Shown here: positions 1-64,000 of the stretch, in pieces
How the letters are laid out: every line of letters starts with the position of its first letter
Position numbering within the stretch: position 1 is the first letter of the stretch
Origin: a virus
Direction: 5' to 3' (one strand)
Virus record (IMG/VR): IMGVR_UViG_3300046170_000519
Location: 124,001-188,000 of that record
DNA length: 64,000 bases
Made by a program: the position numbers and the translations under genes
The notes under the pieces: model-generated
The model's input: only the letters and a program-made list of their open reading frames with translations
Databases searched by the model: none
Told to the model about the DNA's origin: nothing

Positions 1-2794
1 TGAAAGTCGGAGTAGCAGAGCAAAGATTGCTGTCACAATTAGATATTTTTTTTCCGAAACTATTGTTATGACCTGCATGTCCTGCAGCAATCCAAGGTCC
101 AGAATCAACATAACGATCTGTATCAGGTGAGCAAATTGAATCAAGCAAAGTATAGCAAAAATGATATCCGTCGTTATGATAATAAATGAAGGTATCTCCA
201 ATAGAGGAAACTAAGTCACTGTAAACACTTTGAGAGAAAGAATCTTCAGAAGGGCAAATTTTAAATGTTTCATTTAAATTAATTGAACCACCAGAACCAT
301 TATGAGCCCTAATTAAGGAATCTGCGTCACACACTTCTTTCTTAAAACAATGGCAAGAGGGTGTATTTGTGGGCGTTATTGTATGAGTCTCAGTTTGAGT
401 TTTTGTACCCGTGGGTGCAGTTTTTGTATTTGTCGGAAATGGAGTGGGGGTTGTGCAATTACCGTCCCCTTTACATTCTGGACAACAACATGGGCATCCA
501 GGACTTCTTCCACAATAATATGGCCCGCTTGCATTGAACGTAGGGTCTGAATGATAACATAAAGAACCGCATAAACCGTTACTAATTGGAGCTCCATATT
601 CATTTAAACAAGTTTCGGTATATGTAGAAGTTGGGGTTGGAGTGTGATTTGTGAAAGTAAAAGAAGGGCTAGGTGTTTCACTGGGGCTTGGTGTCTCAGT
701 GGGAGTTGCAGGACAATTTTGAATTTCAATTCCTTGACAGTCATCTGGAGAATTACGACACAAAAAGCAAGCGTCTCCCGTTTGCTTATCTAAATTATTA
801 GGATCATTAAGCCTAAATCCCAAAAGCTGAATTTGAATATCAGATAAATTTTGGTTAGTAACGAACGCTAATAATAATTGATCATACGTACAAGGCTCGA
901 AAACACCACCAGAGTACGAAGAGCAAAACATATCTTTTAAGTCAGCTAGAGAAGTTGAAGGGTTATTGACTGTAATTTGACCCGCAAGAGTTGATTGGCT
1001 ATAACTTAAAACAATTTGCTTGTAAATATTATGAGGTATAATATCTGCTAAATCATATTCGCTGTACGTGGAACCATTACAAGAACCACCTTTTTCTATT
1101 GATTTAACACAATCTCCGTCAAAACAATGCACTTCTTCGTCAAAGTTTGGAGCACAGCTATCATCTAGCCATAAAGGACCAAAAAGCCTAAAAGAGTGTT
1201 GAGCTCCACTAACCATTGTTATGGTGTGACACGTTGTGCAGTTTTGTTCTATTTCGTACGATAAATTTTGCTCCGATAAACAATCACCTTCTAAATCTGG
1301 AGGAAAAGGTATGTCGGGAACTACCGTTGGATCTTCTGGTAGTGGTGGAGCATCAGCTGGAGGTAAATCTTCTGATTTAGAATATGGTCCGACAAGAAAG
1401 GCGCATCCTGGAGACTCATCAGAAAATTGACCTTTATAGCTTCCATCTGTATAATCGCTAGAATTTGCTCCTTCTGGAAGTTTATAGTAAGTATCATACT
1501 CAAAACCATATATTTCAGGTCTTTCAATAGATCCATCACAGGCAGTAGCATCCCCACAAGAATCTAGTAAATAATAGTCAGCGTCTGTTAGTGTGTGAGT
1601 GGGGGTTGGCGTTTCAGTAGAAATAGCAGAGCCAGTTTCTGTTGGTGAAAATTTTGTATTAGTTGTTGTTGGAGTCGGATTTTCACAACTACAAGGTAAA
1701 TAACTAAAAAATAAATTTGAGGGAATATTTAATGTTGTAGTGGGGTTTCCAGCAGAACAGCATACATATGAAATACTAACACAAAGATCTCCACTCTTGT
1801 AAGTGCCTTCTGTTAAATTATTGGAATTAAAATAAATTCCTTCGTAGGCTTTATGCGATTGATCGCTAGAGCTACATACAGTATAGTATACACAGCTAGA
1901 ACATGCCGTGCATTGTTGTGAAGTTGAATTAATTCCAAATGTATTATTTTGACAAATATCAAAAGGCTTTTCACAAGGTGGGCACGTTACTGTTTCTGTA
2001 AATGTTTGAGTTGAAGGTAGTGTTTGAGACGATGTTTCGGTTCGAGGCGGTGTTTCGGTTCGAGGCGGTGTTTCGGTTCGAGGCGGTGTTTCAGTTCGAG
2101 GCGGTGTTTCAGTTCGAGGCGGTGTTTCAGTTCGAGGCGATGTTTCGGTTCGAGGCGGTGTTTGACTTTTTGGAGGATCAGTTTCAGCAGGAGTTTGAGT
2201 GGGCGGTTTAGTTTGAACTGGTGTTTCAGTTCGAGGCGATGTTTCGGTTCGAGGCGGTGTTTCGGTTTGAGGAGGTGTTTCAGTTAGAGTTTGAGCTGTA
2301 GGAGTGAGAGGAATAGTATAGCTTCCTGTAGCAGTTTTTGGAAGTGAGGAGGTAAATGTGTTAGTTGCTGAAGTATCTGTCGGTAATGGGGTCTTATTAC
2401 CACCTCCACCTCCACCTGGGCCTCCAGGATCTGTTGGCTCAGGCGGTTCAGTTACAGGTGGAGTATCTGTTCTACAGCTTTCATATTCGCAGAGAGAATT
2501 ATCAACGCAATCACAATTACCACAAAGGTTGCATGCCGATGGATCTGCACAACCAGGATTTGAGGCACAAAGACAAGGATTTGCCGCTAAAGCTTTTTGT
2601 TTAGCTTCATCTCCATAACAGCCATTATAAAGACATGTTTCATTGTCTACAACAATACTAACACTCGTACCATCACTTAAAGATACTGAACCGCTAGGGC
2701 AAGCAGGGTCATAGTTGTCCGCACAAACATCGTTACAACAATGCCCGTGCCAATCTATGGAAAATTCTAGCAGATCATCTTGTATGGGGAGCAT
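1..2794 (-). CDS. Partial Cys-rich, Thr/Pro-linker virion protein (3' end beyond left edge)
   Basis: An open minus-strand frame starts at the ATG at 2794 (MLPIQDDLLEF) and runs without a stop through base 1, giving about 931 codons; the C-terminus lies outside the window. The N-terminus has Cys-rich segments, including a CADPSACNLCGNCDC stretch that resembles the 'DP.ACNYDP' modules of the 4048-residue gene nearby. A Gly/Pro stretch follows, then a tandem PRTETP linker (about 2025-2290; 18-bp unit) and further Cys-rich domains separated by TPTPT/TETPSPSETP linkers. There is no recognisable enzyme motif and no transmembrane segment. The architecture matches the other fibre-like genes here, so a virion fibre or stalk role is inferred. 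A TGTGTAAA motif lies 8 nt before the ATG. The small ORFs in other frames here are shadows. Confidence 0.85.
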   Translation of the reverse strand, partial: MLPIQDDLLEFSIDWHGHCCNDVCADNYDPACPSGSVSLSDGTSVSIVVDNETCLYNGCYGDEAKQKALAANPCLCASNPGCADPSACNLCGNCDCVDNSLCEYESCRTDTPPVTEPPEPTDPGGPGGGGGGNKTPLPTDTSATNTFTSSLPKTATGSYTIPLTPTAQTLTETPPQTETPPRTETSPRTETPVQTKPPTQTPAETDPPKSQTPPRTETSPRTETPPRTETPPRTETPPRTETPPRTETPPRTETSSQTLPSTQTFTETVTCPPCEKPFDICQNNTFGINSTSQQCTACSSCVYYTVCSSSDQSHKAYEGIYFNSNNLTEGTYKSGDLCVSISYVCCSAGNPTTTLNIPSNLFFSYLPCSCENPTPTTTNTKFSPTETGSAISTETPTPTHTLTDADYYLLDSCGDATACDGSIERPEIYGFEYDTYYKLPEGANSSDYTDGSYKGQFSDESPGCAFLVGPYSKSEDLPPADAPPLPEDPTVVPDIPFPPDLEGDCLSEQNLSYEIEQNCTTCHTITMVSGAQHSFRLFGPLWLDDSCAPNFDEEVHCFDGDCVKSIEKGGSCNGSTYSEYDLADIIPHNIYKQIVLSYSQSTLAGQITVNNPSTSLADLKDMFCSSYSGGVFEPCTYDQLLLAFVTNQNLSDIQIQLLGFRLNDPNNLDKQTGDACFLCRNSPDDCQGIEIQNCPATPTETPSPSETPSPSFTFTNHTPTPTSTYTETCLNEYGAPISNGLCGSLCYHSDPTFNASGPYYCGRSPGCPCCCPECKGDGNCTTPTPFPTNTKTAPTGTKTQTETHTITPTNTPSCHCFKKEVCDADSLIRAHNGSGGSINLNETFKICPSEDSFSQSVYSDLVSSIGDTFIYYHNDGYHFCYTLLDSICSPDTDRYVDSGPWIAAGHAGHNNSFGKKISNCDSNLCSATPTF

Positions 2795-2802
2795 AAACAA
2801 TA

Positions 2803-2810
2803 TTTACACA
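2803..2810 (-). promoter_or_regulatory. Candidate late promoter motif TGTGTAAA
   Basis: On the minus strand CTTTTTGTGTGTAAA ends 8 nt before the ATG at 2794. It is one of seven T-tract plus TGTGTAWA copies found before structural or lysis gene units. No -35 hexamer is visible. The promoter role is inferred from recurrence and position. Confidence 0.5.
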
Positions 2811-2850
2811 CAAAAAGAAGTAAAATTTAAAATTAAATTTTATTTATTAT

Positions 2851-2949
2851 TTACTTCTGACTAGATTGTAATGAAGATGATTTTTTTAAATTAATAGATC
2901 TAATTAATGTAGTAGATTTTTCTAAAAAATTTTTAATTATAGATGACAT
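2851..2949 (-). CDS. Small basic hypothetical protein (32 aa)
   Basis: This short minus-strand ORF begins MSSIIKNFLEK and ends with SSLQSSQK; it fills the gap between the large gene at 2794 and the spanin-like gene. It is rich in Ser and Lys with no recognisable domain. The main support is its own TGTGTATA motif 7 nt before the ATG, the same arrangement as at the neighbouring genes. It could instead be non-coding spacer, because 32 codons in AT-rich DNA is not significant on its own. Confidence 0.35.
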   Translation of the reverse strand: MSSIIKNFLEKSTTLIRSINLKKSSSLQSSQK

Positions 2950-2956
2950 ATTTATG

Positions 2957-2964
2957 TATACACA
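2957..2964 (-). promoter_or_regulatory. Candidate late promoter motif TGTGTATA
   Basis: ATTTTGTGTATA on the minus strand lies 7 nt before the ATG at 2949. It could drive the small ORF or mark the start of a unit continuing into the large gene at 2794. Same consensus as the other late motifs. Confidence 0.45.
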
Positions 2965-2971
2965 AAATATA

Positions 2972-3217
2972 TCACACTCTTTTAAAAAGCTTAAAACTAA
3001 AAGATGTAAGCAAAACAATTAATAAAATAATCAAAAAATAAAAAATGGGATCAGAATAGTTTGGGAAAGAATTATTATTTAAAGCTTCAAGCTCAGATGA
3101 ACCTAAAGGAGCATTTGGAGTCTCTTGAGGAATGTTTGATTTTAATTTTGCTTTATTTAAAAAAGAATTGGTTTTAGCGCAACCTAAAAATAAAAAAGAT
3201 AAAAATATAAACCTCAT
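2972..3217 (-). CDS. Putative unimolecular spanin (lipoprotein with C-terminal TM)
   Basis: This 81-residue protein has a hydrophobic N-terminus ending in FLGC at residues 10-13, a plausible lipoprotein signal and lipobox with Cys13 as the acylated residue. A polar, Pro/Asn/Ser-rich middle follows, then one strong transmembrane segment at about residues 57-76 and a basic tail (FKLFKRV). An outer-membrane lipid anchor plus an inner-membrane helix is the design of u-spanins such as T1 gp11, which fuse the two membranes at the end of lysis. It overlaps the stop of the holin gene by one base (TAATG), so the two are likely translationally coupled. It is shorter than known u-spanins (T1 gp11 is about 130 aa), and Phe at the -3 lipobox position is atypical. 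The alternative is an unrelated small lipoprotein. Confidence 0.55.
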   Translation of the reverse strand: MRFIFLSFLFLGCAKTNSFLNKAKLKSNIPQETPNAPLGSSELEALNNNSFPNYSDPIFYFLIILLIVLLTSFSFKLFKRV

Positions 3218-3651
3218 TACCTTCTTTTACTAGGAATGGCATAAAAACCAACAACCATGAAGCAAAGATCCATAAAAGATGCTAGCATTAAACCACCAGT
3301 CATTTTCACAATCTCCCAATCTTTAGCTCCAAAAATCCAGCCAAAAAAACCTAAACGAGAACTCTCTCCTTTGGGGACAATTAAATTGTATTCAATTTGA
3401 GGGTTAAAAGCATAATATATCATCAAAAAACACATTGTAAATGTGATTGACATAAACAAAATCCTTCTAGTAATTTTTACAAAAGGATCTTTAGCTTGTT
3501 CTGATTGACTCAAGATTAAAGCTTGCATCATTTTTTCATCTTTAATAGCTAACATCATTTGATCTTGACGCTTTTGTTCGAGCCAAGAGTTTAATAAATT
3601 GCATGCTAACTTAATCCCAGCTCCAACAATTGTATTTAAAACAGGTCCCAT
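3217..3651 (-). CDS. Holin of the GTA/3-TM type
   Basis: The 144-residue protein begins with an amphipathic segment (MGPVLNTIVGAGIKL), followed by a charged helix (WLEQKRQDQMMLAIKDEKMMQAL). It has a strong transmembrane helix at about residues 63-83, a short hydrophobic segment near 100-110 (GFFGWIFGA) and a last helix at about 117-138 before a basic tail (PSKRR). The order of soluble helix, 'DPFVKITRR' and membrane segments fits the 3-TM holin family (GTA_holin_3TM) of phages and gene transfer agents, which opens the inner membrane for lysis. The spanin-like gene starts inside its stop codon. A TGTGTATA motif ends 8 nt before the ATG. No endolysin was found in the window. The family call is by pattern, not by search. 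Confidence 0.65.
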   Translation of the reverse strand: MGPVLNTIVGAGIKLACNLLNSWLEQKRQDQMMLAIKDEKMMQALILSQSEQAKDPFVKITRRILFMSITFTMCFLMIYYAFNPQIEYNLIVPKGESSRLGFFGWIFGAKDWEIVKMTGGLMLASFMDLCFMVVGFYAIPSKRR

Positions 3652-3659
3652 ATATTATA

Positions 3660-3667
3660 TATACACA
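3660..3667 (-). promoter_or_regulatory. Candidate late promoter motif TGTGTATA
   Basis: CTTTTTCCTGTGTATA on the minus strand, followed by TATAATAT and the holin ATG at 3651. The gap is 8 nt and there is no recognisable -35 box. Confidence 0.5.
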
Positions 3668-3680
3668 GGAAAAAGCTTTA

Positions 3681-4058
3681 TTAAGCATTATGTTTTTCAA
3701 AAACTTTTATACTTTTTGTGCTAGACCCTATAAATCTAATACAGGAATATTTAAAATTCCAAAAATCACAATAAGCTAAATTTTCACCACCTGAAATAGC
3801 ATGATCACTAATTAAACTCCAATGGTTTTGAAAGTCTGAACTAGCCGAATTTGTCGCAGGATCTGTATAATTAGAGCCTAAAATCTGAAATTGAACAGAC
3901 CCATTCCCTGCTTCGCTATGAACTTGATAGCTATGTAAGGTATATAATCTAACATCAATAATTGAGCTATAGTTTTTTGATGGGTCAGCATCAGTAATTT
4001 TATCCCAAGATGTGAAAGCTTCTGGACCTAAGTTACTCGTTAATTCTACTCTAGACAT
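3681..4058 (-). CDS. Small putative virion protein (125 aa)
   Basis: Function not recognised. The protein is polar with many aromatic residues, no signal peptide and no membrane segment, and predicted beta-rich segments (VQFQILGSNYTDP, YSCIRFIG). It reads like a small beta-sandwich of the kind seen in accessory virion proteins that display measured ranges of aromatic and Gly/Asn turns. It is the last gene of a three-gene minus-strand unit, 1 nt after the 157-residue gene, and it precedes the holin unit. An accessory structural role is inferred only from position between lysis and structural genes. Confidence 0.7.
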   Translation of the reverse strand: MSRVELTSNLGPEAFTSWDKITDADPSKNYSSIIDVRLYTLHSYQVHSEAGNGSVQFQILGSNYTDPATNSASSDFQNHWSLISDHAISGGENLAYCDFWNFKYSCIRFIGSSTKSIKVFEKHNA

Positions 4059-4059
4059 T

Positions 4060-4533
4060 TTATTTTAAAAATTCATCAAAATTTACAAAACTAAAGTCTT
4101 CGACACTACAAAGACCTGAAGTTTCTGAGTCTAATTTAGCTTCAAGAATTTGCTCGTAAGTGAAATAAAGATCATCTTCAATTCCGTCATGAATAAAAAA
4201 AGACTGATCGTTCGTAACATCTCTGTCTAATTTTATATATTCATTTGACACAAAAGCTCCTTTGGCGAGCTTACAGAACATATTAATTCGAGCTAAAGCC
4301 CACAAAGCTTTTGGCTTTTCTAGCCTGGTGGCATCATGAATACCTCTTTTAAAAATTTCTTTTAACTGACTTAATGAAATTTTGCAAGATGGATGATTAT
4401 TATTATGAGAAAAAACTTTTTTACTTAAATAATCGATAACTTTTTCAGAAGAGTTTGATAAATTAACTTCTTGAGATAAATGAGATAATTCATTTTCAAT
4501 CTTTTTTGAAACATCTATCCCTAATTTTTTCAT
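4060..4533 (-). CDS. Hypothetical protein (157 aa)
   Basis: Function not recognised. The N-terminal half is mostly helical and charged (MKKLGIDVSKKIENELSHLSQ), followed by SLSQLKEIFKRGIHDA and a KALWALARINMF helix; the C-terminal half is acidic. No membrane segment, Cys cluster or nucleotide-binding motif is visible. It directly abuts the stop of the 64-residue gene upstream and is followed after 1 nt by the 125-residue gene, so the three are probably co-transcribed from the motif at 4736-4743. Confidence 0.7.
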   Translation of the reverse strand: MKKLGIDVSKKIENELSHLSQEVNLSNSSEKVIDYLSKKVFSHNNNHPSCKISLSQLKEIFKRGIHDATRLEKPKALWALARINMFCKLAKGAFVSNEYIKLDRDVTNDQSFFIHDGIEDDLYFTYEQILEAKLDSETSGLCSVEDFSFVNFDEFLK

Positions 4534-4728
4534 TTAATTAAGTTGTTCAAAAGTTTCTTTATTGCAAAACTTATTTAGTTTTGTGCCATCACTATCAATA
4601 GCTTTTAATACATAGCGAACTCTAGTAGATCCATCTTTGTTAGTTTTCTCTAACTTAGAAGCTTGCACTTCTTCAGATGGAATTTTTACTTTAGATTTTT
4701 TTTTAACATTATAAAATTCTATATGCAT
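4534..4728 (-). CDS. Small hypothetical protein (64 aa)
   Basis: A basic, beta-rich protein beginning MHIEFYNVKKKSKVKIPSEE, with a TRVRYVLKAIDSDG segment. Function not recognised. Its compact size and Lys/Arg content would suit a small phage nucleic-acid-binding or regulatory protein, but nothing specific supports that. It is first in a three-gene unit; a TGTGTATT motif lies 7 nt before the ATG and no Shine-Dalgarno sequence is present. Confidence 0.65.
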   Translation of the reverse strand: MHIEFYNVKKKSKVKIPSEEVQASKLEKTNKDGSTRVRYVLKAIDSDGTKLNKFCNKETFEQLN

Positions 4729-4735
4729 GATTAAT

Positions 4736-4743
4736 AATACACA
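4736..4743 (-). promoter_or_regulatory. Candidate late promoter motif TGTGTATT
   Basis: CTATTTTTTTGTGTATT on the minus strand, 7 nt before the ATG at 4728, in the 37-nt gap after the dUTPase gene. Same T-tract plus TGTGTAWW pattern as the other late-type motifs. Confidence 0.5.
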
Positions 4744-4765
4744 AAAAAATAGAAAAATAGAAATT

Positions 4766-5185
4766 TTAAATGTCTGAACTTCCGAAACCTTTTTCTCCTC
4801 GAACTGTATGTGTTAAATCATTTGTTTCACATAGAGTGACATGAGGAACTGGCATAAAGATTATTTGACAAATTCGATCCCCGATATTGTATCTTCTCGA
4901 AAGACTATTAGGCACACTCATTCTAACTTTTATCTCTCCTCTATAATTTGAATCAATAACACCTACAGAGTTTCTTAAATAGTGCTCAGTTTTAGAAACA
5001 CTAGAACGAGGAAATAATAAACCAACATAACCTTCGGGAATTTCAAAAGATAAGCCTGTGCCATACTCAAAGTATAAATCAGTTTCATCTAAAGAAATAG
5101 CCGTAAGGTCTAAACCTGCATCCCCTATTCTAGAATATTTTGGAGTGACGGCTTGAATCGAAAGTTTTTTAAAATTTATTTTCAT
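4766..5185 (-). CDS. dut: dUTPase (trimeric, Dut)
   Basis: Hydrolyses dUTP to dUMP and pyrophosphate, keeping uracil out of phage DNA and feeding dTMP synthesis. The five trimeric dUTPase motifs occur in order: DAGLDLTA (about residues 23-30), PRSSVSKT (about 60-67), GVIDSNYRGEIKV (about 74-86, with the catalytic Asp), GDRICQIIF (about 102-110) and the C-terminal arm RGEKGFGSSDI. At 139 residues it has normal length and looks complete. It lies 6 nt downstream of nrdB and is most likely expressed with it from the sigma-70 promoter at 6231-6259, joining two steps of deoxynucleotide supply. Confidence 0.95.
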   Translation of the reverse strand: MKINFKKLSIQAVTPKYSRIGDAGLDLTAISLDETDLYFEYGTGLSFEIPEGYVGLLFPRSSVSKTEHYLRNSVGVIDSNYRGEIKVRMSVPNSLSRRYNIGDRICQIIFMPVPHVTLCETNDLTHTVRGEKGFGSSDI

Positions 5186-5191
5186 AAGCTA

Positions 5192-6205
5192 TTAAAAATC
5201 ATCTTCTAGAGATCCTGATTGTTGATACTCCCTAACTCTTCTTTCGAAAAAATTACCCATAGCTTGAACATCAACGACTTCCCCTAGCCAAGGAAATGGA
5301 TTATGATCGCTGGGAAAACGATAATCTAAACCTATAGCTTCTAATCTTCTGTTACCTATATAATGCATATAATCAACAAACATTTCAGCATTTAGACCCA
5401 AAATTCCTGTTGGTAAAACATCATGAGCATAAGATATTTCTAGCTCGACAGCTTTTTTTATGTGATCGATAAATTCTTGCTGAATATCTTTGGTCCAAAT
5501 AGAAGGATTTTGTTCGATTAATGTATTAATTAAATATGTACCAAAAGCTATATGAGAACTTTCATCCCTTAAAGTATACTTTATCTGATCAGAAATTCCT
5601 TGGAGTTTATTTTGACGACCAAGAGCTAAAAGCATGGCAAAGCCACTAAAGAAAAAAGTTCCTTCGCAAACAATCCAATATGTTAAAAAATTTCTTAATA
5701 TTTCTTGCTTCCCTTCTTTGTTGTGAGGGTTGAAGTCTTGACGACTAATGTCGTTAGTTATGCTCATTAAGAAATCATCTTTTGCTTTAATACTTGGAAT
5801 GTTTTCATAAGCAGCAAACACTTCTTCAATATTAAGATCAAGGCTATCACATATATATACTACCGTAAGATTGTGAAGACTTTCTTCAAAAGCTTGACGC
5901 AAAATGTACTGACGACACTCAGCATCAGTAATAAATCTAAAAGCCGAAAGAAGAAGGTTATTACCAACCAAAGACTCTGATCCAGCAAAAAACCCCAAAC
6001 AGCGTTTAACGAGCAATTTTTCATCATCTGTAATTTCATTATTTTTCCATTGTTTTATGTCGTTCTGCATGCTAATTTCAGTAGGCATCCAGTTATTAGC
6101 ACAACTTTTTAAAAATAAATCCCAAGCATATTTATGTTTGTGGGGTAAAATTCTATTAACTCCTGCTATATTTTTTGTTAAAAGTTCTCCTGTTTTATTA
6201 TCCAT
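5192..6205 (-). CDS. nrdB: Ribonucleotide reductase class I beta subunit (NrdB), class Ic-like
   Basis: The 337-residue R2 subunit holds the metal cofactor that starts ribonucleotide reduction in NrdA. The ligand set is visible: Glu77 in GSESLVGNN, Glu108-x-x-His111 in FEESLHN, Glu181 in CEGTFF and Glu215-x-x-His218 in DESSHIAFG. The residue four after His111, where standard R2 proteins carry the radical Tyr (HxxxY), is Val115. Together with Glu rather than Asp at the first ligand, this fits class Ic R2 proteins (Chlamydia trachomatis type), which use a Mn/Fe cofactor rather than a tyrosyl radical. Tyr327 near the C-terminus is available for radical transfer. It is followed after 6 nt by dut, and its partner nrdA lies 46 kb away. 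A consensus sigma-70 promoter sits just upstream. Confidence 0.95.
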   Translation of the reverse strand: MDNKTGELLTKNIAGVNRILPHKHKYAWDLFLKSCANNWMPTEISMQNDIKQWKNNEITDDEKLLVKRCLGFFAGSESLVGNNLLLSAFRFITDAECRQYILRQAFEESLHNLTVVYICDSLDLNIEEVFAAYENIPSIKAKDDFLMSITNDISRQDFNPHNKEGKQEILRNFLTYWIVCEGTFFFSGFAMLLALGRQNKLQGISDQIKYTLRDESSHIAFGTYLINTLIEQNPSIWTKDIQQEFIDHIKKAVELEISYAHDVLPTGILGLNAEMFVDYMHYIGNRRLEAIGLDYRFPSDHNPFPWLGEVVDVQAMGNFFERRVREYQQSGSLEDDF

Positions 6206-6230
6206 ATATTATATATTCGTTTGAAAATGT

Positions 6231-6259
6231 ATTATAGATTATTTTTTTATTAAAGTCAA
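6231..6259 (-). promoter_or_regulatory. Sigma-70 promoter for nrdB-dut
   Basis: On the minus strand TTGACT (6254-6259) is followed by a 17-nt spacer and TATAAT (6231-6236), near-perfect consensus. The expected start site leaves a leader of about 20 nt before the nrdB ATG at 6205. It also overlaps the gap after the 4048-codon gene. Confidence 0.8.
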
Positions 6260-6262
6260 CAA

Positions 6263-9200
6263 TTATTTATATGTTTTTCCACATATATCTATAAATCCAT
6301 TTTTTGAATATTCTTCATGCTCTGGAGTTCCATATAATATATTTAATTCTCCATTCCATACTGTTAAATCTAAAGAATTGAAAACATTTCCAATTTTATT
6401 TGCAAGTCCATGACTATAAACTCCATCATTAAAGCCAGCAAAATGCAAACCACAACCTTTTAAGGAGTCGCCGTCTTTTTTCATTAATAGTGAGCCTGAG
6501 TCACCAGAATCTGAAAAATAAATATTTTCCCCCTTGCCTCTATAGTATAAACAATCAGTGAAAATAGCTTTATGTTGCATAGATGGAACAACTTTAATGG
6601 AGCCCGTAGAGGGATCTAGAATTCTATCACTACAATAGTAAACATAACCCATCCAAGAGTCAGAAATTATTGAAGGATGTTCAGTAAAAGAGTTTTCAGT
6701 GGTAGAGCCCGTCGTCCTACCGCTTTTAAACACAAAATCTCCAACTTTTGCATCTGAGAATGATGGGGTATTATTAGTTAAATCAATAATCGAACTAGAG
6801 GGGAAAACACTTGCGCCAAAATTTATTGATGCAGCATCTACTGTATTAATTGGTTGAAAGCCATGGTTTCCATAGGAAGTTTTATTAAAAGGATGTGGAA
6901 AAAACAAAGGTTCGATATAATTTGTAGATCCAATATTTACCGATCCTGCTCCAAGGACAGTGTTTTGATCTAGAAAAGACGGACTAGAGATTTCTAAATC
7001 TAAAAGATTTTTATGAAAATCAGAAAGAGTGCCAGAATGATATTCAGAGTCTCCATTACCTCGTTCATCCGTAGAGCAACAAAAAGGGACTCCAAAAAAT
7101 AAAACATTTAAAGGTTGATTACTTGGCTTGGAACTCCAAGAAGTGTAATATATTTTTTTAAAAGTTTCATCAGAGGTTTGATAAGAAAATTCCATATACT
7201 CATCAGACATTAATATTGGATAAAAGCGAAAACTATTATTTTTAGATTTGCCATTTTTATATATGAGTGTGCCGTCATTTTTAAAAATAGAAACATTCGT
7301 CTCGACCTTGGAATATATAGAAGTTAAATTGCTTAAATCACTGTAAGTTAAACAAAAAGGTGAAGAATCTAGATTTAAACCCTTAAAAATATACTTCCTA
7401 CCAGCTTCAATAAAAGCAAAATCAGAATTGTCAAAAGCTGGATTTTTAAAAGAATCTCCAGAAATATCTTCAAAAATAAACCCGTTTTCATAAGATACAT
7501 TATAAGATATAGGAGGTTCTGTTTTTGGATCATAAACTTGAGAGCCGATAACATGGTTGTTAGTAACACAAACAAGCTCTTGGTCTTTATTGAGAGCGGA
7601 AAAACCTAAAGTTCCTGCAGAATAATCATTCGCCACCCCAATTGATACTCCTCCAGGAATGCACTTGTAGGGTTTTTTGTCAGAGTCGTAGGAATTTTGA
7701 GGGCAGCCATGAATTGATTTTTTTGAGGGAGATAGGCCATTAACTTTTTCGCCGCATGCGCCAAAAGCAAACATCTTAGGGACTTCTACGACATCTGTTT
7801 TAAAACCCTCTATCGAAGAGGGTATCAAATCTTCCTTCTTCAGTAAACTTTTTCCAACTTTTTTTGAAACCCCTACAGCAATACATTCTTGATGAGAATC
7901 TACACCATCTATAATTTTTGTAGAGACAAAAACACTTTCTACATTATTTTTTTGTAAAAGAAATTGAGTTGACGAAAAATTCATAGCTTGAGAGATATTT
8001 TTAAAATTATTTGAAGAGTTGAAATCGGAACTTGATGAAGATTCTAAAAGAAAAGAATTGCAGGATTCACAATCAATAAAGCCATCATAATAAGAAAGAT
8101 CGAAAGAATCTTGACATAGCTGGGCATAAGTTAAACGTTTGAGTCCACCCATGTAGCCATGGTTAAAACAATTATAGCTAACTGTATCAATGTCACCTTT
8201 TACATTTAAAGTAATATTTCCATAAAAATGTTCAATATTTAACCCGTCCACAACTTTGGTTCCCGCACTGTTTGAGCCAGTGACTTCAAGCACACTCGAA
8301 TCAGCCACAAATCCTAGAGCATGGATTTGGGGGACATTTTCAATTATATAAGTGCCTAAACCAATTCCAATAAATGAATGATTGTCATAATCAACTCCAT
8401 TAAATATAATTCGACTTGAACCATCAATACTAAAAGTATTGTTACCTTTCGATGATGGAATCAAGCATTGGACATATTGACCAGTAGATCTAAAACATTT
8501 ATCATTGTAGATAATAGAATCAGAAGATTCTGGTATCACAATTTTCTCTAAAGTTTTTCCTGTCGGTCTGGGAGGGCAGAGAGAACAATCATCAAAATTT
8601 TCGAAATCGCAATTTTCACCAGAAGATGTTGGAGTAATTGATAGAGTTGGGGGGATGCAATGATTGCAATTAATCGTATCGTCAAGAGAAGTTTGTGAAG
8701 GAGTTATAGGGATAATTAAACCAAAACTAGGAGTTATAGTTGGGAGAGGTAAAAAGTAAGGGCTTTTTGTTTTTGTATGAGTGAATGATCCTGTTTCAGT
8801 TTGCGTATAGGTTGCTGATTGAGTTTTAGTGAATGAACCTGTTTCGGTTATAGTATAAGAACCTGTTTCGGTTTGAGTTTCGGTCTCAGTCTGAGTCTGA
8901 GTCTCTGTTTGAGTCTGAGTACCAGTTTCTGTTTGGGTCTGAGTACCAGTTTCTGTTTGGGTCTGAGTACCAGTTTCTGTTTGAGTCTCCGTAGGTGTCG
9001 GATTCTCTATTATCGTTGCTGTAGGGGGCTGTGTGTTAGTTAAACTCGGAACTGGCTGTGTGTTAGTTGAACTCGGAACTGTTTGAGTGGGAGGAAGTTC
9101 TACCCTGTCAGTAAATGGAGCAGTCTCCGTAGGTGTCCCACGAAGAGGATTCTCTGTCTTTGTTCCTGTCTCAGTTCGAACTGTTAATGTCGGAGTATTC

Positions 9201-12200
9201 GTCTGAGTCTCTGTCTCAGTCTCCGTCTCCGTCTCGGTCTCAGTCTCGGTCCCCGTCTTTGTCGCACTAAAAGTATTTGTTTGAGAATTTGTTTGCGTTG
9301 GAGTATAAGCTGTATTCGAAGGGGTTGCATCAGGCGTTTCTGTTGGGCATAAACCATCTGGACAAGTCTCATGCCCACAACACAAGCCATCAACGGAAGA
9401 GCAACGATAATCACAAAAACCAGCACAATCTCCTAAGTCACAAAGAGATGTACTTGATCTAGATTCTCCCTGAGGAAGATTATAGTAACAAGTCCAAAAA
9501 TCCCCTGGATTATCATGCCATTTATATGGACCTTCGCTGCATGGATTAGTATCATTTCTCTCGTAGACACTTTGAGCATTGCATGGATCTTCCCCATTAG
9601 CTCGCCTTGGCAGTTGACTGTTGTCAAGACCTTGGTAATCCATGTAATAACAACCTTGAGGTGGACCTGAGCATGTATAATCCCCTTCTGGGTCAGAATC
9701 ATTTGGGCAAGTTAGACACTTGGTACGCATGCTTCCATAAGAGACATCACAAGGATCATCACAACATTGACTTCTAAAGCATTGATCTAAATGATAAAGA
9801 GTACATTTTCTACAACGATCTCTGTAATAACACTCAGTAATTTTTAATGTAACACCTGATCTGTTGGTATATTCTTCTAAAAGATCTGGAAAATCAGGAT
9901 CAATAACTTCTCCGTAATTACAAGCTCTACCAAAAGGTAATCCACCGTCTTCATTTGGAATTCCATTAGGAGCTGTATCCCAGCATCTTTTTGGGGTTTT
10001 TGTAGGAGTATCAGGAATTGTTTTTGTTTTTGTTTCTGTAAATGGACCTGTGATTGTCCCTGTAGTTGTCTGGCTATCTGTATCTGTATCAGTTTCTGTA
10101 TCAGTTTCTGTATCAGTTCCTGTGTTAGTTTTTGATGGGGTTTTAGTTTTTGTTGGGGTTTTTGGTTTTGTAGAAGTTCCTGAGTAAGTAAATGAATATG
10201 TTTCAGTATTTGTGGCAGTAGCAGTTTCAGAAAAAGTAGGAGTTGAGCTATCAGAAGCAGTATCACTTTCTGGAGCTGTTGCAGTTTCTGGAACACTATC
10301 ACTCGGTGGACTGTCAGTTGCACATTCGACTCCACAACAACTCTCTTCACAATCATAATGTAATTGTGGATGAGTTGAGCCTTTAGGCAATTCAGCACCA
10401 CATGGAATTTCAGGAGGCAAATTGAAGCATGAATCCCCTAATTTAGTACACCATTTTTCATTGTATATACAAGTATCTTTTGAGCATTCACAACCCGCTT
10501 CTTCTACAGTCGCATCTCTACACTCAGCAAGAAATAAACATTCAGGCTTGTAGTTAGAAGCGCAAGGGTCATTACAGCATTTAGTGGGTGATGCTGTGAT
10601 TGTGGGTGTTGATGTATGTGAACCCGTCTCTGTGATCGTATTAGAAAATGTATAAGTTTCCGAAGTTGTGATCGTATTAGAAAATGTATAAGTTTCCGAA
10701 GTCGTATCTGTATAGGTTTCTGTACCTGTTTCTGTGTACGTTACTGTTCCTGAGTAACTAGGTGTTGGGGTCGCTTCACAGTCATCACAATCACTATATG
10801 TATTTGATTCTTGTATCGCAGCTAATAATCCATCGGGTGGCGAATCTACTGGAGCACTACCACAAGTTAATGCATCGTTGTAGCTAACATATATACAGCA
10901 ATCTCCAAGTTTATAAACTCCCGTTTGAAGTATAGAAGGAAGGCAAAAATTAGAGCTTTCAATTATATAAGGATTGTCACAGCCGTAGTAACAAGGATAA
11001 AAATCATGAACATAACCAGTACTTGTTTCTGTGGGAGTAGATGTATGTGAGGCTGTGCTTGAGTAAGTTTTTGTATATGAAGCTGTATATGTTTGCGAAG
11101 ATGAACTCGTATGCGATGAAGTATAAGTATCAGTTGCCGAACCTGTTTCAGTAAAGGTAGATGTTGGGCATTTTGCATCATTTTCACATTTTTCACAACA
11201 ACATTCACAAGAATACGTGCCACAATTGTCAGCATCTGAATAAAGAGGTAAATTACTTCCAGGAGTATAAAGATAACAGCCCGAACAATTACATGTTTCA
11301 GTGTAGCTGGTAGTGATTGTAGCAGTTCTTGTTAAGGTGTTTGTTTGGGTCTGTGTCTGAGTTTGTGTCTGAGTCTGTGTCTTAGTTGGTGTCTGAGTTT
11401 TTGTCTTAGTTTGTGTTTTTGTACTAGTCTGGGTTTTGGTTTTAGTTGCTGTTTTTGACGGTGTTTCTGTTGGCGGTAAAGATGGAGTTCTGGTGGGGCA
11501 TACGCAATCACCATTATTTAAACCAGCTCCATTTGTTGCTCCAGAGTTATTAGTAGCACAATTTTGTTGATCTACACAAACCCAGTCCAGACATGTTGAT
11601 CCATCAGGAGCTAAACCTCCACCTTCTCTAGTGTAATCATCATTGTTGGATTTTATTTTATATCCAAGACTTTCTCCTGTGCAGCGATCAAAGAATTCAA
11701 GACATCCTGTCTCACATGGACAGCAATGATCGCAATGATGATTGTTGTTATCGCAATCTGTTTGAGTGCATTCCTGTAATGTAGCCGCAGAGCGACAGAA
11801 AGTATTTGTGTAGGTAGGAGTGAAACTTTGAGTTTTAGTAAATGAGCCTGTTTCTGTTTTGGTGTTTGTAAAGGATCCTGTTTCTGTTGTAGTCTGAGTC
11901 TGAGTTTCGGTTTGTGTTTTTGTGCGTGTTTGTGTGTCTGTTTCAGTAAAGGTAGATGTTGGGCATTTTGCATCATTTTCACATTTTTCACAACAACATT
12001 CACAAGAATACGTGCCACAATTGTCAGCATCTGAATAAAGAGGTAAATTACTTCCAGGAGTATAAAGATAACAGCCCGAACAATTACATGTTTCAGTGTA
12101 GCTGGTAGTGATTGTAGCAGTTTGTGTTAAGGTGTTTGTGCTTGTTAAAGTTTCGGTTCTCGTTTGTGTGAAAGATCCTGTTTCTGTTTGAGTAAAAGAA

Positions 12201-15200
12201 CCTGTTTCTGTTTGAGTTTGTGTTTTAGATGGGGTTTTAGTTCGAATCGTTTTCGTAGGTGATGGTGGCAACGATGGAGTTCTGGTGGGGCATACGCAAT
12301 CACCATTATTTAAACCAGCTCCATTTGTTGCTCCAGAGTTATTAGTAGCACAATTTTGTTGATCTACACAAACCCAGTCCAAGCATGTTGATCCATCAGG
12401 AGCTAAACCTCCACCTTCTATGGTATAGTCATCATTGTTGGATTTTATTTTATATCCAAGACTTTCTCCTGTGCAGCGATCAAAGAATTCAAGACATCCA
12501 CTCTCACATGGACAGCAATGATCGCAATGATGATTGTTGTTATCGCAATCCGTGGAGTTGCATTCTTGACCAGTAGAAGCATCAAGACAGCGAGTGTCTG
12601 TATAAGTGAATGTAGTTGTTTCAGTTTCTGTGTTTGTTTTTGTAGGAGTAAGCTTTGTTTTTGTTGTTGTACTTGTTTTTGTGGGTGTAAACTTTGTTTC
12701 TGTTTCTGTGTTTGTTTTTGTAGGAGTAAGCTTTGTTTCTGTAGGACTAAGCTTTGTTTCTGTAGGAGTAGGAGTAAACTTTGTTTCTGTTTCTGTGTTT
12801 GTTTTTGTAGGAGTAAGCTTTGTTTCTGTAGGAGTAGGAGTAAACTTTGTTTCTGTTTCTGTGTTTGTTTTTGTAGGAGTAAGCTTTGTTTCTGTAGGAG
12901 TAGGAGTAAACTTTGTTTCTGTTTCTGTGTTTGTTTTTGTAGGAGTAAGCTTTGTTTCTGTAGGAGTAGGAGTAAACTTTGTTTCAGTTTCTGTGTTTGT
13001 TTTTGTAGGAGTAAGCTTTGTTTCTGTAGGAGTAAGTTTTGTTCCTGTAGGAGTAGGAGTGAGTTTCGTTTTTGTTGCTGTGCTTGTTTTTGTAGGTGTA
13101 AGGATTGTTCCTGTAGGACTTGCTTTTGTCTGAGTTGGTGTCGCTACAGTAGGTGTTAAACAAACACCATTTATGTCAAGATGGCAATCGTCACTTATTA
13201 CTCCACCTGGGGCATTAGCTATATCATTGAAGGTACAACCTTCTGGAGGTATACAAACAGCTGGTTGATTAAATGTTCCAGCAAAACATGGGTGAGCTGA
13301 AATCGTAGGATCTGTATTACAAAATCCTGATACAGTACAAGGGCATTCACAACCACTATTAGGTTCGTCGCAATATATACAATCTATATACTCGCATGTT
13401 CCTGCATAATTTTGACCTGGATTACTAAAGTTACAAGCCATAGGATCATGGCAAACACCTGTTGGCGTAATTGTTTTTGTCGGAGTACCTTTTGTTTGTG
13501 TCGGACTTAGTTTTGTTTCAGTGGATGTTGAGGTTAATGGAGGTGTTGATGTTAGTGTTTTTGGCAACGATGGGGTTCTGGTGGGGCATACGCAATCACC
13601 GTTATTTAAACCAGCTCCATTTGTTACTCCAGAGTTATTAGTAGCACAATTTTGTTGATCTACACAAACCCAGTCCAAGCATGTTGATCCATCAGGAGCT
13701 AAACCTCCACCTTCTATGGTATAGTCATCATTGTTGGATTTTATTTTATATCCAAGACTTTCTCCTGTGCAGCGATCAAAGAATTCAAGACATCCACTCT
13801 CACATGGACAGCAATGATTGCAATGATGGTTATTATTCTGGCAATCTATGAAAGTGCATTCTTGCAATGTAGCAGCAGAACGACAGAAGGTATTTGTATA
13901 AGTGGGTGTTTTAGTCTCAGTATTTGTTTGAGTTTGTGTTGCTGTTTGCGTCTGAGTTTTTGTTGCTGTTTTTGTTTGTGTACTAGTTTGAGTTTTTGTA
14001 CTTGTTTTTGTTGGAGTTCTTTCTGTTTCAGTGAAGGTGGATGTTGGGCATTTTGCATCATTTTCACATTTTTGACAACAACATTGACAATCGTAGGAAC
14101 CGCAATTGTCGGCATCTGAGAAAAGAGGAAAGGCACTACCAGAACTAGAAAGGTAACAACCCGAACAATTACATGTTTCAGTGTAGCTGGTAGTAATTGT
14201 AGCAGTTCTTGTTAAGGTTTCTGTGTTAGTTAAAGTTTCTGTGTTAGTTAAAGTTTCTGTATTGCTCGGAGTTTCTGAAGGGGTTTTAGTAGGTGTTGAG
14301 GTTAATGGAGGTGTTAGTGTTGGTGTTTTTGGTAAAGATGGAGTATTGGTTGGACATGTGCAAGAGCCATTATTTAAACCAGCCCCATTTGTTGTTCCAG
14401 AGCTATTGGTAACACAATTTTGTTGATCTACACAAACCCAGTCCAAGCATGTTGATCCATCATTGCCTGAACCTCCACCTTCTATGGTATAGTCATCATT
14501 GTTGGATTTTATTTTATATCCAAGACTTTCTCCTGTGCAGCGATCAAAGAATTCAAGACATCCACTCTCACATGGACAGCAATGATCGCAATGATGGTTA
14601 TTATTCTGGCAATCTATGACAGTGCATGTTTGACCAGTAGAGGCATCAACACAAGGAGTCTCTGTTTTAGTTGGACTGCTCGTTTCAGTTTGCACGGTTT
14701 CTGTAGGAGCAGTATTACTTGAAGTAGGCTCAATAGTATTTGAAGGTGTAGCTACTGTAGCGGTTGGGCAGGGAAGATTGCAGTAAATCTCTACATGGCA
14801 TAGAGCGTCACGGTCATAATTACAATCCAATGGATCCATGCAAGCACCTTTGTTAATACAAAGATTGGTATCATGACACCATCCAGGTTGTGAACCAAAT
14901 ACGCTCGCTCTAGGATCATACTCACAATATTGAGCGTAACCACATGCATACTCACAACTAGGAGTTGGTGTTAAATCTGGAGTGTTTGTGTATGTATGAA
15001 CCGTATCTGTATGAACCGTATCTGTATGAACCGTATCTGTATGAACCGTATCTGTATGAACCGTATCTGTATGAACCGTATCTGTATAAGCTGTATTTGA
15101 AGGAGTCAACCTCGTTCCTGTGGGAGTAAGCTTTGTTCCTGTAGGAGTAGGAGTGAGCTTTGTTCCTGTAGCAGTTACAACCGTATCTGTATGAGCTGTA

Positions 15201-18200
15201 TCTGTATGAACCGTATCTGTATGAACCGTATCTGTATGAACCGTATCTGTATGAACCGTATCTGTATGAACCGTATCTGTATAAGCTGTATTTGAAGGAG
15301 TCAACCTCGTTCCTGTGGGAGTAAGCTTTGTTCCTGTAGGAGTAGGAGTGAGCTTTGTTCCTGTAGCAGTTACAACCGTATCTGTATGAGCTGTATCTGT
15401 ATGAGCGGTATCTGAATGCGGTGTATCTGAATGCGGTGTATCTGAATGCGGTGTATCTGATGGATTAGGGCTATATGTAGGAAGAGGACTATCGGTAGGA
15501 AGAGGGCTATCGGTTCGGCAGCTAATATATTCACAACTTCCATCGTCACAATTTGCCCAAGAGCTATAATTGCAAGCCGATTGATCTGTGCAACCTTTAT
15601 TTCTAAGACCGCTACAAAGATCTGGGTCATGGCAACCCGCATCTGGATCGAAGCTACAATCTGCAGCAGATTTACAACCAAAATTTCCTGAACAACAACC
15701 ATCACATTGACAATCAGCATCAGGATCATAATTACAATAGCCTGGATTTTGACAACCAATAACACCTTGACCGCAGTTACCCTGAGAATCTTTACAGCAA
15801 ATATTGTCTAAACGACCTCCAGAACAACATTCGCTTTCATCATGACAAACTCCTGTTGGATCTCCTGTATAAAAAAGGCAATCGTTTTGATTTAAACACG
15901 CGAATTGAATGCAGTAAGTTGGGGATAAAGTTGGAGTTTTGTCTGGAGAAGGTGAGCTTGTTAAAGTTAACGGAGGTGTGTTAGTGTTTGTTGGACAAAT
16001 AGTACCAATGCAGAGATTTTCTAAATGACATATCGCAGATCTATCATAATTGCAATCCCCTAATGTTTGGCATCCCCCGCTATGACCGCTACATAAAGTA
16101 TTGTCAGCGCATTTTGTTGGGTCATCATCATAATAGCAATCGGTCGCTATCTTACAAACATAACCTTCGCAACAAGGAGCTTCAGCAGGACCAGTTCTGT
16201 GTTTACAGCATGTTGTAAGATCATCACAATCTGAACCATCAAAAGCTGGATCAAAAGGATCTGGGCAGCCGTAAAGATAACATGTTTCAGTATTTGTTAC
16301 TGGCGGAGTCTCTGTTTCTGTAGCAGGTGGGGTTTGTGTTGGAATAGTCGCTGTAGGAACAGGGACAGTATCTGTTGGGCAAGGTTGACAACCCCCAGTT
16401 AAGCAAGCTACATTACTATTTCCAAGATGATTTAAACACTCATTGCTAGGCGAAATGACATCATTGCATGCAAACTGTGGATGCCTAGCAGCTAAGGCAC
16501 CATTAGGACACCAACAGTATTCGTTAGTCTTGGCACAATCTTTTGGTGGGGTAGCTCCGTAATTAACATCACAAGGGTCATCACAACTGCAGGTAGAATC
16601 ATTTCTTTTAAATTCTGGATCCCCTATTTCTCGACATACACCGCAAGCATCAATGTAGTAGCATTTATCGTTTTGAACCCCTGTAGAGGTAAAACTACAA
16701 CTATGAGATGTATCTGGACAAGGCTGAAAAGTAGCTTCAACGCCAGTACCCGCTCCATAAACATAAGGGTCATCACAATCAGGAACACATGTTCTTGATG
16801 GAGTAACAGGTGGAGATGGAGTGTCTGCAGTAGGGCTGATTGTGTTTGTAACAGCAGGTGTGTCTGTTGGGCAAAGCTCTGGTTGAGGTGGACATCTACC
16901 CTCGCAATCAGGCTCTCCTTCGCATTTATCAGCATCCATTTTACACGCTGTTGGGTCGTAGTTACAATCACCTTGCAATAAACATCCCCCTTCCCTACCT
17001 GAGCAAAGGGAATCAGTGTCGCAACCTCTGTTCGGATCGAAATTACAATCTTTAGGATCTGGGCAACCTCTGTAAGTTCCTGAACATTTACTTGGATCAC
17101 TGCAAGGAGCATTAGGGTTAAAGTTACAATCATTAGCGTCTTTACAATCGCATTGATTTGGGCAATCCGAGCAAGATAAACTATATCCAGCTTGATAATT
17201 ATCAAAATTAGGTGGACCATAATTTTGGCCTGTCCATCGAGTTTCACAAAAACAACCCACATATGAAACAGCAAGTTCACAAGTTCCGTCTCCTAGAGCT
17301 GTAATTCCAGTAACTCCAGTAGTATAAATTCTTGGACCCGTAGACTGTCCTGTAATCGTATCGCAAGTGTAAACCGCTATACAAGGACCTGCTGTACATG
17401 TCTGAGTTTCTGTTCCACTATTTGTAGAGGTATCTGTATGAGCCGTATCTGTATGAGCCGTATCTGTATGAGCCGTATCTGTATGAGCCGTATCTGTATG
17501 AGCCGTATCTGTATGAGCCGTATCTGTATGAGCCGTATCTGTATGAGCCGTATCTGTATGAGCCGTATCTGTATGAGCCGTATCTGTATGAGCCGTATCT
17601 GTATGAGCCGTATCTGTATGAGCCGTATCTGTATGAGCCGTATCTGTATGAGCCGTATCTGTATGAGCCGTATCTGTATGAGCTGTATCTGTATGAGCTG
17701 TATCTGTATGAGCCGTATCTGTATGAGCCGTATCTGTATGAGCCGTATCTGTATGAGCCGTATCTGTATGAGCCGTATCTGTATGAGCCGTATCTGTATG
17801 AGCCGTATCTGTATGAGCTGTATCTGTATGAGCTGTATCTGTATGAGCCGTATCTGTGTAAACTAATGTTGGTGTAAGTGGAGGAGAATAGGTAGAAGTA
17901 TTACAATCGTATTCACATCCATCGACGCAGCTCGCTGATAAAGACATATCTTTATTAGTTTCATAATTGCAAGCATTAGGATCATTACACACGTCATTTT
18001 GACTACAAAGAGCGAGATTAACACAAGCTGGAGCTATTCCATCTTGAAAATCTGCAGAGCAGTAAGAAGTACTACCCGAAAGGTCATCGCCGCATGCATA
18101 ATCTTCACAACTACATTGAAATCCGTCATCGATTGTAGCATCAGGGTCATAATTTCCATAAGACCCATCATATAAAACATCCATGCAACCTAGTATTCCT

Positions 18201-18409
18201 GTAGGCGTCGGTTGAGGAGATGTAGTGTTACTAGGAGTGGGATTAACTGAAGCAGAAGATTGTTCTGTAAAATAAATTTTCGCCCCTTGTTTTAAATTAG
18301 AATCAAAAATATTATTATAAACTAATAATTTATTAATAGATATTCCATAGCTATCAGAAATACTCTTTAAAGTATCTGATTTTGAAACAATATGGAATTT
18401 ATTATTCAT
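6263..18409 (-). CDS. Giant virion protein: LysM, Cys-rich modules on Thr-rich linkers, cupredoxin-like domain, C-terminal serine protease
   Basis: 4048 residues. An N-terminal LysM-type peptidoglycan-binding domain (about 4-48) begins FHIVSKSDTLKSISD. Many Cys-rich modules follow, of the 'DP.xCNYDPxA..DDGSCEY' kind and longer HHCDHCCPC forms. They are joined by Thr linkers: TDTAH (about 183-327), TDTVH, TPTETKLTPTKT and TETQTQ. Residues about 3266-3425 form a beta domain ending YNCFNHGYMGG, a C-x3-H-x2-M arrangement as in cupredoxins. The C-terminus (about 3570-4030) is trypsin-like, with His3619 in TNNHVI, Asp3663 in NSDFAF and Ser3971 in SGDSGSLL; a 'KSGRTTGST' strand is also present. A cell-wall-binding, proteolytic fibre or tail protein is inferred. 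The gene lies 3 nt after the 546-residue gene and is likely co-transcribed with it. Internal repeats could cause assembly error, but the frame is intact throughout. Confidence 0.85.
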   Translation of the reverse strand: MNNKFHIVSKSDTLKSISDSYGISINKLLVYNNIFDSNLKQGAKIYFTEQSSASVNPTPSNTTSPQPTPTGILGCMDVLYDGSYGNYDPDATIDDGFQCSCEDYACGDDLSGSTSYCSADFQDGIAPACVNLALCSQNDVCNDPNACNYETNKDMSLSASCVDGCEYDCNTSTYSPPLTPTLVYTDTAHTDTAHTDTAHTDTAHTDTAHTDTAHTDTAHTDTAHTDTAHTDTAHTDTAHTDTAHTDTAHTDTAHTDTAHTDTAHTDTAHTDTAHTDTAHTDTAHTDTAHTDTAHTDTAHTDTAHTDTAHTDTAHTDTAHTDTAHTDTSTNSGTETQTCTAGPCIAVYTCDTITGQSTGPRIYTTGVTGITALGDGTCELAVSYVGCFCETRWTGQNYGPPNFDNYQAGYSLSCSDCPNQCDCKDANDCNFNPNAPCSDPSKCSGTYRGCPDPKDCNFDPNRGCDTDSLCSGREGGCLLQGDCNYDPTACKMDADKCEGEPDCEGRCPPQPELCPTDTPAVTNTISPTADTPSPPVTPSRTCVPDCDDPYVYGAGTGVEATFQPCPDTSHSCSFTSTGVQNDKCYYIDACGVCREIGDPEFKRNDSTCSCDDPCDVNYGATPPKDCAKTNEYCWCPNGALAARHPQFACNDVISPSNECLNHLGNSNVACLTGGCQPCPTDTVPVPTATIPTQTPPATETETPPVTNTETCYLYGCPDPFDPAFDGSDCDDLTTCCKHRTGPAEAPCCEGYVCKIATDCYYDDDPTKCADNTLCSGHSGGCQTLGDCNYDRSAICHLENLCIGTICPTNTNTPPLTLTSSPSPDKTPTLSPTYCIQFACLNQNDCLFYTGDPTGVCHDESECCSGGRLDNICCKDSQGNCGQGVIGCQNPGYCNYDPDADCQCDGCCSGNFGCKSAADCSFDPDAGCHDPDLCSGLRNKGCTDQSACNYSSWANCDDGSCEYISCRTDSPLPTDSPLPTYSPNPSDTPHSDTPHSDTPHSDTAHTDTAHTDTVVTATGTKLTPTPTGTKLTPTGTRLTPSNTAYTDTVHTDTVHTDTVHTDTVHTDTVHTDTAHTDTVVTATGTKLTPTPTGTKLTPTGTRLTPSNTAYTDTVHTDTVHTDTVHTDTVHTDTVHTDTVHTYTNTPDLTPTPSCEYACGYAQYCEYDPRASVFGSQPGWCHDTNLCINKGACMDPLDCNYDRDALCHVEIYCNLPCPTATVATPSNTIEPTSSNTAPTETVQTETSSPTKTETPCVDASTGQTCTVIDCQNNNHHCDHCCPCESGCLEFFDRCTGESLGYKIKSNNDDYTIEGGGSGNDGSTCLDWVCVDQQNCVTNSSGTTNGAGLNNGSCTCPTNTPSLPKTPTLTPPLTSTPTKTPSETPSNTETLTNTETLTNTETLTRTATITTSYTETCNCSGCYLSSSGSAFPLFSDADNCGSYDCQCCCQKCENDAKCPTSTFTETERTPTKTSTKTQTSTQTKTATKTQTQTATQTQTNTETKTPTYTNTFCRSAATLQECTFIDCQNNNHHCNHCCPCESGCLEFFDRCTGESLGYKIKSNNDDYTIEGGGLAPDGSTCLDWVCVDQQNCATNNSGVTNGAGLNNGDCVCPTRTPSLPKTLTSTPPLTSTSTETKLSPTQTKGTPTKTITPTGVCHDPMACNFSNPGQNYAGTCEYIDCIYCDEPNSGCECPCTVSGFCNTDPTISAHPCFAGTFNQPAVCIPPEGCTFNDIANAPGGVISDDCHLDINGVCLTPTVATPTQTKASPTGTILTPTKTSTATKTKLTPTPTGTKLTPTETKLTPTKTNTETETKFTPTPTETKLTPTKTNTETETKFTPTPTETKLTPTKTNTETETKFTPTPTETKLTPTKTNTETETKFTPTPTETKLSPTETKLTPTKTNTETETKFTPTKTSTTTKTKLTPTKTNTETETTTFTYTDTRCLDASTGQECNSTDCDNNNHHCDHCCPCESGCLEFFDRCTGESLGYKIKSNNDDYTIEGGGLAPDGSTCLDWVCVDQQNCATNNSGATNGAGLNNGDCVCPTRTPSLPPSPTKTIRTKTPSKTQTQTETGSFTQTETGSFTQTRTETLTSTNTLTQTATITTSYTETCNCSGCYLYTPGSNLPLYSDADNCGTYSCECCCEKCENDAKCPTSTFTETDTQTRTKTQTETQTQTTTETGSFTNTKTETGSFTKTQSFTPTYTNTFCRSAATLQECTQTDCDNNNHHCDHCCPCETGCLEFFDRCTGESLGYKIKSNNDDYTREGGGLAPDGSTCLDWVCVDQQNCATNNSGATNGAGLNNGDCVCPTRTPSLPPTETPSKTATKTKTQTSTKTQTKTKTQTPTKTQTQTQTQTQTQTNTLTRTATITTSYTETCNCSGCYLYTPGSNLPLYSDADNCGTYSCECCCEKCENDAKCPTSTFTETGSATDTYTSSHTSSSSQTYTASYTKTYSSTASHTSTPTETSTGYVHDFYPCYYGCDNPYIIESSNFCLPSILQTGVYKLGDCCIYVSYNDALTCGSAPVDSPPDGLLAAIQESNTYSDCDDCEATPTPSYSGTVTYTETGTETYTDTTSETYTFSNTITTSETYTFSNTITETGSHTSTPTITASPTKCCNDPCASNYKPECLFLAECRDATVEEAGCECSKDTCIYNEKWCTKLGDSCFNLPPEIPCGAELPKGSTHPQLHYDCEESCCGVECATDSPPSDSVPETATAPESDTASDSSTPTFSETATATNTETYSFTYSGTSTKPKTPTKTKTPSKTNTGTDTETDTETDTDTDSQTTTGTITGPFTETKTKTIPDTPTKTPKRCWDTAPNGIPNEDGGLPFGRACNYGEVIDPDFPDLLEEYTNRSGVTLKITECYYRDRCRKCTLYHLDQCFRSQCCDDPCDVSYGSMRTKCLTCPNDSDPEGDYTCSGPPQGCYYMDYQGLDNSQLPRRANGEDPCNAQSVYERNDTNPCSEGPYKWHDNPGDFWTCYYNLPQGESRSSTSLCDLGDCAGFCDYRCSSVDGLCCGHETCPDGLCPTETPDATPSNTAYTPTQTNSQTNTFSATKTGTETETETETETETETQTNTPTLTVRTETGTKTENPLRGTPTETAPFTDRVELPPTQTVPSSTNTQPVPSLTNTQPPTATIIENPTPTETQTETGTQTQTETGTQTQTETGTQTQTETQTQTETETQTETGSYTITETGSFTKTQSATYTQTETGSFTHTKTKSPYFLPLPTITPSFGLIIPITPSQTSLDDTINCNHCIPPTLSITPTSSGENCDFENFDDCSLCPPRPTGKTLEKIVIPESSDSIIYNDKCFRSTGQYVQCLIPSSKGNNTFSIDGSSRIIFNGVDYDNHSFIGIGLGTYIIENVPQIHALGFVADSSVLEVTGSNSAGTKVVDGLNIEHFYGNITLNVKGDIDTVSYNCFNHGYMGGLKRLTYAQLCQDSFDLSYYDGFIDCESCNSFLLESSSSSDFNSSNNFKNISQAMNFSSTQFLLQKNNVESVFVSTKIIDGVDSHQECIAVGVSKKVGKSLLKKEDLIPSSIEGFKTDVVEVPKMFAFGACGEKVNGLSPSKKSIHGCPQNSYDSDKKPYKCIPGGVSIGVANDYSAGTLGFSALNKDQELVCVTNNHVIGSQVYDPKTEPPISYNVSYENGFIFEDISGDSFKNPAFDNSDFAFIEAGRKYIFKGLNLDSSPFCLTYSDLSNLTSIYSKVETNVSIFKNDGTLIYKNGKSKNNSFRFYPILMSDEYMEFSYQTSDETFKKIYYTSWSSKPSNQPLNVLFFGVPFCCSTDERGNGDSEYHSGTLSDFHKNLLDLEISSPSFLDQNTVLGAGSVNIGSTNYIEPLFFPHPFNKTSYGNHGFQPINTVDAASINFGASVFPSSSIIDLTNNTPSFSDAKVGDFVFKSGRTTGSTTENSFTEHPSIISDSWMGYVYYCSDRILDPSTGSIKVVPSMQHKAIFTDCLYYRGKGENIYFSDSGDSGSLLMKKDGDSLKGCGLHFAGFNDGVYSHGLANKIGNVFNSLDLTVWNGELNILYGTPEHEEYSKNGFIDICGKTYK
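11470..14640 (-). repeat. Fourfold-duplicated Cys-rich module inside the giant gene
   Basis: A module of about 100 codons (NNNHHCDHCCPCESGC ... YKIKSNNDDYT ... CLDWVCVDQQNC ... CPTRTPSLP) occurs four times at roughly 11.47-11.79, 12.27-12.60, 13.56-13.87 and 14.33-14.64 kb, nearly identical at base level. A second module (ETCNCSGCYL ... SDADNCG ... CENDAKCPTSTFTET) occurs three times between them. Alternation of the two suggests unit duplication of an A-B pair. Confidence 0.85.
14990..15405 (-). repeat. TDTVH 15-bp repeats inside a 195-bp tandem duplication
   Basis: Two blocks of 15-bp units encoding TDTVH are each followed by the same linker encoding TGTKLTPTPTGTKLTPT. The copies lie exactly 195 bp apart (for example ctgtatttga at 15091 and 15286), which keeps the frame. 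Confidence 0.85.
17430..17849 (-). repeat. 28-unit 15-bp tandem repeat encoding TDTAH
   Basis: About 28 head-to-tail copies of gtatctgtatgagcc (plus strand) encode (TDTAH)n. A few units differ only by a synonymous change (gcc to gct, Thr ACG to ACA). The array is flanked by degenerate units and keeps frame. Copy number is probably variable. Confidence 0.95.
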
Positions 18410-18412
18410 TAA

Positions 18413-20053
18413 TTAAAAAAGTCTATCGATTAATCCATGTTTAAACATTAAATTAGGAGGAAATTTCGGAAAAGTTTTATCAATAGCAAATTCAGGTAAA
18501 ACCTTTTGGTTTTGGCTATTAAATTGCCCAGAAAAAGGGTTTAAATGAAAAGACATTTTTTCAGTTCTTTTTATAGAAGTAAAAGATTCATAACCACTTG
18601 ATATAAATCGAACATCTGGCTCAAATATATAAGACAAAGAGATATGTAGAACTGGAGATCCTACATAAATTTTAGATTTATAAATTGGATCATCAACATA
18701 CCTTCTCCAAAAATAAGAACCATCATTAAAATTAAAATTAAATGGGTAACTTTTTAATATTAAAAAATTATCATCAGAATTATAATTTAAAGCTGTTGAA
18801 TATAATTCTAATTCTCCAGAAGAAAAAGAATAATCTCCTTCATTGTAAGTTATATCTTGATTAATTACAAAATGAGGAAGATTGCTATAATCTAAAGTAG
18901 TAAGCCAGTCATCTATAGAGTATAAAGCTGAAGGAAGTTCATTAAACCAATATTGTGTATTTAAGGAACATAAATTAAAGTTTACATCTTCAACATTTAT
19001 GGTATTTTTAGTAAATAATTTTTTAAATAAAGATTCGTCTTTAATAAGCTGTTCAGAGTTTTGTGTTATTGTCGGTGTTTCGCTAGTATAACAAAGCACT
19101 GAAGCAAAATTACGAGGAGTATAATCTCCCAGAAGCGCTCTAAAAACAGATCCACTGTAAGCATAATCACTTTTATAACAAGAAGTTGGGTCATGAGTTA
19201 AAGTTTCGGTTGGTTCGGTTTTTAAATAAAAATCGTTAGACGCATTAATAGCCCCTTCTTCTACATTACTGTCGCTAGAGATTAATTCGCCGTATTGATT
19301 TTCGTTAATAAATGTAGCTAAATGTTCATAAAAACAATCATAATCTCCGCAACTTTTATAAAAAACTCTATAATCCGAATCGGTTGAATTAACTTTTTCT
19401 GTTACTTCTGAAACTCCATGAAAGACAGACTCATGAGAAAAATGAGGTTTATCTCCGCATAATAAAACAGTGTCAGTATTAATAGCTTCAAATAGTTCAA
19501 TATTAGTTATTGTTTCAGTATGAGTTGGGGTAAAGGGTGAATGAGTTTCAGTGAAAGTTGGGGTTGAGCATATTGAGCTACTAATAAGTGGAGGTGTAGT
19601 AAAAAAACTAGCATTTATATTTTTACTAAAACAGCCTTGATTGCAGTAAAAGACTGGACGATAATAATAAGCAGTTGATTTATCATTGCTGTACCAATAT
19701 TCCCAGTTTTGAATAATATCAACACTTTCATCTATATTGCTGTCGACAAATGAATCCATAAATAATGCTGCACAAGTTACTTCAGGAGAAGAATAGGTTT
19801 CAGTAGAACAATCGTAAGTCCAGGAGACAGCACACATTGAAGAATCTATTGATAATGACTCTTCGCAACAGTAAGAAACTGTATAAAGATTATTGCCATC
19901 TTTAGTTACTCCGTTTACGCTAAGAATATTTAAAGATAAAGTTGAACTGGTGCAGTCATTAATATAAGGCAGTACGTCAGCAAAACTACTAAGCTTATCT
20001 GCTGTCGAAATAGTAATTTCAGAATTTTCAGGACATTTTTTATTTGAAGACAT
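18413..20053 (-). CDS. Putative virion structural protein (546 aa)
   Basis: Function not recognised. The N-terminus (MSSNKKCPENSEITIS) leads into a beta-rich, Cys-containing domain. A short Thr linker (CSTPTFTETHSPFTPTHTET, about residues 165-184) follows, then a second domain with paired cysteines, a second short linker (KTEPTETLTHDPTS) and an aromatic-rich C-terminal domain. The linkers are the same type as the long stalks of its neighbours, so this is likely a virion protein of the same family with a minimal stalk. It precedes the 4048-codon gene by 3 nt, suggesting one operon. A TGTGTAAA motif lies 13 nt before the ATG; GGGG in the leader is not a standard Shine-Dalgarno site. Confidence 0.75.
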   Translation of the reverse strand: MSSNKKCPENSEITISTADKLSSFADVLPYINDCTSSTLSLNILSVNGVTKDGNNLYTVSYCCEESLSIDSSMCAVSWTYDCSTETYSSPEVTCAALFMDSFVDSNIDESVDIIQNWEYWYSNDKSTAYYYRPVFYCNQGCFSKNINASFFTTPPLISSSICSTPTFTETHSPFTPTHTETITNIELFEAINTDTVLLCGDKPHFSHESVFHGVSEVTEKVNSTDSDYRVFYKSCGDYDCFYEHLATFINENQYGELISSDSNVEEGAINASNDFYLKTEPTETLTHDPTSCYKSDYAYSGSVFRALLGDYTPRNFASVLCYTSETPTITQNSEQLIKDESLFKKLFTKNTINVEDVNFNLCSLNTQYWFNELPSALYSIDDWLTTLDYSNLPHFVINQDITYNEGDYSFSSGELELYSTALNYNSDDNFLILKSYPFNFNFNDGSYFWRRYVDDPIYKSKIYVGSPVLHISLSYIFEPDVRFISSGYESFTSIKRTEKMSFHLNPFSGQFNSQNQKVLPEFAIDKTFPKFPPNLMFKHGLIDRLF

Positions 20054-20066
20054 GGCGGGGAATAAT

Positions 20067-20074
20067 TTTACACA
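20067..20074 (-). promoter_or_regulatory. Candidate late promoter motif TGTGTAAA
   Basis: AATTTATGTGTAAA on the minus strand lies 13 nt before the ATG at 20053, in the 25-nt gap after the stop of the TETQ locus. It would drive the 546-residue and 4048-residue genes. Confidence 0.5.
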
Positions 20075-20078
20075 TAAA

Positions 20079-21038
20079 TTAGTTCGTACAGTTGTATAAA
20101 ATTTCGTAATTAAAAGTTGTGGAATAAATAGTCGTTAAACCATTTGTTGTAGTTATGGTATTTTCGCTGTAAGAAATAGAGGTTTCAATCAAATAAGATT
20201 CGATACCATCTCTAGATCCACATAAGTTTATAACATCTTTTTCTGTTGGAGCCCTAGGATCTAAGCTGGGATGTTGAGAAGAACTCTGTTGTGTATTGCT
20301 GATTTCGAATGTACTATAATTAGAGGAAGATGGATCTAATACAGGAATAGCTTTAGGAACATTAAGAACATTATGGTGGCAAGGAGAATCTTGAACGCAA
20401 TCACTACATTTCGAATCATTCAAGCAAGCTGTAATTGAAACTTTATGATAACCATCTTTTTCAAAATCTATAGTATAATACTCTAAATTGAAATCAGAAG
20501 TTGATGTTGGCGTTGATTCATGATGCGGTAATTCTATATTAAAATTATATTTTTCATAATTATTAGATTTTACTTCTTTTATTAAATTAGATGTATTATT
20601 TTCATATACTTTTATATCCGCTTCATCAATGGCATTTAAATCTCCATCATGAAATAATCCGTAGTAGTAACTTTTATCTTCTACGTCCATAGTTCCATCA
20701 CAAATACTGCAAGCTTCGGAATTAGAAAGGATTGGTAATAAATCAGTAAAGTGATATTGATTATTATAATCTTTTCCAAAAAATCTTACATGTAAAGAAG
20801 CTTGAGAATAAGGTATAAATGCTGCAGCTCCTCGATTCGCCGCAACTTTTAATAGTCGAGGATATGATATATCAGTTGAAGTATGCTGTAATACTCCGTT
20901 AAAAGCTGGCGAACCATACACTCTAAATGGATTTGAATTATTAACAAAAACGATTAAACCTGGATTTCCTCCAGCATTAATGCATATAACATTACTGATT
21001 GAGACTCCTTGAAGAGGAGAATCACACTCAACATACAT
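20079..21038 (-). CDS. C-terminal globular part of the giant TETQ stalk protein
   Basis: The ATG at 21038 gives a 319-residue product (MYVECDSPLQGVSISN ... FNYEILYNCTN) that is beta-rich with several Cys pairs. This ATG is almost certainly internal. The same frame is open upstream through a further Cys-rich domain (ETCGFGLCGKYISCSY, about 21110-21490), a TPTTTLTDTDTHTPTPSEE linker and then the TETQ array to about 25480. No ATG, GTG or TTG occurs in that upstream stretch, so a gene finder will stop at 21038. I read this as the distal domain of the protein that starts at 40744. It is not recognised as an enzyme; a receptor-binding or cap role is inferred from its position at the end of a stalk. 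Confidence 0.7.
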   Translation of the reverse strand: MYVECDSPLQGVSISNVICINAGGNPGLIVFVNNSNPFRVYGSPAFNGVLQHTSTDISYPRLLKVAANRGAAAFIPYSQASLHVRFFGKDYNNQYHFTDLLPILSNSEACSICDGTMDVEDKSYYYGLFHDGDLNAIDEADIKVYENNTSNLIKEVKSNNYEKYNFNIELPHHESTPTSTSDFNLEYYTIDFEKDGYHKVSITACLNDSKCSDCVQDSPCHHNVLNVPKAIPVLDPSSSNYSTFEISNTQQSSSQHPSLDPRAPTEKDVINLCGSRDGIESYLIETSISYSENTITTTNGLTTIYSTTFNYEILYNCTN

Positions 21039-21483
21039 TTCTAAAGGTAATTCTTCTGATGGAGTTGGGGTATGAGTGTCTGTGTCTGTTAATGTAGTAG
21101 TCGGAGTTTCACAAGAAACACAGCATTGATCGCAAGAATCTTGTGGGTAAACATCATTAGCTTTAGGAGTATCAGTTGAATCTGCAGGAATAACTTTATT
21201 AATTAATAAATTATTGTTAAATTCCTGAGAATTTTTGAATTGACCTGCAGAACCTCCACAAGAAGAAGCTGAAACCGCATTACAGAAAGAAACATCAACT
21301 TGAGAGTCAAATACATAACATTTAGAGGTTGAGAAATCTTTAATAACACTTGGGAAATCAGCATAAGATTCAACTCCTATATAAGCTGGTAATGTAGCAG
21401 AAAGGCAGTTGCTAGGCTCAGAACCATCTCCACAGGTGTATGAGCAACTAATATACTTACCGCAGAGTCCAAAGCCACAAGTC

Positions 21484-24400
21484 TCAGTTTCAGTTTGAGT
21501 CTGAGTTTCTGTCTCTGTTGCTGTTTGAGTCTGAGTTTCTGTCTCTGTTGCTGTTTGAGTCTGAGTTTCTGTCTCTGTTGCTGTCTGAGTCTGAGTTCTT
21601 GTTTGAGTGTTTGTAGCTGTCTGGGTCTCAACCTCTGTTTCTGTCTCTGTCTCGGTTTGAGTGTTTGTTGATGTCTCGGTCTGAGTTCGTGTTTGAGTCT
21701 TTGTTACTGTCTGGGTCTCAGTCTCTGTTTCAGTCTCTGTCTCGGTCTGAGTTTGTGTTTGAGTCTTTGTTGCTGTCTGGGTCTCAGTCTCTGTTTCAGT
21801 CTCTGTCTCGGTCTGAGTTTGTGTTTTAGTCTGAGTCTGAGTTTCTGTCTCGGTCTGAGTTTGTGTTTGAGTCTTTGTTGCTGTCTGGGTCTCAGTCTCT
21901 GTTTCAGTCTCTGTCTCGGTCTGAGTTTGTGTTTCAGTCTGAGTCTGAGTTTCTGTCTCGGTCTGAGTTCGTGTTTGAGTCTTTGTTGCTGTCTGGGTCT
22001 CAGTCTCTGTTTCAGTCTCTGCCTCGGTCTGAGTTTGTGTTTCAGTCTGAGTTTGTGTTTCAGTCTGAGTCTGAGTTTCTGTCTCGGTCTGAGTTCGTGT
22101 TTGAGTCTTTGTTGCTGTCTGGGTCTCAGTCTCTGTTTCAGTCTCTGTCTCGGTCTGAGTTTGTGTTTCAGTCTGAGTCTGAGTTTCTGTCTCGGTCTGA
22201 GTTCGTGTTTGAGTCTTTGTTGCTGTCTGGGTCTCAGTCTCTGTTTCAGTCTCTGTCTCGGTCTGAGTTTGTGTTTCAGTCTGAGTCTGAGTTTCTGTCT
22301 CGGTCTGAGTCTGAGTTTCTGTCTCGGTCTGAGTCTGAGTTTCTGTCTCGGTCTGAGTCTGAGTTTGTGTTTCTGTCTCGGTCTGAGTCTGAGTTTGTGT
22401 TTCTGTCTCGGTCTGAGTCTGAGTTTCTGTCTCGGTCTGAGTCTGAGTTTGTGTTTCAGTCTGAGTTTGTGTTTCTGTCTCGGTCTGAGTTTGTGTTTCT
22501 GTCTCGGTCTGAGTCTGAGTTTCTGTCTCGGTCTGAGTCTGAGTTTGTGTTTCAGTCTGAGTCTGAGTTTGTGTTTCAGTCTGAGTCTGAGTTTGTGTTT
22601 CAGTCTGAGTCTGAGTTTGTGTTTCAGTCTGAGTCTGAGTTTCAGTAAAGGTATTTGTTTCAGTCTGAGTCTCTGTTTCAGTCTCTGTCTCGGTCTGAGT
22701 TTGTGTTTCAGTAAAGGTATTTGTTTCAGTCTGAGTCTGAGTTTCTGTCTCGGTCTGAGTCTGGGTTTCTGTCTCGGTCTGAGTCTGAGTTTCTGTTTCA
22801 GTCTGAGTCTGAGTTTGTGTTTCAGTCTGAGTCTGAGTTTCTGTTTCAGTCTGAGTCTGAGTTTCTGTTTCAGTCTGAGTCTGAGTTTCAGTAAAGGTAT
22901 TTGTTTCAGTCTGAGTCTGAGTTTCTGTCTCGGTCTGAGTCTGAGTTTGTGTTTCAGTCTGAGTCTGAGTTTCTGTCTCGGTCTGAGTCTGAGTTTGTGT
23001 TTCAGTCTGAGTCTGAGTCTCTGTTTCAGTCTGAGTCTGAGTTTCTGTCTCGGTCTGAGTCTGGGTTTCTGTCTCGGTCTGAGTCTGAGTCTCTGTTTCA
23101 GTCTGAGTCTGAGTTTCTGTCTCGGTCTGAGTCTGAGTTTGTGTTTCTGTCTCGGTCTGAGTCTGAGTTTCTGTCTCGGTCTGAGTCTGAGTTTCTGTTT
23201 CAGTCTGAGTCTGAGTTTCTGTTTCAGTCTGAGTCTGAGTCTGAGTTTGTGTTTCAGTAAAGGTATTTGTTTCAGTCTGAGTCTGAGTTTCTGTCTCGGT
23301 CTGAGTCTGAGTTTGTGTTTCTGTCTCGGTCTGAGTCTGAGTTTCTGTCTCGGTCTGAGTCTGAGTTTGTGTTTCTGTCTCGGTCTGAGTCTGAGTTTGT
23401 GTTTCTGTCTCGGTCTGAGTCTGAGTTTCTGTCTCGGTCTGAGTCTGAGTTTGTGTTTCTGTCTCGGTCTGAGTCTGAGTTTGTGTTTCTGTCTCGGTCT
23501 GAGTCTGAGTTTGTGTTTCTGTCTCGGTCTGAGTCTGAGTTTGTGTTTCTGTCTCGGTCTGAGTCTGAGTTTGTGTTTCTGTCTCGGTCTGAGTCTGAGT
23601 CTCTGTTTCAGTCTCTGTCTCGGTCTGAGTTTGTGTTTCAGTCTGAGTCTGAGTTTCTGTCTCGGTCTGAGTCTGAGTTTCTGTCTCGGTCTGAGTCTGA
23701 GTTTCTGTCTCGGTCTGAGTCTGAGTTTGTGTTTCTGTCTCGGTCTGAGTCTGAGTTTGTGTTTCTGTCTCGGTCTGAGTCTGAGTTTCTGTCTCGGTCT
23801 GAGTCTGAGTTTGTGTTTCAGTCTGAGTTTGTGTTTCTGTCTCGGTCTGAGTTTGTGTTTCTGTCTCGGTCTGAGTCTGAGTTTCTGTCTCGGTCTGAGT
23901 CTGAGTTTGTGTTTCAGTCTGAGTCTGAGTTTGTGTTTCAGTCTGAGTCTGAGTTTGTGTTTCAGTCTGAGTCTGAGTTTGTGTTTCAGTCTGAGTCTGA
24001 GTTTCAGTAAAGGTATTTGTTTCAGTCTGAGTCTCTGTTTCAGTCTCTGTCTCGGTCTGAGTTTGTGTTTCAGTAAAGGTATTTGTTTCAGTCTGAGTCT
24101 GAGTTTCTGTCTCGGTCTGAGTCTGGGTTTCTGTCTCGGTCTGAGTCTGAGTTTCTGTTTCAGTCTGAGTCTGAGTTTGTGTTTCAGTCTGAGTCTGAGT
24201 TTCTGTTTCAGTCTGAGTCTGAGTTTCTGTTTCAGTCTGAGTCTGAGTTTCAGTAAAGGTATTTGTTTCAGTCTGAGTCTGAGTTTCTGTCTCGGTCTGA
24301 GTCTGAGTTTGTGTTTGAGTCTGAGTCTGAGTTTCTGTCTCGGTCTGAGTCTGAGTTTGTGTTTCAGTCTGAGTCTGAGTCTCTGTTTCAGTCTGAGTCT

Positions 24401-27400
24401 GAGTTTCTGTCTCGGTCTGAGTCTGGGTTTCTGTCTCGGTCTGAGTCTGAGTCTCTGTTTCAGTCTGAGTCTGAGTTTCTGTCTCGGTCTGAGTCTGAGT
24501 CTGAGTTTCTGTCTCGGTCTGAGTCTGAGTTTCTGTCTCGGTCTGAGTCTGAGTTTCTGTCTCGGTCTGAGTCTGAGTTTCTGTTTCAGTCTGAGTCTGA
24601 GTTTCTGTTTCAGTCTGAGTCTGAGTCTGAGTTTGTGTTTCAGTAAAGGTATTTGTTTCAGTCTGAGTCTGAGTTTCTGTCTCGGTCTGAGTCTGAGTTT
24701 GTGTTTCTGTCTCGGTCTGAGTCTGAGTTTGTGTTTCTGTCTCGGTCTGAGTTTCTGTCTCGGTCTGAGTCTGAGTTTCTGTCTCGGTCTGAGTCTGAGT
24801 TTGTGTTTCTGTCTCGGTCTGAGTCTGAGTTTCTGTCTCGGTCTGAGTCTGAGTTTGTGTTTCTGTTTCAGTCTGAGTTTGTGTTTCTGTCTCGGTCTGA
24901 GTCTGAGTCTGAGTTTCTGTTTCAGTCTGAGTCTGAGTTTCTGTCTCGGTCTGAGTCTGAGTTTCTGTTTCAGTCTGAGTCTGAGTTTCTGTCTCGGTCT
25001 GAGTCTGAGTCTGAGTTTCTGTCTCGGTCTGAGTTTGTGTTTCTGTCTCGGTCTGAGTCTGAGTTTCTGTCTCGGTCTGAGTCTGAGTTTGTGTTTCAGT
25101 CTGAGTCTGAGTTTGTGTTTCAGTCTGAGTCTGAGTTTGTGTTTCAGTCTGAGTCTGAGTTTGTGTTTCAGTCTGAGTCTGAGTTTCAGTAAAGGTATTT
25201 GTTTCAGTCTGAGTCTCTGTTTCAGTCTCTGTCTCGGTCTGAGTTTGTGTTTCAGTAAAGGTATTTGTTTCAGTCTGAGTCTGAGTTTCTGTCTCGGTCT
25301 GAGTCTGGGTTTCTGTCTCGGTCTGAGTCTGAGTTTCTGTTTCAGTCTGAGTCTGAGTTTGTGTTTCAGTCTGAGTCTGAGTTTCTGTCTCGGTCTGAGT
25401 CTGAGTTTGTGTTTCAGTCTGAGTTTGTGTTTCTGTCTCGGTCTGAGTTTGTGTTTCTGTCTCGGTCTGAGTCTGAGTTTCTGAGTCTGAGTTTGTGTTT
25501 GAGTCTGAGTCTGAGTTTCTGTCTCGGTCTGAGTCTGAGTTTGTGTTTCAGTCTGAGTCTGAGTCTCTGTTTCAGTCTGAGTCTGAGTTTCTGTCTCGGT
25601 CTGAGTCTGGGTTTCTGTCTCGGTCTGAGTCTGAGTCTCTGTTTCAGTCTGAGTCTGAGTTTCTGTCTCGGTCTGAGTCTGAGTCTGAGTTTCTGTCTCG
25701 GTCTGAGTCTGAGTTTCTGTCTCGGTCTGAGTCTGAGTTTCTGTTTCAGTCTGAGTCTGAGTTTCTGTTTCAGTCTGAGTCTGAGTCTGAGTTTGTGTTT
25801 CAGTAAAGGTATTTGTTTCAGTCTGAGTCTGAGTTTCTGTCTCGGTCTGAGTCTGAGTTTGTGTTTCTGTCTCGGTCTGAGTCTGAGTTTGTGTTTCTGT
25901 CTCGGTCTGAGTTTCTGTCTCGGTCTGAGTCTGAGTTTCTGTCTCGGTCTGAGTCTGAGTTTGTGTTTCTGTCTCGGTCTGAGTCTGAGTTTCTGTCTCG
26001 GTCTGAGTCTGAGTTTGTGTTTCTGTTTCAGTCTGAGTTTGTGTTTCTGTCTCGGTCTGAGTCTGAGTCTGAGTTTCTGTTTCAGTCTGAGTCTGAGTTT
26101 CTGTCTCGGTCTGAGTCTGAGTTTCTGTTTCAGTCTGAGTCTGAGTTTCTGTCTCGGTCTGAGTCTGAGTCTGAGTTTCTGTCTCGGTCTGAGTCTGAGT
26201 CTGAGTTTCTGTTTCGGTCTGAGTCTGAGTTTCTGTCTCGGTCTGAGTCTGAGTCTGAGTTTGTGTTTCAGTAAAGGTATTTGTTTCAGTCTGAGTCTGA
26301 GTTTCTGTCTCGGTCTGAGTCTGAGTCTGAGTTTCTGTCTCGGTCTGAGTCTGAGTCTCTGTTTGAGTCTGAGTACCAGTTTCTGTTTCAGTCTGAGTCT
26401 GAGTTTGTGTTTCAGTCTGAGTCTGAGTCTGAGTTTCTGTTTCAGTCTGAGTCTGAGTTTCTGTCTCGGTCTGAGTCTGAGTCTGAGTTTGTGTTTCAGT
26501 AAAGGTATTTGTTTCAGTCTGAGTCTGAGTTTCTGTCTCGGTCTGAGTCTGAGTTTGTGTTTCTGTCTCGGTCTGAGTCTGAGTTTGTGTTTCTGTCTCG
26601 GTCTGAGTCTGAGTTTGTGTTTCTGTCTCGGTCTGAGTCTGAGTTTGTGTTTCTGTCTCGGTCTGAGTCTGAGTTTGTGTTTCTGTCTCGGTCTGAGTCT
26701 GAGTTTGTGTTTCTGTCTCGGTCTGAGTCTGAGTTTGTGTTTCTGTCTCGGTCTGAGTCTGAGTCTCTGTTTCAGTCTCTGTCTCGGTCTGAGTTTGTGT
26801 TTCAGTCTGAGTCTGAGTTTCTGTCTCGGTCTGAGTCTGAGTTTCTGTCTCGGTCTGAGTCTGAGTTTCTGTCTCGGTCTGAGTCTGAGTTTCTGTCTCG
26901 GTCTGAGTCTGAGTTTCTGTCTCGGTCTGAGTCTGAGTTTGTGTTTCTGTCTCGGTCTGAGTCTGAGTTTGTGTTTCTGTCTCGGTCTGAGTCTGAGTTT
27001 CTGTCTCGGTCTGAGTCTGAGTTTGTGTTTCAGTCTGAGTTTGTGTTTCTGTCTCGGTCTGAGTTTGTGTTTCTGTCTCGGTCTGAGTTTGTGTTTCTGT
27101 CTCGGTCTGAGTCTGAGTTTCTGTCTCGGTCTGAGTCTGAGTTTGTGTTTCAGTCTGAGTCTGAGTTTGTGTTTCAGTCTGAGTCTGAGTTTGTGTTTCA
27201 GTCTGAGTCTGAGTTTGTGTTTCAGTCTGAGTCTGAGTTTCAGTAAAGGTATTTGTTTCAGTCTGAGTCTCTGTTTCAGTCTCTGTCTCGGTCTGAGTTT
27301 GTGTTTCAGTAAAGGTATTTGTTTCAGTCTGAGTCTGAGTTTCTGTCTCGGTCTGAGTCTGGGTTTCTGTCTCGGTCTGAGTCTGAGTTTCTGTTTCAGT

Positions 27401-30400
27401 CTGAGTCTGAGTTTGTGTTTCAGTCTGAGTCTGAGTTTCTGTTTCAGTCTGAGTCTGAGTTTCTGTTTCAGTCTGAGTCTGAGTTTCAGTAAAGGTATTT
27501 GTTTCAGTCTGAGTCTGAGTTTCTGTCTCGGTCTGAGTCTGAGTTTGTGTTTCAGTCTGAGTCTGAGTTTCTGTCTCGGTCTGAGTCTGAGTTTGTGTTT
27601 CAGTCTGAGTCTGAGTCTCTGTTTCAGTCTGAGTCTGAGTTTCTGTCTCGGTCTGAGTCTGGGTTTCTGTCTCGGTCTGAGTCTGAGTCTCTGTTTCAGT
27701 CTGAGTCTGAGTTTCTGTCTCGGTCTGAGTCTGAGTTTGTGTTTCTGTCTCGGTCTGAGTCTGAGTTTCTGTCTCGGTCTGAGTCTGAGTTTCTGTTTCA
27801 GTCTGAGTCTGAGTTTCTGTTTCAGTCTGAGTCTGAGTCTGAGTTTGTGTTTCAGTAAAGGTATTTGTTTCAGTCTGAGTCTGAGTTTCTGTCTCGGTCT
27901 GAGTCTGAGTTTGTGTTTCTGTATCGGTCTGAGTCTGAGTTTCTGTCTCGGTCTGAGTCTGAGTTTGTGTTTCTGTCTCGGTCTGAGTCTGAGTTTGTGT
28001 TTCTGTCTCGGTCTGAGTCTGAGTTTCTGTCTCGGTCTGAGTCTGAGTCTGAGTTTGTGTTTCAGTAAAGGTATTTGTTTCAGTCTGAGTCTGAGTTTCT
28101 GTCTCGGTCTGAGTCTGAGTTTGTGTTTCTGTCTCGGTCTGAGTCTGAGTTTGTGTTTCTGTCTCGGTCTGAGTCTGAGTTTGTGTTTCTGTCTCGGTCT
28201 GAGTCTGAGTTTGTGTTTCTGTCTCGGTCTGAGTCTGAGTTTCTGTCTCGGTCTGAGTCTGAGTTTGTGTTTCAGTCTGAGTTTGTGTTTCTGTCTCGGT
28301 CTGAGTTTGTGTTTCTGTCTCGGTCTGAGTCTGAGTTTCTGTCTCGGTCTGAGTCTGAGTTTGTGTTTCAGTCTGAGTCTGAGTTTGTGTTTCAGTCTGA
28401 GTCTGAGTTTGTGTTTCAGTCTGAGTCTGAGTTTGTGTTTCAGTCTGAGTCTGAGTTTCAGTAAAGGTATTTGTTTCAGTCTGAGTCTCTGTTTCAGTCT
28501 CTGTCTCGGTCTGAGTTTGTGTTTCAGTAAAGGTATTTGTTTCAGTCTGAGTCTGAGTTTCTGTCTCGGTCTGAGTCTGGGTTTCTGTCTCGGTCTGAGT
28601 CTGAGTTTCTGTTTCAGTCTGAGTCTGAGTTTGTGTTTCAGTCTGAGTCTGAGTTTCTGTTTCAGTCTGAGTCTGAGTTTCTGTTTCAGTCTGAGTCTGA
28701 GTTTCAGTAAAGGTATTTGTTTCAGTCTGAGTCTGAGTTTCTGTCTCGGTCTGAGTCTGAGTTTGTGTTTGAGTCTGAGTCTGAGTTTCTGTCTCGGTCT
28801 GAGTCTGAGTTTGTGTTTCAGTCTGAGTCTGAGTCTCTGTTTCAGTCTGAGTCTGAGTTTCTGTCTCGGTCTGAGTCTGGGTTTCTGTCTCGGTCTGAGT
28901 CTGAGTCTCTGTTTCAGTCTGAGTCTGAGTTTCTGTCTCGGTCTGAGTCTGAGTCTGAGTTTCTGTCTCGGTCTGAGTCTGAGTTTCTGTCTCGGTCTGA
29001 GTCTGAGTTTCTGTTTCAGTCTGAGTCTGAGTTTCTGTTTCAGTCTGAGTCTGAGTCTGAGTTTGTGTTTCAGTAAAGGTATTTGTTTCAGTCTGAGTCT
29101 GAGTTTCTGTCTCGGTCTGAGTCTGAGTTTGTGTTTCTGTCTCGGTCTGAGTCTGAGTTTGTGTTTCTGTCTCGGTCTGAGTTTCTGTCTCGGTCTGAGT
29201 CTGAGTTTCTGTCTCGGTCTGAGTCTGAGTTTGTGTTTCTGTCTCGGTCTGAGTCTGAGTTTCTGTCTCGGTCTGAGTCTGAGTTTGTGTTTCTGTTTCA
29301 GTCTGAGTTTGTGTTTCTGTCTCGGTCTGAGTCTGAGTCTGAGTTTCTGTTTCAGTCTGAGTCTGAGTTTCTGTCTCGGTCTGAGTCTGAGTTTCTGTTT
29401 CAGTCTGAGTCTGAGTTTCTGTCTCGGTCTGAGTCTGAGTTTCTGTCTCGGTCTGAGTCTGAGTTTCTGTCTCGGTCTGAGTCTGAGTTTCTGTCTCGGT
29501 CTGAGTCTGAGTTTCTGTCTCGGTCTGAGTCTGAGTTTCTGTCTCGGTCTGAGTCTGAGTTTCTGTCTCGGTCTGAGTCTGAGTTTGTGTTTCTGTCTCG
29601 GTCTGAGTCTGAGTTTGTGTTTCTGTCTCGGTCTGAGTCTGAGTCTGAGTTTGTGTTTCAGTCTGAGTCTGAGTTTCTGTCTCGGTCTGAGTCTGAGTCT
29701 GAGTTTGTGTTTCAGTCTGAGTCTGAGTTTCTGTTTCAGTAAAGGTATTTGTTTCAGTCTGAGTCTGAGTTTCTGTCTCGGTCTGAGTCTGAGTTTGTGT
29801 TTCTGTCTCGGTCTGAGTCTGAGTTTGTGTTTCTGTCTCGGTCTGAGTCTGAGTTTGTGTCTCGGTCTGAGTCTGAGTTTGTGTTTCTGTTTCAGTCTGA
29901 GTTTGTGTTTCTGTCTCGGTCTGAGTTTGAGTTTGTGTTTCTGTCTCGGTCTGAGTCTGAGTCTGAGTTTCTGTTTCAGTCTGAGTCTGAGTTTGTGTTT
30001 CTGTCTCGGTCTGAGTCTGAGTTTCTGTCTCGGTCTGAGTCTGAGTTTGTGTTTCTGTCTCGGTCTGAGTCTGAGTTTGTGTTTCTGTTTCAGTCTGAGT
30101 CTGAGTTTCAGTAAAGGTGTTTGTTCAGTCTGAGTCTGAGTTTGTGTCTCAGTCTGAGTCGCTGTTCAGTCTCTGTTTCAGTCTGAGTCTGAGTCTGAGT
30201 TTGTGTTTCATGTCTCGGTCTGAGTCTGAGTTTCTGTCTCGGTCTGAGTCTGAGTTTGTGTTTCTGTTTCAGTCTGAGTTTGTGTTTCTGTCTCTGTCTG
30301 AGTCTGAGTTTGTGTTTCAGTCTGAGTCTGAGTTTCTGTCTCGGTCTGAGTCTGAGTTTCTGTCTCGGTCTGAGTCTGAGTTTGTGTTTCAGTCTGAGTT

Positions 30401-33400
30401 TGTGTTTCTGTCTCGGTCTGAGTCTGAGTTTGTGTTTCAGTCTGAGTCTGAGTTTCTGTTTCAGTCTGAGTCTGAGTTTCTGTCTCGGTCTGAGTCTGAG
30501 TTTCTGTCTCGGTCTGAGTCTGAGTTTCTGTCTCGGTCTGAGTCTGAGTCTGAGTCTGAGTTTCTGTCTCGGTCTGAGTCTGAGTTTGTGTTTCAGTAAA
30601 GGTATTTGTTTCAGTCTGAGTCTGAGTTTCTGTTTCAGTCTGAGTCTGAGTCTGAGTTTGTGTTTCAGTAAAGGTATTTGTTTCAGTCTGAGTCTGAGTT
30701 TCTGTCTCGGTCTGAGTCTGAGTTTGTGTTTCTGTCTCGGTCTGAGTCTGAGTTTCTGTCTCGGTCTGAGTCTGAGTTTCTGTCTCGGTCTGAGTCTGAG
30801 TTTCTGTTTCAGTCTGAGTCTGAGTTTCTGTCTCGGTCTGAGTCTGAGTTTCTGTTTCAGTCTGAGTCTGAGTTTCTGTCTCGGTCTGAGTCTGAGTCTG
30901 AGTTTCTGTCTCGGTCTGAGTCTGAGTCTGAGTTTCTGTCTCGGTCTGAGTCTGAGTTTGTGTTTCAGTCTGAGTCTGAGTTTGTGTCTCGGTCTGAGTC
31001 TGAGTCTGAGTTTCTGTTTCAGTCTGAGTCTGAGTCTGAGTTTGTGTTTCAGTCTGAGTCTGAGTTTCTGTTTCAGTCTGAGTCTGAGTTTCTGTCTCGG
31101 TCTGAGTCTGAGTTTCTGTCTCGGTCTGAGTCTGAGTTTCTGTCTCGGTCTGAGTCTGAGTTTCTGTTTCAGTCTGAGTCTGAGTTTCTGTCTCGGTCTG
31201 AGTCTGAGTTTGTGTTTCAGTCTGAGTCTGAGTTTGTGTTTCAGTCTGAGTCTGAGTCTGAGTTTGTGTTTCTGTTTCAGTCTGAGTTTCTGTCTCGGTC
31301 TGAGTCTGAGTTTCTGTCTCGGTCTGAGTCTGAGTTTCTGTCTCGGTCTGAGTCTGAGTTTCTGTCTCGGTCTGAGTCTGAGTTTGTGTTTCTGTTTCAG
31401 TCTGAGTTTGTGTTTCTGTCTCGGTCTGAGTCTGAGTTTCTGTCTCGGTCTGAGTCTGAGTCTGAGTTTCTGTTTCAGTCTGAGTCTGAGTTTCTGTTTC
31501 AGTCTGAGTCTGAGTTTGTGTTTCAGTAAAGGTATTTGTTTCAGTCTGAGTCTGAGTTTCTGTCTCGGTCTGAGTCTGAGTTTGTGTTTCTGTCTCGGTC
31601 TGAGTCTGAGTTTGTGTTTCTGTCTCGGTCTGAGTCTGAGTTTGTGTTTCTGTCTCGGTCTGAGTCTGAGTTTGTGTTTCTGTCTCGGTCTGAGTCCGAG
31701 TTTGTGTTTCTGTTTCAGTCTGAGTTTCTGTCTCGGTCTGAGTTTCTGTCTCGGTCTGAGTCTGAGTTTGTGTTTCTGTCTCGGTCTGAGTCTGAGTTTC
31801 TGTCTCGGTCTGAGTCTGAGTTTGTGTTTCTGTTTCAGTCTGAGTTTGTGTTTCAGTCTGAGTCTGAGTTTCTGTCTCGGTCTGAGTCTGAGTTTGTGTT
31901 TCTGTTTCAGTCTGAGTTTGTGTTTCTGTCTCGGTCTGAGTCTGAGTTTCTGTCTCGGTCTGAGTCTGAGTTTGTGTTTCTGTTTCAGTCTGAGTTTGTG
32001 TTTCTGTCTCGGTCTGAGTCTGAGTTTCTGTCTCGGTCTGAGTCTGAGTTTGTGTTTCTGTTTCAGTCTGAGTTTGTGTTTCTGTCTCGGTCTGAGTCTG
32101 AGTCTGAGTTTCTGTCTCGGTCTGAGTCTGAGTTTCTGTTTCAGTCTGAGTCTGAGTTTCTGTCTCGGTCTGAGTCTGAGTCTGAGTTTCTGTCTCGGTC
32201 TGAGTCTGAGTTTCTGTCTCGGTCTGAGTTTGTGTTTCAGTCTGAGTCTCTGTTTCAGTCTCTGTTTCAGTCTGAGTCTGAGTTTGTGTTTCTGTCTCGG
32301 TCTGAGTCTGAGTTTCTGTCTCGGTCTGAGTCTGAGTTTGTGTTTCTGTTTCAGTCTGAGTTTGTGTTTCTGTCTCGGTCTGAGTCTGAGTTTCAGTAAA
32401 GGTATTTGTTTCAGTCTGAGTCTGAGTTTGTGTTTCTGTCTCGGTCTGAGTCTGAGTTTCTGTCTCGGTCTGAGTCTCAGTTTGTGTTTCTGTCTCGGTC
32501 TGAGTCTGAGTTTCTGTCTCGGTCTGAGTCTGAGTTTCTGTCTCGGTCTGAGTCTGAGTTTGTGTTTCTGTCTCGGTCTGAGTCTGAGTCTGAGTTTCTG
32601 TTTCAGTCTGAGTCTGAGTTTGTGTTTCTGTCTCGGTCTGAGTCTGAGTTTCAGTAAAGGTATTTGTTTCAGTCTGAGTCTGAGTCTGAGTTTGTGTTTC
32701 AGTAAAGGTATTTGTTTCAGTCTGAGTCTGAGTTTCTGTCTCGGTCTGAGTCTGAGTTTGTGTTTCTGTCTCGGTCTGAGTCTGAGTTTGTGTTTCTGTC
32801 TCGGTCTGAGTCTGAGTTTCTGTCTCGGTCTGAGTCTGAGTTTGTGTTTCTGTTTCAGTCTGAGTTTGTGTTTCTGTCTCGGTCTGAGTCTGAGTTTGTG
32901 TTTCTGTCTCGGTCTGAGTCTGAGTTTGTGTTTCTGTCTCGGTCTGAGTCTGAGTTTGTGTTTCAGTCTGAGTCTGAGTTTCTGTCTCGGTCTGAGTCTG
33001 AGTTTCTGTCTCGGTCTGAGTCTGAGTTTGTGTTTCAGTCTGAGTTTGTGTTTCTGTCTCGGTCTGAGTCTGAGTTTGTGTTTCAGTCTGAGTCTGAGTT
33101 TCTGTTTCAGTCTGAGTCTGAGTTTCTGTTTCAGTCTGAGTCTGAGTTTCTGTCTCGGTCTGAGTCTGAGTTTCTGTCTCGGTCTGAGTCTGAGTTTCTG
33201 TCTCGGTCTGAGTCTGAGTCTGAGTCTGAGTTTCTGTCTCGGTCTGAGTCTGAGTTTGTGTTTCAGTAAAGGTATTTGTTTCAGTCTGAGTCTGAGTTTC
33301 TGTTTCAGTCTGAGTCTGAGTCTGAGTTTGTGTTTCAGTAAAGGTATTTGTTTCAGTCTGAGTCTGAGTTTGTGTTTCTGTCTCGGTCTGAGTCTGAGTT

Positions 33401-36400
33401 TCTGTCTCGGTCTGAGTCTGAGTTTCTGTTTCAGTCTGAGTCTGAGTTTCTGTCTCGGTCTGAGTCTGAGTTTCTGTTTCAGTCTGAGTCTGAGTTTCTG
33501 TCTCGGTCTGAGTCTGAGTCTGAGTTTCTGTCTCGGTCTGAGTCTGAGTCTGAGTTTCTGTCTCGGTCTGAGTCTGAGTTTGTGTTTCAGTCTGAGTCTG
33601 AGTTTGTGTCTCGGTCTGAGTCTGAGTCTGAGTTTCTGTTTCAGTCTGAGTCTGAGTTTGTGTTTCAGTCTGAGTCTGAGTTTCTGTTTCAGTCTGAGTC
33701 TGAGTTTCTGTCTCGGTCTGAGTCTGAGTTTCTGTCTCGGTCTGAGTCTGAGTTTCTGTCTCGGTCTGAGTCTGAGTCTGAGTTTGTGTTTCAGTAAAGG
33801 TATTTGTTTCAGTCTGAGTCTGAGTTTCTGTTTCAGTCTGAGTCTGAGTTTCAGTAAAGGTATTTGTTTCAGTCTGAGTCTCTGTTTCAGTCTCTGTCTC
33901 GGTCTGAGTTTGTGTTTCAGTCTGAGTCTGAGTTTCTGTTTCAGTCTGAGTCTGAGTTTCTGTTTCAGTCTGAGTCTGAGTTTCAGTAAAGGTATTTGTT
34001 TCAGTCTGAGTCTGAGTTTGTGTTTCTGTCTCGGTCTGAGTCTGAGTTTGTGTTTCTGTCTCGGTCTGAGTCTGAGTCTGAGTTTCTGTTTCAGTCTGAG
34101 TCTGAGTTTGTGTTTCTGTCTCGGTCTGAGTCTGAGTTTCAGTAACTGAGTTTCTGTCTCGGTCTGAGTCTGAGTCTGAGTTTGTGTTTCAGTAAAGGTA
34201 TTTGTTTCAGTCTGAGTCTGAGTTTCTGTCTCGGTCTGAGTCTGAGTTTGTGTTTCTGTCTCGGTCTGAGTCTGAGTTTGTGTTTCTGTCTCGGTCTGAG
34301 TCTGAGTTTGTGTTTCTGTCTCGGTCTGAGTCTGAGTTTGTGTTTCTGTCTCGGTCTGAGTCTGAGTTTGTGTTTCTGTCTCGGTCTGAGTCTGAGTTTC
34401 TGTCTCGGTCTGAGTCTGAGTTTGTGTTTCAGTCTGAGTTTGTGTTTCTGTCTCGGTCTGAGTTTGTGTTTCTGTCTCGGTCTGAGTCTGAGTTTCTGTC
34501 TCGGTCTGAGTCTGAGTTTGTGTTTCAGTCTGAGTCTGAGTTTGTGTTTCAGTCTGAGTCTGAGTTTGTGTTTCAGTCTGAGTCTGAGTTTGTGTTTCAG
34601 TCTGAGTCTGAGTTTCAGTAAAGGTATTTGTTTCAGTCTGAGTCTCTGTTTCAGTCTCTGTCTCGGTCTGAGTTTGTGTTTCAGTAAAGGTATTTGTTTC
34701 AGTCTGAGTCTGAGTTTCTGTCTCGGTCTGAGTCTGGGTTTCTGTCTCGGTCTGAGTCTGAGTTTCTGTTTCAGTCTGAGTCTGAGTTTGTGTTTCAGTC
34801 TGAGTCTGAGTTTCTGTTTCAGTCTGAGTCTGAGTTTCTGTTTCAGTCTGAGTCTGAGTTTCAGTAAAGGTATTTGTTTCAGTCTGAGTCTGAGTTTCTG
34901 TTTCAGTCTGAGTCTGAGTCTGAGTTTGTGTTTCAGTAAAGGTATTTGTTTCAGTCTGAGTCTGAGTTTGTGTTTCTGTCTCGGTCTGAGTCTGAGTTTC
35001 TGTCTCGGTCTGAGTCTGAGTTTCTGTTTCAGTCTGAGTCTGAGTTTCTGTCTCGGTCTGAGTCTGAGTTTCTGTTTCAGTCTGAGTCTGAGTTTCTGTC
35101 TCGGTCTGAGTCTGAGTCTGAGTTTCTGTCTCGGAGTCTGAGTCTGAGTTTCTGTCTCGGTCTGAGTCTGAGTTTGTGTTTCAGTCTGAGTCTGAGTTTG
35201 TGTCTCGGTCTGAGTCTGAGTCTGAGTTTCTGTTTCAGTCTGAGTCTGAGTTTGTGTTTCAGTCTGAGTCTGAGTTTCTGTTTCAGTCTGAGTCTGAGTT
35301 TCTGTCTCGGTCTGAGTCTGAGTTTCTGTCTCGGTCTGAGTCTGAGTTTCTGTCTCGGTCTGAGTCTGAGTCTGAGTTTGTGTTTCAGTAAAGGTATTTG
35401 TTTCAGTCTGAGTCTGAGTTTCTGTTTCAGTCTGAGTCTGAGTTTCAGTAAAGGTATTTGTTTCAGTCTGAGTCTCTGTTTCAGTCTCTGTCTCGGTCTG
35501 AGTTTGTGTTTCAGTAAAGGTATTTGTTTCAGTCTGAGTCTGAGTTTCTGTCTCGGTCTGAGTCTGGGTTTCTGTCTCGGTCTGAGTCTGAGTTTCTGTT
35601 TCAGTCTGAGTCTGAGTTTGTGTTTCAGTCTGAGTCTGAGTTTCTGTTTCAGTCTGAGTCTGAGTTTCTGTTTCAGTCTGAGTCTGAGTTTCAGTAAAGG
35701 TATTTGTTTCAGTCTGAGTCTGAGTTTGTGTTTCAGTCTGAGTCTGAGTTTGTGTTTCAGTCTGAGTCTGAGTTTGTGTTTCAGTCTGAGTCTGAGTTTC
35801 TGTCTCGGTCTGAGTCTGAGTTTCTGTCTCGGTCTGAGTCTGAGTTTCTGTCTCGGTCTGAGTCTGAGTCTGAGTTTCTGTCTCGGTCTGAGTCTGAGTC
35901 TCTGTTTCAGTCTGAGTCTGAGTTTGTGTTTCAGTCTGAGTCTGAGTTTCTGTTTCAGTCTGAGTCTGAGTTTCTGTCTCGGTCTGAGTCTGAGTTTCTG
36001 TCTCGGTCTGAGTCTGAGTTTCTGTCTCGGTCTGAGTCTGAGTCTGAGTTTGTGTTTCAGTAAAGGTATTTGTTTCAGTCTGAGTCTGAGTTTCTGTCTC
36101 GGTCTGAGTCTGAGTTTGTGTTTCTGTCTCGGTCTGAGTCTGAGTTTGTGTTTCTGTCTCGGTCTGAGTCTGAGTTTGTGTTTCTGTCTCGGTCTGAGTC
36201 TGAGTTTGTGTTTCTGTCTCGGTCTGAGTCTGAGTTTCTGTCTCGGTCTGAGTCTGAGTTTGTGTTTCAGTCTGAGTTTGTGTTTCTGTCTCGGTCTGAG
36301 TTTGTGTTTCTGTCTCGGTCTGAGTCTGAGTTTCTGTCTCGGTCTGAGTCTGAGTTTGTGTTTCAGTCTGAGTCTGAGTTTGTGTTTCAGTCTGAGTCTG

Positions 36401-39400
36401 AGTTTGTGTTTCAGTCTGAGTCTGAGTTTGTGTTTCAGTCTGAGTCTGAGTTTCAGTAAAGGTATTTGTTTCAGTCTGAGTCTCTGTTTCAGTCTCTGTC
36501 TCGGTCTGAGTTTGTGTTTCAGTAAAGGTATTTGTTTCAGTCTGAGTCTGAGTTTCTGTCTCGGTCTGAGTCTGGGTTTCTGTCTCGGTCTGAGTCTGAG
36601 TTTCTGTTTCAGTCTGAGTCTGAGTTTGTGTTTCAGTCTGAGTCTGAGTTTCTGTTTCAGTCTGAGTCTGAGTTTCTGTTTCAGTCTGAGTCTGAGTTTC
36701 AGTAAAGGTATTTGTTTCAGTCTGAGTCTGAGTTTCTGTCTCGGTCTGAGTCTGAGTTTGTGTTTGAGTCTGAGTCTGAGTTTCTGTCTCGGTCTGAGTC
36801 TGAGTTTGTGTTTCAGTCTGAGTCTGAGTCTCTGTTTCAGTCTGAGTCTGAGTTTCTGTCTCGGTCTGAGTCTGGGTTTCTGTCTCGGTCTGAGTCTGAG
36901 TCTCTGTTTCAGTCTGAGTCTGAGTTTCTGTCTCGGTCTGAGTCTGAGTTTGTGTTTCTGTCTCGGTCTGAGTCTGAGTTTGTGTTTCTGTCTCGGTCTG
37001 AGTCTGAGTTTGTGTTTCTGTTTCAGTCTGAGTTTCTGTCTCGGTCTGAGTCTGAGTTTCTGTCTCGGTCTGAGTCTGAGTTTCTGTCTCGGTCTGAGTC
37101 TGAGTTTCTGTCTCGGTCTGAGTTTCTGTCTCGGTCTGAGTCTGAGTTTGTGTTTCTGTCTCGGTCTGAGTCTGAGTTTGTGTTTCGGTCTGAGTCTGAG
37201 TTTGTGTTTCTGTTTCAGTCTGAGTTTGTGTTTCAGTCTGAGTCTGAGTTTCTGTCTCGGTCTGAGTCTGAGTTTGTGTTTCTGTTTCAGTCTGAGTTTG
37301 TGTTTCTGTCTCGGTCTGAGTCTGAGTTTGTGTTTCTGTCTCGGTCTGAGTCTGAGTTTGTGTTTCTGTCTCGGTCTGAGTCTGAGTTTGTGTTTCTGTC
37401 TCGGTCTGAGTCTGAGTTTGTGTTTCTGTCTCGGTCTGAGTCTGAGTTTGTGTTTCTGTCTCGGTCTGAGTCCGAGTTTGTGTTTCTGTTTCAGTCTGAG
37501 TTTCTGTCTCGGTCTGAGTTTCTGTCTCGGTCTGAGTCTGAGTTTGTGTTTCTGTCTCGGTCTGAGTCTGAGTTTCTGTCTCGGTCTGAGTCTGAGTTTG
37601 TGTTTCTGTTTCAGTCTGAGTTTGTGTTTCAGTCTGAGTCTGAGTTTCTGTCTCGGTCTGAGTCTGAGTTTGTGTTTCTGTTTCAGTCTGAGTTTGTGTT
37701 TCTGTCTCGGTCTGAGTCTGAGTTTCTGTCTCGGTCTGAGTCTGAGTTTGTGTTTCTGTTTCAGTCTGAGTTTGTGTTTCTGTCTCGGTCTGAGTCTGAG
37801 TTTCTGTCTCGGTCTGAGTCTGAGTTTGTGTTTCTGTTTCAGTCTGAGTTTGTGTTTCTGTCTCGGTCTGAGTCTGAGTCTGAGTTTCTGTCTCGGTCTG
37901 AGTCTGAGTTTCTGTTTCAGTCTGAGTCTGAGTTTCTGTCTCGGTCTGAGTCTGAGTCTGAGTTTCTGTCTCGGTCTGAGTCTGAGTTTCTGTCTCGGTC
38001 TGAGTTTGTGTTTCAGTCTGAGTCTCTGTTTCAGTCTCTGTTTCAGTCTGAGTCTGAGTTTGTGTTTCTGTCTCGGTCTGAGTCTGAGTTTCTGTCTCGG
38101 TCTGAGTCTGAGTTTGTGTTTCTGTTTCAGTCTGAGTTTGTGTTTCTGTCTCGGTCTGAGTCTGAGTTTCAGTAAAGGTATTTGTTTCAGTCTGAGTCTG
38201 AGTTTGTGTTTCTGTCTCGGTCTGAGTCTGAGTTTCTGTCTCGGTCTGAGTCTCAGTTTGTGTTTCTGTCTCGGTCTGAGTCTGAGTTTCTGTCTCGGTC
38301 TGAGTCTGAGTTTGTGTTTCTGTCTCGGTCTGAGTCTGAGTTTGTGTTTCTGTCTCGGTCTGAGTCTGAGTTTGTGTTTCAGTCTGAGTCTGAGTTTCTG
38401 TCTCGGTCTGAGTCTGAGTTTCTGTCTCGGTCTGAGTCTGAGTTTGTGTTTCAGTCTGAGTTTGTGTTTCTGTCTCGGTCTGAGTCTGAGTTTGTGTTTC
38501 AGTCTGAGTCTGAGTTTCTGTTTCAGTCTGAGTCTGAGTTTCTGTTTCAGTCTGAGTCTGAGTTTCTGTCTCGGTCTGAGTCTGAGTTTCTGTCTCGGTC
38601 TGAGTCTGAGTTTCTGTCTCGGTCTGAGTCTGAGTCTGAGTCTGAGTTTCTGTCTCGGTCTGAGTCTGAGTTTGTGTTTCAGTAAAGGTATTTGTTTCAG
38701 TCTGAGTCTGAGTTTCTGTTTCAGTCTGAGTCTGAGTCTGAGTTTGTGTTTCAGTAAAGGTATTTGTTTCAGTCTGAGTCTGAGTTTCTGTCTCGGTCTG
38801 AGTCTGAGTTTCTGTCTCGGTCTGAGTCTGAGTTTCTGTCTCGGTCTGAGTCTGAGTCTGAGTCTGAGTTTCTGTCTCGGTCTGAGTCTGAGTTTGTGTT
38901 TCAGTAAAGGTATTTGTTTCAGTCTGAGTCTGAGTTTCTGTTTCAGTCTGAGTCTGAGTCTGAGTTTGTGTTTCAGTAAAGGTATTTGTTTCAGTCTGAG
39001 TCTGAGTTTCTGTCTCGGTCTGAGTCTGAGTTTGTGTTTCTGTCTCGGTCTGAGTCTGAGTTTCTGTCTCGGTCTGAGTCTGAGTTTCTGTTTCAGTCTG
39101 AGTCTGAGTTTCTGTCTCGGTCTGAGTCTGAGTTTCTGTTTCAGTCTGAGTCTGAGTTTCTGTCTCGGTCTGAGTCTGAGTCTGAGTTTCTGTCTCGGTC
39201 TGAGTCTGAGTCTGAGTTTCTGTCTCGGTCTGAGTCTGAGTTTGTGTTTCAGTCTGAGTCTGAGTTTGTGTCTCGGTCTGAGTCTGAGTCTGAGTTTCTG
39301 TTTCAGTCTGAGTCTGAGTTTCTGTTTCAGTCTGAGTCTGAGTTTCTGTCTCGGTCTGAGTCTGAGTTTCTGTCTCGGTCTGAGTCTGAGTTTCTGTCTC

Positions 39401-40516
39401 GGTCTGAGTCTGAGTCTGAGTTTCTGTCTCGGTCTGAGTCTGAGTCTGAGTTTGTGTTTCAGTCTGAGTCTGAGTTTCTGTTTCAGTCTGAGTCTGAGTC
39501 TGAGTTTGTGTTTCAGTAAAGGTATTTGTTTCAGTCTGAGTCTGAGTTTCTGTTTCAGTCTGAGTCTGAGTCTGAGTTTGTGTTTCAGTAAAGGTATTTG
39601 TTTCAGTCTGAGTCTGAGTTTCTGTCTCGGTCTGAGTCTGAGTCTGAGTTTCTGTTTCAGTCTGAGTCTGAGTTTCTGTCTCGGTCTGAGTCTGAGTTTC
39701 TGTTTCAGTCTGAGTCTGAGTTTCTGTCTCGGTCTGAGTCTGAGTTTCTGTCTCGGTCTGAGTCTGAGTTTCTGTCTCGGTCTGAGTCTGAGTTTCTGTC
39801 TCGGTCTGAGTCTGAGTTTGTGTTTCTGTTTCAGTCTGAGTTTGTGTTTCTGTCTCGGTCTGAGTCTGAGTTTGTGTTTCAGTCTGAGTCTGAGTTTGTG
39901 TTTCAGTCTGAGTCTGAGTTTGTGTTTCAGTCTGAGTCTGAGTTTCTGTCTCGGTCTGAGTCTGAGTTTCTGTCTCGGTCTGAGTCTGAGTTTCTGTCTC
40001 GGTCTGAGTCTGAGTCTGAGTTTCTGTCTCGGTCTGAGTCTGAGTCTGAGTTTCTGTTTCAGTCTGAGTCTGAGTTTGTGTTTCAGTCTGAGTCTGAGTT
40101 TCTGTTTCAGTCTGAGTCTGAGTCTGAGTTTCTGTTTCAGTCTGAGTCTGAGTTTCTGTCTCGGTCTGAGTCTGAGTCTGAGTTTCTGTCTCGGTCTGAG
40201 TCTGAGTTTGTGTTTCAGTCTGAGTCTGAGTTTCTGTTTCAGTCTGAGTCTGAGTCTGAGTTTGTGTTTCAGTAAAGGTATTTGTTTCAGTCTGAGTCTG
40301 AGTTTCTGTCTCGGTCTGAGTCTGAGTTTCTGTCTCGGTCTGAGTCTGAGTTTGTGTTTCTGTCTCGGTCTGAGTCTGAGTTTCTGTTTCAGTCTGAGTC
40401 TGAGTTTCTGTCTCGGTCTGAGTCTGAGTTTCTGTTTCAGTCTGAGTTTGTGTTTCTGTTTCAGTCTGAGTCTCTGTTTGAGTCTGAGTACCAGTTTCTG
40501 TTTCAGTAAATGTGCT
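21484..40516 (-). repeat. 19-kb TETQTQ-coding repeat array
   Basis: A hierarchical array of 6-bp dipeptide codon pairs on the minus strand: ACT/ACA/ACC for Thr alternating with GAA/GAG or CAG/CAA, grouped as [14 protein letters not shown] and QTQT. More than 50 interruptions encode ETNTFTET (plus strand cagtaaaggtatttgtttcag). Variants near the 3' end contain TATKTQTRTQ. Larger blocks recur: the signature gtctctgtttcagtctctg near 22663, 24026, 25206, 27263, 28482, 34634, 35470 and 36473. The sense strand is almost entirely A, C and G and the plus strand T, G and C. Long plus-strand frames here are shadows of the repeat. Confidence 0.95.
31580..32520 (-). repeat. About 0.94-kb segment duplicated at 37356-38296
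   Basis: Two rare variants inside the array occur in both copies at the same spacing. These are gagtccgag (31696 and 37472) and gagtctcag (32476 and 38252), both offset by exactly 5776 bp. Intervening unit order also agrees. Beyond about 32520 the order diverges. Confidence 0.8.
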
Positions 40517-40744
40517 TGTCTGAGTCTCCGTTTCAGTATAAGTTACTGTAGGAGTATATGTATATGTTTGAGTCTGAGTCTCCGTTTCAGTATAAGTTAC
40601 TGTAGGAGTATATGTATATGTTTGAGTCTGAGTCTCCGTTTCAGTATAAGTTACTGTAGGAGTATATGTATATGTATCAGTATAAGTACTAGTTTCAGTC
40701 GGAGGAGACTGTATTAATTTTGAGCGTGCAAATACCGATAACAT
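34139..40744 (-). CDS. Giant Thr-alternating (TETQTQ) stalk protein, 5' fragment as sequenced
   Basis: The longest uninterrupted frame from the start of the locus, 2201 residues. After [15 protein letters not shown] the protein is low-complexity: three 18-residue units [18 protein letters not shown], a GTQTQ break, then about 1,800 residues of TETQTQ with ETNTFTET interruptions. Near 35134 the phase slips and the last about 330 residues ([10 protein letters not shown] ... KLSY) are an out-of-frame reading of the same repeat, not real protein. There is no signal peptide, transmembrane helix or globular head at the N-terminus. Alternation of Thr with Glu/Gln predicts an extended, strongly acidic rod, and such Thr tracts are classic O-glycosylation sites. 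It follows the 315-residue virion gene by 11 nt. A virion fibre or stalk role is inferred. Confidence 0.75.
40525..40686 (-). repeat. Three 54-bp tandem units encoding [18 protein letters not shown]
   Basis: The start of the TETQ gene contains three copies with a 54-bp period (tctccg at 40525, 40579 and 40633). The third degenerates after tatgtatatg into the unique N-terminus. Confidence 0.9.
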
Positions 40745-40755
40745 AGTACATAGCC

Positions 40756-41703
40756 CTAGCCTTTGACTTTGAATGTTGCAGTGTATCCAAGATTACCCGC
40801 TCCAAACTTAGGTGATTGAGATAAATATAAAGTAGCTCCCTCTACTAAAGTTAAAGGAGAGGTGAAATCAGATTTTGAGTTTTTTTCATCTAATGGGTGT
40901 GTCCATGATTTTTCTGATTTTGTTCCATCTGCAGCTGATTGATTTAATGTTATTGTTGATTCTGTATTAGAACCTCCTGTTGTAAATATAGAAGCTGTAA
41001 CACTTAAAACTTTTTTGTTATGCCAGGAGGAGGGGACAACTATGATTGCATCTTCAAAATTAAAATTATCAATAAGTTCAGAAGCTGGAACATTATTTAT
41101 TGCAAAATACTCTTCTTCATTGGGGTATTTTTTCCAATTAGCTTCATCACGAGTCCAGACTCCGCCGTTTCCGTTTGATTCACCTTCTACTTTATGATTA
41201 ATCCAAGCATTTATTAAAGCTTGTGAAGGAGCATTATCCCCAGAAACTTGAGCATTGTACTGAGTAACAGAGATATCTCCAACAGCTGCATTATATAAAG
41301 TTTCATAATCATCAATCATAAATTGATAAGACTGGTTTTTCTCTATTACATAGACTACCATGCCTAATTTTAAACGACCAGAACTCATTAAATCTCTGTT
41401 TAGCTCTAATAAAGCAGGAGTAGTTATTATTTCAACACAGGGAGGGACCTCATTCCTGTTACAGCTTCTTGGAACTTCTTCTGTTCCACCAGGTGTATAT
41501 ATTAATGGTATAAAATTAAGAGGATCATCAAGTGGAATGCCTGTGACTCCATTAGTAGTACTATAAGTAATATTGTTTAAATGATAATATTCTTGTAAAC
41601 CACCAATGAGAGATGTCCCAGAAGTTACTCCAGTTTGAGAACTCATGGAAAAAGAATCTGCAACTTGTTTTGCTGTTAAATGTATGTGATCTGAAAAACT
41701 CAT
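40756..41703 (-). CDS. Putative virion structural protein (315 aa)
   Basis: Function not recognised. The protein starts MSFSDHIHLTAKQVADSFSM and has no membrane segment or signal peptide. A central segment (LKLGMVVYVIEKNQSYQFMIDD) and WTRDEANWKK look like parts of beta-rich phage tail or fibre domains. The C-terminal about 95 residues (VPSSWHNKKVLSVTASIF ... GNLGYTATFKVKG) resemble a small beta-sandwich tip domain. Unlike its neighbours it has no Thr stalk. It lies 9 nt after the 508-residue gene and 11 nt before the giant TETQ gene, so it belongs to the same late operon. It might be an attachment or adaptor protein for the stalk proteins; that is inference from order only. Confidence 0.75.
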   Translation of the reverse strand: MSFSDHIHLTAKQVADSFSMSSQTGVTSGTSLIGGLQEYYHLNNITYSTTNGVTGIPLDDPLNFIPLIYTPGGTEEVPRSCNRNEVPPCVEIITTPALLELNRDLMSSGRLKLGMVVYVIEKNQSYQFMIDDYETLYNAAVGDISVTQYNAQVSGDNAPSQALINAWINHKVEGESNGNGGVWTRDEANWKKYPNEEEYFAINNVPASELIDNFNFEDAIIVVPSSWHNKKVLSVTASIFTTGGSNTESTITLNQSAADGTKSEKSWTHPLDEKNSKSDFTSPLTLVEGATLYLSQSPKFGAGNLGYTATFKVKG

Positions 41704-41712
41704 AGCTTTATA

Positions 41713-43239
41713 TTATTTTGAAACAGCTCTCCATTTTACTCTATCGTTGCCACTATTATCAAAAGCAAAAGAGTTAGTCGATCTGTTGCCGTAAGTAGAA
41801 TAAACTTTATAAATCGTTCCATTAAAACTTACGTTATGAGAAGAAAGCACTGAGTCTGGTGATAATGTTGTGTCAACACCATTGATCGTTTTGATTATAT
41901 CAAAATTTGGAGATACATGATCAATAGGCAACCAGAAGCTGTAAATATATTTATTACCAGTTCCTTGAAAACAACCAGCGTTATTTCCGTAAGTGTTTTC
42001 TGGGATTGTAATTTCATTAAACAAACCGTCACCACTGAATTGATCAACGGGTATTTCTTGGAAGAAGCAAGATCCATAGACACTTGTACACTGTCCTGCA
42101 TAAGTTTCTCCACTGTAGCAAGTATTTTGGTTGTCAACAACACTTGTTATGTAATCAGCTAATTCAGAAGGTGAGTCTACACCATTAATTATAGTAAAAG
42201 ATTTTGCTGGTGAGACACTATTCGCGTTAAATAATTCCGCCCAGTCAAATGTAGAATAATCTGTTCCGCTAGCAAGAGGTTGCTCTGCTACTTTGTGAGG
42301 TTCAGCTATTAAGTAGCCAACAGCACTAGGATTAGTGCCGCCAGCTTCTGTTGGAGTGTTTGTTTCTGTCATAGTTTCTGTATTAGTTTGAGTCTGAGTT
42401 TCAGTCTGAGTTTGAGTTTCAGTCTGAGTTTGAGTTTCGGTTTCAGTTTGGGTAAATGAACCTGTTTCGGTCTGAGTTTGAGTTTCGGTCTGAGTTTGAG
42501 TTTCGGTCTGAGTTTGAGTTTCGGTTTCAGTTTGAGTTTCTGTTTCAGTTTGGGTAAATGAACCTGTTTCAGTCTGGGTCTGAGTTTCGGTCTGAGTTTG
42601 AGTTTCGGTCTGAGTTTGAGTTTCGGTTTCAGTTTGAGTCTCTGTTTCAGTTTGGGTAAATGAACCTGTTTCAGTCTGAGTCTGAGTTTCAGTATAAGTT
42701 TGAGTTTCTGTTTGGGTCTGAGTTTCTGTTTCAGTTTGGGTAAATGAGCCTGTTTCAGTCTGAGTTTGAGTTTCTGTATAAGTTTGAGTTTCTGTTTCAG
42801 TCTGAGTTTCTGTTTCAGTCTGAGTTTCTGTTTCAGTCTGAGTAAATGAACCTGTTTCAGTCTGAGTAAACGAACCTGTTTCAGTCTGAGTAAATGTAGA
42901 TGTATCTGTTTCCGTGAATGTAGGAGTTATTCCACAATGAGAAATTCTTTGATCAGAGGAGGTTGAGTAAGGGCTAACAAAAGCATGATTAATAGTTATT
43001 GATTTACCTTGTTGTAATTCAATATAATAAACTTTTCCGCATTCTAATTCTGAAAAAGATTGAGATGAACTAGCTGCAGCAATCCAAGATTTTGCAGACC
43101 CAGAATCATCAATTTGCCAAACCGTATTTATTTCAGATTTATGAGAATTAAGAGGAAAATTAGTACAACTAGATAGGCTTTGAGTTCCTGGACAGAAACC
43201 ATACCATATGAAGTTATATTTTTTATTTAAGAGGGCCAT
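41713..43239 (-). CDS. Stalked virion protein (508 aa): head, TETQ stalk, C-terminal domain
   Basis: The N-terminal domain (about 1-105) starts NFIWYGFCPG and contains LECGKVYYIELQQGKSI. This resembles the N-terminus of the 944-residue protein next door (YYGWYGTCP, LECGKAYKIILKPGQG), so the two share a head domain. Residues about 108-290 are a stalk of [11 protein letters not shown] blocks repeated at roughly 36-40 residue intervals. The C-terminal domain (about 295-508) is beta-rich with several Cys and repeats the phrase 'INGVDS/INGVDT'. A virion fibre is inferred. It is the first gene of the operon leading to the TETQ locus, and a palindromic TGTGTAAA motif lies 38 nt upstream. Confidence 0.8.
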   Translation of the reverse strand: MALLNKKYNFIWYGFCPGTQSLSSCTNFPLNSHKSEINTVWQIDDSGSAKSWIAAASSSQSFSELECGKVYYIELQQGKSITINHAFVSPYSTSSDQRISHCGITPTFTETDTSTFTQTETGSFTQTETGSFTQTETETQTETETQTETETQTYTETQTQTETGSFTQTETETQTQTETQTYTETQTQTETGSFTQTETETQTETETQTQTETQTQTETQTQTETGSFTQTETETQTETETQTQTETQTQTETQTQTETGSFTQTETETQTQTETQTQTETQTQTNTETMTETNTPTEAGGTNPSAVGYLIAEPHKVAEQPLASGTDYSTFDWAELFNANSVSPAKSFTIINGVDSPSELADYITSVVDNQNTCYSGETYAGQCTSVYGSCFFQEIPVDQFSGDGLFNEITIPENTYGNNAGCFQGTGNKYIYSFWLPIDHVSPNFDIIKTINGVDTTLSPDSVLSSHNVSFNGTIYKVYSTYGNRSTNSFAFDNSGNDRVKWRAVSK

Positions 43240-43264
43240 TTTTCGAATAAATACTAAAAAAGAA

Positions 43265-43285
43265 TGTGTAAATTGTTTTTACACA
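43265..43285 (-). promoter_or_regulatory. Candidate late promoter motif within a TGTGTAAA palindrome
   Basis: TATATTTTTTTGTGTAAA on the minus strand (TGTGTAAA at 43278-43285) is followed by AACAA and the inverted copy TTTACACA (43265-43272). The motif ends 38 nt before the ATG at 43239, a longer gap than at the other copies. The perfect 8-bp inverted repeat could also act as an operator. Confidence 0.45.
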
Positions 43286-43325
43286 AAAAAATATAGTTTT
43301 GTTTATTTTTTGCTAAATACATAAT

Positions 43326-46160
43326 TTATAAAGTTAAAATACATTTCCCCTCAGATATATCACACTGATAACATTTATCATTATATGAAAGAATGATATT
43401 ATTGCTAGCAAATTCTCCAACAGATGTTGCCCCCATAATAAAACTCATTGAGCTATTATCTGATAGCCATATATCGATAGTAAAAGGAAGGCTGGTTGTT
43501 GATTTAGATATGTTTGGTAAACATACGCTTGAGTTTCCAACTAAACCTACATGAACTCCAGATAAAGTAATAACCTCTGAAGAAACTGGATCTATAATTT
43601 CTTGTATATTTGAGGAAATATCCACAGAATTTTGGCAGCAAGAAGTTGATGTATTGGTTGGGGTGCTTGGAAAAACAATAATATGAGTTAAAGTTCTTGT
43701 TTCAGTCTGAGTTTGGGTCTCTGTTTGAGTTTCAGTCTGAGTTTGTGTTTCTGTCTCCGTCTCTGTTTCAGTCTGAGTTTCAGTTTCTGTTTCGGTAAAT
43801 GTATTTGTCTGAGTTTGAGTCTCTGTTTCAGTTTGAGTCTCTGTCTCTGTTTGAGTCTGAGTACTAGTTTCTGTCTCTGTTTCGGTCTGAGTCTGGGTCT
43901 CTGTTTGAGTTTCAGTCTGAGTTTGTGTTTCTGTCTCTGTCTCTGTTTGAGTCTGAGTACCAGTTTCTGTCTCTGTCTCTGTTTGAGTCTGAGTACCAGT
44001 TTCTGTCTCTGTCTCTGTTTCAGTCTGAGTCTGGGTCTCTGTTTGAGTTTCAGTCTGAGTTTGTGTTTCTGTCTCTGTCTCTGTTTCAGTCTGAGTTTCA
44101 GTTTCTGTTTCGGTAAATGTATTTGTCTGAGTTTGAGTCTCTGTTTCAGTTTGAGTTTCTGTCTCTGTTTCAGTCTGAGTACCAGTTTCTGTCTCTGTCT
44201 CTGTTTCAGTCTGAGTCTGGGTCTCTGTTTGAGTTTCAGTCTGAGTTTGTGTTTCTGTCTCTGTCTCTGTTTCAGTCTGAGTTTCAGTTTCTGTTTCGGT
44301 AAATGTATTTGTCTGAGTTTGAGTTTCTGTCTCTGTTTCAGTCTGAGTACCAGTTTCTGTCTCTGTCTCTGTTTCAGTCTGAGTTTGTGTTTCTGTCTCT
44401 GTCTCTGTTTCAGTCTGAGTTTCAGTTTCTGTTTCAGTTTGGGTTTCTGTCTCTGTTTCAGTCTGAGTACCAGTTTGAGTCTCTGTTTCAGTTTGAGTCT
44501 GAGTCTGGGTCTCTGTTTGAGTTTCAGTCTGAGTTTCAGTTTCTGTTTCGGTAAATGTATTTGTCTGAGTTTGAGTCTCTGTTTCAGTTTGAGTCTCTGT
44601 TTCAGTTTGAGTCTCTGTTTCAGTTTGAGTTTCTGTCTCTGTTTGAGTCTGAGTACCAGTTTCTGTCTCTGTCTCTGTTTCAGTCTGAGTCTGGGTCTCT
44701 GTTTGAGTTTCAGTCTGAGTTTGTGTTTCTGTCTCTGTCTCTGTTTCAGTCTGAGTTTCAGTTTCTGTTTCGGTAAATGTATTTGTCTGAGTTTGAGTCT
44801 CTGTTTCAGTTTGAGTTTCTGTCTCTGTTTCAGTCTGAGTACCAGTTTCTGTCTCTGTCTCTGTTTCAGTCTGAGTTTGTGTTTCTGTCTCTGTCTCTGT
44901 TTCAGTCTGAGTTTCAGTTTCTGTTTCAGTTTGGGTTTCTGTCTCTGTTTCAGTCTGAGTACCAGTTTCTGTTTCTGTCTCTGTTTCAGTCTGAGTCTGG
45001 GTCTGTGTTTGAGTTTCAGTCTGAGTTTCAGTTTCTGTTTCGGTAAATGTATTTGTCTGAGTTTGAGTCTCTGTTTCAGTTTGAGTCTCTGTTTCAGTTT
45101 GAGTCTCTGTTTCAGTTTGAGTTTCTGTCTCTGTTTGAGTCTGAGTACCAGTTTCTGTCTCTGTCTCTGTTTCAGTCTGAGTCTGGGTCTCTGTTTGAGT
45201 TTCAGTCTGAGTTTGTGTTTCTGTCTCTGTCTCTGTTTCAGTCTGAGTTTCAGTTTCTGTTTCGGTAAATGTATTTGTCTGAGTTTGAGTCTCTGTTTCA
45301 GTTTGAGTTTCTGTCTCTGTTTCAGTCTGAGTACCAGTTTCTGTCTCTGTCTCTGTTTCAGTCTGAGTTTGTGTTTCTGTCTCTGTCTCTGTTTCAGTCT
45401 GAGTTTCAGTTTCTGTTTCAGTTTGGGTTTCTGTCTCTGTTTCAGTCTGAGTACCAGTTTCTGTTTCTGTCTCTGTTTCAGTCTGAGTCTGGGTCTCTGT
45501 TTGAGTTTCAGTCTGAGTTTCAGTTTCTGTTTCGGTAAATGTATTTGTCTGAGTTTGAGTCTCTGTTTCAGTCTGAGTACCAGTTTCTGTCTCTGTCTCT
45601 GTTTCAGTCTGAGTCTGGGTCTCTGTTTGAGTCTGAGTCTGGGTCTCTGTTTGGGTCTGAGTACCAGTTTCTGTTTGAGTCTCCGTCTCTGTTTCAGTGA
45701 ATGTATTTGTCTGGGTTTGAGTCTCTGTTTCTGTTTCTGTTTCTGTTTCAGAAATTGTTGGAGATACTGTCGGGGTTCCATCAGCACAACAACCTAAAGA
45801 TAGTCTATATATATCTGTAGAACTTGAATGAGAAAATTGAAATTCAGGAATATCAACAAATCCTTGCCCTGGTTTTAGAATAATTTTATAAGCTTTTCCG
45901 CACTCTAAGGATTTTATTCCAAGGAATGGAATTTGACTTTTAGTAGCTGAACTCGAATAAGAAGACTCTGAAACTAAATCTTCAAAAGGATGTATAGCAT
46001 AATAAATTTCTGGATGATTGTGATCGTTGTTATTAGAATCTCCCGCATCAATAGTTACTAAATCAAAAGGGATACATTTCGCAGCACTTTCTTCAGGACA
46101 AGTCCCATACCACCCATAGTAAATTAGGTAATTGGATTGATTTTGATCTAAGCGAGCCAT
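43326..46160 (-). CDS. Stalked virion protein (944 aa): head, long TETETQ stalk, C-terminal domain
   Basis: The N-terminal domain (about 1-130; NYLIYYGWYGTCPEE, LECGKAYKIILKPGQG) resembles that of the 508-residue protein downstream. Residues about 135-815 are a Thr-alternating stalk of blocks [15 protein letters not shown] and [15 protein letters not shown], organised in 222- and 270-bp sub-blocks that form a 492-bp unit. The C-terminal domain (about 820-944) begins after IIVFPSTPTNTSTSCC and is beta-rich, with two Cys pairs. There is no membrane segment. One base separates it from the 889-residue gene upstream, so they are co-transcribed. A fibre role is inferred. The 699- and 694-residue frames overlapping it are repeat shadows. 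Confidence 0.8.
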   Translation of the reverse strand: MARLDQNQSNYLIYYGWYGTCPEESAAKCIPFDLVTIDAGDSNNNDHNHPEIYYAIHPFEDLVSESSYSSSATKSQIPFLGIKSLECGKAYKIILKPGQGFVDIPEFQFSHSSSTDIYRLSLGCCADGTPTVSPTISETETETETETQTQTNTFTETETETQTETGTQTQTETQTQTQTETQTQTETETETETGTQTETETQTQTNTFTETETETQTETQTETQTQTETETETETGTQTETETETQTETETETQTETETETETQTQTETETETETGTQTETETETQTETETQTQTNTFTETETETQTETETETETQTQTETQTETQTQTETETETETGTQTQTETETQTETETQTETETQTETETQTQTNTFTETETETQTETQTQTQTQTETETETETGTQTETETETQTETETETQTETETETETQTQTETETETETGTQTETETETQTETETQTQTNTFTETETETQTETETETETQTQTETQTETQTQTETETETETGTQTQTETETQTETETQTETETQTETETQTQTNTFTETETETQTETQTETQTQTQTETETQTGTQTETETETQTETETETQTETETETETQTQTETETETETGTQTETETETQTQTNTFTETETETQTETETETETQTQTETQTETQTQTETETETETGTQTETETETQTETETQTQTNTFTETETETQTETETETETQTQTETQTETQTQTETETETETGTQTQTETETETGTQTQTETETETQTQTETQTETQTQTETETETSTQTQTETETQTETETQTQTNTFTETETETQTETETETETQTQTETQTETQTQTETRTLTHIIVFPSTPTNTSTSCCQNSVDISSNIQEIIDPVSSEVITLSGVHVGLVGNSSVCLPNISKSTTSLPFTIDIWLSDNSSMSFIMGATSVGEFASNNIILSYNDKCYQCDISEGKCILTL
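44555..45538 (-). repeat. 492-bp tandem duplication in the stalk of the 944-residue protein
   Basis: The marker cggtaaatgtatttgtctg ends just before 44117, 44303, 44555, 44777, 45047, 45269 and 45539. The intervals 222+270 repeat as a 492-bp unit (44555-45046 and 45047-45538), in frame, with few base differences. Confidence 0.85.
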
Positions 46161-46161
46161 G

Positions 46162-48831
46162 TTAACTTATTGTTATAGAATAAACACCTCCGTTAAGATT
46201 TACGGTTTGACCCTCTAGCATCTTTACCATGTCTTCTACACTGGTGAATTCTGGGTAATATGTATCTTTAGGTTGGAATGGGGAGTAATATGATTTGAGC
46301 ATCATACCTTCAACATACAAATGGTTTTCTACCGAAATAACCGTTTCTGCTTGTACGAATCTAGGGCCTGAAGAAAAGAAAGAATTCCATTGTCCAGGAT
46401 CGCTAGTCCATTCTAGTATAAAAGTCGAATCTGGTACAAGATAACGTACATATAAACCACCAGCATCTTCTTCAACAGTAAGACCTGATAGTTTTGTTAC
46501 CATGTCTTCTACACTAGCGAATTCTGAATAATATGTATCTTTAGGTTGGAATGGGGAATAATATGATTTGAGCATCATACCTTCAACATACAAATGGTTT
46601 TCTACCGAAATAACCGTTCCTGCTTGTACGAATCTAGGGCCTGAGGAAAAGAAAGAATTCCATTGTCCAGGATCGCTAGTCCATTCTAAATAAAACTTTT
46701 TCAATCTAGGAGCTGGCGTTTCAGTTTCTGTTTGAGTAAATGTTTCGGTAGTTGTTGGTGTTGGGATGATGCTGTTTACATTAACTAATATAATTGTGCT
46801 CTGATTAGGGCCTGTAAGCTCTCCTATCCAGCATTCTCCTCCATAAGTATATTTTATTGAACCATTAGAAACACCAAATGAAAGAGTTACATATCCTGTA
46901 AAGGTTGGATTTTGAACAGAGTCTTGAATGAAATAAGATCTATTCGTTGTATCTGATACATCTAAATGGTAAAAGCAAAGAGTGCCTCCATTATCAAAAC
47001 CATTTACATTAAAACCTGTATCCGCCGAAAATTGTGATCCCGTAGTTCTTGCTTGAATATCCCCAAACCCATCACAGCAATTAGGCTCAGAAGTTTGTGT
47101 TTCTGTTTCAGTCCCTGTTTGGGTTAAAGTAAATGAGCCTGTCTCTGTTTGTGTTTCTGTATCAGTCTGAGTTTGCGTTTCTGTCTCAGTTTGGGTTTGT
47201 GTTTCTGTTTCGGTCTGAGTCTGAGTATGAGTTTCTGTTTCAGTCTGAGTCTGAGTGCCAGTTTCTGTTTCAGTCTCTGTATCAGTCTGAGTTTGCGTTT
47301 CTGTCTCAGTTTGGGTTTGTGTTTCTGTTTCGGTCTGAGTGTGAGTATGAGTTTTTGTTTCAGTCTGAGTCTGAGTGCCAGTTTCTGTTTCAGTCTCTGT
47401 AGTCGTCTGAGTTTCTGTCTCTGTCTCAGTCTGGGTTTGCGTTTCTGTCTCAGTTTGAGTTTGCGTTTCTGTTTCTGTCTCAGTTTGAGTTTGTGTTTCT
47501 GTCTCGGTCTGAGTCTGAGTTTGTGTTTCAGTCTGAGTCTGAGTTTCTGTTTCTGTTTGGGTAAATGTATTTGTCTGAGTTTGAGTATCTGTTTGGGTCT
47601 GAGTGCCAGTTTCTGTTTCAGTCTCTGTAGTCGTCTGAGTTTCTGTCCCTGTCTCAGTCTGAGTTTGCGTTTCTGTCTCAGTTTGGGTTTGTGTTTCTGT
47701 TTCAGTCTGAGTCTGAGTTTGTGTTTCTGTATCTGTATGGGTCTGAGTTTCTGTCTCGGTCTGAGTCTGAGTCTCTGTTTGAGTCTGAGTACCAGTTTCT
47801 GTTTCAGTAAATGTGTTTGTCTGAGTTTCTGTCTCGGTTTGAGTTTGCGTTTCTGTTTCTGTCTCGGTTTGAGTTTGCGTTTCTGTTTCAGTCTGAGTCT
47901 GAGTTTGTGTTTCTGTTTCAGTCTGAGTCTGAGTTTCTGTTTCTGTTTGGGTAAATGTATTTGTCTGAGTTTGAGTATCTGTTTGGGTCTGAGTGCCAGT
48001 TTCTGTCTCTGTTTCTGTTTCGGTCTGAGTCTGAGTTTCTGTATCTGTTTCCGTAAATGTATTTGTCTGAGTTTGAGTTTCTGTCTCTGTTTGGGTTTGG
48101 GTTTCGGTTTGGGTAAAAGAACCTGTTTCAGTTTTTGTTTCTGTTCTTGTATTAGTAAATGTATTAGTATAAGTTTGGCTGTTTGTCGCAGTTTCGGTTT
48201 GGGTATCTGTATTTGTTTTAGTATGAGTTTGAGTCTCTGTTTCTGTATTAGTATCAGTTATTGTTGAAGTTTGAGTTGTTGTGTAAGACCCTGTTTCGGT
48301 TTGAGTTGGTGTTTCAGTTTCTGTTCTGGTTTGAGTTTGCGTGAATGAACCTGTTTCGGTTTGAGTCTCTGTAAATGAACCTGTTTCGGTTTCAGTTTCT
48401 GTATTTGAGGGAGTTTCCGTCGGGTTTGTTTCTGTTATAGTTGGTGATTTAGGTATTGAGTCTATTAGGAAATCAGGTTTATATATAGGATTATGGCAAT
48501 GAGAAACAGTAAAATCACAACTAGAACTATTTACTTGAATTTTTAAAAAATTAAAATTAAAAATTTGTTGATAATTTAATGTGTCTGAAGATTTTGAAGA
48601 AACCTCAAGGCTATAAATCTTTACCCAAGATTTTAAATTGATATCATTTGATACATATATCGATATATCACTAGGAGAATCAGATTTATTATTTAAAAAA
48701 AGTGTAAAAGAATGAGTTAAATGCTTAGATATATCATAGTTTATAGACTCCGAAGAGCCTGAATCAGTAGGAAGCAATGAACCCGAAAATTCATAGCTAA
48801 CTGATAGTGTTTTATTTAACTCAGACCTCAT
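46162..48831 (-). CDS. Stalked virion protein (889 aa) with duplicated C-terminal domain
   Basis: The N-terminal domain (about 1-125; MRSELNKTLSVSYEFSGSLL, SDISIYVSNDINLKSWVKIY) is beta-rich. Residues about 130-600 are a Thr stalk, more varied than the others (TKTNTDTQTETATNSQTYT, ETQTHTDTETQ). A Cys-containing domain follows (about 605-700), then a short TTTETFTQTETE linker. Finally there are two tandem copies of a 91-residue domain starting LEWTSDPGQWNSFFSSGPRF (about 705-889). It is the first gene of its unit, preceded by a hairpin that contains CGTGTAAA, and 1 nt before the 944-residue gene. A virion fibre with a duplicated tip is inferred. Confidence 0.8.
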   Translation of the reverse strand: MRSELNKTLSVSYEFSGSLLPTDSGSSESINYDISKHLTHSFTLFLNNKSDSPSDISIYVSNDINLKSWVKIYSLEVSSKSSDTLNYQQIFNFNFLKIQVNSSSCDFTVSHCHNPIYKPDFLIDSIPKSPTITETNPTETPSNTETETETGSFTETQTETGSFTQTQTRTETETPTQTETGSYTTTQTSTITDTNTETETQTHTKTNTDTQTETATNSQTYTNTFTNTRTETKTETGSFTQTETQTQTETETQTQTNTFTETDTETQTQTETETETETGTQTQTDTQTQTNTFTQTETETQTQTETETQTQTQTETETQTQTETETETQTQTETETQTNTFTETETGTQTQTETQTQTETETQTHTDTETQTQTQTETETQTQTETETQTQTETGTETQTTTETETETGTQTQTDTQTQTNTFTQTETETQTQTETQTQTQTETETQTQTETETETQTQTETETQTQTETETETQTTTETETETGTQTQTETKTHTHTQTETETQTQTETETQTQTDTETETETGTQTQTETETHTQTQTETETQTQTETETQTQTDTETQTETGSFTLTQTGTETETQTSEPNCCDGFGDIQARTTGSQFSADTGFNVNGFDNGGTLCFYHLDVSDTTNRSYFIQDSVQNPTFTGYVTLSFGVSNGSIKYTYGGECWIGELTGPNQSTIILVNVNSIIPTPTTTETFTQTETETPAPRLKKFYLEWTSDPGQWNSFFSSGPRFVQAGTVISVENHLYVEGMMLKSYYSPFQPKDTYYSEFASVEDMVTKLSGLTVEEDAGGLYVRYLVPDSTFILEWTSDPGQWNSFFSSGPRFVQAETVISVENHLYVEGMMLKSYYSPFQPKDTYYPEFTSVEDMVKMLEGQTVNLNGGVYSITIS
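46195..46690 (-). repeat. 273-bp tandem duplication encoding a 91-residue domain
   Basis: Two nearly identical copies 273 bp apart (for example agaattccat at 46381 and again at 46654) encode LEWTSDPGQWNSFF ... YYSPFQPKDTYY. Few residues differ, including AGT to AET and SEF to PEF, so the duplication is recent. Confidence 0.9.
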
Positions 48832-48841
48832 AATAAACTAA

Positions 48842-48870
48842 TAAAAGTATTTTACACGAAAATACTTTTA
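48842..48870 (-). promoter_or_regulatory. 12-bp perfect hairpin carrying CGTGTAAA
   Basis: taaaagtatttt (48842-48853), loop acacg, aaaatactttta (48859-48870). On the minus strand it reads GTATTTTCGTGTAAAATAC and lies 11 nt before the ATG at 48831; the CGTGTAAA match ends 19 nt before that ATG. It sits between the sugar-gene operon and the first stalk gene. It could be a terminator of the upstream operon (no clear U-tract), an operator, or a late promoter variant. Confidence 0.5.
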
Positions 48871-48906
48871 GAAGCCGATTTTATATAAAAAAAGTTACAT
48901 TTTAGA

Positions 48907-49839
48907 TTACTCTCTAAGGTCTGCTGATGATTTATTACTCAAATACCAGTTTATTGTTTGCTCAAGACCTTCCTCAAAAGAAATGGGATGAAAGTCTGGG
49001 AAAATAATTTTCATTTTTGAGACATCTAACACTTTTCTTTGTACTCCATTTGGTTTTGATGTATCCCATTTCAAATCTCCTTTGTATTTTATAAATTTAG
49101 CAGTTAAATCAGCAAGTTCTTTGATTGATGTCCCAATACCTGTCCCGATGTTTACAGGATCTAGATCGTGATCAACATTTACAGACATAGAAATAACCTT
49201 GGCAGCATCCTTAACGTGTAAAAATTCTCTAACAGGACTTCCATCACCCCAATTAGTAATTTCGGGTTCATTTATTTGATCAGAAAACCTTTTTATTAAA
49301 GCTGATACTACATGAGCTCGATATTCTTGAAATACATCGTGTTCTCCGTATAAGTTAGTAAGCACTAGGTGGTTTCCTAATAATCCATATTGTTGATAAT
49401 AAGATTTTTGAGCTATTAATTGAATTTTTTTTGAAGAGCCGTAGCCGATAACAGAATCGTGCATGGGGCCATTCCAAAAATCTTTTTCTTTCATATCTCC
49501 TTCGACGTGACCTGGGTAAGCACAGGCAGAACCTACAGCAACAACTTTATTAACATCGTTTTTTGCCGCAGCCTCATAAATATTAGCTGTCATTAAAGTG
49601 TTATTCCTGAAGAGGTTAGCGGGCTCTTCGACATTAATGTTTAATCCGCCATAATATGCAGCCGAATGAATTATGACTTCTGGCTTATGTTTTTTAATAT
49701 AATTAAAAGTTGAATTATAATCATAAAGATTAAACTCAGAGCTTCTTGGAGCAAGGACTTCGAATTTTTTTTCGCACTCGCTAACGATTTGCCTCCCCAG
49801 AAAACCTGAACCGCCTGTAACTAATATTTTTTTATACAT
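48907..49839 (-). CDS. fcl: GDP-L-fucose synthase-like epimerase/reductase
   Basis: An extended short-chain dehydrogenase of 310 residues. The NAD(P) motif TGGSGFLG is at 8-15, the catalytic Tyr133-x-x-x-Lys137 in GYGSSKK and the Ser104/Cys106 region in GSACAYP. 'NWGDGSPVREFLHVKD' (about 196-211) is the signature of GDP-4-keto-6-deoxymannose 3,5-epimerase/4-reductase (Fcl/WcaG), the last step to GDP-L-fucose. Length is normal. The first step (GDP-mannose 4,6-dehydratase) is not in the window, so the substrate may come from the host or from genes outside. It overlaps the upstream epimerase by 8 bases and is followed by the stalk-gene block. A related NDP-sugar epimerase cannot be excluded. Confidence 0.8.
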   Translation of the reverse strand: MYKKILVTGGSGFLGRQIVSECEKKFEVLAPRSSEFNLYDYNSTFNYIKKHKPEVIIHSAAYYGGLNINVEEPANLFRNNTLMTANIYEAAAKNDVNKVVAVGSACAYPGHVEGDMKEKDFWNGPMHDSVIGYGSSKKIQLIAQKSYYQQYGLLGNHLVLTNLYGEHDVFQEYRAHVVSALIKRFSDQINEPEITNWGDGSPVREFLHVKDAAKVISMSVNVDHDLDPVNIGTGIGTSIKELADLTAKFIKYKGDLKWDTSKPNGVQRKVLDVSKMKIIFPDFHPISFEEGLEQTINWYLSNKSSADLRE

Positions 49840-50764
49840 TTTTATATTTACTCCTACTATCTAAAGCTGGAACAGCTTGAATTAATTCGTTAATACCTTC
49901 TTCTATAGTTTTTTTAATATTAAATCCTATATTATTTATTTTCTTATAAGACACTTCATAATTCCTTTTATCTTCATCTTCTCCAAACTCCGCAAAATGA
50001 AGATAGTAATCTACTTTGTCTTTTATCATCAAAGCTATTTCTTCTTTACTAAAGTTATTAAAATCTCCCCCAACATTATAAGTATTATTCTTCATAATAT
50101 CATAATTCTCTATAGCATAAACTATACTATCAGCCATATCATCTACATGAATAAAAGTTCTTTTGAAGCTTTTTTCAAACATAACAAGAGTTTTGTTATT
50201 AATAGCCTGATAGACAAAATCATTAATAAGAAGATCTAATCTCATCCTTGGAGACAAACCAAAAGCTGTGGCAAAACGATAAGCTACGGCACCATTTTCA
50301 TTTAAAAAAATATTTTCAGCTTCAGTTTTAGTTGTTCCATATAAACTTATAGGGTTTAAAGGAGTTTCTTCAGTGCAAATTTCATTTTCAATAACTCCAT
50401 AGTTAGACCCTGTTGAAGCATATACAGTTCCTTGATCTTTGGATAATAAGGACGATATTAATTTAGAAGAGTCTACGTTAACTGTTTTTGCTAAATCTGG
50501 ATTCTTTCTGCAAGCTGGAAACCCAACAATAGCCGCCAAATGTATAACAAATTCAAAGTTATGAACTAAGTTTTTCATTAAAGTTTCATCTCTAGCATCT
50601 CCTTTGATGAATTTAAACTTTTTATTTTTAAAAAAGGGGATAATTGTATGACCATTGTCGTACATCAAATTATCGACAACACAGACCTTAAACCCTTTTT
50701 CTAATAATTTGGGAACTAAAACAGAACCCACGTATCCAGCACCTCCAGTAACTAAAATTTTCAT
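49832..50764 (-). CDS. NAD-dependent nucleotide-sugar epimerase/dehydratase
   Basis: Extended SDR fold, 310 residues: TGGAGYVG at 6-13, a conserved Asp at 31 (VVDNL), HLAAIVG at about 75-81, Ser/Thr near 117-118 (STGSNYG) and catalytic Tyr142-x-x-x-Lys146 in YGTTK. 'RTFIHVDDMA' places it with UDP-hexose epimerases and dehydratases; the exact substrate is not readable. It overlaps the fucose-synthase-like gene by 8 bases, so the two are made together. It probably supplies an activated sugar for glycans added by the neighbouring glycosyltransferases. Start chosen at the first ATG, with the TGGAG motif at the usual distance. Confidence 0.85.
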   Translation of the reverse strand: MKILVTGGAGYVGSVLVPKLLEKGFKVCVVDNLMYDNGHTIIPFFKNKKFKFIKGDARDETLMKNLVHNFEFVIHLAAIVGFPACRKNPDLAKTVNVDSSKLISSLLSKDQGTVYASTGSNYGVIENEICTEETPLNPISLYGTTKTEAENIFLNENGAVAYRFATAFGLSPRMRLDLLINDFVYQAINNKTLVMFEKSFKRTFIHVDDMADSIVYAIENYDIMKNNTYNVGGDFNNFSKEEIALMIKDKVDYYLHFAEFGEDEDKRNYEVSYKKINNIGFNIKKTIEEGINELIQAVPALDSRSKYKNV

Positions 50765-50810
50765 AATATGTTTATTATGAATAGTAAATTACTTTTACTA
50801 AAAATCTAAA

Positions 50811-51587
50811 CTAATAATTAAAAAAATTACTTTTATAAAGAGGTGAATTTAGTTTTTCATCTAAATTAGAGCTATGATACTGGTGGTAGAAGTCGAAATT
50901 TAACTTTAGACCTAAATTGTAAACAGGGTTATGAGCGCATAAAGAATTTATAAAATTGATATCAATGTATTTTTTAAATATTAAATCTTCATTCAAAAAA
51001 CTTCTTTGATTGATAAGAGATTTATTGAAAATAAATATTCCTCTAGCTGAACCAAAGAAAGGGCAAATATTATTTCTATAAAAACAATTATAGGCATAGT
51101 GAGGTTGATTAATTACAAACTCATTTATGTCGTCACTTAAAACATGTTTTATTGGATCTTTCGATTGTAATTCGTCTAAAGATCTAGATTGGGAATAAGC
51201 GAGATTAGGTAGCTTGCTCGAAGAAAAAAACCAGTCAAAGAAAGATATTCCAGGAATTGTGTCTTGGTCAATTTTTAATATAAAATTAAAAGAGCAGTGA
51301 TCTATGCAAAAGTTTAATGCATGTGGTATTGAAAAAACTGACTCTTTACAAAATTTTTTTGAAGGAGTTAATATTTTAATAAAATCTTTTTTTTTGTATA
51401 GATTAATTGATTCAATAATAGGAGTTTCTGAGAAGTAGTCACAAACTATAATCTCTACTCGATTGATTAAATTTAATTTTTCTATAAAAAAAGTAATACA
51501 ATTTAATGTATTTGTTAATCTTTTAAGCGAAGATCCTTTATAGAAATCATTTCTTGAGCAAAGAATAATGCTTAATTTTTCGTTCAT
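50811..51587 (-). CDS. Glycosyltransferase family 2-like protein
   Basis: 258 residues beginning LSIILCSRND, typical of the first beta strand of GT-A glycosyltransferases. The segment NRVEIIVCDYFSETPI matches the nucleotide-binding core and LKIDQDTIPG (about 99-108) supplies a DxD-like metal and sugar-nucleotide site. 'FFGSARGIFIFNKSLI' resembles the acceptor-side loop. It is very AT-rich and compact. It lies 2 nt after the 119-residue gene and is the last of three genes likely transferring sugars to a phage or host target. Sugar and acceptor are unknown. Confidence 0.7.
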   Translation of the reverse strand: MNEKLSIILCSRNDFYKGSSLKRLTNTLNCITFFIEKLNLINRVEIIVCDYFSETPIIESINLYKKKDFIKILTPSKKFCKESVFSIPHALNFCIDHCSFNFILKIDQDTIPGISFFDWFFSSSKLPNLAYSQSRSLDELQSKDPIKHVLSDDINEFVINQPHYAYNCFYRNNICPFFGSARGIFIFNKSLINQRSFLNEDLIFKKYIDINFINSLCAHNPVYNLGLKLNFDFYHQYHSSNLDEKLNSPLYKSNFFNY

Positions 51588-51589
51588 GA

Positions 51590-51949
51590 TTAAATAAAGT
51601 TTGATATATGATCACTACTAAAAGAAAAATAAAAAGAATCTTCATTTAAATAGTAAGTATTTTTGAAATTAAATGGCAAACTTTTATCACTTTTATAAAT
51701 TATAACATGATTCAGGAGATTAACAGGTAATTCATAATCTTTAGATGATCTTATATTTTTAAAAATTTTTTTTAAAAAAACCTCATGATCAGAACTTAAA
51801 CTTATTAAATAAAAAATAGAATTATTTAATAGCAAGCTACATTTGTTCATTTGAGCTACTAAAGTATTAGTTAAATGAATAGGTAATTGAGGTGCATAAA
51901 TACCCACACAAAATTTATTGTTTTTTTTAATTGAATTATATACGCTCAA
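51590..51949 (-). CDS. Hypothetical protein (119 aa) in glycosyltransferase cluster
   Basis: Function not recognised. It begins MSVYNSIKKNNKFCVGIYAP and contains short hydrophobic strands (NSIFYLISLSSDHEVFLKKI, HVIIYKSDK). It has no TM helix or signal peptide. The pattern could be a minimal Rossmann-like or GT-associated domain. It starts inside the stop of the upstream glycosyltransferase-like gene (ATGA overlap) and ends 2 nt before the family-2 transferase, so it is translated with both. Confidence 0.65.
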   Translation of the reverse strand: MSVYNSIKKNNKFCVGIYAPQLPIHLTNTLVAQMNKCSLLLNNSIFYLISLSSDHEVFLKKIFKNIRSSKDYELPVNLLNHVIIYKSDKSLPFNFKNTYYLNEDSFYFSFSSDHISNFI

Positions 51950-52632
51950 GATTTTTTATGAAGAATTTTTGTATTGGGATATAAACTAATAACCTCATCT
52001 AAAGTTTTTTTTGAATCAATAGGGTCGCTTATGTTGACGATAAAGTCTGTATTAATAAAATTATTATAATAATCTTTATCATTTTTGCAAGATTCATAAA
52101 TCGCAACATCAAAACTTAAATAACTTAATCCATGAGAGACTTTTCTAAGTAAAAATTTTTCAGATTTATCTAATATTTTTTTTAATTGTTTAGAGTTTTT
52201 ATAAATAGCAACTCCATTTAAATGCTCTCGATAACTTAAGTTTTTATGATATACATTATCGCCTTTATATTTTGATCCTGCTATAATAAAATTATTATTA
52301 TTTACAAAAATTAAAAAAGTAGAGATCCACCCGTCTATTAACTCAACATCTGTTTCTAATAGTAGAAAACTTTTGTATTTTATTGGGTAATCAATTAAGT
52401 AGTTTAATGATTCAAAGAAAAGAATATTAGGGCCAGATGTTAAACTATAAGGAGTTATTTCCGTCGGATTAAAAGGGTGAAAACTTTTATCATAAACATC
52501 TTCCGAGCTATTTAAATTTAAATTTACAAAATATATATTAAAATTATACTTTAACTTTTTTTCTTTTATATATTTCTCAAAGCTTTTGCTTGAAGCATTT
52601 ACAAAAATAAAAAAATCAAATACATCACGCAA
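51946..52632 (-). CDS. Glycosyltransferase-like protein (228 aa)
   Basis: Begins DVFDFFIFVNASSKSF. 'FLLLETDVELIDGWI' (about 91-105) looks like the DxD/ExDV site of nucleotide-sugar transferases. 'HLNGVAIYKNS' and 'SFDVAIYES' are further motifs I associate with an uncharacterised family of GT-like proteins in viruses and algae. No membrane segment is seen. It starts about 120 nt after the nrdA stop. The spacer holds only AT-rich sequence and no clear promoter. The glycosyltransferase call rests on these motifs and on the neighbouring sugar genes. Confidence 0.5.
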   Translation of the reverse strand: MRDVFDFFIFVNASSKSFEKYIKEKKLKYNFNIYFVNLNLNSSEDVYDKSFHPFNPTEITPYSLTSGPNILFFESLNYLIDYPIKYKSFLLLETDVELIDGWISTFLIFVNNNNFIIAGSKYKGDNVYHKNLSYREHLNGVAIYKNSKQLKKILDKSEKFLLRKVSHGLSYLSFDVAIYESCKNDKDYYNNFINTDFIVNISDPIDSKKTLDEVISLYPNTKILHKKS

Positions 52633-52752
52633 ATTATTATTTATATTTTTTTTAAAAAAATTTTCTAAACTTCCATTTTTATACTCTTTTAAAGTGCAAA
52701 GTAAAAAAATGCAGTTATATATTTTATTTTTTTTTTATATTTTTTCAATATA

Positions 52753-55206
52753 TTACTGGCAGCTTTCACAAGATTCTCCTTTAGCTCTAGCCTCTAGGCT
52801 ACAAGATTTAGGTTCAGATTTAGATTCACCTGTGGATTTTTCTACTTTACTAGCAGCTCTATTGCGTAAATAATATGTAGTTTTAAGTCCTAACTGCCAA
52901 CACTTAAAGTAAATATCATTTAAATATTTTAAGGATGTTGTTTTGTTATAAAGGTTAAAACTTATAGCTTGATCAACCCACTTTTGACGAACAGAATTGA
53001 TTTCTATTAATTTTAACATGTCTCTATCAAATGCAGTTTTATACTTATTTTTTAAATCTTCTGGAATATTTTCGTTAGTTAGAGATAAATCACCATCAAT
53101 GCTTTTTATGAATGAAGCTATTTCTGGATTCCAGAGACCTCTATCTTTCATATCATTGACAAAATGAGGATTAGTGATGTAGAAATTACCACTTTTATTT
53201 TCATAAACAAAAAGAACAGAAAAATTAGGTTCAATACTTTGCTCCACACCATTTATATATCCTATGGTTGCGGTTGGAGCTATAGCCATTACATTTGAAT
53301 TTCTCATACCATGCTTAGAAATATGACTCCTAACTTTTTCCCAATCTTTTAGATTTTCTGTAGATTTGTTTTTTTCTCCCCTGTATGACATTAAATTATT
53401 GAAAGAGTCAATAGGTAGAATATTTTTACTCCACAGTGATCCATTATAACTACTATAAGATCCTTTTTCTCTAGCTAAAAGGGAGCTGGCATAAATTGCA
53501 TGACAGGAATAAAACTCAAAAAGTTTGTCGTTAAAACTCTTAGCTTCATCGCTGTCAATTTGAATATTCATTTTATGTAAAACATCGTGTATTGACATCA
53601 TTCCTAGGCCAATTGGTCTATGCTTTAAGTTGCTATTTTCAGCTTCTTTTGTTGGGTAGAAATTTAGATCAATTACATTATCAAGTATTCTAATAGCTGT
53701 ATGTATTGTTGATTTTAATTTATTAAAATCGATGCAATAACCAGTTTTGCCATGAGTTGTTTTTTCTTTTAAATGATTTAATATATTGATAGAACCTAAA
53801 TTGCAAACAGCTGTTTCTCCTATTTCTGTTTTTTCTCCCTGATTGTATTTTGATGGTTTTGTGTGTAGAGTAATTTCCGTGCAAAGATTTGAGCTATTGA
53901 CCGCACCCTTATGTTGATTAGTGTATCGAATATTACAGGGGTCTTTAAATGTATTCCATGGGTGAGATGTTTCAAAGAGAACTTTAAGCATTTTTTTCCA
54001 AAGATCTTTTGCGGGGATTATCCGATAATTTTTAATTAAACCTGCATCTGCCGCTTTGCATAACTCATCGTATCGAGTGTCAAACTGATCTCCGAAAAGA
54101 TCATGCAAGGTTTTTCCGTCATCACCTTCTGTATCTTTTGGGTCAAAGAAATACCAAACATCTTCTTTTTGGACCCTACGCATAAATTCATCAGGAATCC
54201 ATGCTGCGGTATTCATGTCGTGACAGCGTAAGCGGTCGTCTCCTGTATTTCTCCTTAAGTTTAAAAAATCTTCAAAATCTAAATGCCATGGCTCTAAATA
54301 AGCACATCCAGCACCTGGGCGCTTCCCTCCTTGATTGACAGCAACTAAAAGGTCGTTGTATATTTTCAACCAAGGAACTAAACCGCTAGAAATACCATTA
54401 GTCCCTTCAATATGAGAACCTGTAGAACGAAATGGTGTTACATCAAGACCTAAGCCTCCAGCATATTTTGATTTGCGAGCTTCTTGCCAAGCACCGTCAA
54501 ATATCCCATCAATACTATCATCAAAAGTATTTAAGTAGCAGGAACTAAGTTGAGAGTGAGTGGTTCCGCTATTAAAAAGAGTTGGGGTTGAGGGAGTGTA
54601 CAAGAATTGACTAAACAAATTGTAAAATTCTATAGCTTTTTCGTTTTTATTTTTTTCGTTGATTGCTAGTCCCATTGCGACTCGCATCCAAAAACTTTGG
54701 GGAGCCTCCATGCATTTTTCATCCACCCTAATAAAATATCTGTCTGTTAAAATCTGTATACCTAAATATTTAAAATCTAAATCTCTTCTAATTTTAATAG
54801 ATTCAGCAAGCTTTTGTAAGTCGAAGTTTAGTAATTTTTCATCAAGCCTGTTTTCTTTTACTAGCTTTTTTGTATTTTGAATGAAACTTTTTCTATATTG
54901 TAATTTAAAAGTGTCTGAATCCACACCTTCTTTAAAAACTTCTTTATATAGATTATTTAATAATAATCTAGCCGCAGCAAAAGAGTAATTAGGCTCTTTT
55001 TCTATTTTTTCTCTAGCTGATAAAATCAAAGCTTGATCGATCTCTTTTGTTGTTATTTTGTCAAAAAGCTGTAATTGTGCATCTAGAACTATTTCGCTGG
55101 CAGATACATCGGTAATTCCTTCACAAGCTCTTTGCGAGCTTGCATTAATTTTATCTACATGAAATTTTTCAAGCCTTCCGTTTCTTTTCTTTACTTTTAT
55201 ATTCAT
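52753..55206 (-). CDS. nrdA: Ribonucleotide reductase class I alpha subunit (NrdA)
   Basis: 817 residues, a complete class Ia-type large subunit that reduces ribonucleoside diphosphates. An N-terminal ATP-cone (about 1-92; VKKRNGRLEKFHVDKI) provides allosteric control. Catalytic residues are visible: redox pair Cys223 (SSCYLN) and Cys468 (ETAVCNLGS), thiyl Cys442 within N440-L-C-T-E444, and a C-terminal CESCQ (813-817) for re-reduction by thioredoxin or glutaredoxin. Its small subunit NrdB lies far away at 5192-6205 and is class Ic-like. A good sigma-70 promoter precedes it. Start: the ATG at 55206, with the ATP-cone beginning immediately. Confidence 0.97.
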   Translation of the reverse strand: MNIKVKKRNGRLEKFHVDKINASSQRACEGITDVSASEIVLDAQLQLFDKITTKEIDQALILSAREKIEKEPNYSFAAARLLLNNLYKEVFKEGVDSDTFKLQYRKSFIQNTKKLVKENRLDEKLLNFDLQKLAESIKIRRDLDFKYLGIQILTDRYFIRVDEKCMEAPQSFWMRVAMGLAINEKNKNEKAIEFYNLFSQFLYTPSTPTLFNSGTTHSQLSSCYLNTFDDSIDGIFDGAWQEARKSKYAGGLGLDVTPFRSTGSHIEGTNGISSGLVPWLKIYNDLLVAVNQGGKRPGAGCAYLEPWHLDFEDFLNLRRNTGDDRLRCHDMNTAAWIPDEFMRRVQKEDVWYFFDPKDTEGDDGKTLHDLFGDQFDTRYDELCKAADAGLIKNYRIIPAKDLWKKMLKVLFETSHPWNTFKDPCNIRYTNQHKGAVNSSNLCTEITLHTKPSKYNQGEKTEIGETAVCNLGSINILNHLKEKTTHGKTGYCIDFNKLKSTIHTAIRILDNVIDLNFYPTKEAENSNLKHRPIGLGMMSIHDVLHKMNIQIDSDEAKSFNDKLFEFYSCHAIYASSLLAREKGSYSSYNGSLWSKNILPIDSFNNLMSYRGEKNKSTENLKDWEKVRSHISKHGMRNSNVMAIAPTATIGYINGVEQSIEPNFSVLFVYENKSGNFYITNPHFVNDMKDRGLWNPEIASFIKSIDGDLSLTNENIPEDLKNKYKTAFDRDMLKLIEINSVRQKWVDQAISFNLYNKTTSLKYLNDIYFKCWQLGLKTTYYLRNRAASKVEKSTGESKSEPKSCSLEARAKGESCESCQ

Positions 55207-55226
55207 ATAATTTTAGATATTTTGCA

Positions 55227-55255
55227 ATGATAACACATTACACTAATATAATCAA
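55227..55255 (-). promoter_or_regulatory. Sigma-70 promoter for nrdA
   Basis: Minus strand TTGATT (55250-55255), 17-nt spacer, TATCAT (55227-55232), with the start site expected about 15 nt before the ATG at 55206. It lies in the 81-nt gap downstream of the UDP-sugar dehydrogenase gene. Confidence 0.65.
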
Positions 55256-55287
55256 GACGAAACAGAAAAAAAGATATTAACAAAAAA

Positions 55288-56148
55288 TTAATTATCAAAT
55301 ACTGCGGACTTAAATTCTCCCCAGTCTAACTTATCTCTGACATTAAGATTTACCTCCCATGCAGCTTTAAGAACTGTTGGTTGTAGATCATTTTTTTCAA
55401 AAGTATCTATCAATGAGTTAATATCTTTAGGGAAGCATGTACCCCCAAAACCTTTTTGTCCATCATGCCCTGGGACTTGATAATGAGATTGCCCTATTCT
55501 TTTATCTGATAAAACTCCGTTTATAATAGGGTTCCAATCTAACCCAAGTTTTTCAATCAAGGTATAAATTTCATTAAAGAAACTAACTTTACAAGCAAAA
55601 AAACAATTAGCTATATATTTGACCGACTCAGATTCGTCGCTCTTCATTAACATTGTTTTAATGTTAGGAAAAGCTGATTGTAATAATTTTTCAACAAGAT
55701 GTCCTGTTCTTTTATTATTAGTAAATCCGACGATATGTCTGTCAGCATTAAGGAAATCTTCTTTAGCAAATTTAGCAGTTAAGAATTCTGGACTATGAAC
55801 AATATTTAGATTTGGATATTTGTCTTGCAGGTCTTTTGTTGTGCCGATTGGAACCGTAGATTTTATAATTAAAATAGGATTAGACTTCACCTTTTCTGAA
55901 ACCTCTTTAAGGCAGGAATTTATAATTGATAAATTACATTCGCCACCTCTTAGGGATCTCATTGGGGTTGGAACGCAAATAAAAACAAAATCTTGCGAAA
56001 CAACTTCTTCAAGCGAATTTTTTGATAATTTTTTATTTTTGTCAAAAATTTTTACATTAAATTTTTGGAAACCATTGGCGATAGCGGAGCCAACAAAACC
56101 ATTGCCGATTACGCCAATGTTTAATTTACTGAGATTGATTTTTTTCAA
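55288..56148 (-). CDS. UDP-glucose/GDP-mannose dehydrogenase family protein, short form
   Basis: Oxidises a nucleotide-hexose to the uronic acid using two NAD+. A Rossmann motif GVIGNGFVGSAI occurs at 12-23, FVCVPTP-like FICVPTP at about 56-62, KSTVPIGTT at about 96-104, a helix ANCFFACKVSFFNE, and the catalytic Cys238 in GFGGTCFPKD. At 286 residues it lacks the C-terminal UDP-binding domain that usually brings the family to about 390-450 residues; the stop follows the central helix directly. It overlaps the epimerase upstream by 23 bases. It may still work with a partner, or the substrate site may be formed differently. An acidic sugar for glycans is the likely product. Confidence 0.85.
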   Translation of the reverse strand: MKKINLSKLNIGVIGNGFVGSAIANGFQKFNVKIFDKNKKLSKNSLEEVVSQDFVFICVPTPMRSLRGGECNLSIINSCLKEVSEKVKSNPILIIKSTVPIGTTKDLQDKYPNLNIVHSPEFLTAKFAKEDFLNADRHIVGFTNNKRTGHLVEKLLQSAFPNIKTMLMKSDESESVKYIANCFFACKVSFFNEIYTLIEKLGLDWNPIINGVLSDKRIGQSHYQVPGHDGQKGFGGTCFPKDINSLIDTFEKNDLQPTVLKAAWEVNLNVRDKLDWGEFKSAVFDN

Positions 56149-57040
56149 TCCAATCCTCCAGTTTTTGTTTGGGAATCCAGTTCAATAACTCTCTGGCTTT
56201 ATTGTTATTAGCTTGAGTTTCTTTAGCTTCTCCAAGTCTAGCTGGAATATGAGTAAATTCACCCCCTATTAAATCTTTAATTTCATTAACGGAATGATTT
56301 AAACCTGTCCCAAGATTTATAAGTTCACCCACAGGCTTTTTGTTGTCGAGATTAGCTGCTAAAATATTTGCTTTAGCAATATCTTTTACATAAGTGAAAT
56401 CTCTTCTCTGTGTTCCATCTCCTACAATTGTCATTAGTTCTTTGTTTGATTTTTGTCTAAGAAAAATTCCTATGACGGGAGCATATTGACCTTTCAGGGG
56501 CTGTCTTTCGCCATAGACATTGAAATATCTAAAACAAACTGTTTCTATATTAAATAGATTTGTATACATAAAGCACAGATCTTCTCCAGCGGTTTTTGTT
56601 ACAGAATAAGGATTCAAGCAATCCTTGGGCATATCTTCTCTTTGGGGAGGAGTATTTTTTAAACCATAAGCTGCTGATGTAGAGCTGTAAATGACTCTTT
56701 TAACATTATTTATTTTTGCAGCCTGTAGTACAGAACAGGTTCCTACAACGTTTGTTTTAGCTGCTAATATTGGGTTTTCTAAAGTTGGCTGAATGCGAGC
56801 TTCCGCTGCAAGGTGGAAAATAACATCAACACCTTTACATAATGGAGAAAAGTGATCGAAGTCGCAAACATCAACTTTAAAATTTTTTGTTTCTTTATTC
56901 CAGAAGAATTCACTATTGGCATCAGAAGACTCATTGTCGACCACAGTGACTTCATTTCCTAAAGATAGTAGTTGATCAACAACATGAGAGCCTATAAAAC
57001 CAGCTCCTCCAGTGACTAAACATTTTTTATTTTTAATCAT
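56126..57040 (-). CDS. UDP-glucose/UDP-GlcNAc 4-epimerase-like protein
   Basis: Extended SDR of 304 residues: TGGAGFIG at 10-17, Asp35 in VVDNESS, HLAAEARI at about 76-83, STSAAYG at about 120-126 and catalytic Tyr145-x-x-x-Lys149 in NPYSVTK. 'FRYFNVYGERQ' and 'GDGTQRRDFTYVKD' are typical of UDP-hexose and UDP-N-acetylhexosamine 4-epimerases and uronate epimerases. Its gene overlaps the dehydrogenase gene by 23 bases, suggesting a pathway in which the two act in sequence. It is transcribed from a TTGATT/TATAAT promoter in the divergent gap. Confidence 0.88.
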   Translation of the reverse strand: MIKNKKCLVTGGAGFIGSHVVDQLLSLGNEVTVVDNESSDANSEFFWNKETKNFKVDVCDFDHFSPLCKGVDVIFHLAAEARIQPTLENPILAAKTNVVGTCSVLQAAKINNVKRVIYSSTSAAYGLKNTPPQREDMPKDCLNPYSVTKTAGEDLCFMYTNLFNIETVCFRYFNVYGERQPLKGQYAPVIGIFLRQKSNKELMTIVGDGTQRRDFTYVKDIAKANILAANLDNKKPVGELINLGTGLNHSVNEIKDLIGGEFTHIPARLGEAKETQANNNKARELLNWIPKQKLEDWIEKNQSQ

Positions 57041-57051
57041 AATAAATATTT

Positions 57052-57079
57052 ATTATAACTCAAGTATTTGAGAAATCAA
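57052..57079 (-). promoter_or_regulatory. Sigma-70 promoter for the 4-epimerase/dehydrogenase unit
   Basis: Minus strand TTGATT (57074-57079), 16-nt spacer, TATAAT (57052-57057). The ATG at 57040 is 11 nt beyond the -10 box, so the leader would be only a few bases. Confidence 0.6.
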
Positions 57080-57082
57080 TTT

Positions 57083-57184
57083 TTTTTCTATATAATATAT
57101 ATAATATATAATATATATAATATTAAAAGATATATATATTTCTATAGATAATATAGAAAAAATTAAAAGATATATAAAATATAT
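57083..57184. other. Extremely AT-rich divergent intergenic segment
   Basis: About 100 bases of almost pure A/T with runs of tataatatataatata and two aattaaaagatata repeats, between divergent transcription units. It has no ORF and no RNA gene. It may be a promoter region bound by a regulator or a melting element such as an origin. Only the composition is certain. Confidence 0.6.
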
Positions 57185-57186
57185 GA

Positions 57187-57215
57187 TTGACTTTTCGTCA
57201 ACATAATGATATTAT
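57187..57215 (+). promoter_or_regulatory. Sigma-70 promoter for the plus-strand early unit
   Basis: TTGACT (57187-57192), 17-nt spacer, TATTAT (57210-57215). The ATG at 57227 lies 11 nt after the -10 box, so the transcript would have a leader of about 4-6 nt. It drives the 100-residue gene, dNMP kinase, sigma factor and SSB. Confidence 0.75.
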
Positions 57216-57226
57216 TTTAGGCTTTA

Positions 57227-57529
57227 ATGAAAAATATGTTTAGAATAATTAAGGAAGATTACTTAAATCAATATTTTGTGACATCTTCAAACTGGGAAAA
57301 TACAATCCTAGCATCATCTAGTTCGGAGGCTGTATCCAGAAGTCTTGAAATAGCTTTTGATCAGCAAGGAGATAGATTATTATTATCACCAGCGATAATT
57401 GTTGTTGATATGACTAATTTTTGCTTGAATTTTTCCGAAGATCACACTAAAGTATACTCTACTGAATTAATACTTCACGATATAGGTAGACACGATTTAG
57501 CAAAAAAATTTAAAAAAATTATAAAATGA
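57227..57529 (+). CDS. Hypothetical protein (100 aa)
   Basis: Function not recognised. It begins MKNMFRIIKEDYLNQYFVTS and has an alternating helix-strand look with a SPAIIVVDMTNF strand. There is no membrane segment or Cys motif. It is first in the plus-strand operon, under the promoter at 57187-57215, and its stop overlaps the start of the kinase gene (ATGA), so translation is coupled. An early regulatory role is possible but unsupported. Confidence 0.75.
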   Translation: MKNMFRIIKEDYLNQYFVTSSNWENTILASSSSEAVSRSLEIAFDQQGDRLLLSPAIIVVDMTNFCLNFSEDHTKVYSTELILHDIGRHDLAKKFKKIIK

Positions 57530-58062
57530 TTATCGGGGTTTCAGGTAATGCGAGGGCAGGAAAAGATACTTTTTGCAATCTATATAAAGAAAATAAAGAT
57601 AAGAACACCAAGCGTGTAGCTTTTGCAGATGCAATTAAGGAAGAGTTAAAAAATCTTCTACTTACTAATTTTAACATAAATCCTTTAAATTGCTCAGATG
57701 AAGAAAAGGAAATCATTAGACCCCTACTAGTATCATACGGCACTGATGTAGCTAGAAAATTGAATAAAAATCATTGGATTGATAAAATCAAAGATCAACT
57801 TATATTAAATGAATCAAAGCGAATTACAACAATAATTACTGACGTAAGATATAAAAATGAGCAAGATTATATTAGAAGTTTTAAAAATTCACTACTGATA
57901 CACATTAATCGAGAAGGCTTTCCTCCAATGAATATTGAAGAATCCAAAAACTCTCCAATATTAGAAAAAAATTCTGATTTTGTATTTAATTGGAAAACAT
58001 TTGTTAACAACGAAGATCCACATATATATTTTAATAAATTCCTAAATGAATCAAAATTATAA
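57526..58062 (+). CDS. Deoxynucleoside monophosphate kinase (T4 gp1-like)
   Basis: 178 residues with a P-loop G7-NARAGKDT (residues 7-15), followed by VAFADAIKEELK, LVSYGTDVARKLNKNHWIDK and ITDVRYKNE. These are the motif series of phage dNMP kinases such as T4 gp1, which phosphorylate dNMPs to dNDPs for DNA synthesis. It complements the ribonucleotide reductase and dUTPase in this window. The start overlaps the preceding gene by 4 bases; its 3' end overlaps the sigma-factor gene by 17 bases. Confidence 0.85.
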   Translation: MIIGVSGNARAGKDTFCNLYKENKDKNTKRVAFADAIKEELKNLLLTNFNINPLNCSDEEKEIIRPLLVSYGTDVARKLNKNHWIDKIKDQLILNESKRITTIITDVRYKNEQDYIRSFKNSLLIHINREGFPPMNIEESKNSPILEKNSDFVFNWKTFVNNEDPHIYFNKFLNESKL

Positions 58063-58654
58063 CAACGAAGAAGATAACAAATTAATTAATGAAATAAAAA
58101 AAGGAATTAATGCAAGTTTAAATTTCAATTTTTTACTTCAAAAACATTCTCCATTATTTTTCAAGATAAGTAGGTTTTACTTAAATTCTCAAAAGAAAAA
58201 TGTAATTTATGATTTTAATAAAGATAAAAATTTTTACTTTTATAAATTTATTTTAGATTATGATCAGACTAAAGGAACTAAATTCAGTACATATGTTGGT
58301 AATAGAGTAAAGTGGCTTTGTCTTAATATAGTTAACTCAATAAAAAAGAAGTCTACATTAGAGTCCAGCGACTGCCCAGAAGATCTTGACTTCGTAACTG
58401 AAGGCTTAATACCTAATTCAAATATTTCAAGCCAAGATATAACTGATGTAATACAAGTATTAAAAAATGACCCAGATAGAAGAGTTTATGAAATTTTTAA
58501 GTACAGATACTTACAAGGAAAAGAAAATAATGTTATGCCATGGAAAGAGGTCTGTAAAAAAAGTGAATTAAACTTAAGTATTCAGGGTTGTATAAATATA
58601 CATAATAAATTTATAAAAAAAATAAAAAATAAACAAAAAACAAAACAATACTAA
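58046..58654 (+). CDS. Phage late sigma factor-like protein (T4 gp55 type)
   Basis: 202 residues. FILDYDQTKGTKFSTYVGNRVKWLCLNI (about 68-95) matches sigma-70 region 2, with the FSTY and W positions that bind and melt the -10 element. The C-terminal part (DRRVYEIFKYRYLQG ... SIQGCINIHNKFIKKIKNK) resembles a reduced region 4 helix-turn-helix. The small size and absence of regions 1 and 3 fit T4 gp55-like late sigma factors, which read a -10 only. It is the natural candidate to recognise the TTTTTGTGTAWA motif before the late genes. It overlaps the dNMP kinase by 17 bases and precedes ssb by 2 nt. Confidence 0.7.
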   Translation: MNQNYNNEEDNKLINEIKKGINASLNFNFLLQKHSPLFFKISRFYLNSQKKNVIYDFNKDKNFYFYKFILDYDQTKGTKFSTYVGNRVKWLCLNIVNSIKKKSTLESSDCPEDLDFVTEGLIPNSNISSQDITDVIQVLKNDPDRRVYEIFKYRYLQGKENNVMPWKEVCKKSELNLSIQGCINIHNKFIKKIKNKQKTKQY

Positions 58655-58656
58655 TC

Positions 58657-59106
58657 ATGGCTTTTTATTTAAATCAATTCCATTGCATAGGAAATTTAGT
58701 TGCCGATCCTGAAATTAAAAATGCTGGATCTACAAAAGTCTGTAAATTCAGAATTGCAGTTAATAATCCTCATAATGAATCTGCGTTATTTTTTTATGTG
58801 GATGTTTGGGGTAAAGAGGGAGAAAAATGTATGCTTCTCAAGAAAGGAGCTCAAGTCTTTATATCTAATGCTTCAATTATACCTAAGCAATACCAAAAAG
58901 ACTGTAACGGAACTCCAGTCTCTTGCACAACATTCACCGTAAATGTGGACGGTTATTGCGGTAAGGTTCAATTTGGTCCAAAAACTGAGATCCCAAGCTC
59001 CAATAAAATATCAAAAAATAAAACTAATAAAATTAACAACCCAGCAGAAACAAAAGAAAGCGATGAAGAAGATTATTCCGATTTCGAGCAAGAATTTGAG
59101 TTTTAA
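58657..59106 (+). CDS. ssb: Single-stranded DNA-binding protein (SSB)
   Basis: 149 residues with the bacterial-type OB fold: 'FHCIGNLVADPEIKN' at the N-terminus, 'CKFRIAVNN', 'FFYVDVWGKEGEKC' and 'LKKGAQVFISNASI', all standard SSB landmarks. A flexible polar linker follows, ending in an acidic tail DYSDFEQEFEF, like the protein-interaction tip of bacterial SSB. It coats ssDNA during replication and recombination. It is the last gene of the plus-strand operon and ends with a 4-base overlap with the convergent membrane-protein gene. Confidence 0.92.
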   Translation: MAFYLNQFHCIGNLVADPEIKNAGSTKVCKFRIAVNNPHNESALFFYVDVWGKEGEKCMLLKKGAQVFISNASIIPKQYQKDCNGTPVSCTTFTVNVDGYCGKVQFGPKTEIPSSNKISKNKTNKINNPAETKESDEEDYSDFEQEFEF

Positions 59107-60359
59107 TCTTTATTCGAGGTTTTTCTCCAGTCCATAATCTCTTCTATTCTTTGAGGAAAAACTTTCTTTTTTTTCTCTTTTTTGTTTTCTTTTGAAAGAT
59201 TTAAAACATCCAATTTATTCTCTGGGTTTTTAATGTCTGTAGTTCCAGCAGTTTCTTCGTTTATTTTATTCTTTAATTTTTTGTATGTTTTATTGACTCT
59301 TTCCTTGCTATTAATAAAAGATATTTGAGCCGCTAAAACTAATAAAATAGCCAAAGGATCAAACACTAACATAATAATAATTATTATTACACGAACAGCT
59401 TGATCGGGAGATAGAGAAACAAATCCAGAATCATTTAAAGCTTCTAGAAAATATTTCAATGGCCCTATTTCGGTTTCCATTCGCCTAATGGTTTCCCCTA
59501 AATTGTTTTTTTCTTTTTTAAGTGAATCTATTCTTTCGAAGCTTGATCTTATATATTCATTGCATTCTTCTATTTCTTTTTGTTTTATATCTAAATTATT
59601 GTCTTTCAGTCGGATATTTTCTATAAATTGATTTATCCTAGAATACTCTTTGTTATAATTTTCTCTATAGATTTTTATATTTTCATTATAAATATTTATT
59701 TTATTTTTAATTTCTTGTCTCTGTCCCTCTTGCTTTACTCTTAACTCCTCCAATAACTTTTTTTTGTTAGAAAATAATCCGACCTTTTTACTTTCCAACT
59801 CTTTTATTTCAATGTCTAAAACTTCTTTAGATTTCTCTAGTCTGTTAATTCTTTCAATTTCTATCTCAATATCATCTTTTAATTTTTTTGAAAGAGCATC
59901 TATTCTTGATTGTTCCCTATCTATCTCTTTTTGCTGAATATCTATTCCCACAACTTCCTTTTTTTCTAATTTTTCTATTTGATTTTTGTATTGATTTATT
60001 GAATTTTGCTCGTATTCAATTTGAACATTTAAGTTATCAATTAATGATAATTCTTGATTAGCTTGACTTTTGTGTTCTATATGCGATTTACTTAAAAATC
60101 CAAATATACCTAAGCTGGTTATGCTCATTAAAACAAAAACAGCAAAACTGAAATACAATTTCATTAAAAATTTTGTTTTTGCCCAATTCTTATGCAACCA
60201 TAACACGGTTACCAACTTACCAACCTCAAGGGCTGCTCCCATTATAATTACCGAATATTTAGAGCCTGGAAATATTGTCGATAAACCAAGTATACTAAAA
60301 TAGCCACCTATAATAGATATAGATAATGCAGATAAAATAGTTAAAAAAAATATTTTCAT
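59103..60359 (-). CDS. Coiled-coil inner-membrane protein (418 aa)
   Basis: Three N-terminal transmembrane helices (about 3-27, 36-56 and 68-90) are followed by a long Glu/Lys-rich coiled coil (about 100-310) and a final helix (about 323-346; VRVIIIIIMLVFDPLAILLVLA). A basic, low-complexity tail completes it. Similar membrane and coiled-coil proteins occur in marine T4-like phages, with unknown function. It could anchor a complex to the inner membrane. It is the only minus-strand gene between the plus-strand units, convergent with ssb and divergent from the FmdB-like gene. No clear sigma-70 promoter was found for it. Confidence 0.8.
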   Translation of the reverse strand: MKIFFLTILSALSISIIGGYFSILGLSTIFPGSKYSVIIMGAALEVGKLVTVLWLHKNWAKTKFLMKLYFSFAVFVLMSITSLGIFGFLSKSHIEHKSQANQELSLIDNLNVQIEYEQNSINQYKNQIEKLEKKEVVGIDIQQKEIDREQSRIDALSKKLKDDIEIEIERINRLEKSKEVLDIEIKELESKKVGLFSNKKKLLEELRVKQEGQRQEIKNKINIYNENIKIYRENYNKEYSRINQFIENIRLKDNNLDIKQKEIEECNEYIRSSFERIDSLKKEKNNLGETIRRMETEIGPLKYFLEALNDSGFVSLSPDQAVRVIIIIIMLVFDPLAILLVLAAQISFINSKERVNKTYKKLKNKINEETAGTTDIKNPENKLDVLNLSKENKKEKKKKVFPQRIEEIMDWRKTSNKD

Positions 60360-60416
60360 ACTCTGTTGTTACACTTTTTCTTGATTTTTATATGTTTATA
60401 TGTTACTATAATTCTA

Positions 60417-60806
60417 ATGCCTTCTTATATATATAAACATCCTGAAGAAGAAAAATATGTTGAAGTAATTCAATCAATGAACGAAGAGCATATATATTTT
60501 GACGAATCTGGCTTGCAATGGCAAAGAGTTTGGACCAATCCTCAGTTAAACACCGAATCAAATATAGATCCTTTTAGTAATGTAGGTTTTATAGAAAAGA
60601 CTGGAAAAATGAAAGGGTCCTATGGCGACATGATGGACTATTCAAAAGAGCTTTCTGAAAAAAGAAAATCTATACACGGAGGCATTGATCCTGTTCAGCA
60701 AAAATATTTTAAAGATTACTCCGCCAAAAGAAATGGAGCAAAACATGTCCACGAACTAAAGCAAGGAAAGTTTGAAAATAAAAATTTTAAAATATCATAT
60801 GACTAA
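60417..60806 (+). CDS. FmdB-like small regulatory protein (129 aa)
   Basis: MPSYIYKHPEEEKYVEV matches the FmdB-family start 'MPTYxYxC', here without the zinc-ribbon cysteines. The rest (GLQWQRVWTNPQLN, FIEKTGKMKGSYGDMMDYSKELSEKR) is polar and helical, as in phage members of the family. I chose the ATG at 60417 over the in-frame TTG at 60366. The family begins at MPSY, and the upstream part would be a hydrophobic stretch overlapping the divergent promoter region. A TATAAT lies at 60407-60412, just before the ATG. The stop shares a base with the next ATG (TAATG). Confidence 0.7.
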   Translation: MPSYIYKHPEEEKYVEVIQSMNEEHIYFDESGLQWQRVWTNPQLNTESNIDPFSNVGFIEKTGKMKGSYGDMMDYSKELSEKRKSIHGGIDPVQQKYFKDYSAKRNGAKHVHELKQGKFENKNFKISYD

Positions 60807-61339
60807 TGAGTATATCAATATACAAACCTAATTCAAAAAATACAGGGTGCGCTTTTAGTTTTCGTTATGGAATTCAAAAAAATGGCGAACCTTGTTTATT
60901 TGTTAATTCTATAAAGCAGTATAGCTGGGATGATTCATCAAAGACTGGAAACTTTTCATCGAATGCTAATGACCCATCCAAAAACTTATCTTTAAAGTTT
61001 AATGAATTTGAATGTGGTTCAATTATCAGTGCTTTAGTAAATCGTTATGAGTATAACACATTCCATAACTACGAACAAAACAAAACCACCATAAAATTTT
61101 CGCCATGGGATAAAGAAATAAAAGTAAGTTCCTTAGACTCAAAAACTAAAAAGTTCATAGAGAAAAAACAAATACTACCTGCTTTTGGCATATCTATTAC
61201 CCGTAACGGCTCTGATACTTTTAAAATTCCTATAGAACCTGGTGAAGTTGAAGTTATTCGCTGTTTTATAGAGTCTATTATAAATAAAATAATTAATTTC
61301 AGAATTAAATCTCAAATAGATAATTTAAAAAAAGCTTGA
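60806..61339 (+). CDS. Conserved phage-type protein (177 aa), possible nucleic-acid-binding
   Basis: Begins MSISIYKPNSKNTGCAFSFRY and contains 'SLKFNEFECGSIISALVNR' and a 'TTIKFSPW' strand, a beta-sheet and helix arrangement reminiscent of the Whirly/PC4 fold of ssDNA-binding proteins. I do not recognise it firmly. It starts on the last base of the FmdB-like stop codon, so it is coupled to that gene. Neighbours (SSB, Rad52/ERF-like) suit a replication or recombination accessory, which is inference. Confidence 0.6.
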   Translation: MSISIYKPNSKNTGCAFSFRYGIQKNGEPCLFVNSIKQYSWDDSSKTGNFSSNANDPSKNLSLKFNEFECGSIISALVNRYEYNTFHNYEQNKTTIKFSPWDKEIKVSSLDSKTKKFIEKKQILPAFGISITRNGSDTFKIPIEPGEVEVIRCFIESIINKIINFRIKSQIDNLKKA

Positions 61340-61364
61340 CTTTCTTTAGATTTTTTTCTATAAT
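61336..61364 (+). promoter_or_regulatory. Sigma-70 promoter abutting a start codon (leaderless)
   Basis: TTGACT (61336-61341), 17-nt spacer, TATAAT (61359-61364). The ATG at 61371 is 6 nt beyond the -10 box, so the expected transcription start coincides with the A of the ATG. The -35 overlaps the end of the upstream gene. Confidence 0.8.
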
Positions 61365-61370
61365 CACTGC

Positions 61371-62144
61371 ATGACTAAATCAAAAGCTTCCCTGCCTGAT
61401 AACTCCTTTGGCCCTAAAAGCTTCGAAAGAGATGAAAATGGGCTTTTAAAAAATGTTCAATATACATTCAATGAAGACGGCTCTATCGACTGGAGAGCCA
61501 TGGTAAGAGAAGAGCATTTATTTCCAAACAAAGCTTGGTTTGAAAGATTTAATAAACCAATGCCAAAATCTATTAATGGATTAAAAGATCATCAATTATT
61601 AATAAAACTTTCTGGGATAAAAGAGTTAGCTAGATTAAGAGGTTTTAATTCTGTTTCCTATGAAACGGTTGCGTGCAATCATGACCATGTAGCAGTTAAA
61701 TGTAAGATATCATTTATTGAAAACTACGAGACAAAAGAAATTGTTACATACGAAGACATGGCAAATGCAACAATAAATAACTGTAGTAGTTTTGCTGTAA
61801 AGTTTTTAGAAACTATTGCATGTAACAGAGCTTTTGTTAGAGCTGTTAGAAATTTTTTAAATGTCCATATTGTAGGTTTAGATGAAATGGATACATCTGA
61901 ATCCAGCCAACAAAACAAAGCAGACCAACCCTCTTCACTTAATTCTTTCTCCATACATTCAACTCTTGAAAAAGCAGCTAAAACCTCTTTAAACTGTAAT
62001 GATTTTGATTGCTTTAAAGAATTTTTAGTTGATCTTAAAAATTCTAACGAATATATTAATAGCGATGCTCCAAATTGGAAAAGCTATACAGATATACCAT
62101 CAAAAGAAGCTAGAATACTTTTGAAAATTTTAAAAAGTAATTAA
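61371..62144 (+). CDS. Rad52/ERF-like single-strand annealing protein candidate
   Basis: 257 residues. The N-terminal part (DGSIDWRAMVREEHLFPNK) and the core LIKLSGIKELARLRGFNSVSYE, a VKCKISF strand and a long helix with 'ETIACNRAFVRAVRNFLNVHIVG' recall Rad52-superfamily/ERF phage recombinases. In those, a beta-sheet is followed by an 'ARxxAL/NRA..RA' helix and a variable C-terminus. It has no nuclease or helicase motif. Nearby ssb supports a role in DNA recombination or repair. It has its own sharp promoter and overlaps the convergent membrane gene by 4 bases. The family call is uncertain. Confidence 0.45.
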   Translation: MTKSKASLPDNSFGPKSFERDENGLLKNVQYTFNEDGSIDWRAMVREEHLFPNKAWFERFNKPMPKSINGLKDHQLLIKLSGIKELARLRGFNSVSYETVACNHDHVAVKCKISFIENYETKEIVTYEDMANATINNCSSFAVKFLETIACNRAFVRAVRNFLNVHIVGLDEMDTSESSQQNKADQPSSLNSFSIHSTLEKAAKTSLNCNDFDCFKEFLVDLKNSNEYINSDAPNWKSYTDIPSKEARILLKILKSN

Positions 62145-62491
62145 ATATATTTTTTGATTAAGAAATATACTAAAACAGGATATGTAAAAAAAGAAACTAT
62201 TGGTAAATAAACTGGACCGTTTAAATAATAACATAAAATTCCAGAAAAAATAGCTCCAACCCAATGACAAAAGCAAATAGGGCAAGTTAGCAACTCTCCT
62301 AAAATTCCCCAATTTTTATATACATATTCCTCAAAATCTGTCGGGGTATATATCATTACTTTTCTTCTTCTCAAGCATAACCAAATCTTTAAAAATTTAC
62401 ATTTCAATGTCGTTGTTTGCCATGTGAAAATCCAATTTAAGGTTGCTATAAAACCTAATATGTATATTTCTATAAATAATAAATTAATCAT
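62141..62491 (-). CDS. Small membrane protein with CPIC motif (DUF1360-like)
   Basis: 116 residues with an N-terminal hydrophobic segment (about 3-23), a basic loop (CLRRRKVM) and two further transmembrane helices (about 73-90 and 93-111). 'LLTCPICFCHWVGAIF' at about 66-81 matches the CP.C..FW motif of DUF1360 proteins of phages and bacilli. Function is unknown. It overlaps the Rad52/ERF-like gene tail to tail by 4 bases. A TATAAT box lies about 14 nt before the ATG without a good -35. Confidence 0.65.
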   Translation of the reverse strand: MINLLFIEIYILGFIATLNWIFTWQTTTLKCKFLKIWLCLRRRKVMIYTPTDFEEYVYKNWGILGELLTCPICFCHWVGAIFSGILCYYLNGPVYLPIVSFFTYPVLVYFLIKKYI

Positions 62492-62523
62492 AATAATATT
62501 ATGTATTATAAATGTATTCTTTT

Positions 62524-64000
62524 TTATTTCCAGTGTAATATTCCAGAGAATATACCGTAACCTTTATGTAAAACTCCTTTAGTCATTGCGTTTGGAGTTT
62601 TTGATAACATTGGATTATAATATCCAGGCCCCTTACCTGCTAAATTAAACTGAACAGAGTCTGCTACGAATGTTTGACCACAACCAACAGCTACTGGACC
62701 ACAAGCTAATGTATACTCTGGATTAATATCGAAATCTGCACTTCCACCAATTCTAGGCTTCCAAGATTTACAATCTAATTCCTGATTAAAAATATTAGTT
62801 ATTTCCCACTGATCTGCGCCGCTTAAAGTCAAACCTACTACCCCCGCATTCCATAAACTAACAACTATCCCCCCTTCTCCAGCACCAACTCCAGTAGGAA
62901 AAGCTCCTATAGTTTCTGTTGAAAAACTTCTATTAACTGAACAAGTTTGATCTACAGCTCTAGTAGCTGGATTCACAAGATTAACTTGCTTTGCAGCATA
63001 TGCCCCGCTATAAAATGTAAAATTAGTGAAATCGAAACAAGAAACAGAATCATCTATGCAAAAATTTTGAGAAGTGTTGAATGTTTTAATTGATGATGAA
63101 TTTTTAAATAGCGATCCGCTATACCCATTGGTTGCAGTAGTAAAATAACAATCATCTTTATAAAAATCTATTGCAGTGCAGACCCCACCTCCAAAATCTT
63201 CTTTAGAAAAATTTACTTGACCTGATGAATTTTCCTGAACTTCTATTTTGAATGCTCCTGAGTCTGTAGCTACATAACAAATATAATTTTCTCTATCACT
63301 TGCCATATCTGTAACATTTCCGCACGGTATAGTCTTTACTAGGCTCGAATTTAAATCTGATCCTTGACTTATTTTCACCATATCATAAATTAACACTCCT
63401 TTTCCAGTCTTTGAGCCAGGAAAATTTGTTCCCAATTCAGGCTGATATAGTTCTTTTTCAAAATCATTAGCTGGTTCGGGTGGCGGAGTGTATCCGCATG
63501 TACCAACTAATATATATTGACCAATTACTCCAACCCTGTAAGCTATTGCTCCAACATTTTGAAGTAATGTACTATCATCTCCAGTTATTATATCATAAAA
63601 CCCTACTCCCGCTTCCCCCATAGCATAAACAATAGTTTCTTGATGAAAAAATTCTGCCCCATAAATTCCATTAAAATCATCAAACCCATACCTCATGCCT
63701 TTTTCGTCCCCTCCCCAAAATTGCCCTAAACTTTTTAAAGCTCCGTCAAAAATCTGATCTTCACCTGATCCATGTCCTCCACCAATGGTTGCTTTATGAC
63801 TCATCGATCCTTCTTCTATTTTGTACAAAAAACCTCCAGATGATCCGCATGAAGCTATTAAATGTTTTCCGTCCGATTTTAGGTCGTAAATAAAATTAGC
63901 ATTTAAACTGCCTGAAGACTGTAAATCGTCATTCACCCTACTAGCGAAACTTGGTGAATTTAAATAAGGTTGTGTTGAGGAAGCTGGGCTACCTAAATAA
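62524..64000 (-). CDS. Beta-propeller-like virion protein, 5' end beyond right edge
   Basis: The frame that ends at 62524 stays open through base 64000 (N-terminal visible residues YLGSPASSTQPYLNSPSF), so the GTG at 63936 is internal and the gene is partial at its 5' end. About 492 codons are visible. Repeated short strands (LIASCGSSGGFLYKI, FHQETIVYAMGEAG, ENYICYVATDSGAFKI, GGIVVSLWNAGVVGLTL) with 'AG.GFYDI' and 'DSGAFKI' phrases look like blades of a beta-propeller. No Thr stalk or catalytic motif is seen. A tail or baseplate structural role is inferred from its position and composition. Confidence 0.75.
   Translation of the reverse strand, partial: YLGSPASSTQPYLNSPSFASRVNDDLQSSGSLNANFIYDLKSDGKHLIASCGSSGGFLYKIEEGSMSHKATIGGGHGSGEDQIFDGALKSLGQFWGGDEKGMRYGFDDFNGIYGAEFFHQETIVYAMGEAGVGFYDIITGDDSTLLQNVGAIAYRVGVIGQYILVGTCGYTPPPEPANDFEKELYQPELGTNFPGSKTGKGVLIYDMVKISQGSDLNSSLVKTIPCGNVTDMASDRENYICYVATDSGAFKIEVQENSSGQVNFSKEDFGGGVCTAIDFYKDDCYFTTATNGYSGSLFKNSSSIKTFNTSQNFCIDDSVSCFDFTNFTFYSGAYAAKQVNLVNPATRAVDQTCSVNRSFSTETIGAFPTGVGAGEGGIVVSLWNAGVVGLTLSGADQWEITNIFNQELDCKSWKPRIGGSADFDINPEYTLACGPVAVGCGQTFVADSVQFNLAGKGPGYYNPMLSKTPNAMTKGVLHKGYGIFSGILHWK

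Follow-up and report, generated by a model that had tools for sequence, protein, structure and literature searches.

Threonine-alternating stalk proteins of an uncultured tailed phage and their possible reading as mucin-like virion bristles

A cluster of neighbouring minus-strand genes in an IMG/VR virus record of 205,857 bp (G000; G000:C1) encodes proteins whose small domains are joined by long chains with threonine at every second residue, which raises the question of what such chains are for and whether they belong to the virus particle. The stretch analysed here, referred to as the window, comprises 64,000 nucleotides and corresponds to positions 124001-188000 of that record.

The stalk gene cluster and its phage

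To judge from its gene content, G000 is a tailed phage (Caudoviricetes) without cultured relatives. Its terminase is related to those of many tailed phages (identity of up to 25%, E values down to 7e-19) and, among the proteins searched against 50,697 phage records, is the only one that reaches known phages; in the same records no cultured relative was found for the capsid-type protein (MCP), gene E, the N-terminus of gene B or the stalk protein of another contig (L034). There is a weak portal family match, and both the MCP, with 300 relatives in IMG/VR, and a tape-measure-type protein of ~3,500 residues were assigned by position and sequence only. A eukaryotic-virus reading was ruled out by the phage terminase, the tape measure and the tail module. 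Another record of this species (G003, 74,522 bp) has the end and the start of G000 directly joined (bridged by L221, at G003 37202/37203), so that G000 represents a complete, circularly closed genome, although the record is classed as linear; its opening point lies inside the tape-measure gene. Host assignment was attempted through MCP relatives in GTDB contigs, which scatter over unrelated MAG bins (Neomarinimicrobiota, Flavobacteriales, Verrucomicrobiales, Rickettsiales and others), and no host is therefore claimed.

On the minus strand, the cluster reads in the order H, G, F, E, D, C, B, with intergenic gaps of 1-86 nt and Thr-alternating tracts in every gene except E. Five stalk-bearing genes lie in the window, a sixth is cut by its edge, and two more are located elsewhere in G000. 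The features of the cluster are as follows (window coordinates):

2..2800, minus strand: gene A, first (N-terminal) third of a multidomain stalk protein of 2982 aa, probably starting at the ATG at 2794
6263..18409, minus strand: gene B, 4048 aa, with LysM, Cys-rich modules on Thr linkers and a C-terminal trypsin-like serine protease (by homology)
6266..8737, minus strand: gene B C-terminal region with the protease-like motifs NNHV, SDFAF and GDSGS, read by eye in the translation
17885..18409, minus strand: gene B LysM (PF01476, 4.2e-7, 30.3 bits vs a curated cut-off of 20.9) and first Cys-rich region
18413..20053, minus strand: gene C, 546 aa, with short Thr linkers
20079..40744, minus strand: gene D, a 19.2-kb Thr-alternating array (~6,400 residues) followed by C-terminal domains
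21060..21488, minus strand: Cys-rich CG[FY]GxCxxY domain closing the gene D stalk; the capsid-module stalk protein ends in a homologous region
40756..41703, minus strand: gene E, 315 aa, inside the cluster and without a stalk, with a weak phrog_23630 match (6e-4)
41713..43239, minus strand: gene F, 508 aa, N domain, stalk and C domain
43326..46160, minus strand: gene G, 944 aa, N domain, ~700-residue stalk and small C domain
46162..48831, minus strand: gene H, 889 aa, whose N domain is also found in two related phages, there with a different Thr stalk

Gene A runs beyond the window, its full ORF spanning G000 117852-126800 (2982 aa), and holds ~700 stalk residues in several tracts; its N-terminal Cys-rich GCxDPxxCN module is common to gene B. 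The N domain of gene G is homologous to that of gene F, for which no relative was found in IMG/VR. Ribonucleotide reductase alpha and beta genes (52753-55206 and 5192-6205) bracket the stalk and sugar gene cluster, and a dUTPase-like gene is present at 4766-5185.

A first-pass annotation of this DNA had described at least six neighbouring genes built on one plan. Intact minus-strand ORFs with long Thr-alternating tracts are indeed present at four of these places (genes B, F, G and H) and a stalk ORF, partial in the window, at a fifth (gene A), but 20079-40744 does not form one ORF; the short linkers noted in the 546-residue protein are borne out in translation. Threonine makes up about half of the stalk residues. 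The DNA pattern for TETQTQ occurs 720 times on one strand vs 0 for the reversed control, and Thr occupies 4237 of the 4325 Thr-phase positions in the window, so that alternation at every second residue is far above chance, except that the TDTAH tracts of gene B consist of a 5-residue unit with Thr at positions 1 and 3 and hence a period of 5. Residues of the other phase vary freely, being Q/E in the window stalks and P/N/V/Q in other phages. The acidic character ascribed to the stalks holds for genes D, F, G and H, but many gene B stalks are Lys-rich.

Selection on the alternate residue and distribution among phages

Replacements of threonine were scored at centre residues whose six nearest same-phase neighbours were almost all Thr, with each distinct context counted and the neutral expectation derived from a single-step mutational null on the actual codons. 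Ser replaces Thr in 36 of 50 distinct contexts in the window (72% vs 21% neutral, p=1e-14) and accounts for 370 of 542 replacements in 73 contigs of other phages (68% vs 18% neutral), p-values that overstate independence because the stalk contigs are partly related to one another. In 55 of these 73 contigs Ser makes up at least half of the replacements, and Ala (3%), Ile (4%) and Pro (1%) are rare in them, though mutationally favoured; within the window, Pro is the second commonest Thr substitute (10 of 50). This excess of Ser indicates on statistical grounds that a hydroxyl group at every second residue is kept by selection.

Strict alternation combined with a hydroxyl requirement would also be compatible with a folded fibre in which Thr lines one face of a very long beta strand, in a beta-solenoid or amyloid-like assembly with hydroxyl or water binding; antifreeze proteins have such TxT faces. 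A folded fibre of this kind is nevertheless very improbable here. Val and Ile, which are good beta formers, rarely replace Thr, so beta-branching alone fails to explain the Thr phase. Furthermore, Pro, which breaks beta sheets, is the commonest x residue in most other phages (3507 of ~9,100 x positions), which makes a beta sheet ill-fitting, and the Glu residues on the opposite face of the window stalks are strongly charged.

The uniqueness implied by the first-pass annotation did not survive a wider search. A 16-fold alternation pattern was found in at least 120 IMG/VR stretches; ~70 among the matches listed represent protein stalks, and their composition is mixed. Among the other IMG/VR contigs examined, ~70 have Thr-alternating stalks that link small beta or Cys domains, the majority in a Pro-rich TPTNTPT form, and such a stalk is also present in one of 50 random contigs. 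The Thr-alternating architecture is therefore widespread, with G000 as an extreme case. A PHROGs family of no described function (phrog_15511) matches the Thr-alternating parts of window genes and of several unrelated stalk contigs, which means that this type of sequence is already in databases; however, its matches are confined to positions 201-482 of 511 (mostly 206-285) and fall on low-complexity stalk positions rather than on the flanking domains.

Several known systems resemble these stalks in part. The proline-threonine linkers of secreted bacterial enzymes and the mucin-like domains of eukaryotic viruses and hosts, which are glycosylated in known cases, are likewise Thr-rich, extended and hydroxyl-dense chains between folded domains. 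The window stalks differ in being almost without Pro, in their strict two-residue phase, in their length of hundreds to thousands of residues and in being phage-borne, with a glycosylation that is putative. Compared with mucin-like (PTS) domains, they display Ser/Thr-dense repeats, length polymorphism (a 50-aa difference that may stem from assembly) and selection for the hydroxyl; the Pro-richness of such domains is lacking in the gene D stalk (5 Pro in 6379 residues), but the stalks of most other phages do have it. In their presumed place and role, as elongated appendages with distal domains, the window stalks resemble phage tail fibres, tail spikes and neck whiskers, but they consist of low-complexity sequence that shows no sign of a beta-helical or coiled-coil fold, and no window stalk protein has a PHROG or Pfam match to tail-fibre, spike or whisker families. 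No paper describing Thr-alternating or mucin-like phage fibres was found in a literature search of incomplete coverage.

Location on the virion and the giant array

Two stalk genes of G000 lie outside the window among structural genes. One adjoins the tape measure and encodes 1067 aa with short linkers, and the other encodes a 985-aa protein in the capsid/neck module (G000 5800-8757), two genes after the MCP. The first ~170 residues of the latter form a core that recurs in 74 of 80 MCP-relative loci, usually as a protein of 150-218 aa, and that lies between the MCP and the tail genes in G000 and the relatives examined, a head-tail connector position. A Thr-stalk extension with small domains is attached to the core only where MCP identity is at least 77%, in eight loci (L129-L136, 8 of 8), while in two others (L203 and L204) the core carries a different C-terminal extension of ~75 residues with a GYTFSGW motif. 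As the stalk is present on the core only in the closest clade and the core stands nearly alone elsewhere, the stalk appears to be a secondary addition to a capsid/neck-block protein, and the core gene after the MCP seems to be a general attachment point for surface extensions. The predicted structure of the core (mean pLDDT 74) consists of helices and a hairpin; a fold search gave no PDB match, and the best viral-library matches were uncharacterised siphophage proteins (E 0.1-0.26). The distal Cys domain of the 985-aa protein is homologous to the end of gene D, and a scan with this domain recovered the 985-aa gene in the same clade.

The gene H N domain recurs in two related phages (L254 and L255), where it follows a GDP-fucose-synthase-like gene at the same locus as in G000 and continues into a Thr stalk (TVTETATITPT), inside which both contigs end. 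No 18-mers are common to the stalk DNA of G000 and that of this sister species, whereas stalks within one genome have some in common; the Thr phase thus persists between sister species despite unrelated stalk DNA.

Synteny and gene fusion together place the stalk proteins, with high probability, on the virion. An alternative is that they act away from it, as secreted or cell-surface proteins during infection, or that they are functionless selfish repeat arrays. The extreme repeat content of the giant gene D array would suit such an origin, but across a whole clade a stalk is fused to a conserved gene of the capsid module, which together with the conservation of the N and C domains renders it improbable; the Thr phase, kept without DNA homology and with Ser-specific replacement, argues against drift. 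Of the extended, mucin-like rod on the virion that had been proposed at first, the virion location and the extended mucin-like stalk are the best supported parts, through the capsid-module fusion, the common Cys domain and the hydroxyl selection, while the notion of a stiff, folded rod found no support.

Gene D represents the longest of these arrays. The frame that opens at the ATG at 40744 retains the stalk for ~1870 residues and closes at 34139; according to a phase model, the frame shifts near 35134 and 34148, three times within 30211-30128 and again near 25483. None of the five in-phase blocks contains a stop in its own frame, and the last one enters the genuine Cys domain. Imperfect repeats make up the array as a mosaic, with maximal exact repeats of up to 982 bp and only 1,732 distinct 30-mers across 19 kb. 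The frame breaks most likely stem from sequencing or assembly errors among near-identical repeats, and recent real frameshifts are possible. Since errors are to be expected in such repeats and the last block runs into a conserved domain, gene D is treated as probably a single gene of uncertain length.

Assembly is a concern for the whole family. G000 and the second record of its species are identical over 74.0 kb except for a 150-nt (50-aa) indel in the Thr stalk of the capsid-module gene (G000 5800-8757 vs G003 43002-45809) and a contig edge in another stalk; the indel reflects either repeat-length variation or assembly collapse. The ends of L254, L255, L129 (G001) and L220 (G003) all lie inside Thr stalks, so that stalk genes are probably under-represented in metagenome assemblies, and the tendency of short-read assemblies to break at these genes deserves a warning. 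For gene D only, the ~6,400-residue length could accordingly be a misassembly artefact, that is, an inflated and frame-broken array, an account somewhat short of an even chance and compatible with the other explanations. It draws on the long exact repeats, the confinement of all frameshift sites to the array, the 150-nt indel by which two otherwise identical records differ in another stalk, and the termination of another same-species record and of two related contigs in stalks; against this, the array is a varied mosaic rather than the product of simple duplication, and over kilobases its blocks hold their phase without stops. At 0.25-0.34 nm per residue, a stalk of ~6,400 residues may have a contour length of 1.6-2.2 micrometres, exceeding many host cells.

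Putative glycosylation and the role of the stalks

Genes for sugar metabolism adjoin the stalk cluster:

48907..52632, minus strand: GDP-L-fucose-synthase-like gene, second NAD-dependent sugar epimerase and glycosyltransferase (GT)-like genes (GT read by eye), co-directional with and directly upstream of gene H
55288..57040, minus strand: UDP-glucose dehydrogenase-type gene and NAD-dependent sugar epimerase, further upstream of gene H

Elsewhere, G000 encodes GT2, GT11 and Fringe-like transferases and three Sulfotransfer_2 genes, and in the sister species GT-like and sulfotransferase genes are located close to the same locus or within the tail module. A second glycan island at G000 67229-82622 contains GT2, GT11 (fucosyltransferase-type), Fringe-like, two Sulfotransfer_2 and GT-like proteins without a Pfam match.

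Fifty contigs with real stalks were compared with 50 contigs drawn by an arbitrary 14-mer. PF11397, a GlcNAc-transferase family that includes a known polypeptide transferase, is present in 14 of 50 stalk contigs vs 2 of 50 random contigs, the stalk contigs being longer on average and the per-base enrichment before re-sorting being p=0.03. The one random contig in which a stalk scan detected a stalk is one of the two with PF11397; re-sorted by presence of a stalk, the family occurs in 15 of 51 contigs with vs 1 of 49 without (p=1e-4) and, among contigs of at least 40 kb, in 13 of 32 vs 0 of 15 (p=0.002). GT2 (PF00535) is also enriched (17 of 50 vs 5 of 50). In L034, the stalk gene is followed 168 bp further on by a PF11397 gene and then by a GT34-family gene; PF11397 is absent from G000 itself. 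Sulfotransferases were considered as a stalk-specific marker and rejected, because they are present in stalk-less relatives too (counting by hand gave 5 in 283 kb from the stalk clade vs 11 in 1.82 Mb from stalk-less relatives). The glycan genes may also serve other ends, such as modification of the host surface or of DNA.

Glycosylation of the stalks is, on this evidence, slightly favoured. Its main competitor holds that the stalks are unmodified flexible linkers or entropic bristles, glycan-free low-complexity spacers between adhesin domains that are kept soluble and extended by Thr and, in this phage, Glu. Secreted enzymes commonly have Thr/Pro linkers between their domains, and the acidic gene D stalk, with a net charge of -1318 over 6379 residues, would stay extended by itself. 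Composition alone, however, leaves unexplained the strict two-residue phase, the dominance of Ser among replacements and the rarity of Ala, Pro and Ile, as well as the enrichment of PF11397 and GT2, and unmodified spacers are accordingly considered unlikely, albeit the least unlikely of the alternatives to a glycosylated virion stalk.

The preferred reading, whose chances are evenly poised, is that the stalk genes encode O-glycosylated, mucin-like virion bristles that carry small domains and, in one case, a protease. Conserved anchor and head domains would be joined on the virion surface by extended Thr-x-Thr-x chains, in which the Thr/Ser hydroxyl at every second position would be the functional feature, most likely as an O-glycosylation site. 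Glycans might be added within the host cell during infection, by glycosyltransferases of the phage or of the host, perhaps with sulfation. The 985-aa protein would sit at the capsid or the head-tail joint, and the products of the window genes probably on the tail or baseplate. As bristles or tethers, they could hold the small Cys-rich domains and the gene B serine protease off the particle, allowing distant host capture and shielding of the particle; this role in adsorption or shielding is the most tentative step of the proposal. Stalk length and x residues would change freely through repeat slippage and recombination, while the hydroxyl phase and the flanking domains are kept. Phage-encoded transferases are known to glycosylate virion proteins of their own particle; the acceptor in G000 would differ in being a dedicated, regularly spaced Thr polymer, and no paper that describes the glycosylation of such a stalk by phage transferases was found in the same literature search of incomplete coverage.

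A broader version of the glycosylated-bristle reading, put forward with some reserve, is that of a widespread, so far undescribed class of phage mucins in a few percent of environmental tailed phages, sugar-coated by their own polypeptide glycosyltransferases (here perhaps sulfotransferases too), under-sampled as assemblies break in the stalks, and reaching perhaps ~6,400 residues in one stalk of G000. If the reading is correct, some tailed phages carry their own mucin, a glycan brush able to change in length and composition through repeat slippage without loss of function, and such sugar-coated, mucin-like bristles would constitute a largely unnoticed kind of phage surface. This would change the view of the adsorption range, shielding and particle diffusion of environmental phages and would provide a testable substrate for many unexplained glycosyltransferases and sulfotransferases of large phages. 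Further members may be detected by a simple rule, namely Thr at every second residue with Ser as the sole common substitute.

Gene B is the case that unites a stalk with a protease. Its C-terminus matches a protease family (phrog_20754, 1.1e-24) and, by this homology and by its His-Asp-Ser motifs, qualifies as a predicted trypsin-like (S1) serine protease. A single-sequence structure model of the region reached a mean pLDDT of only 29.7, and no PDB sequence match was obtained; relatives of the region were found neither in INPHARED phages nor in IMG/VR, apart from one weak match in a distant MCP relative. The LysM domain of gene B could anchor the protein to the tail or the cell wall, and its protease-like end would then be an enzyme on a ~3,200-residue tether. 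In an unrelated phage, a stalk protein (L040 2139-9053) starts with a metalloprotease-like domain bearing HEQGHLMGSNH (HExxHxxGxxH), a second union of a protease with a Thr stalk, and a further stalk protein (L041 1072-5514) ends in a DDSGSMGS region that resembles a von Willebrand A domain.
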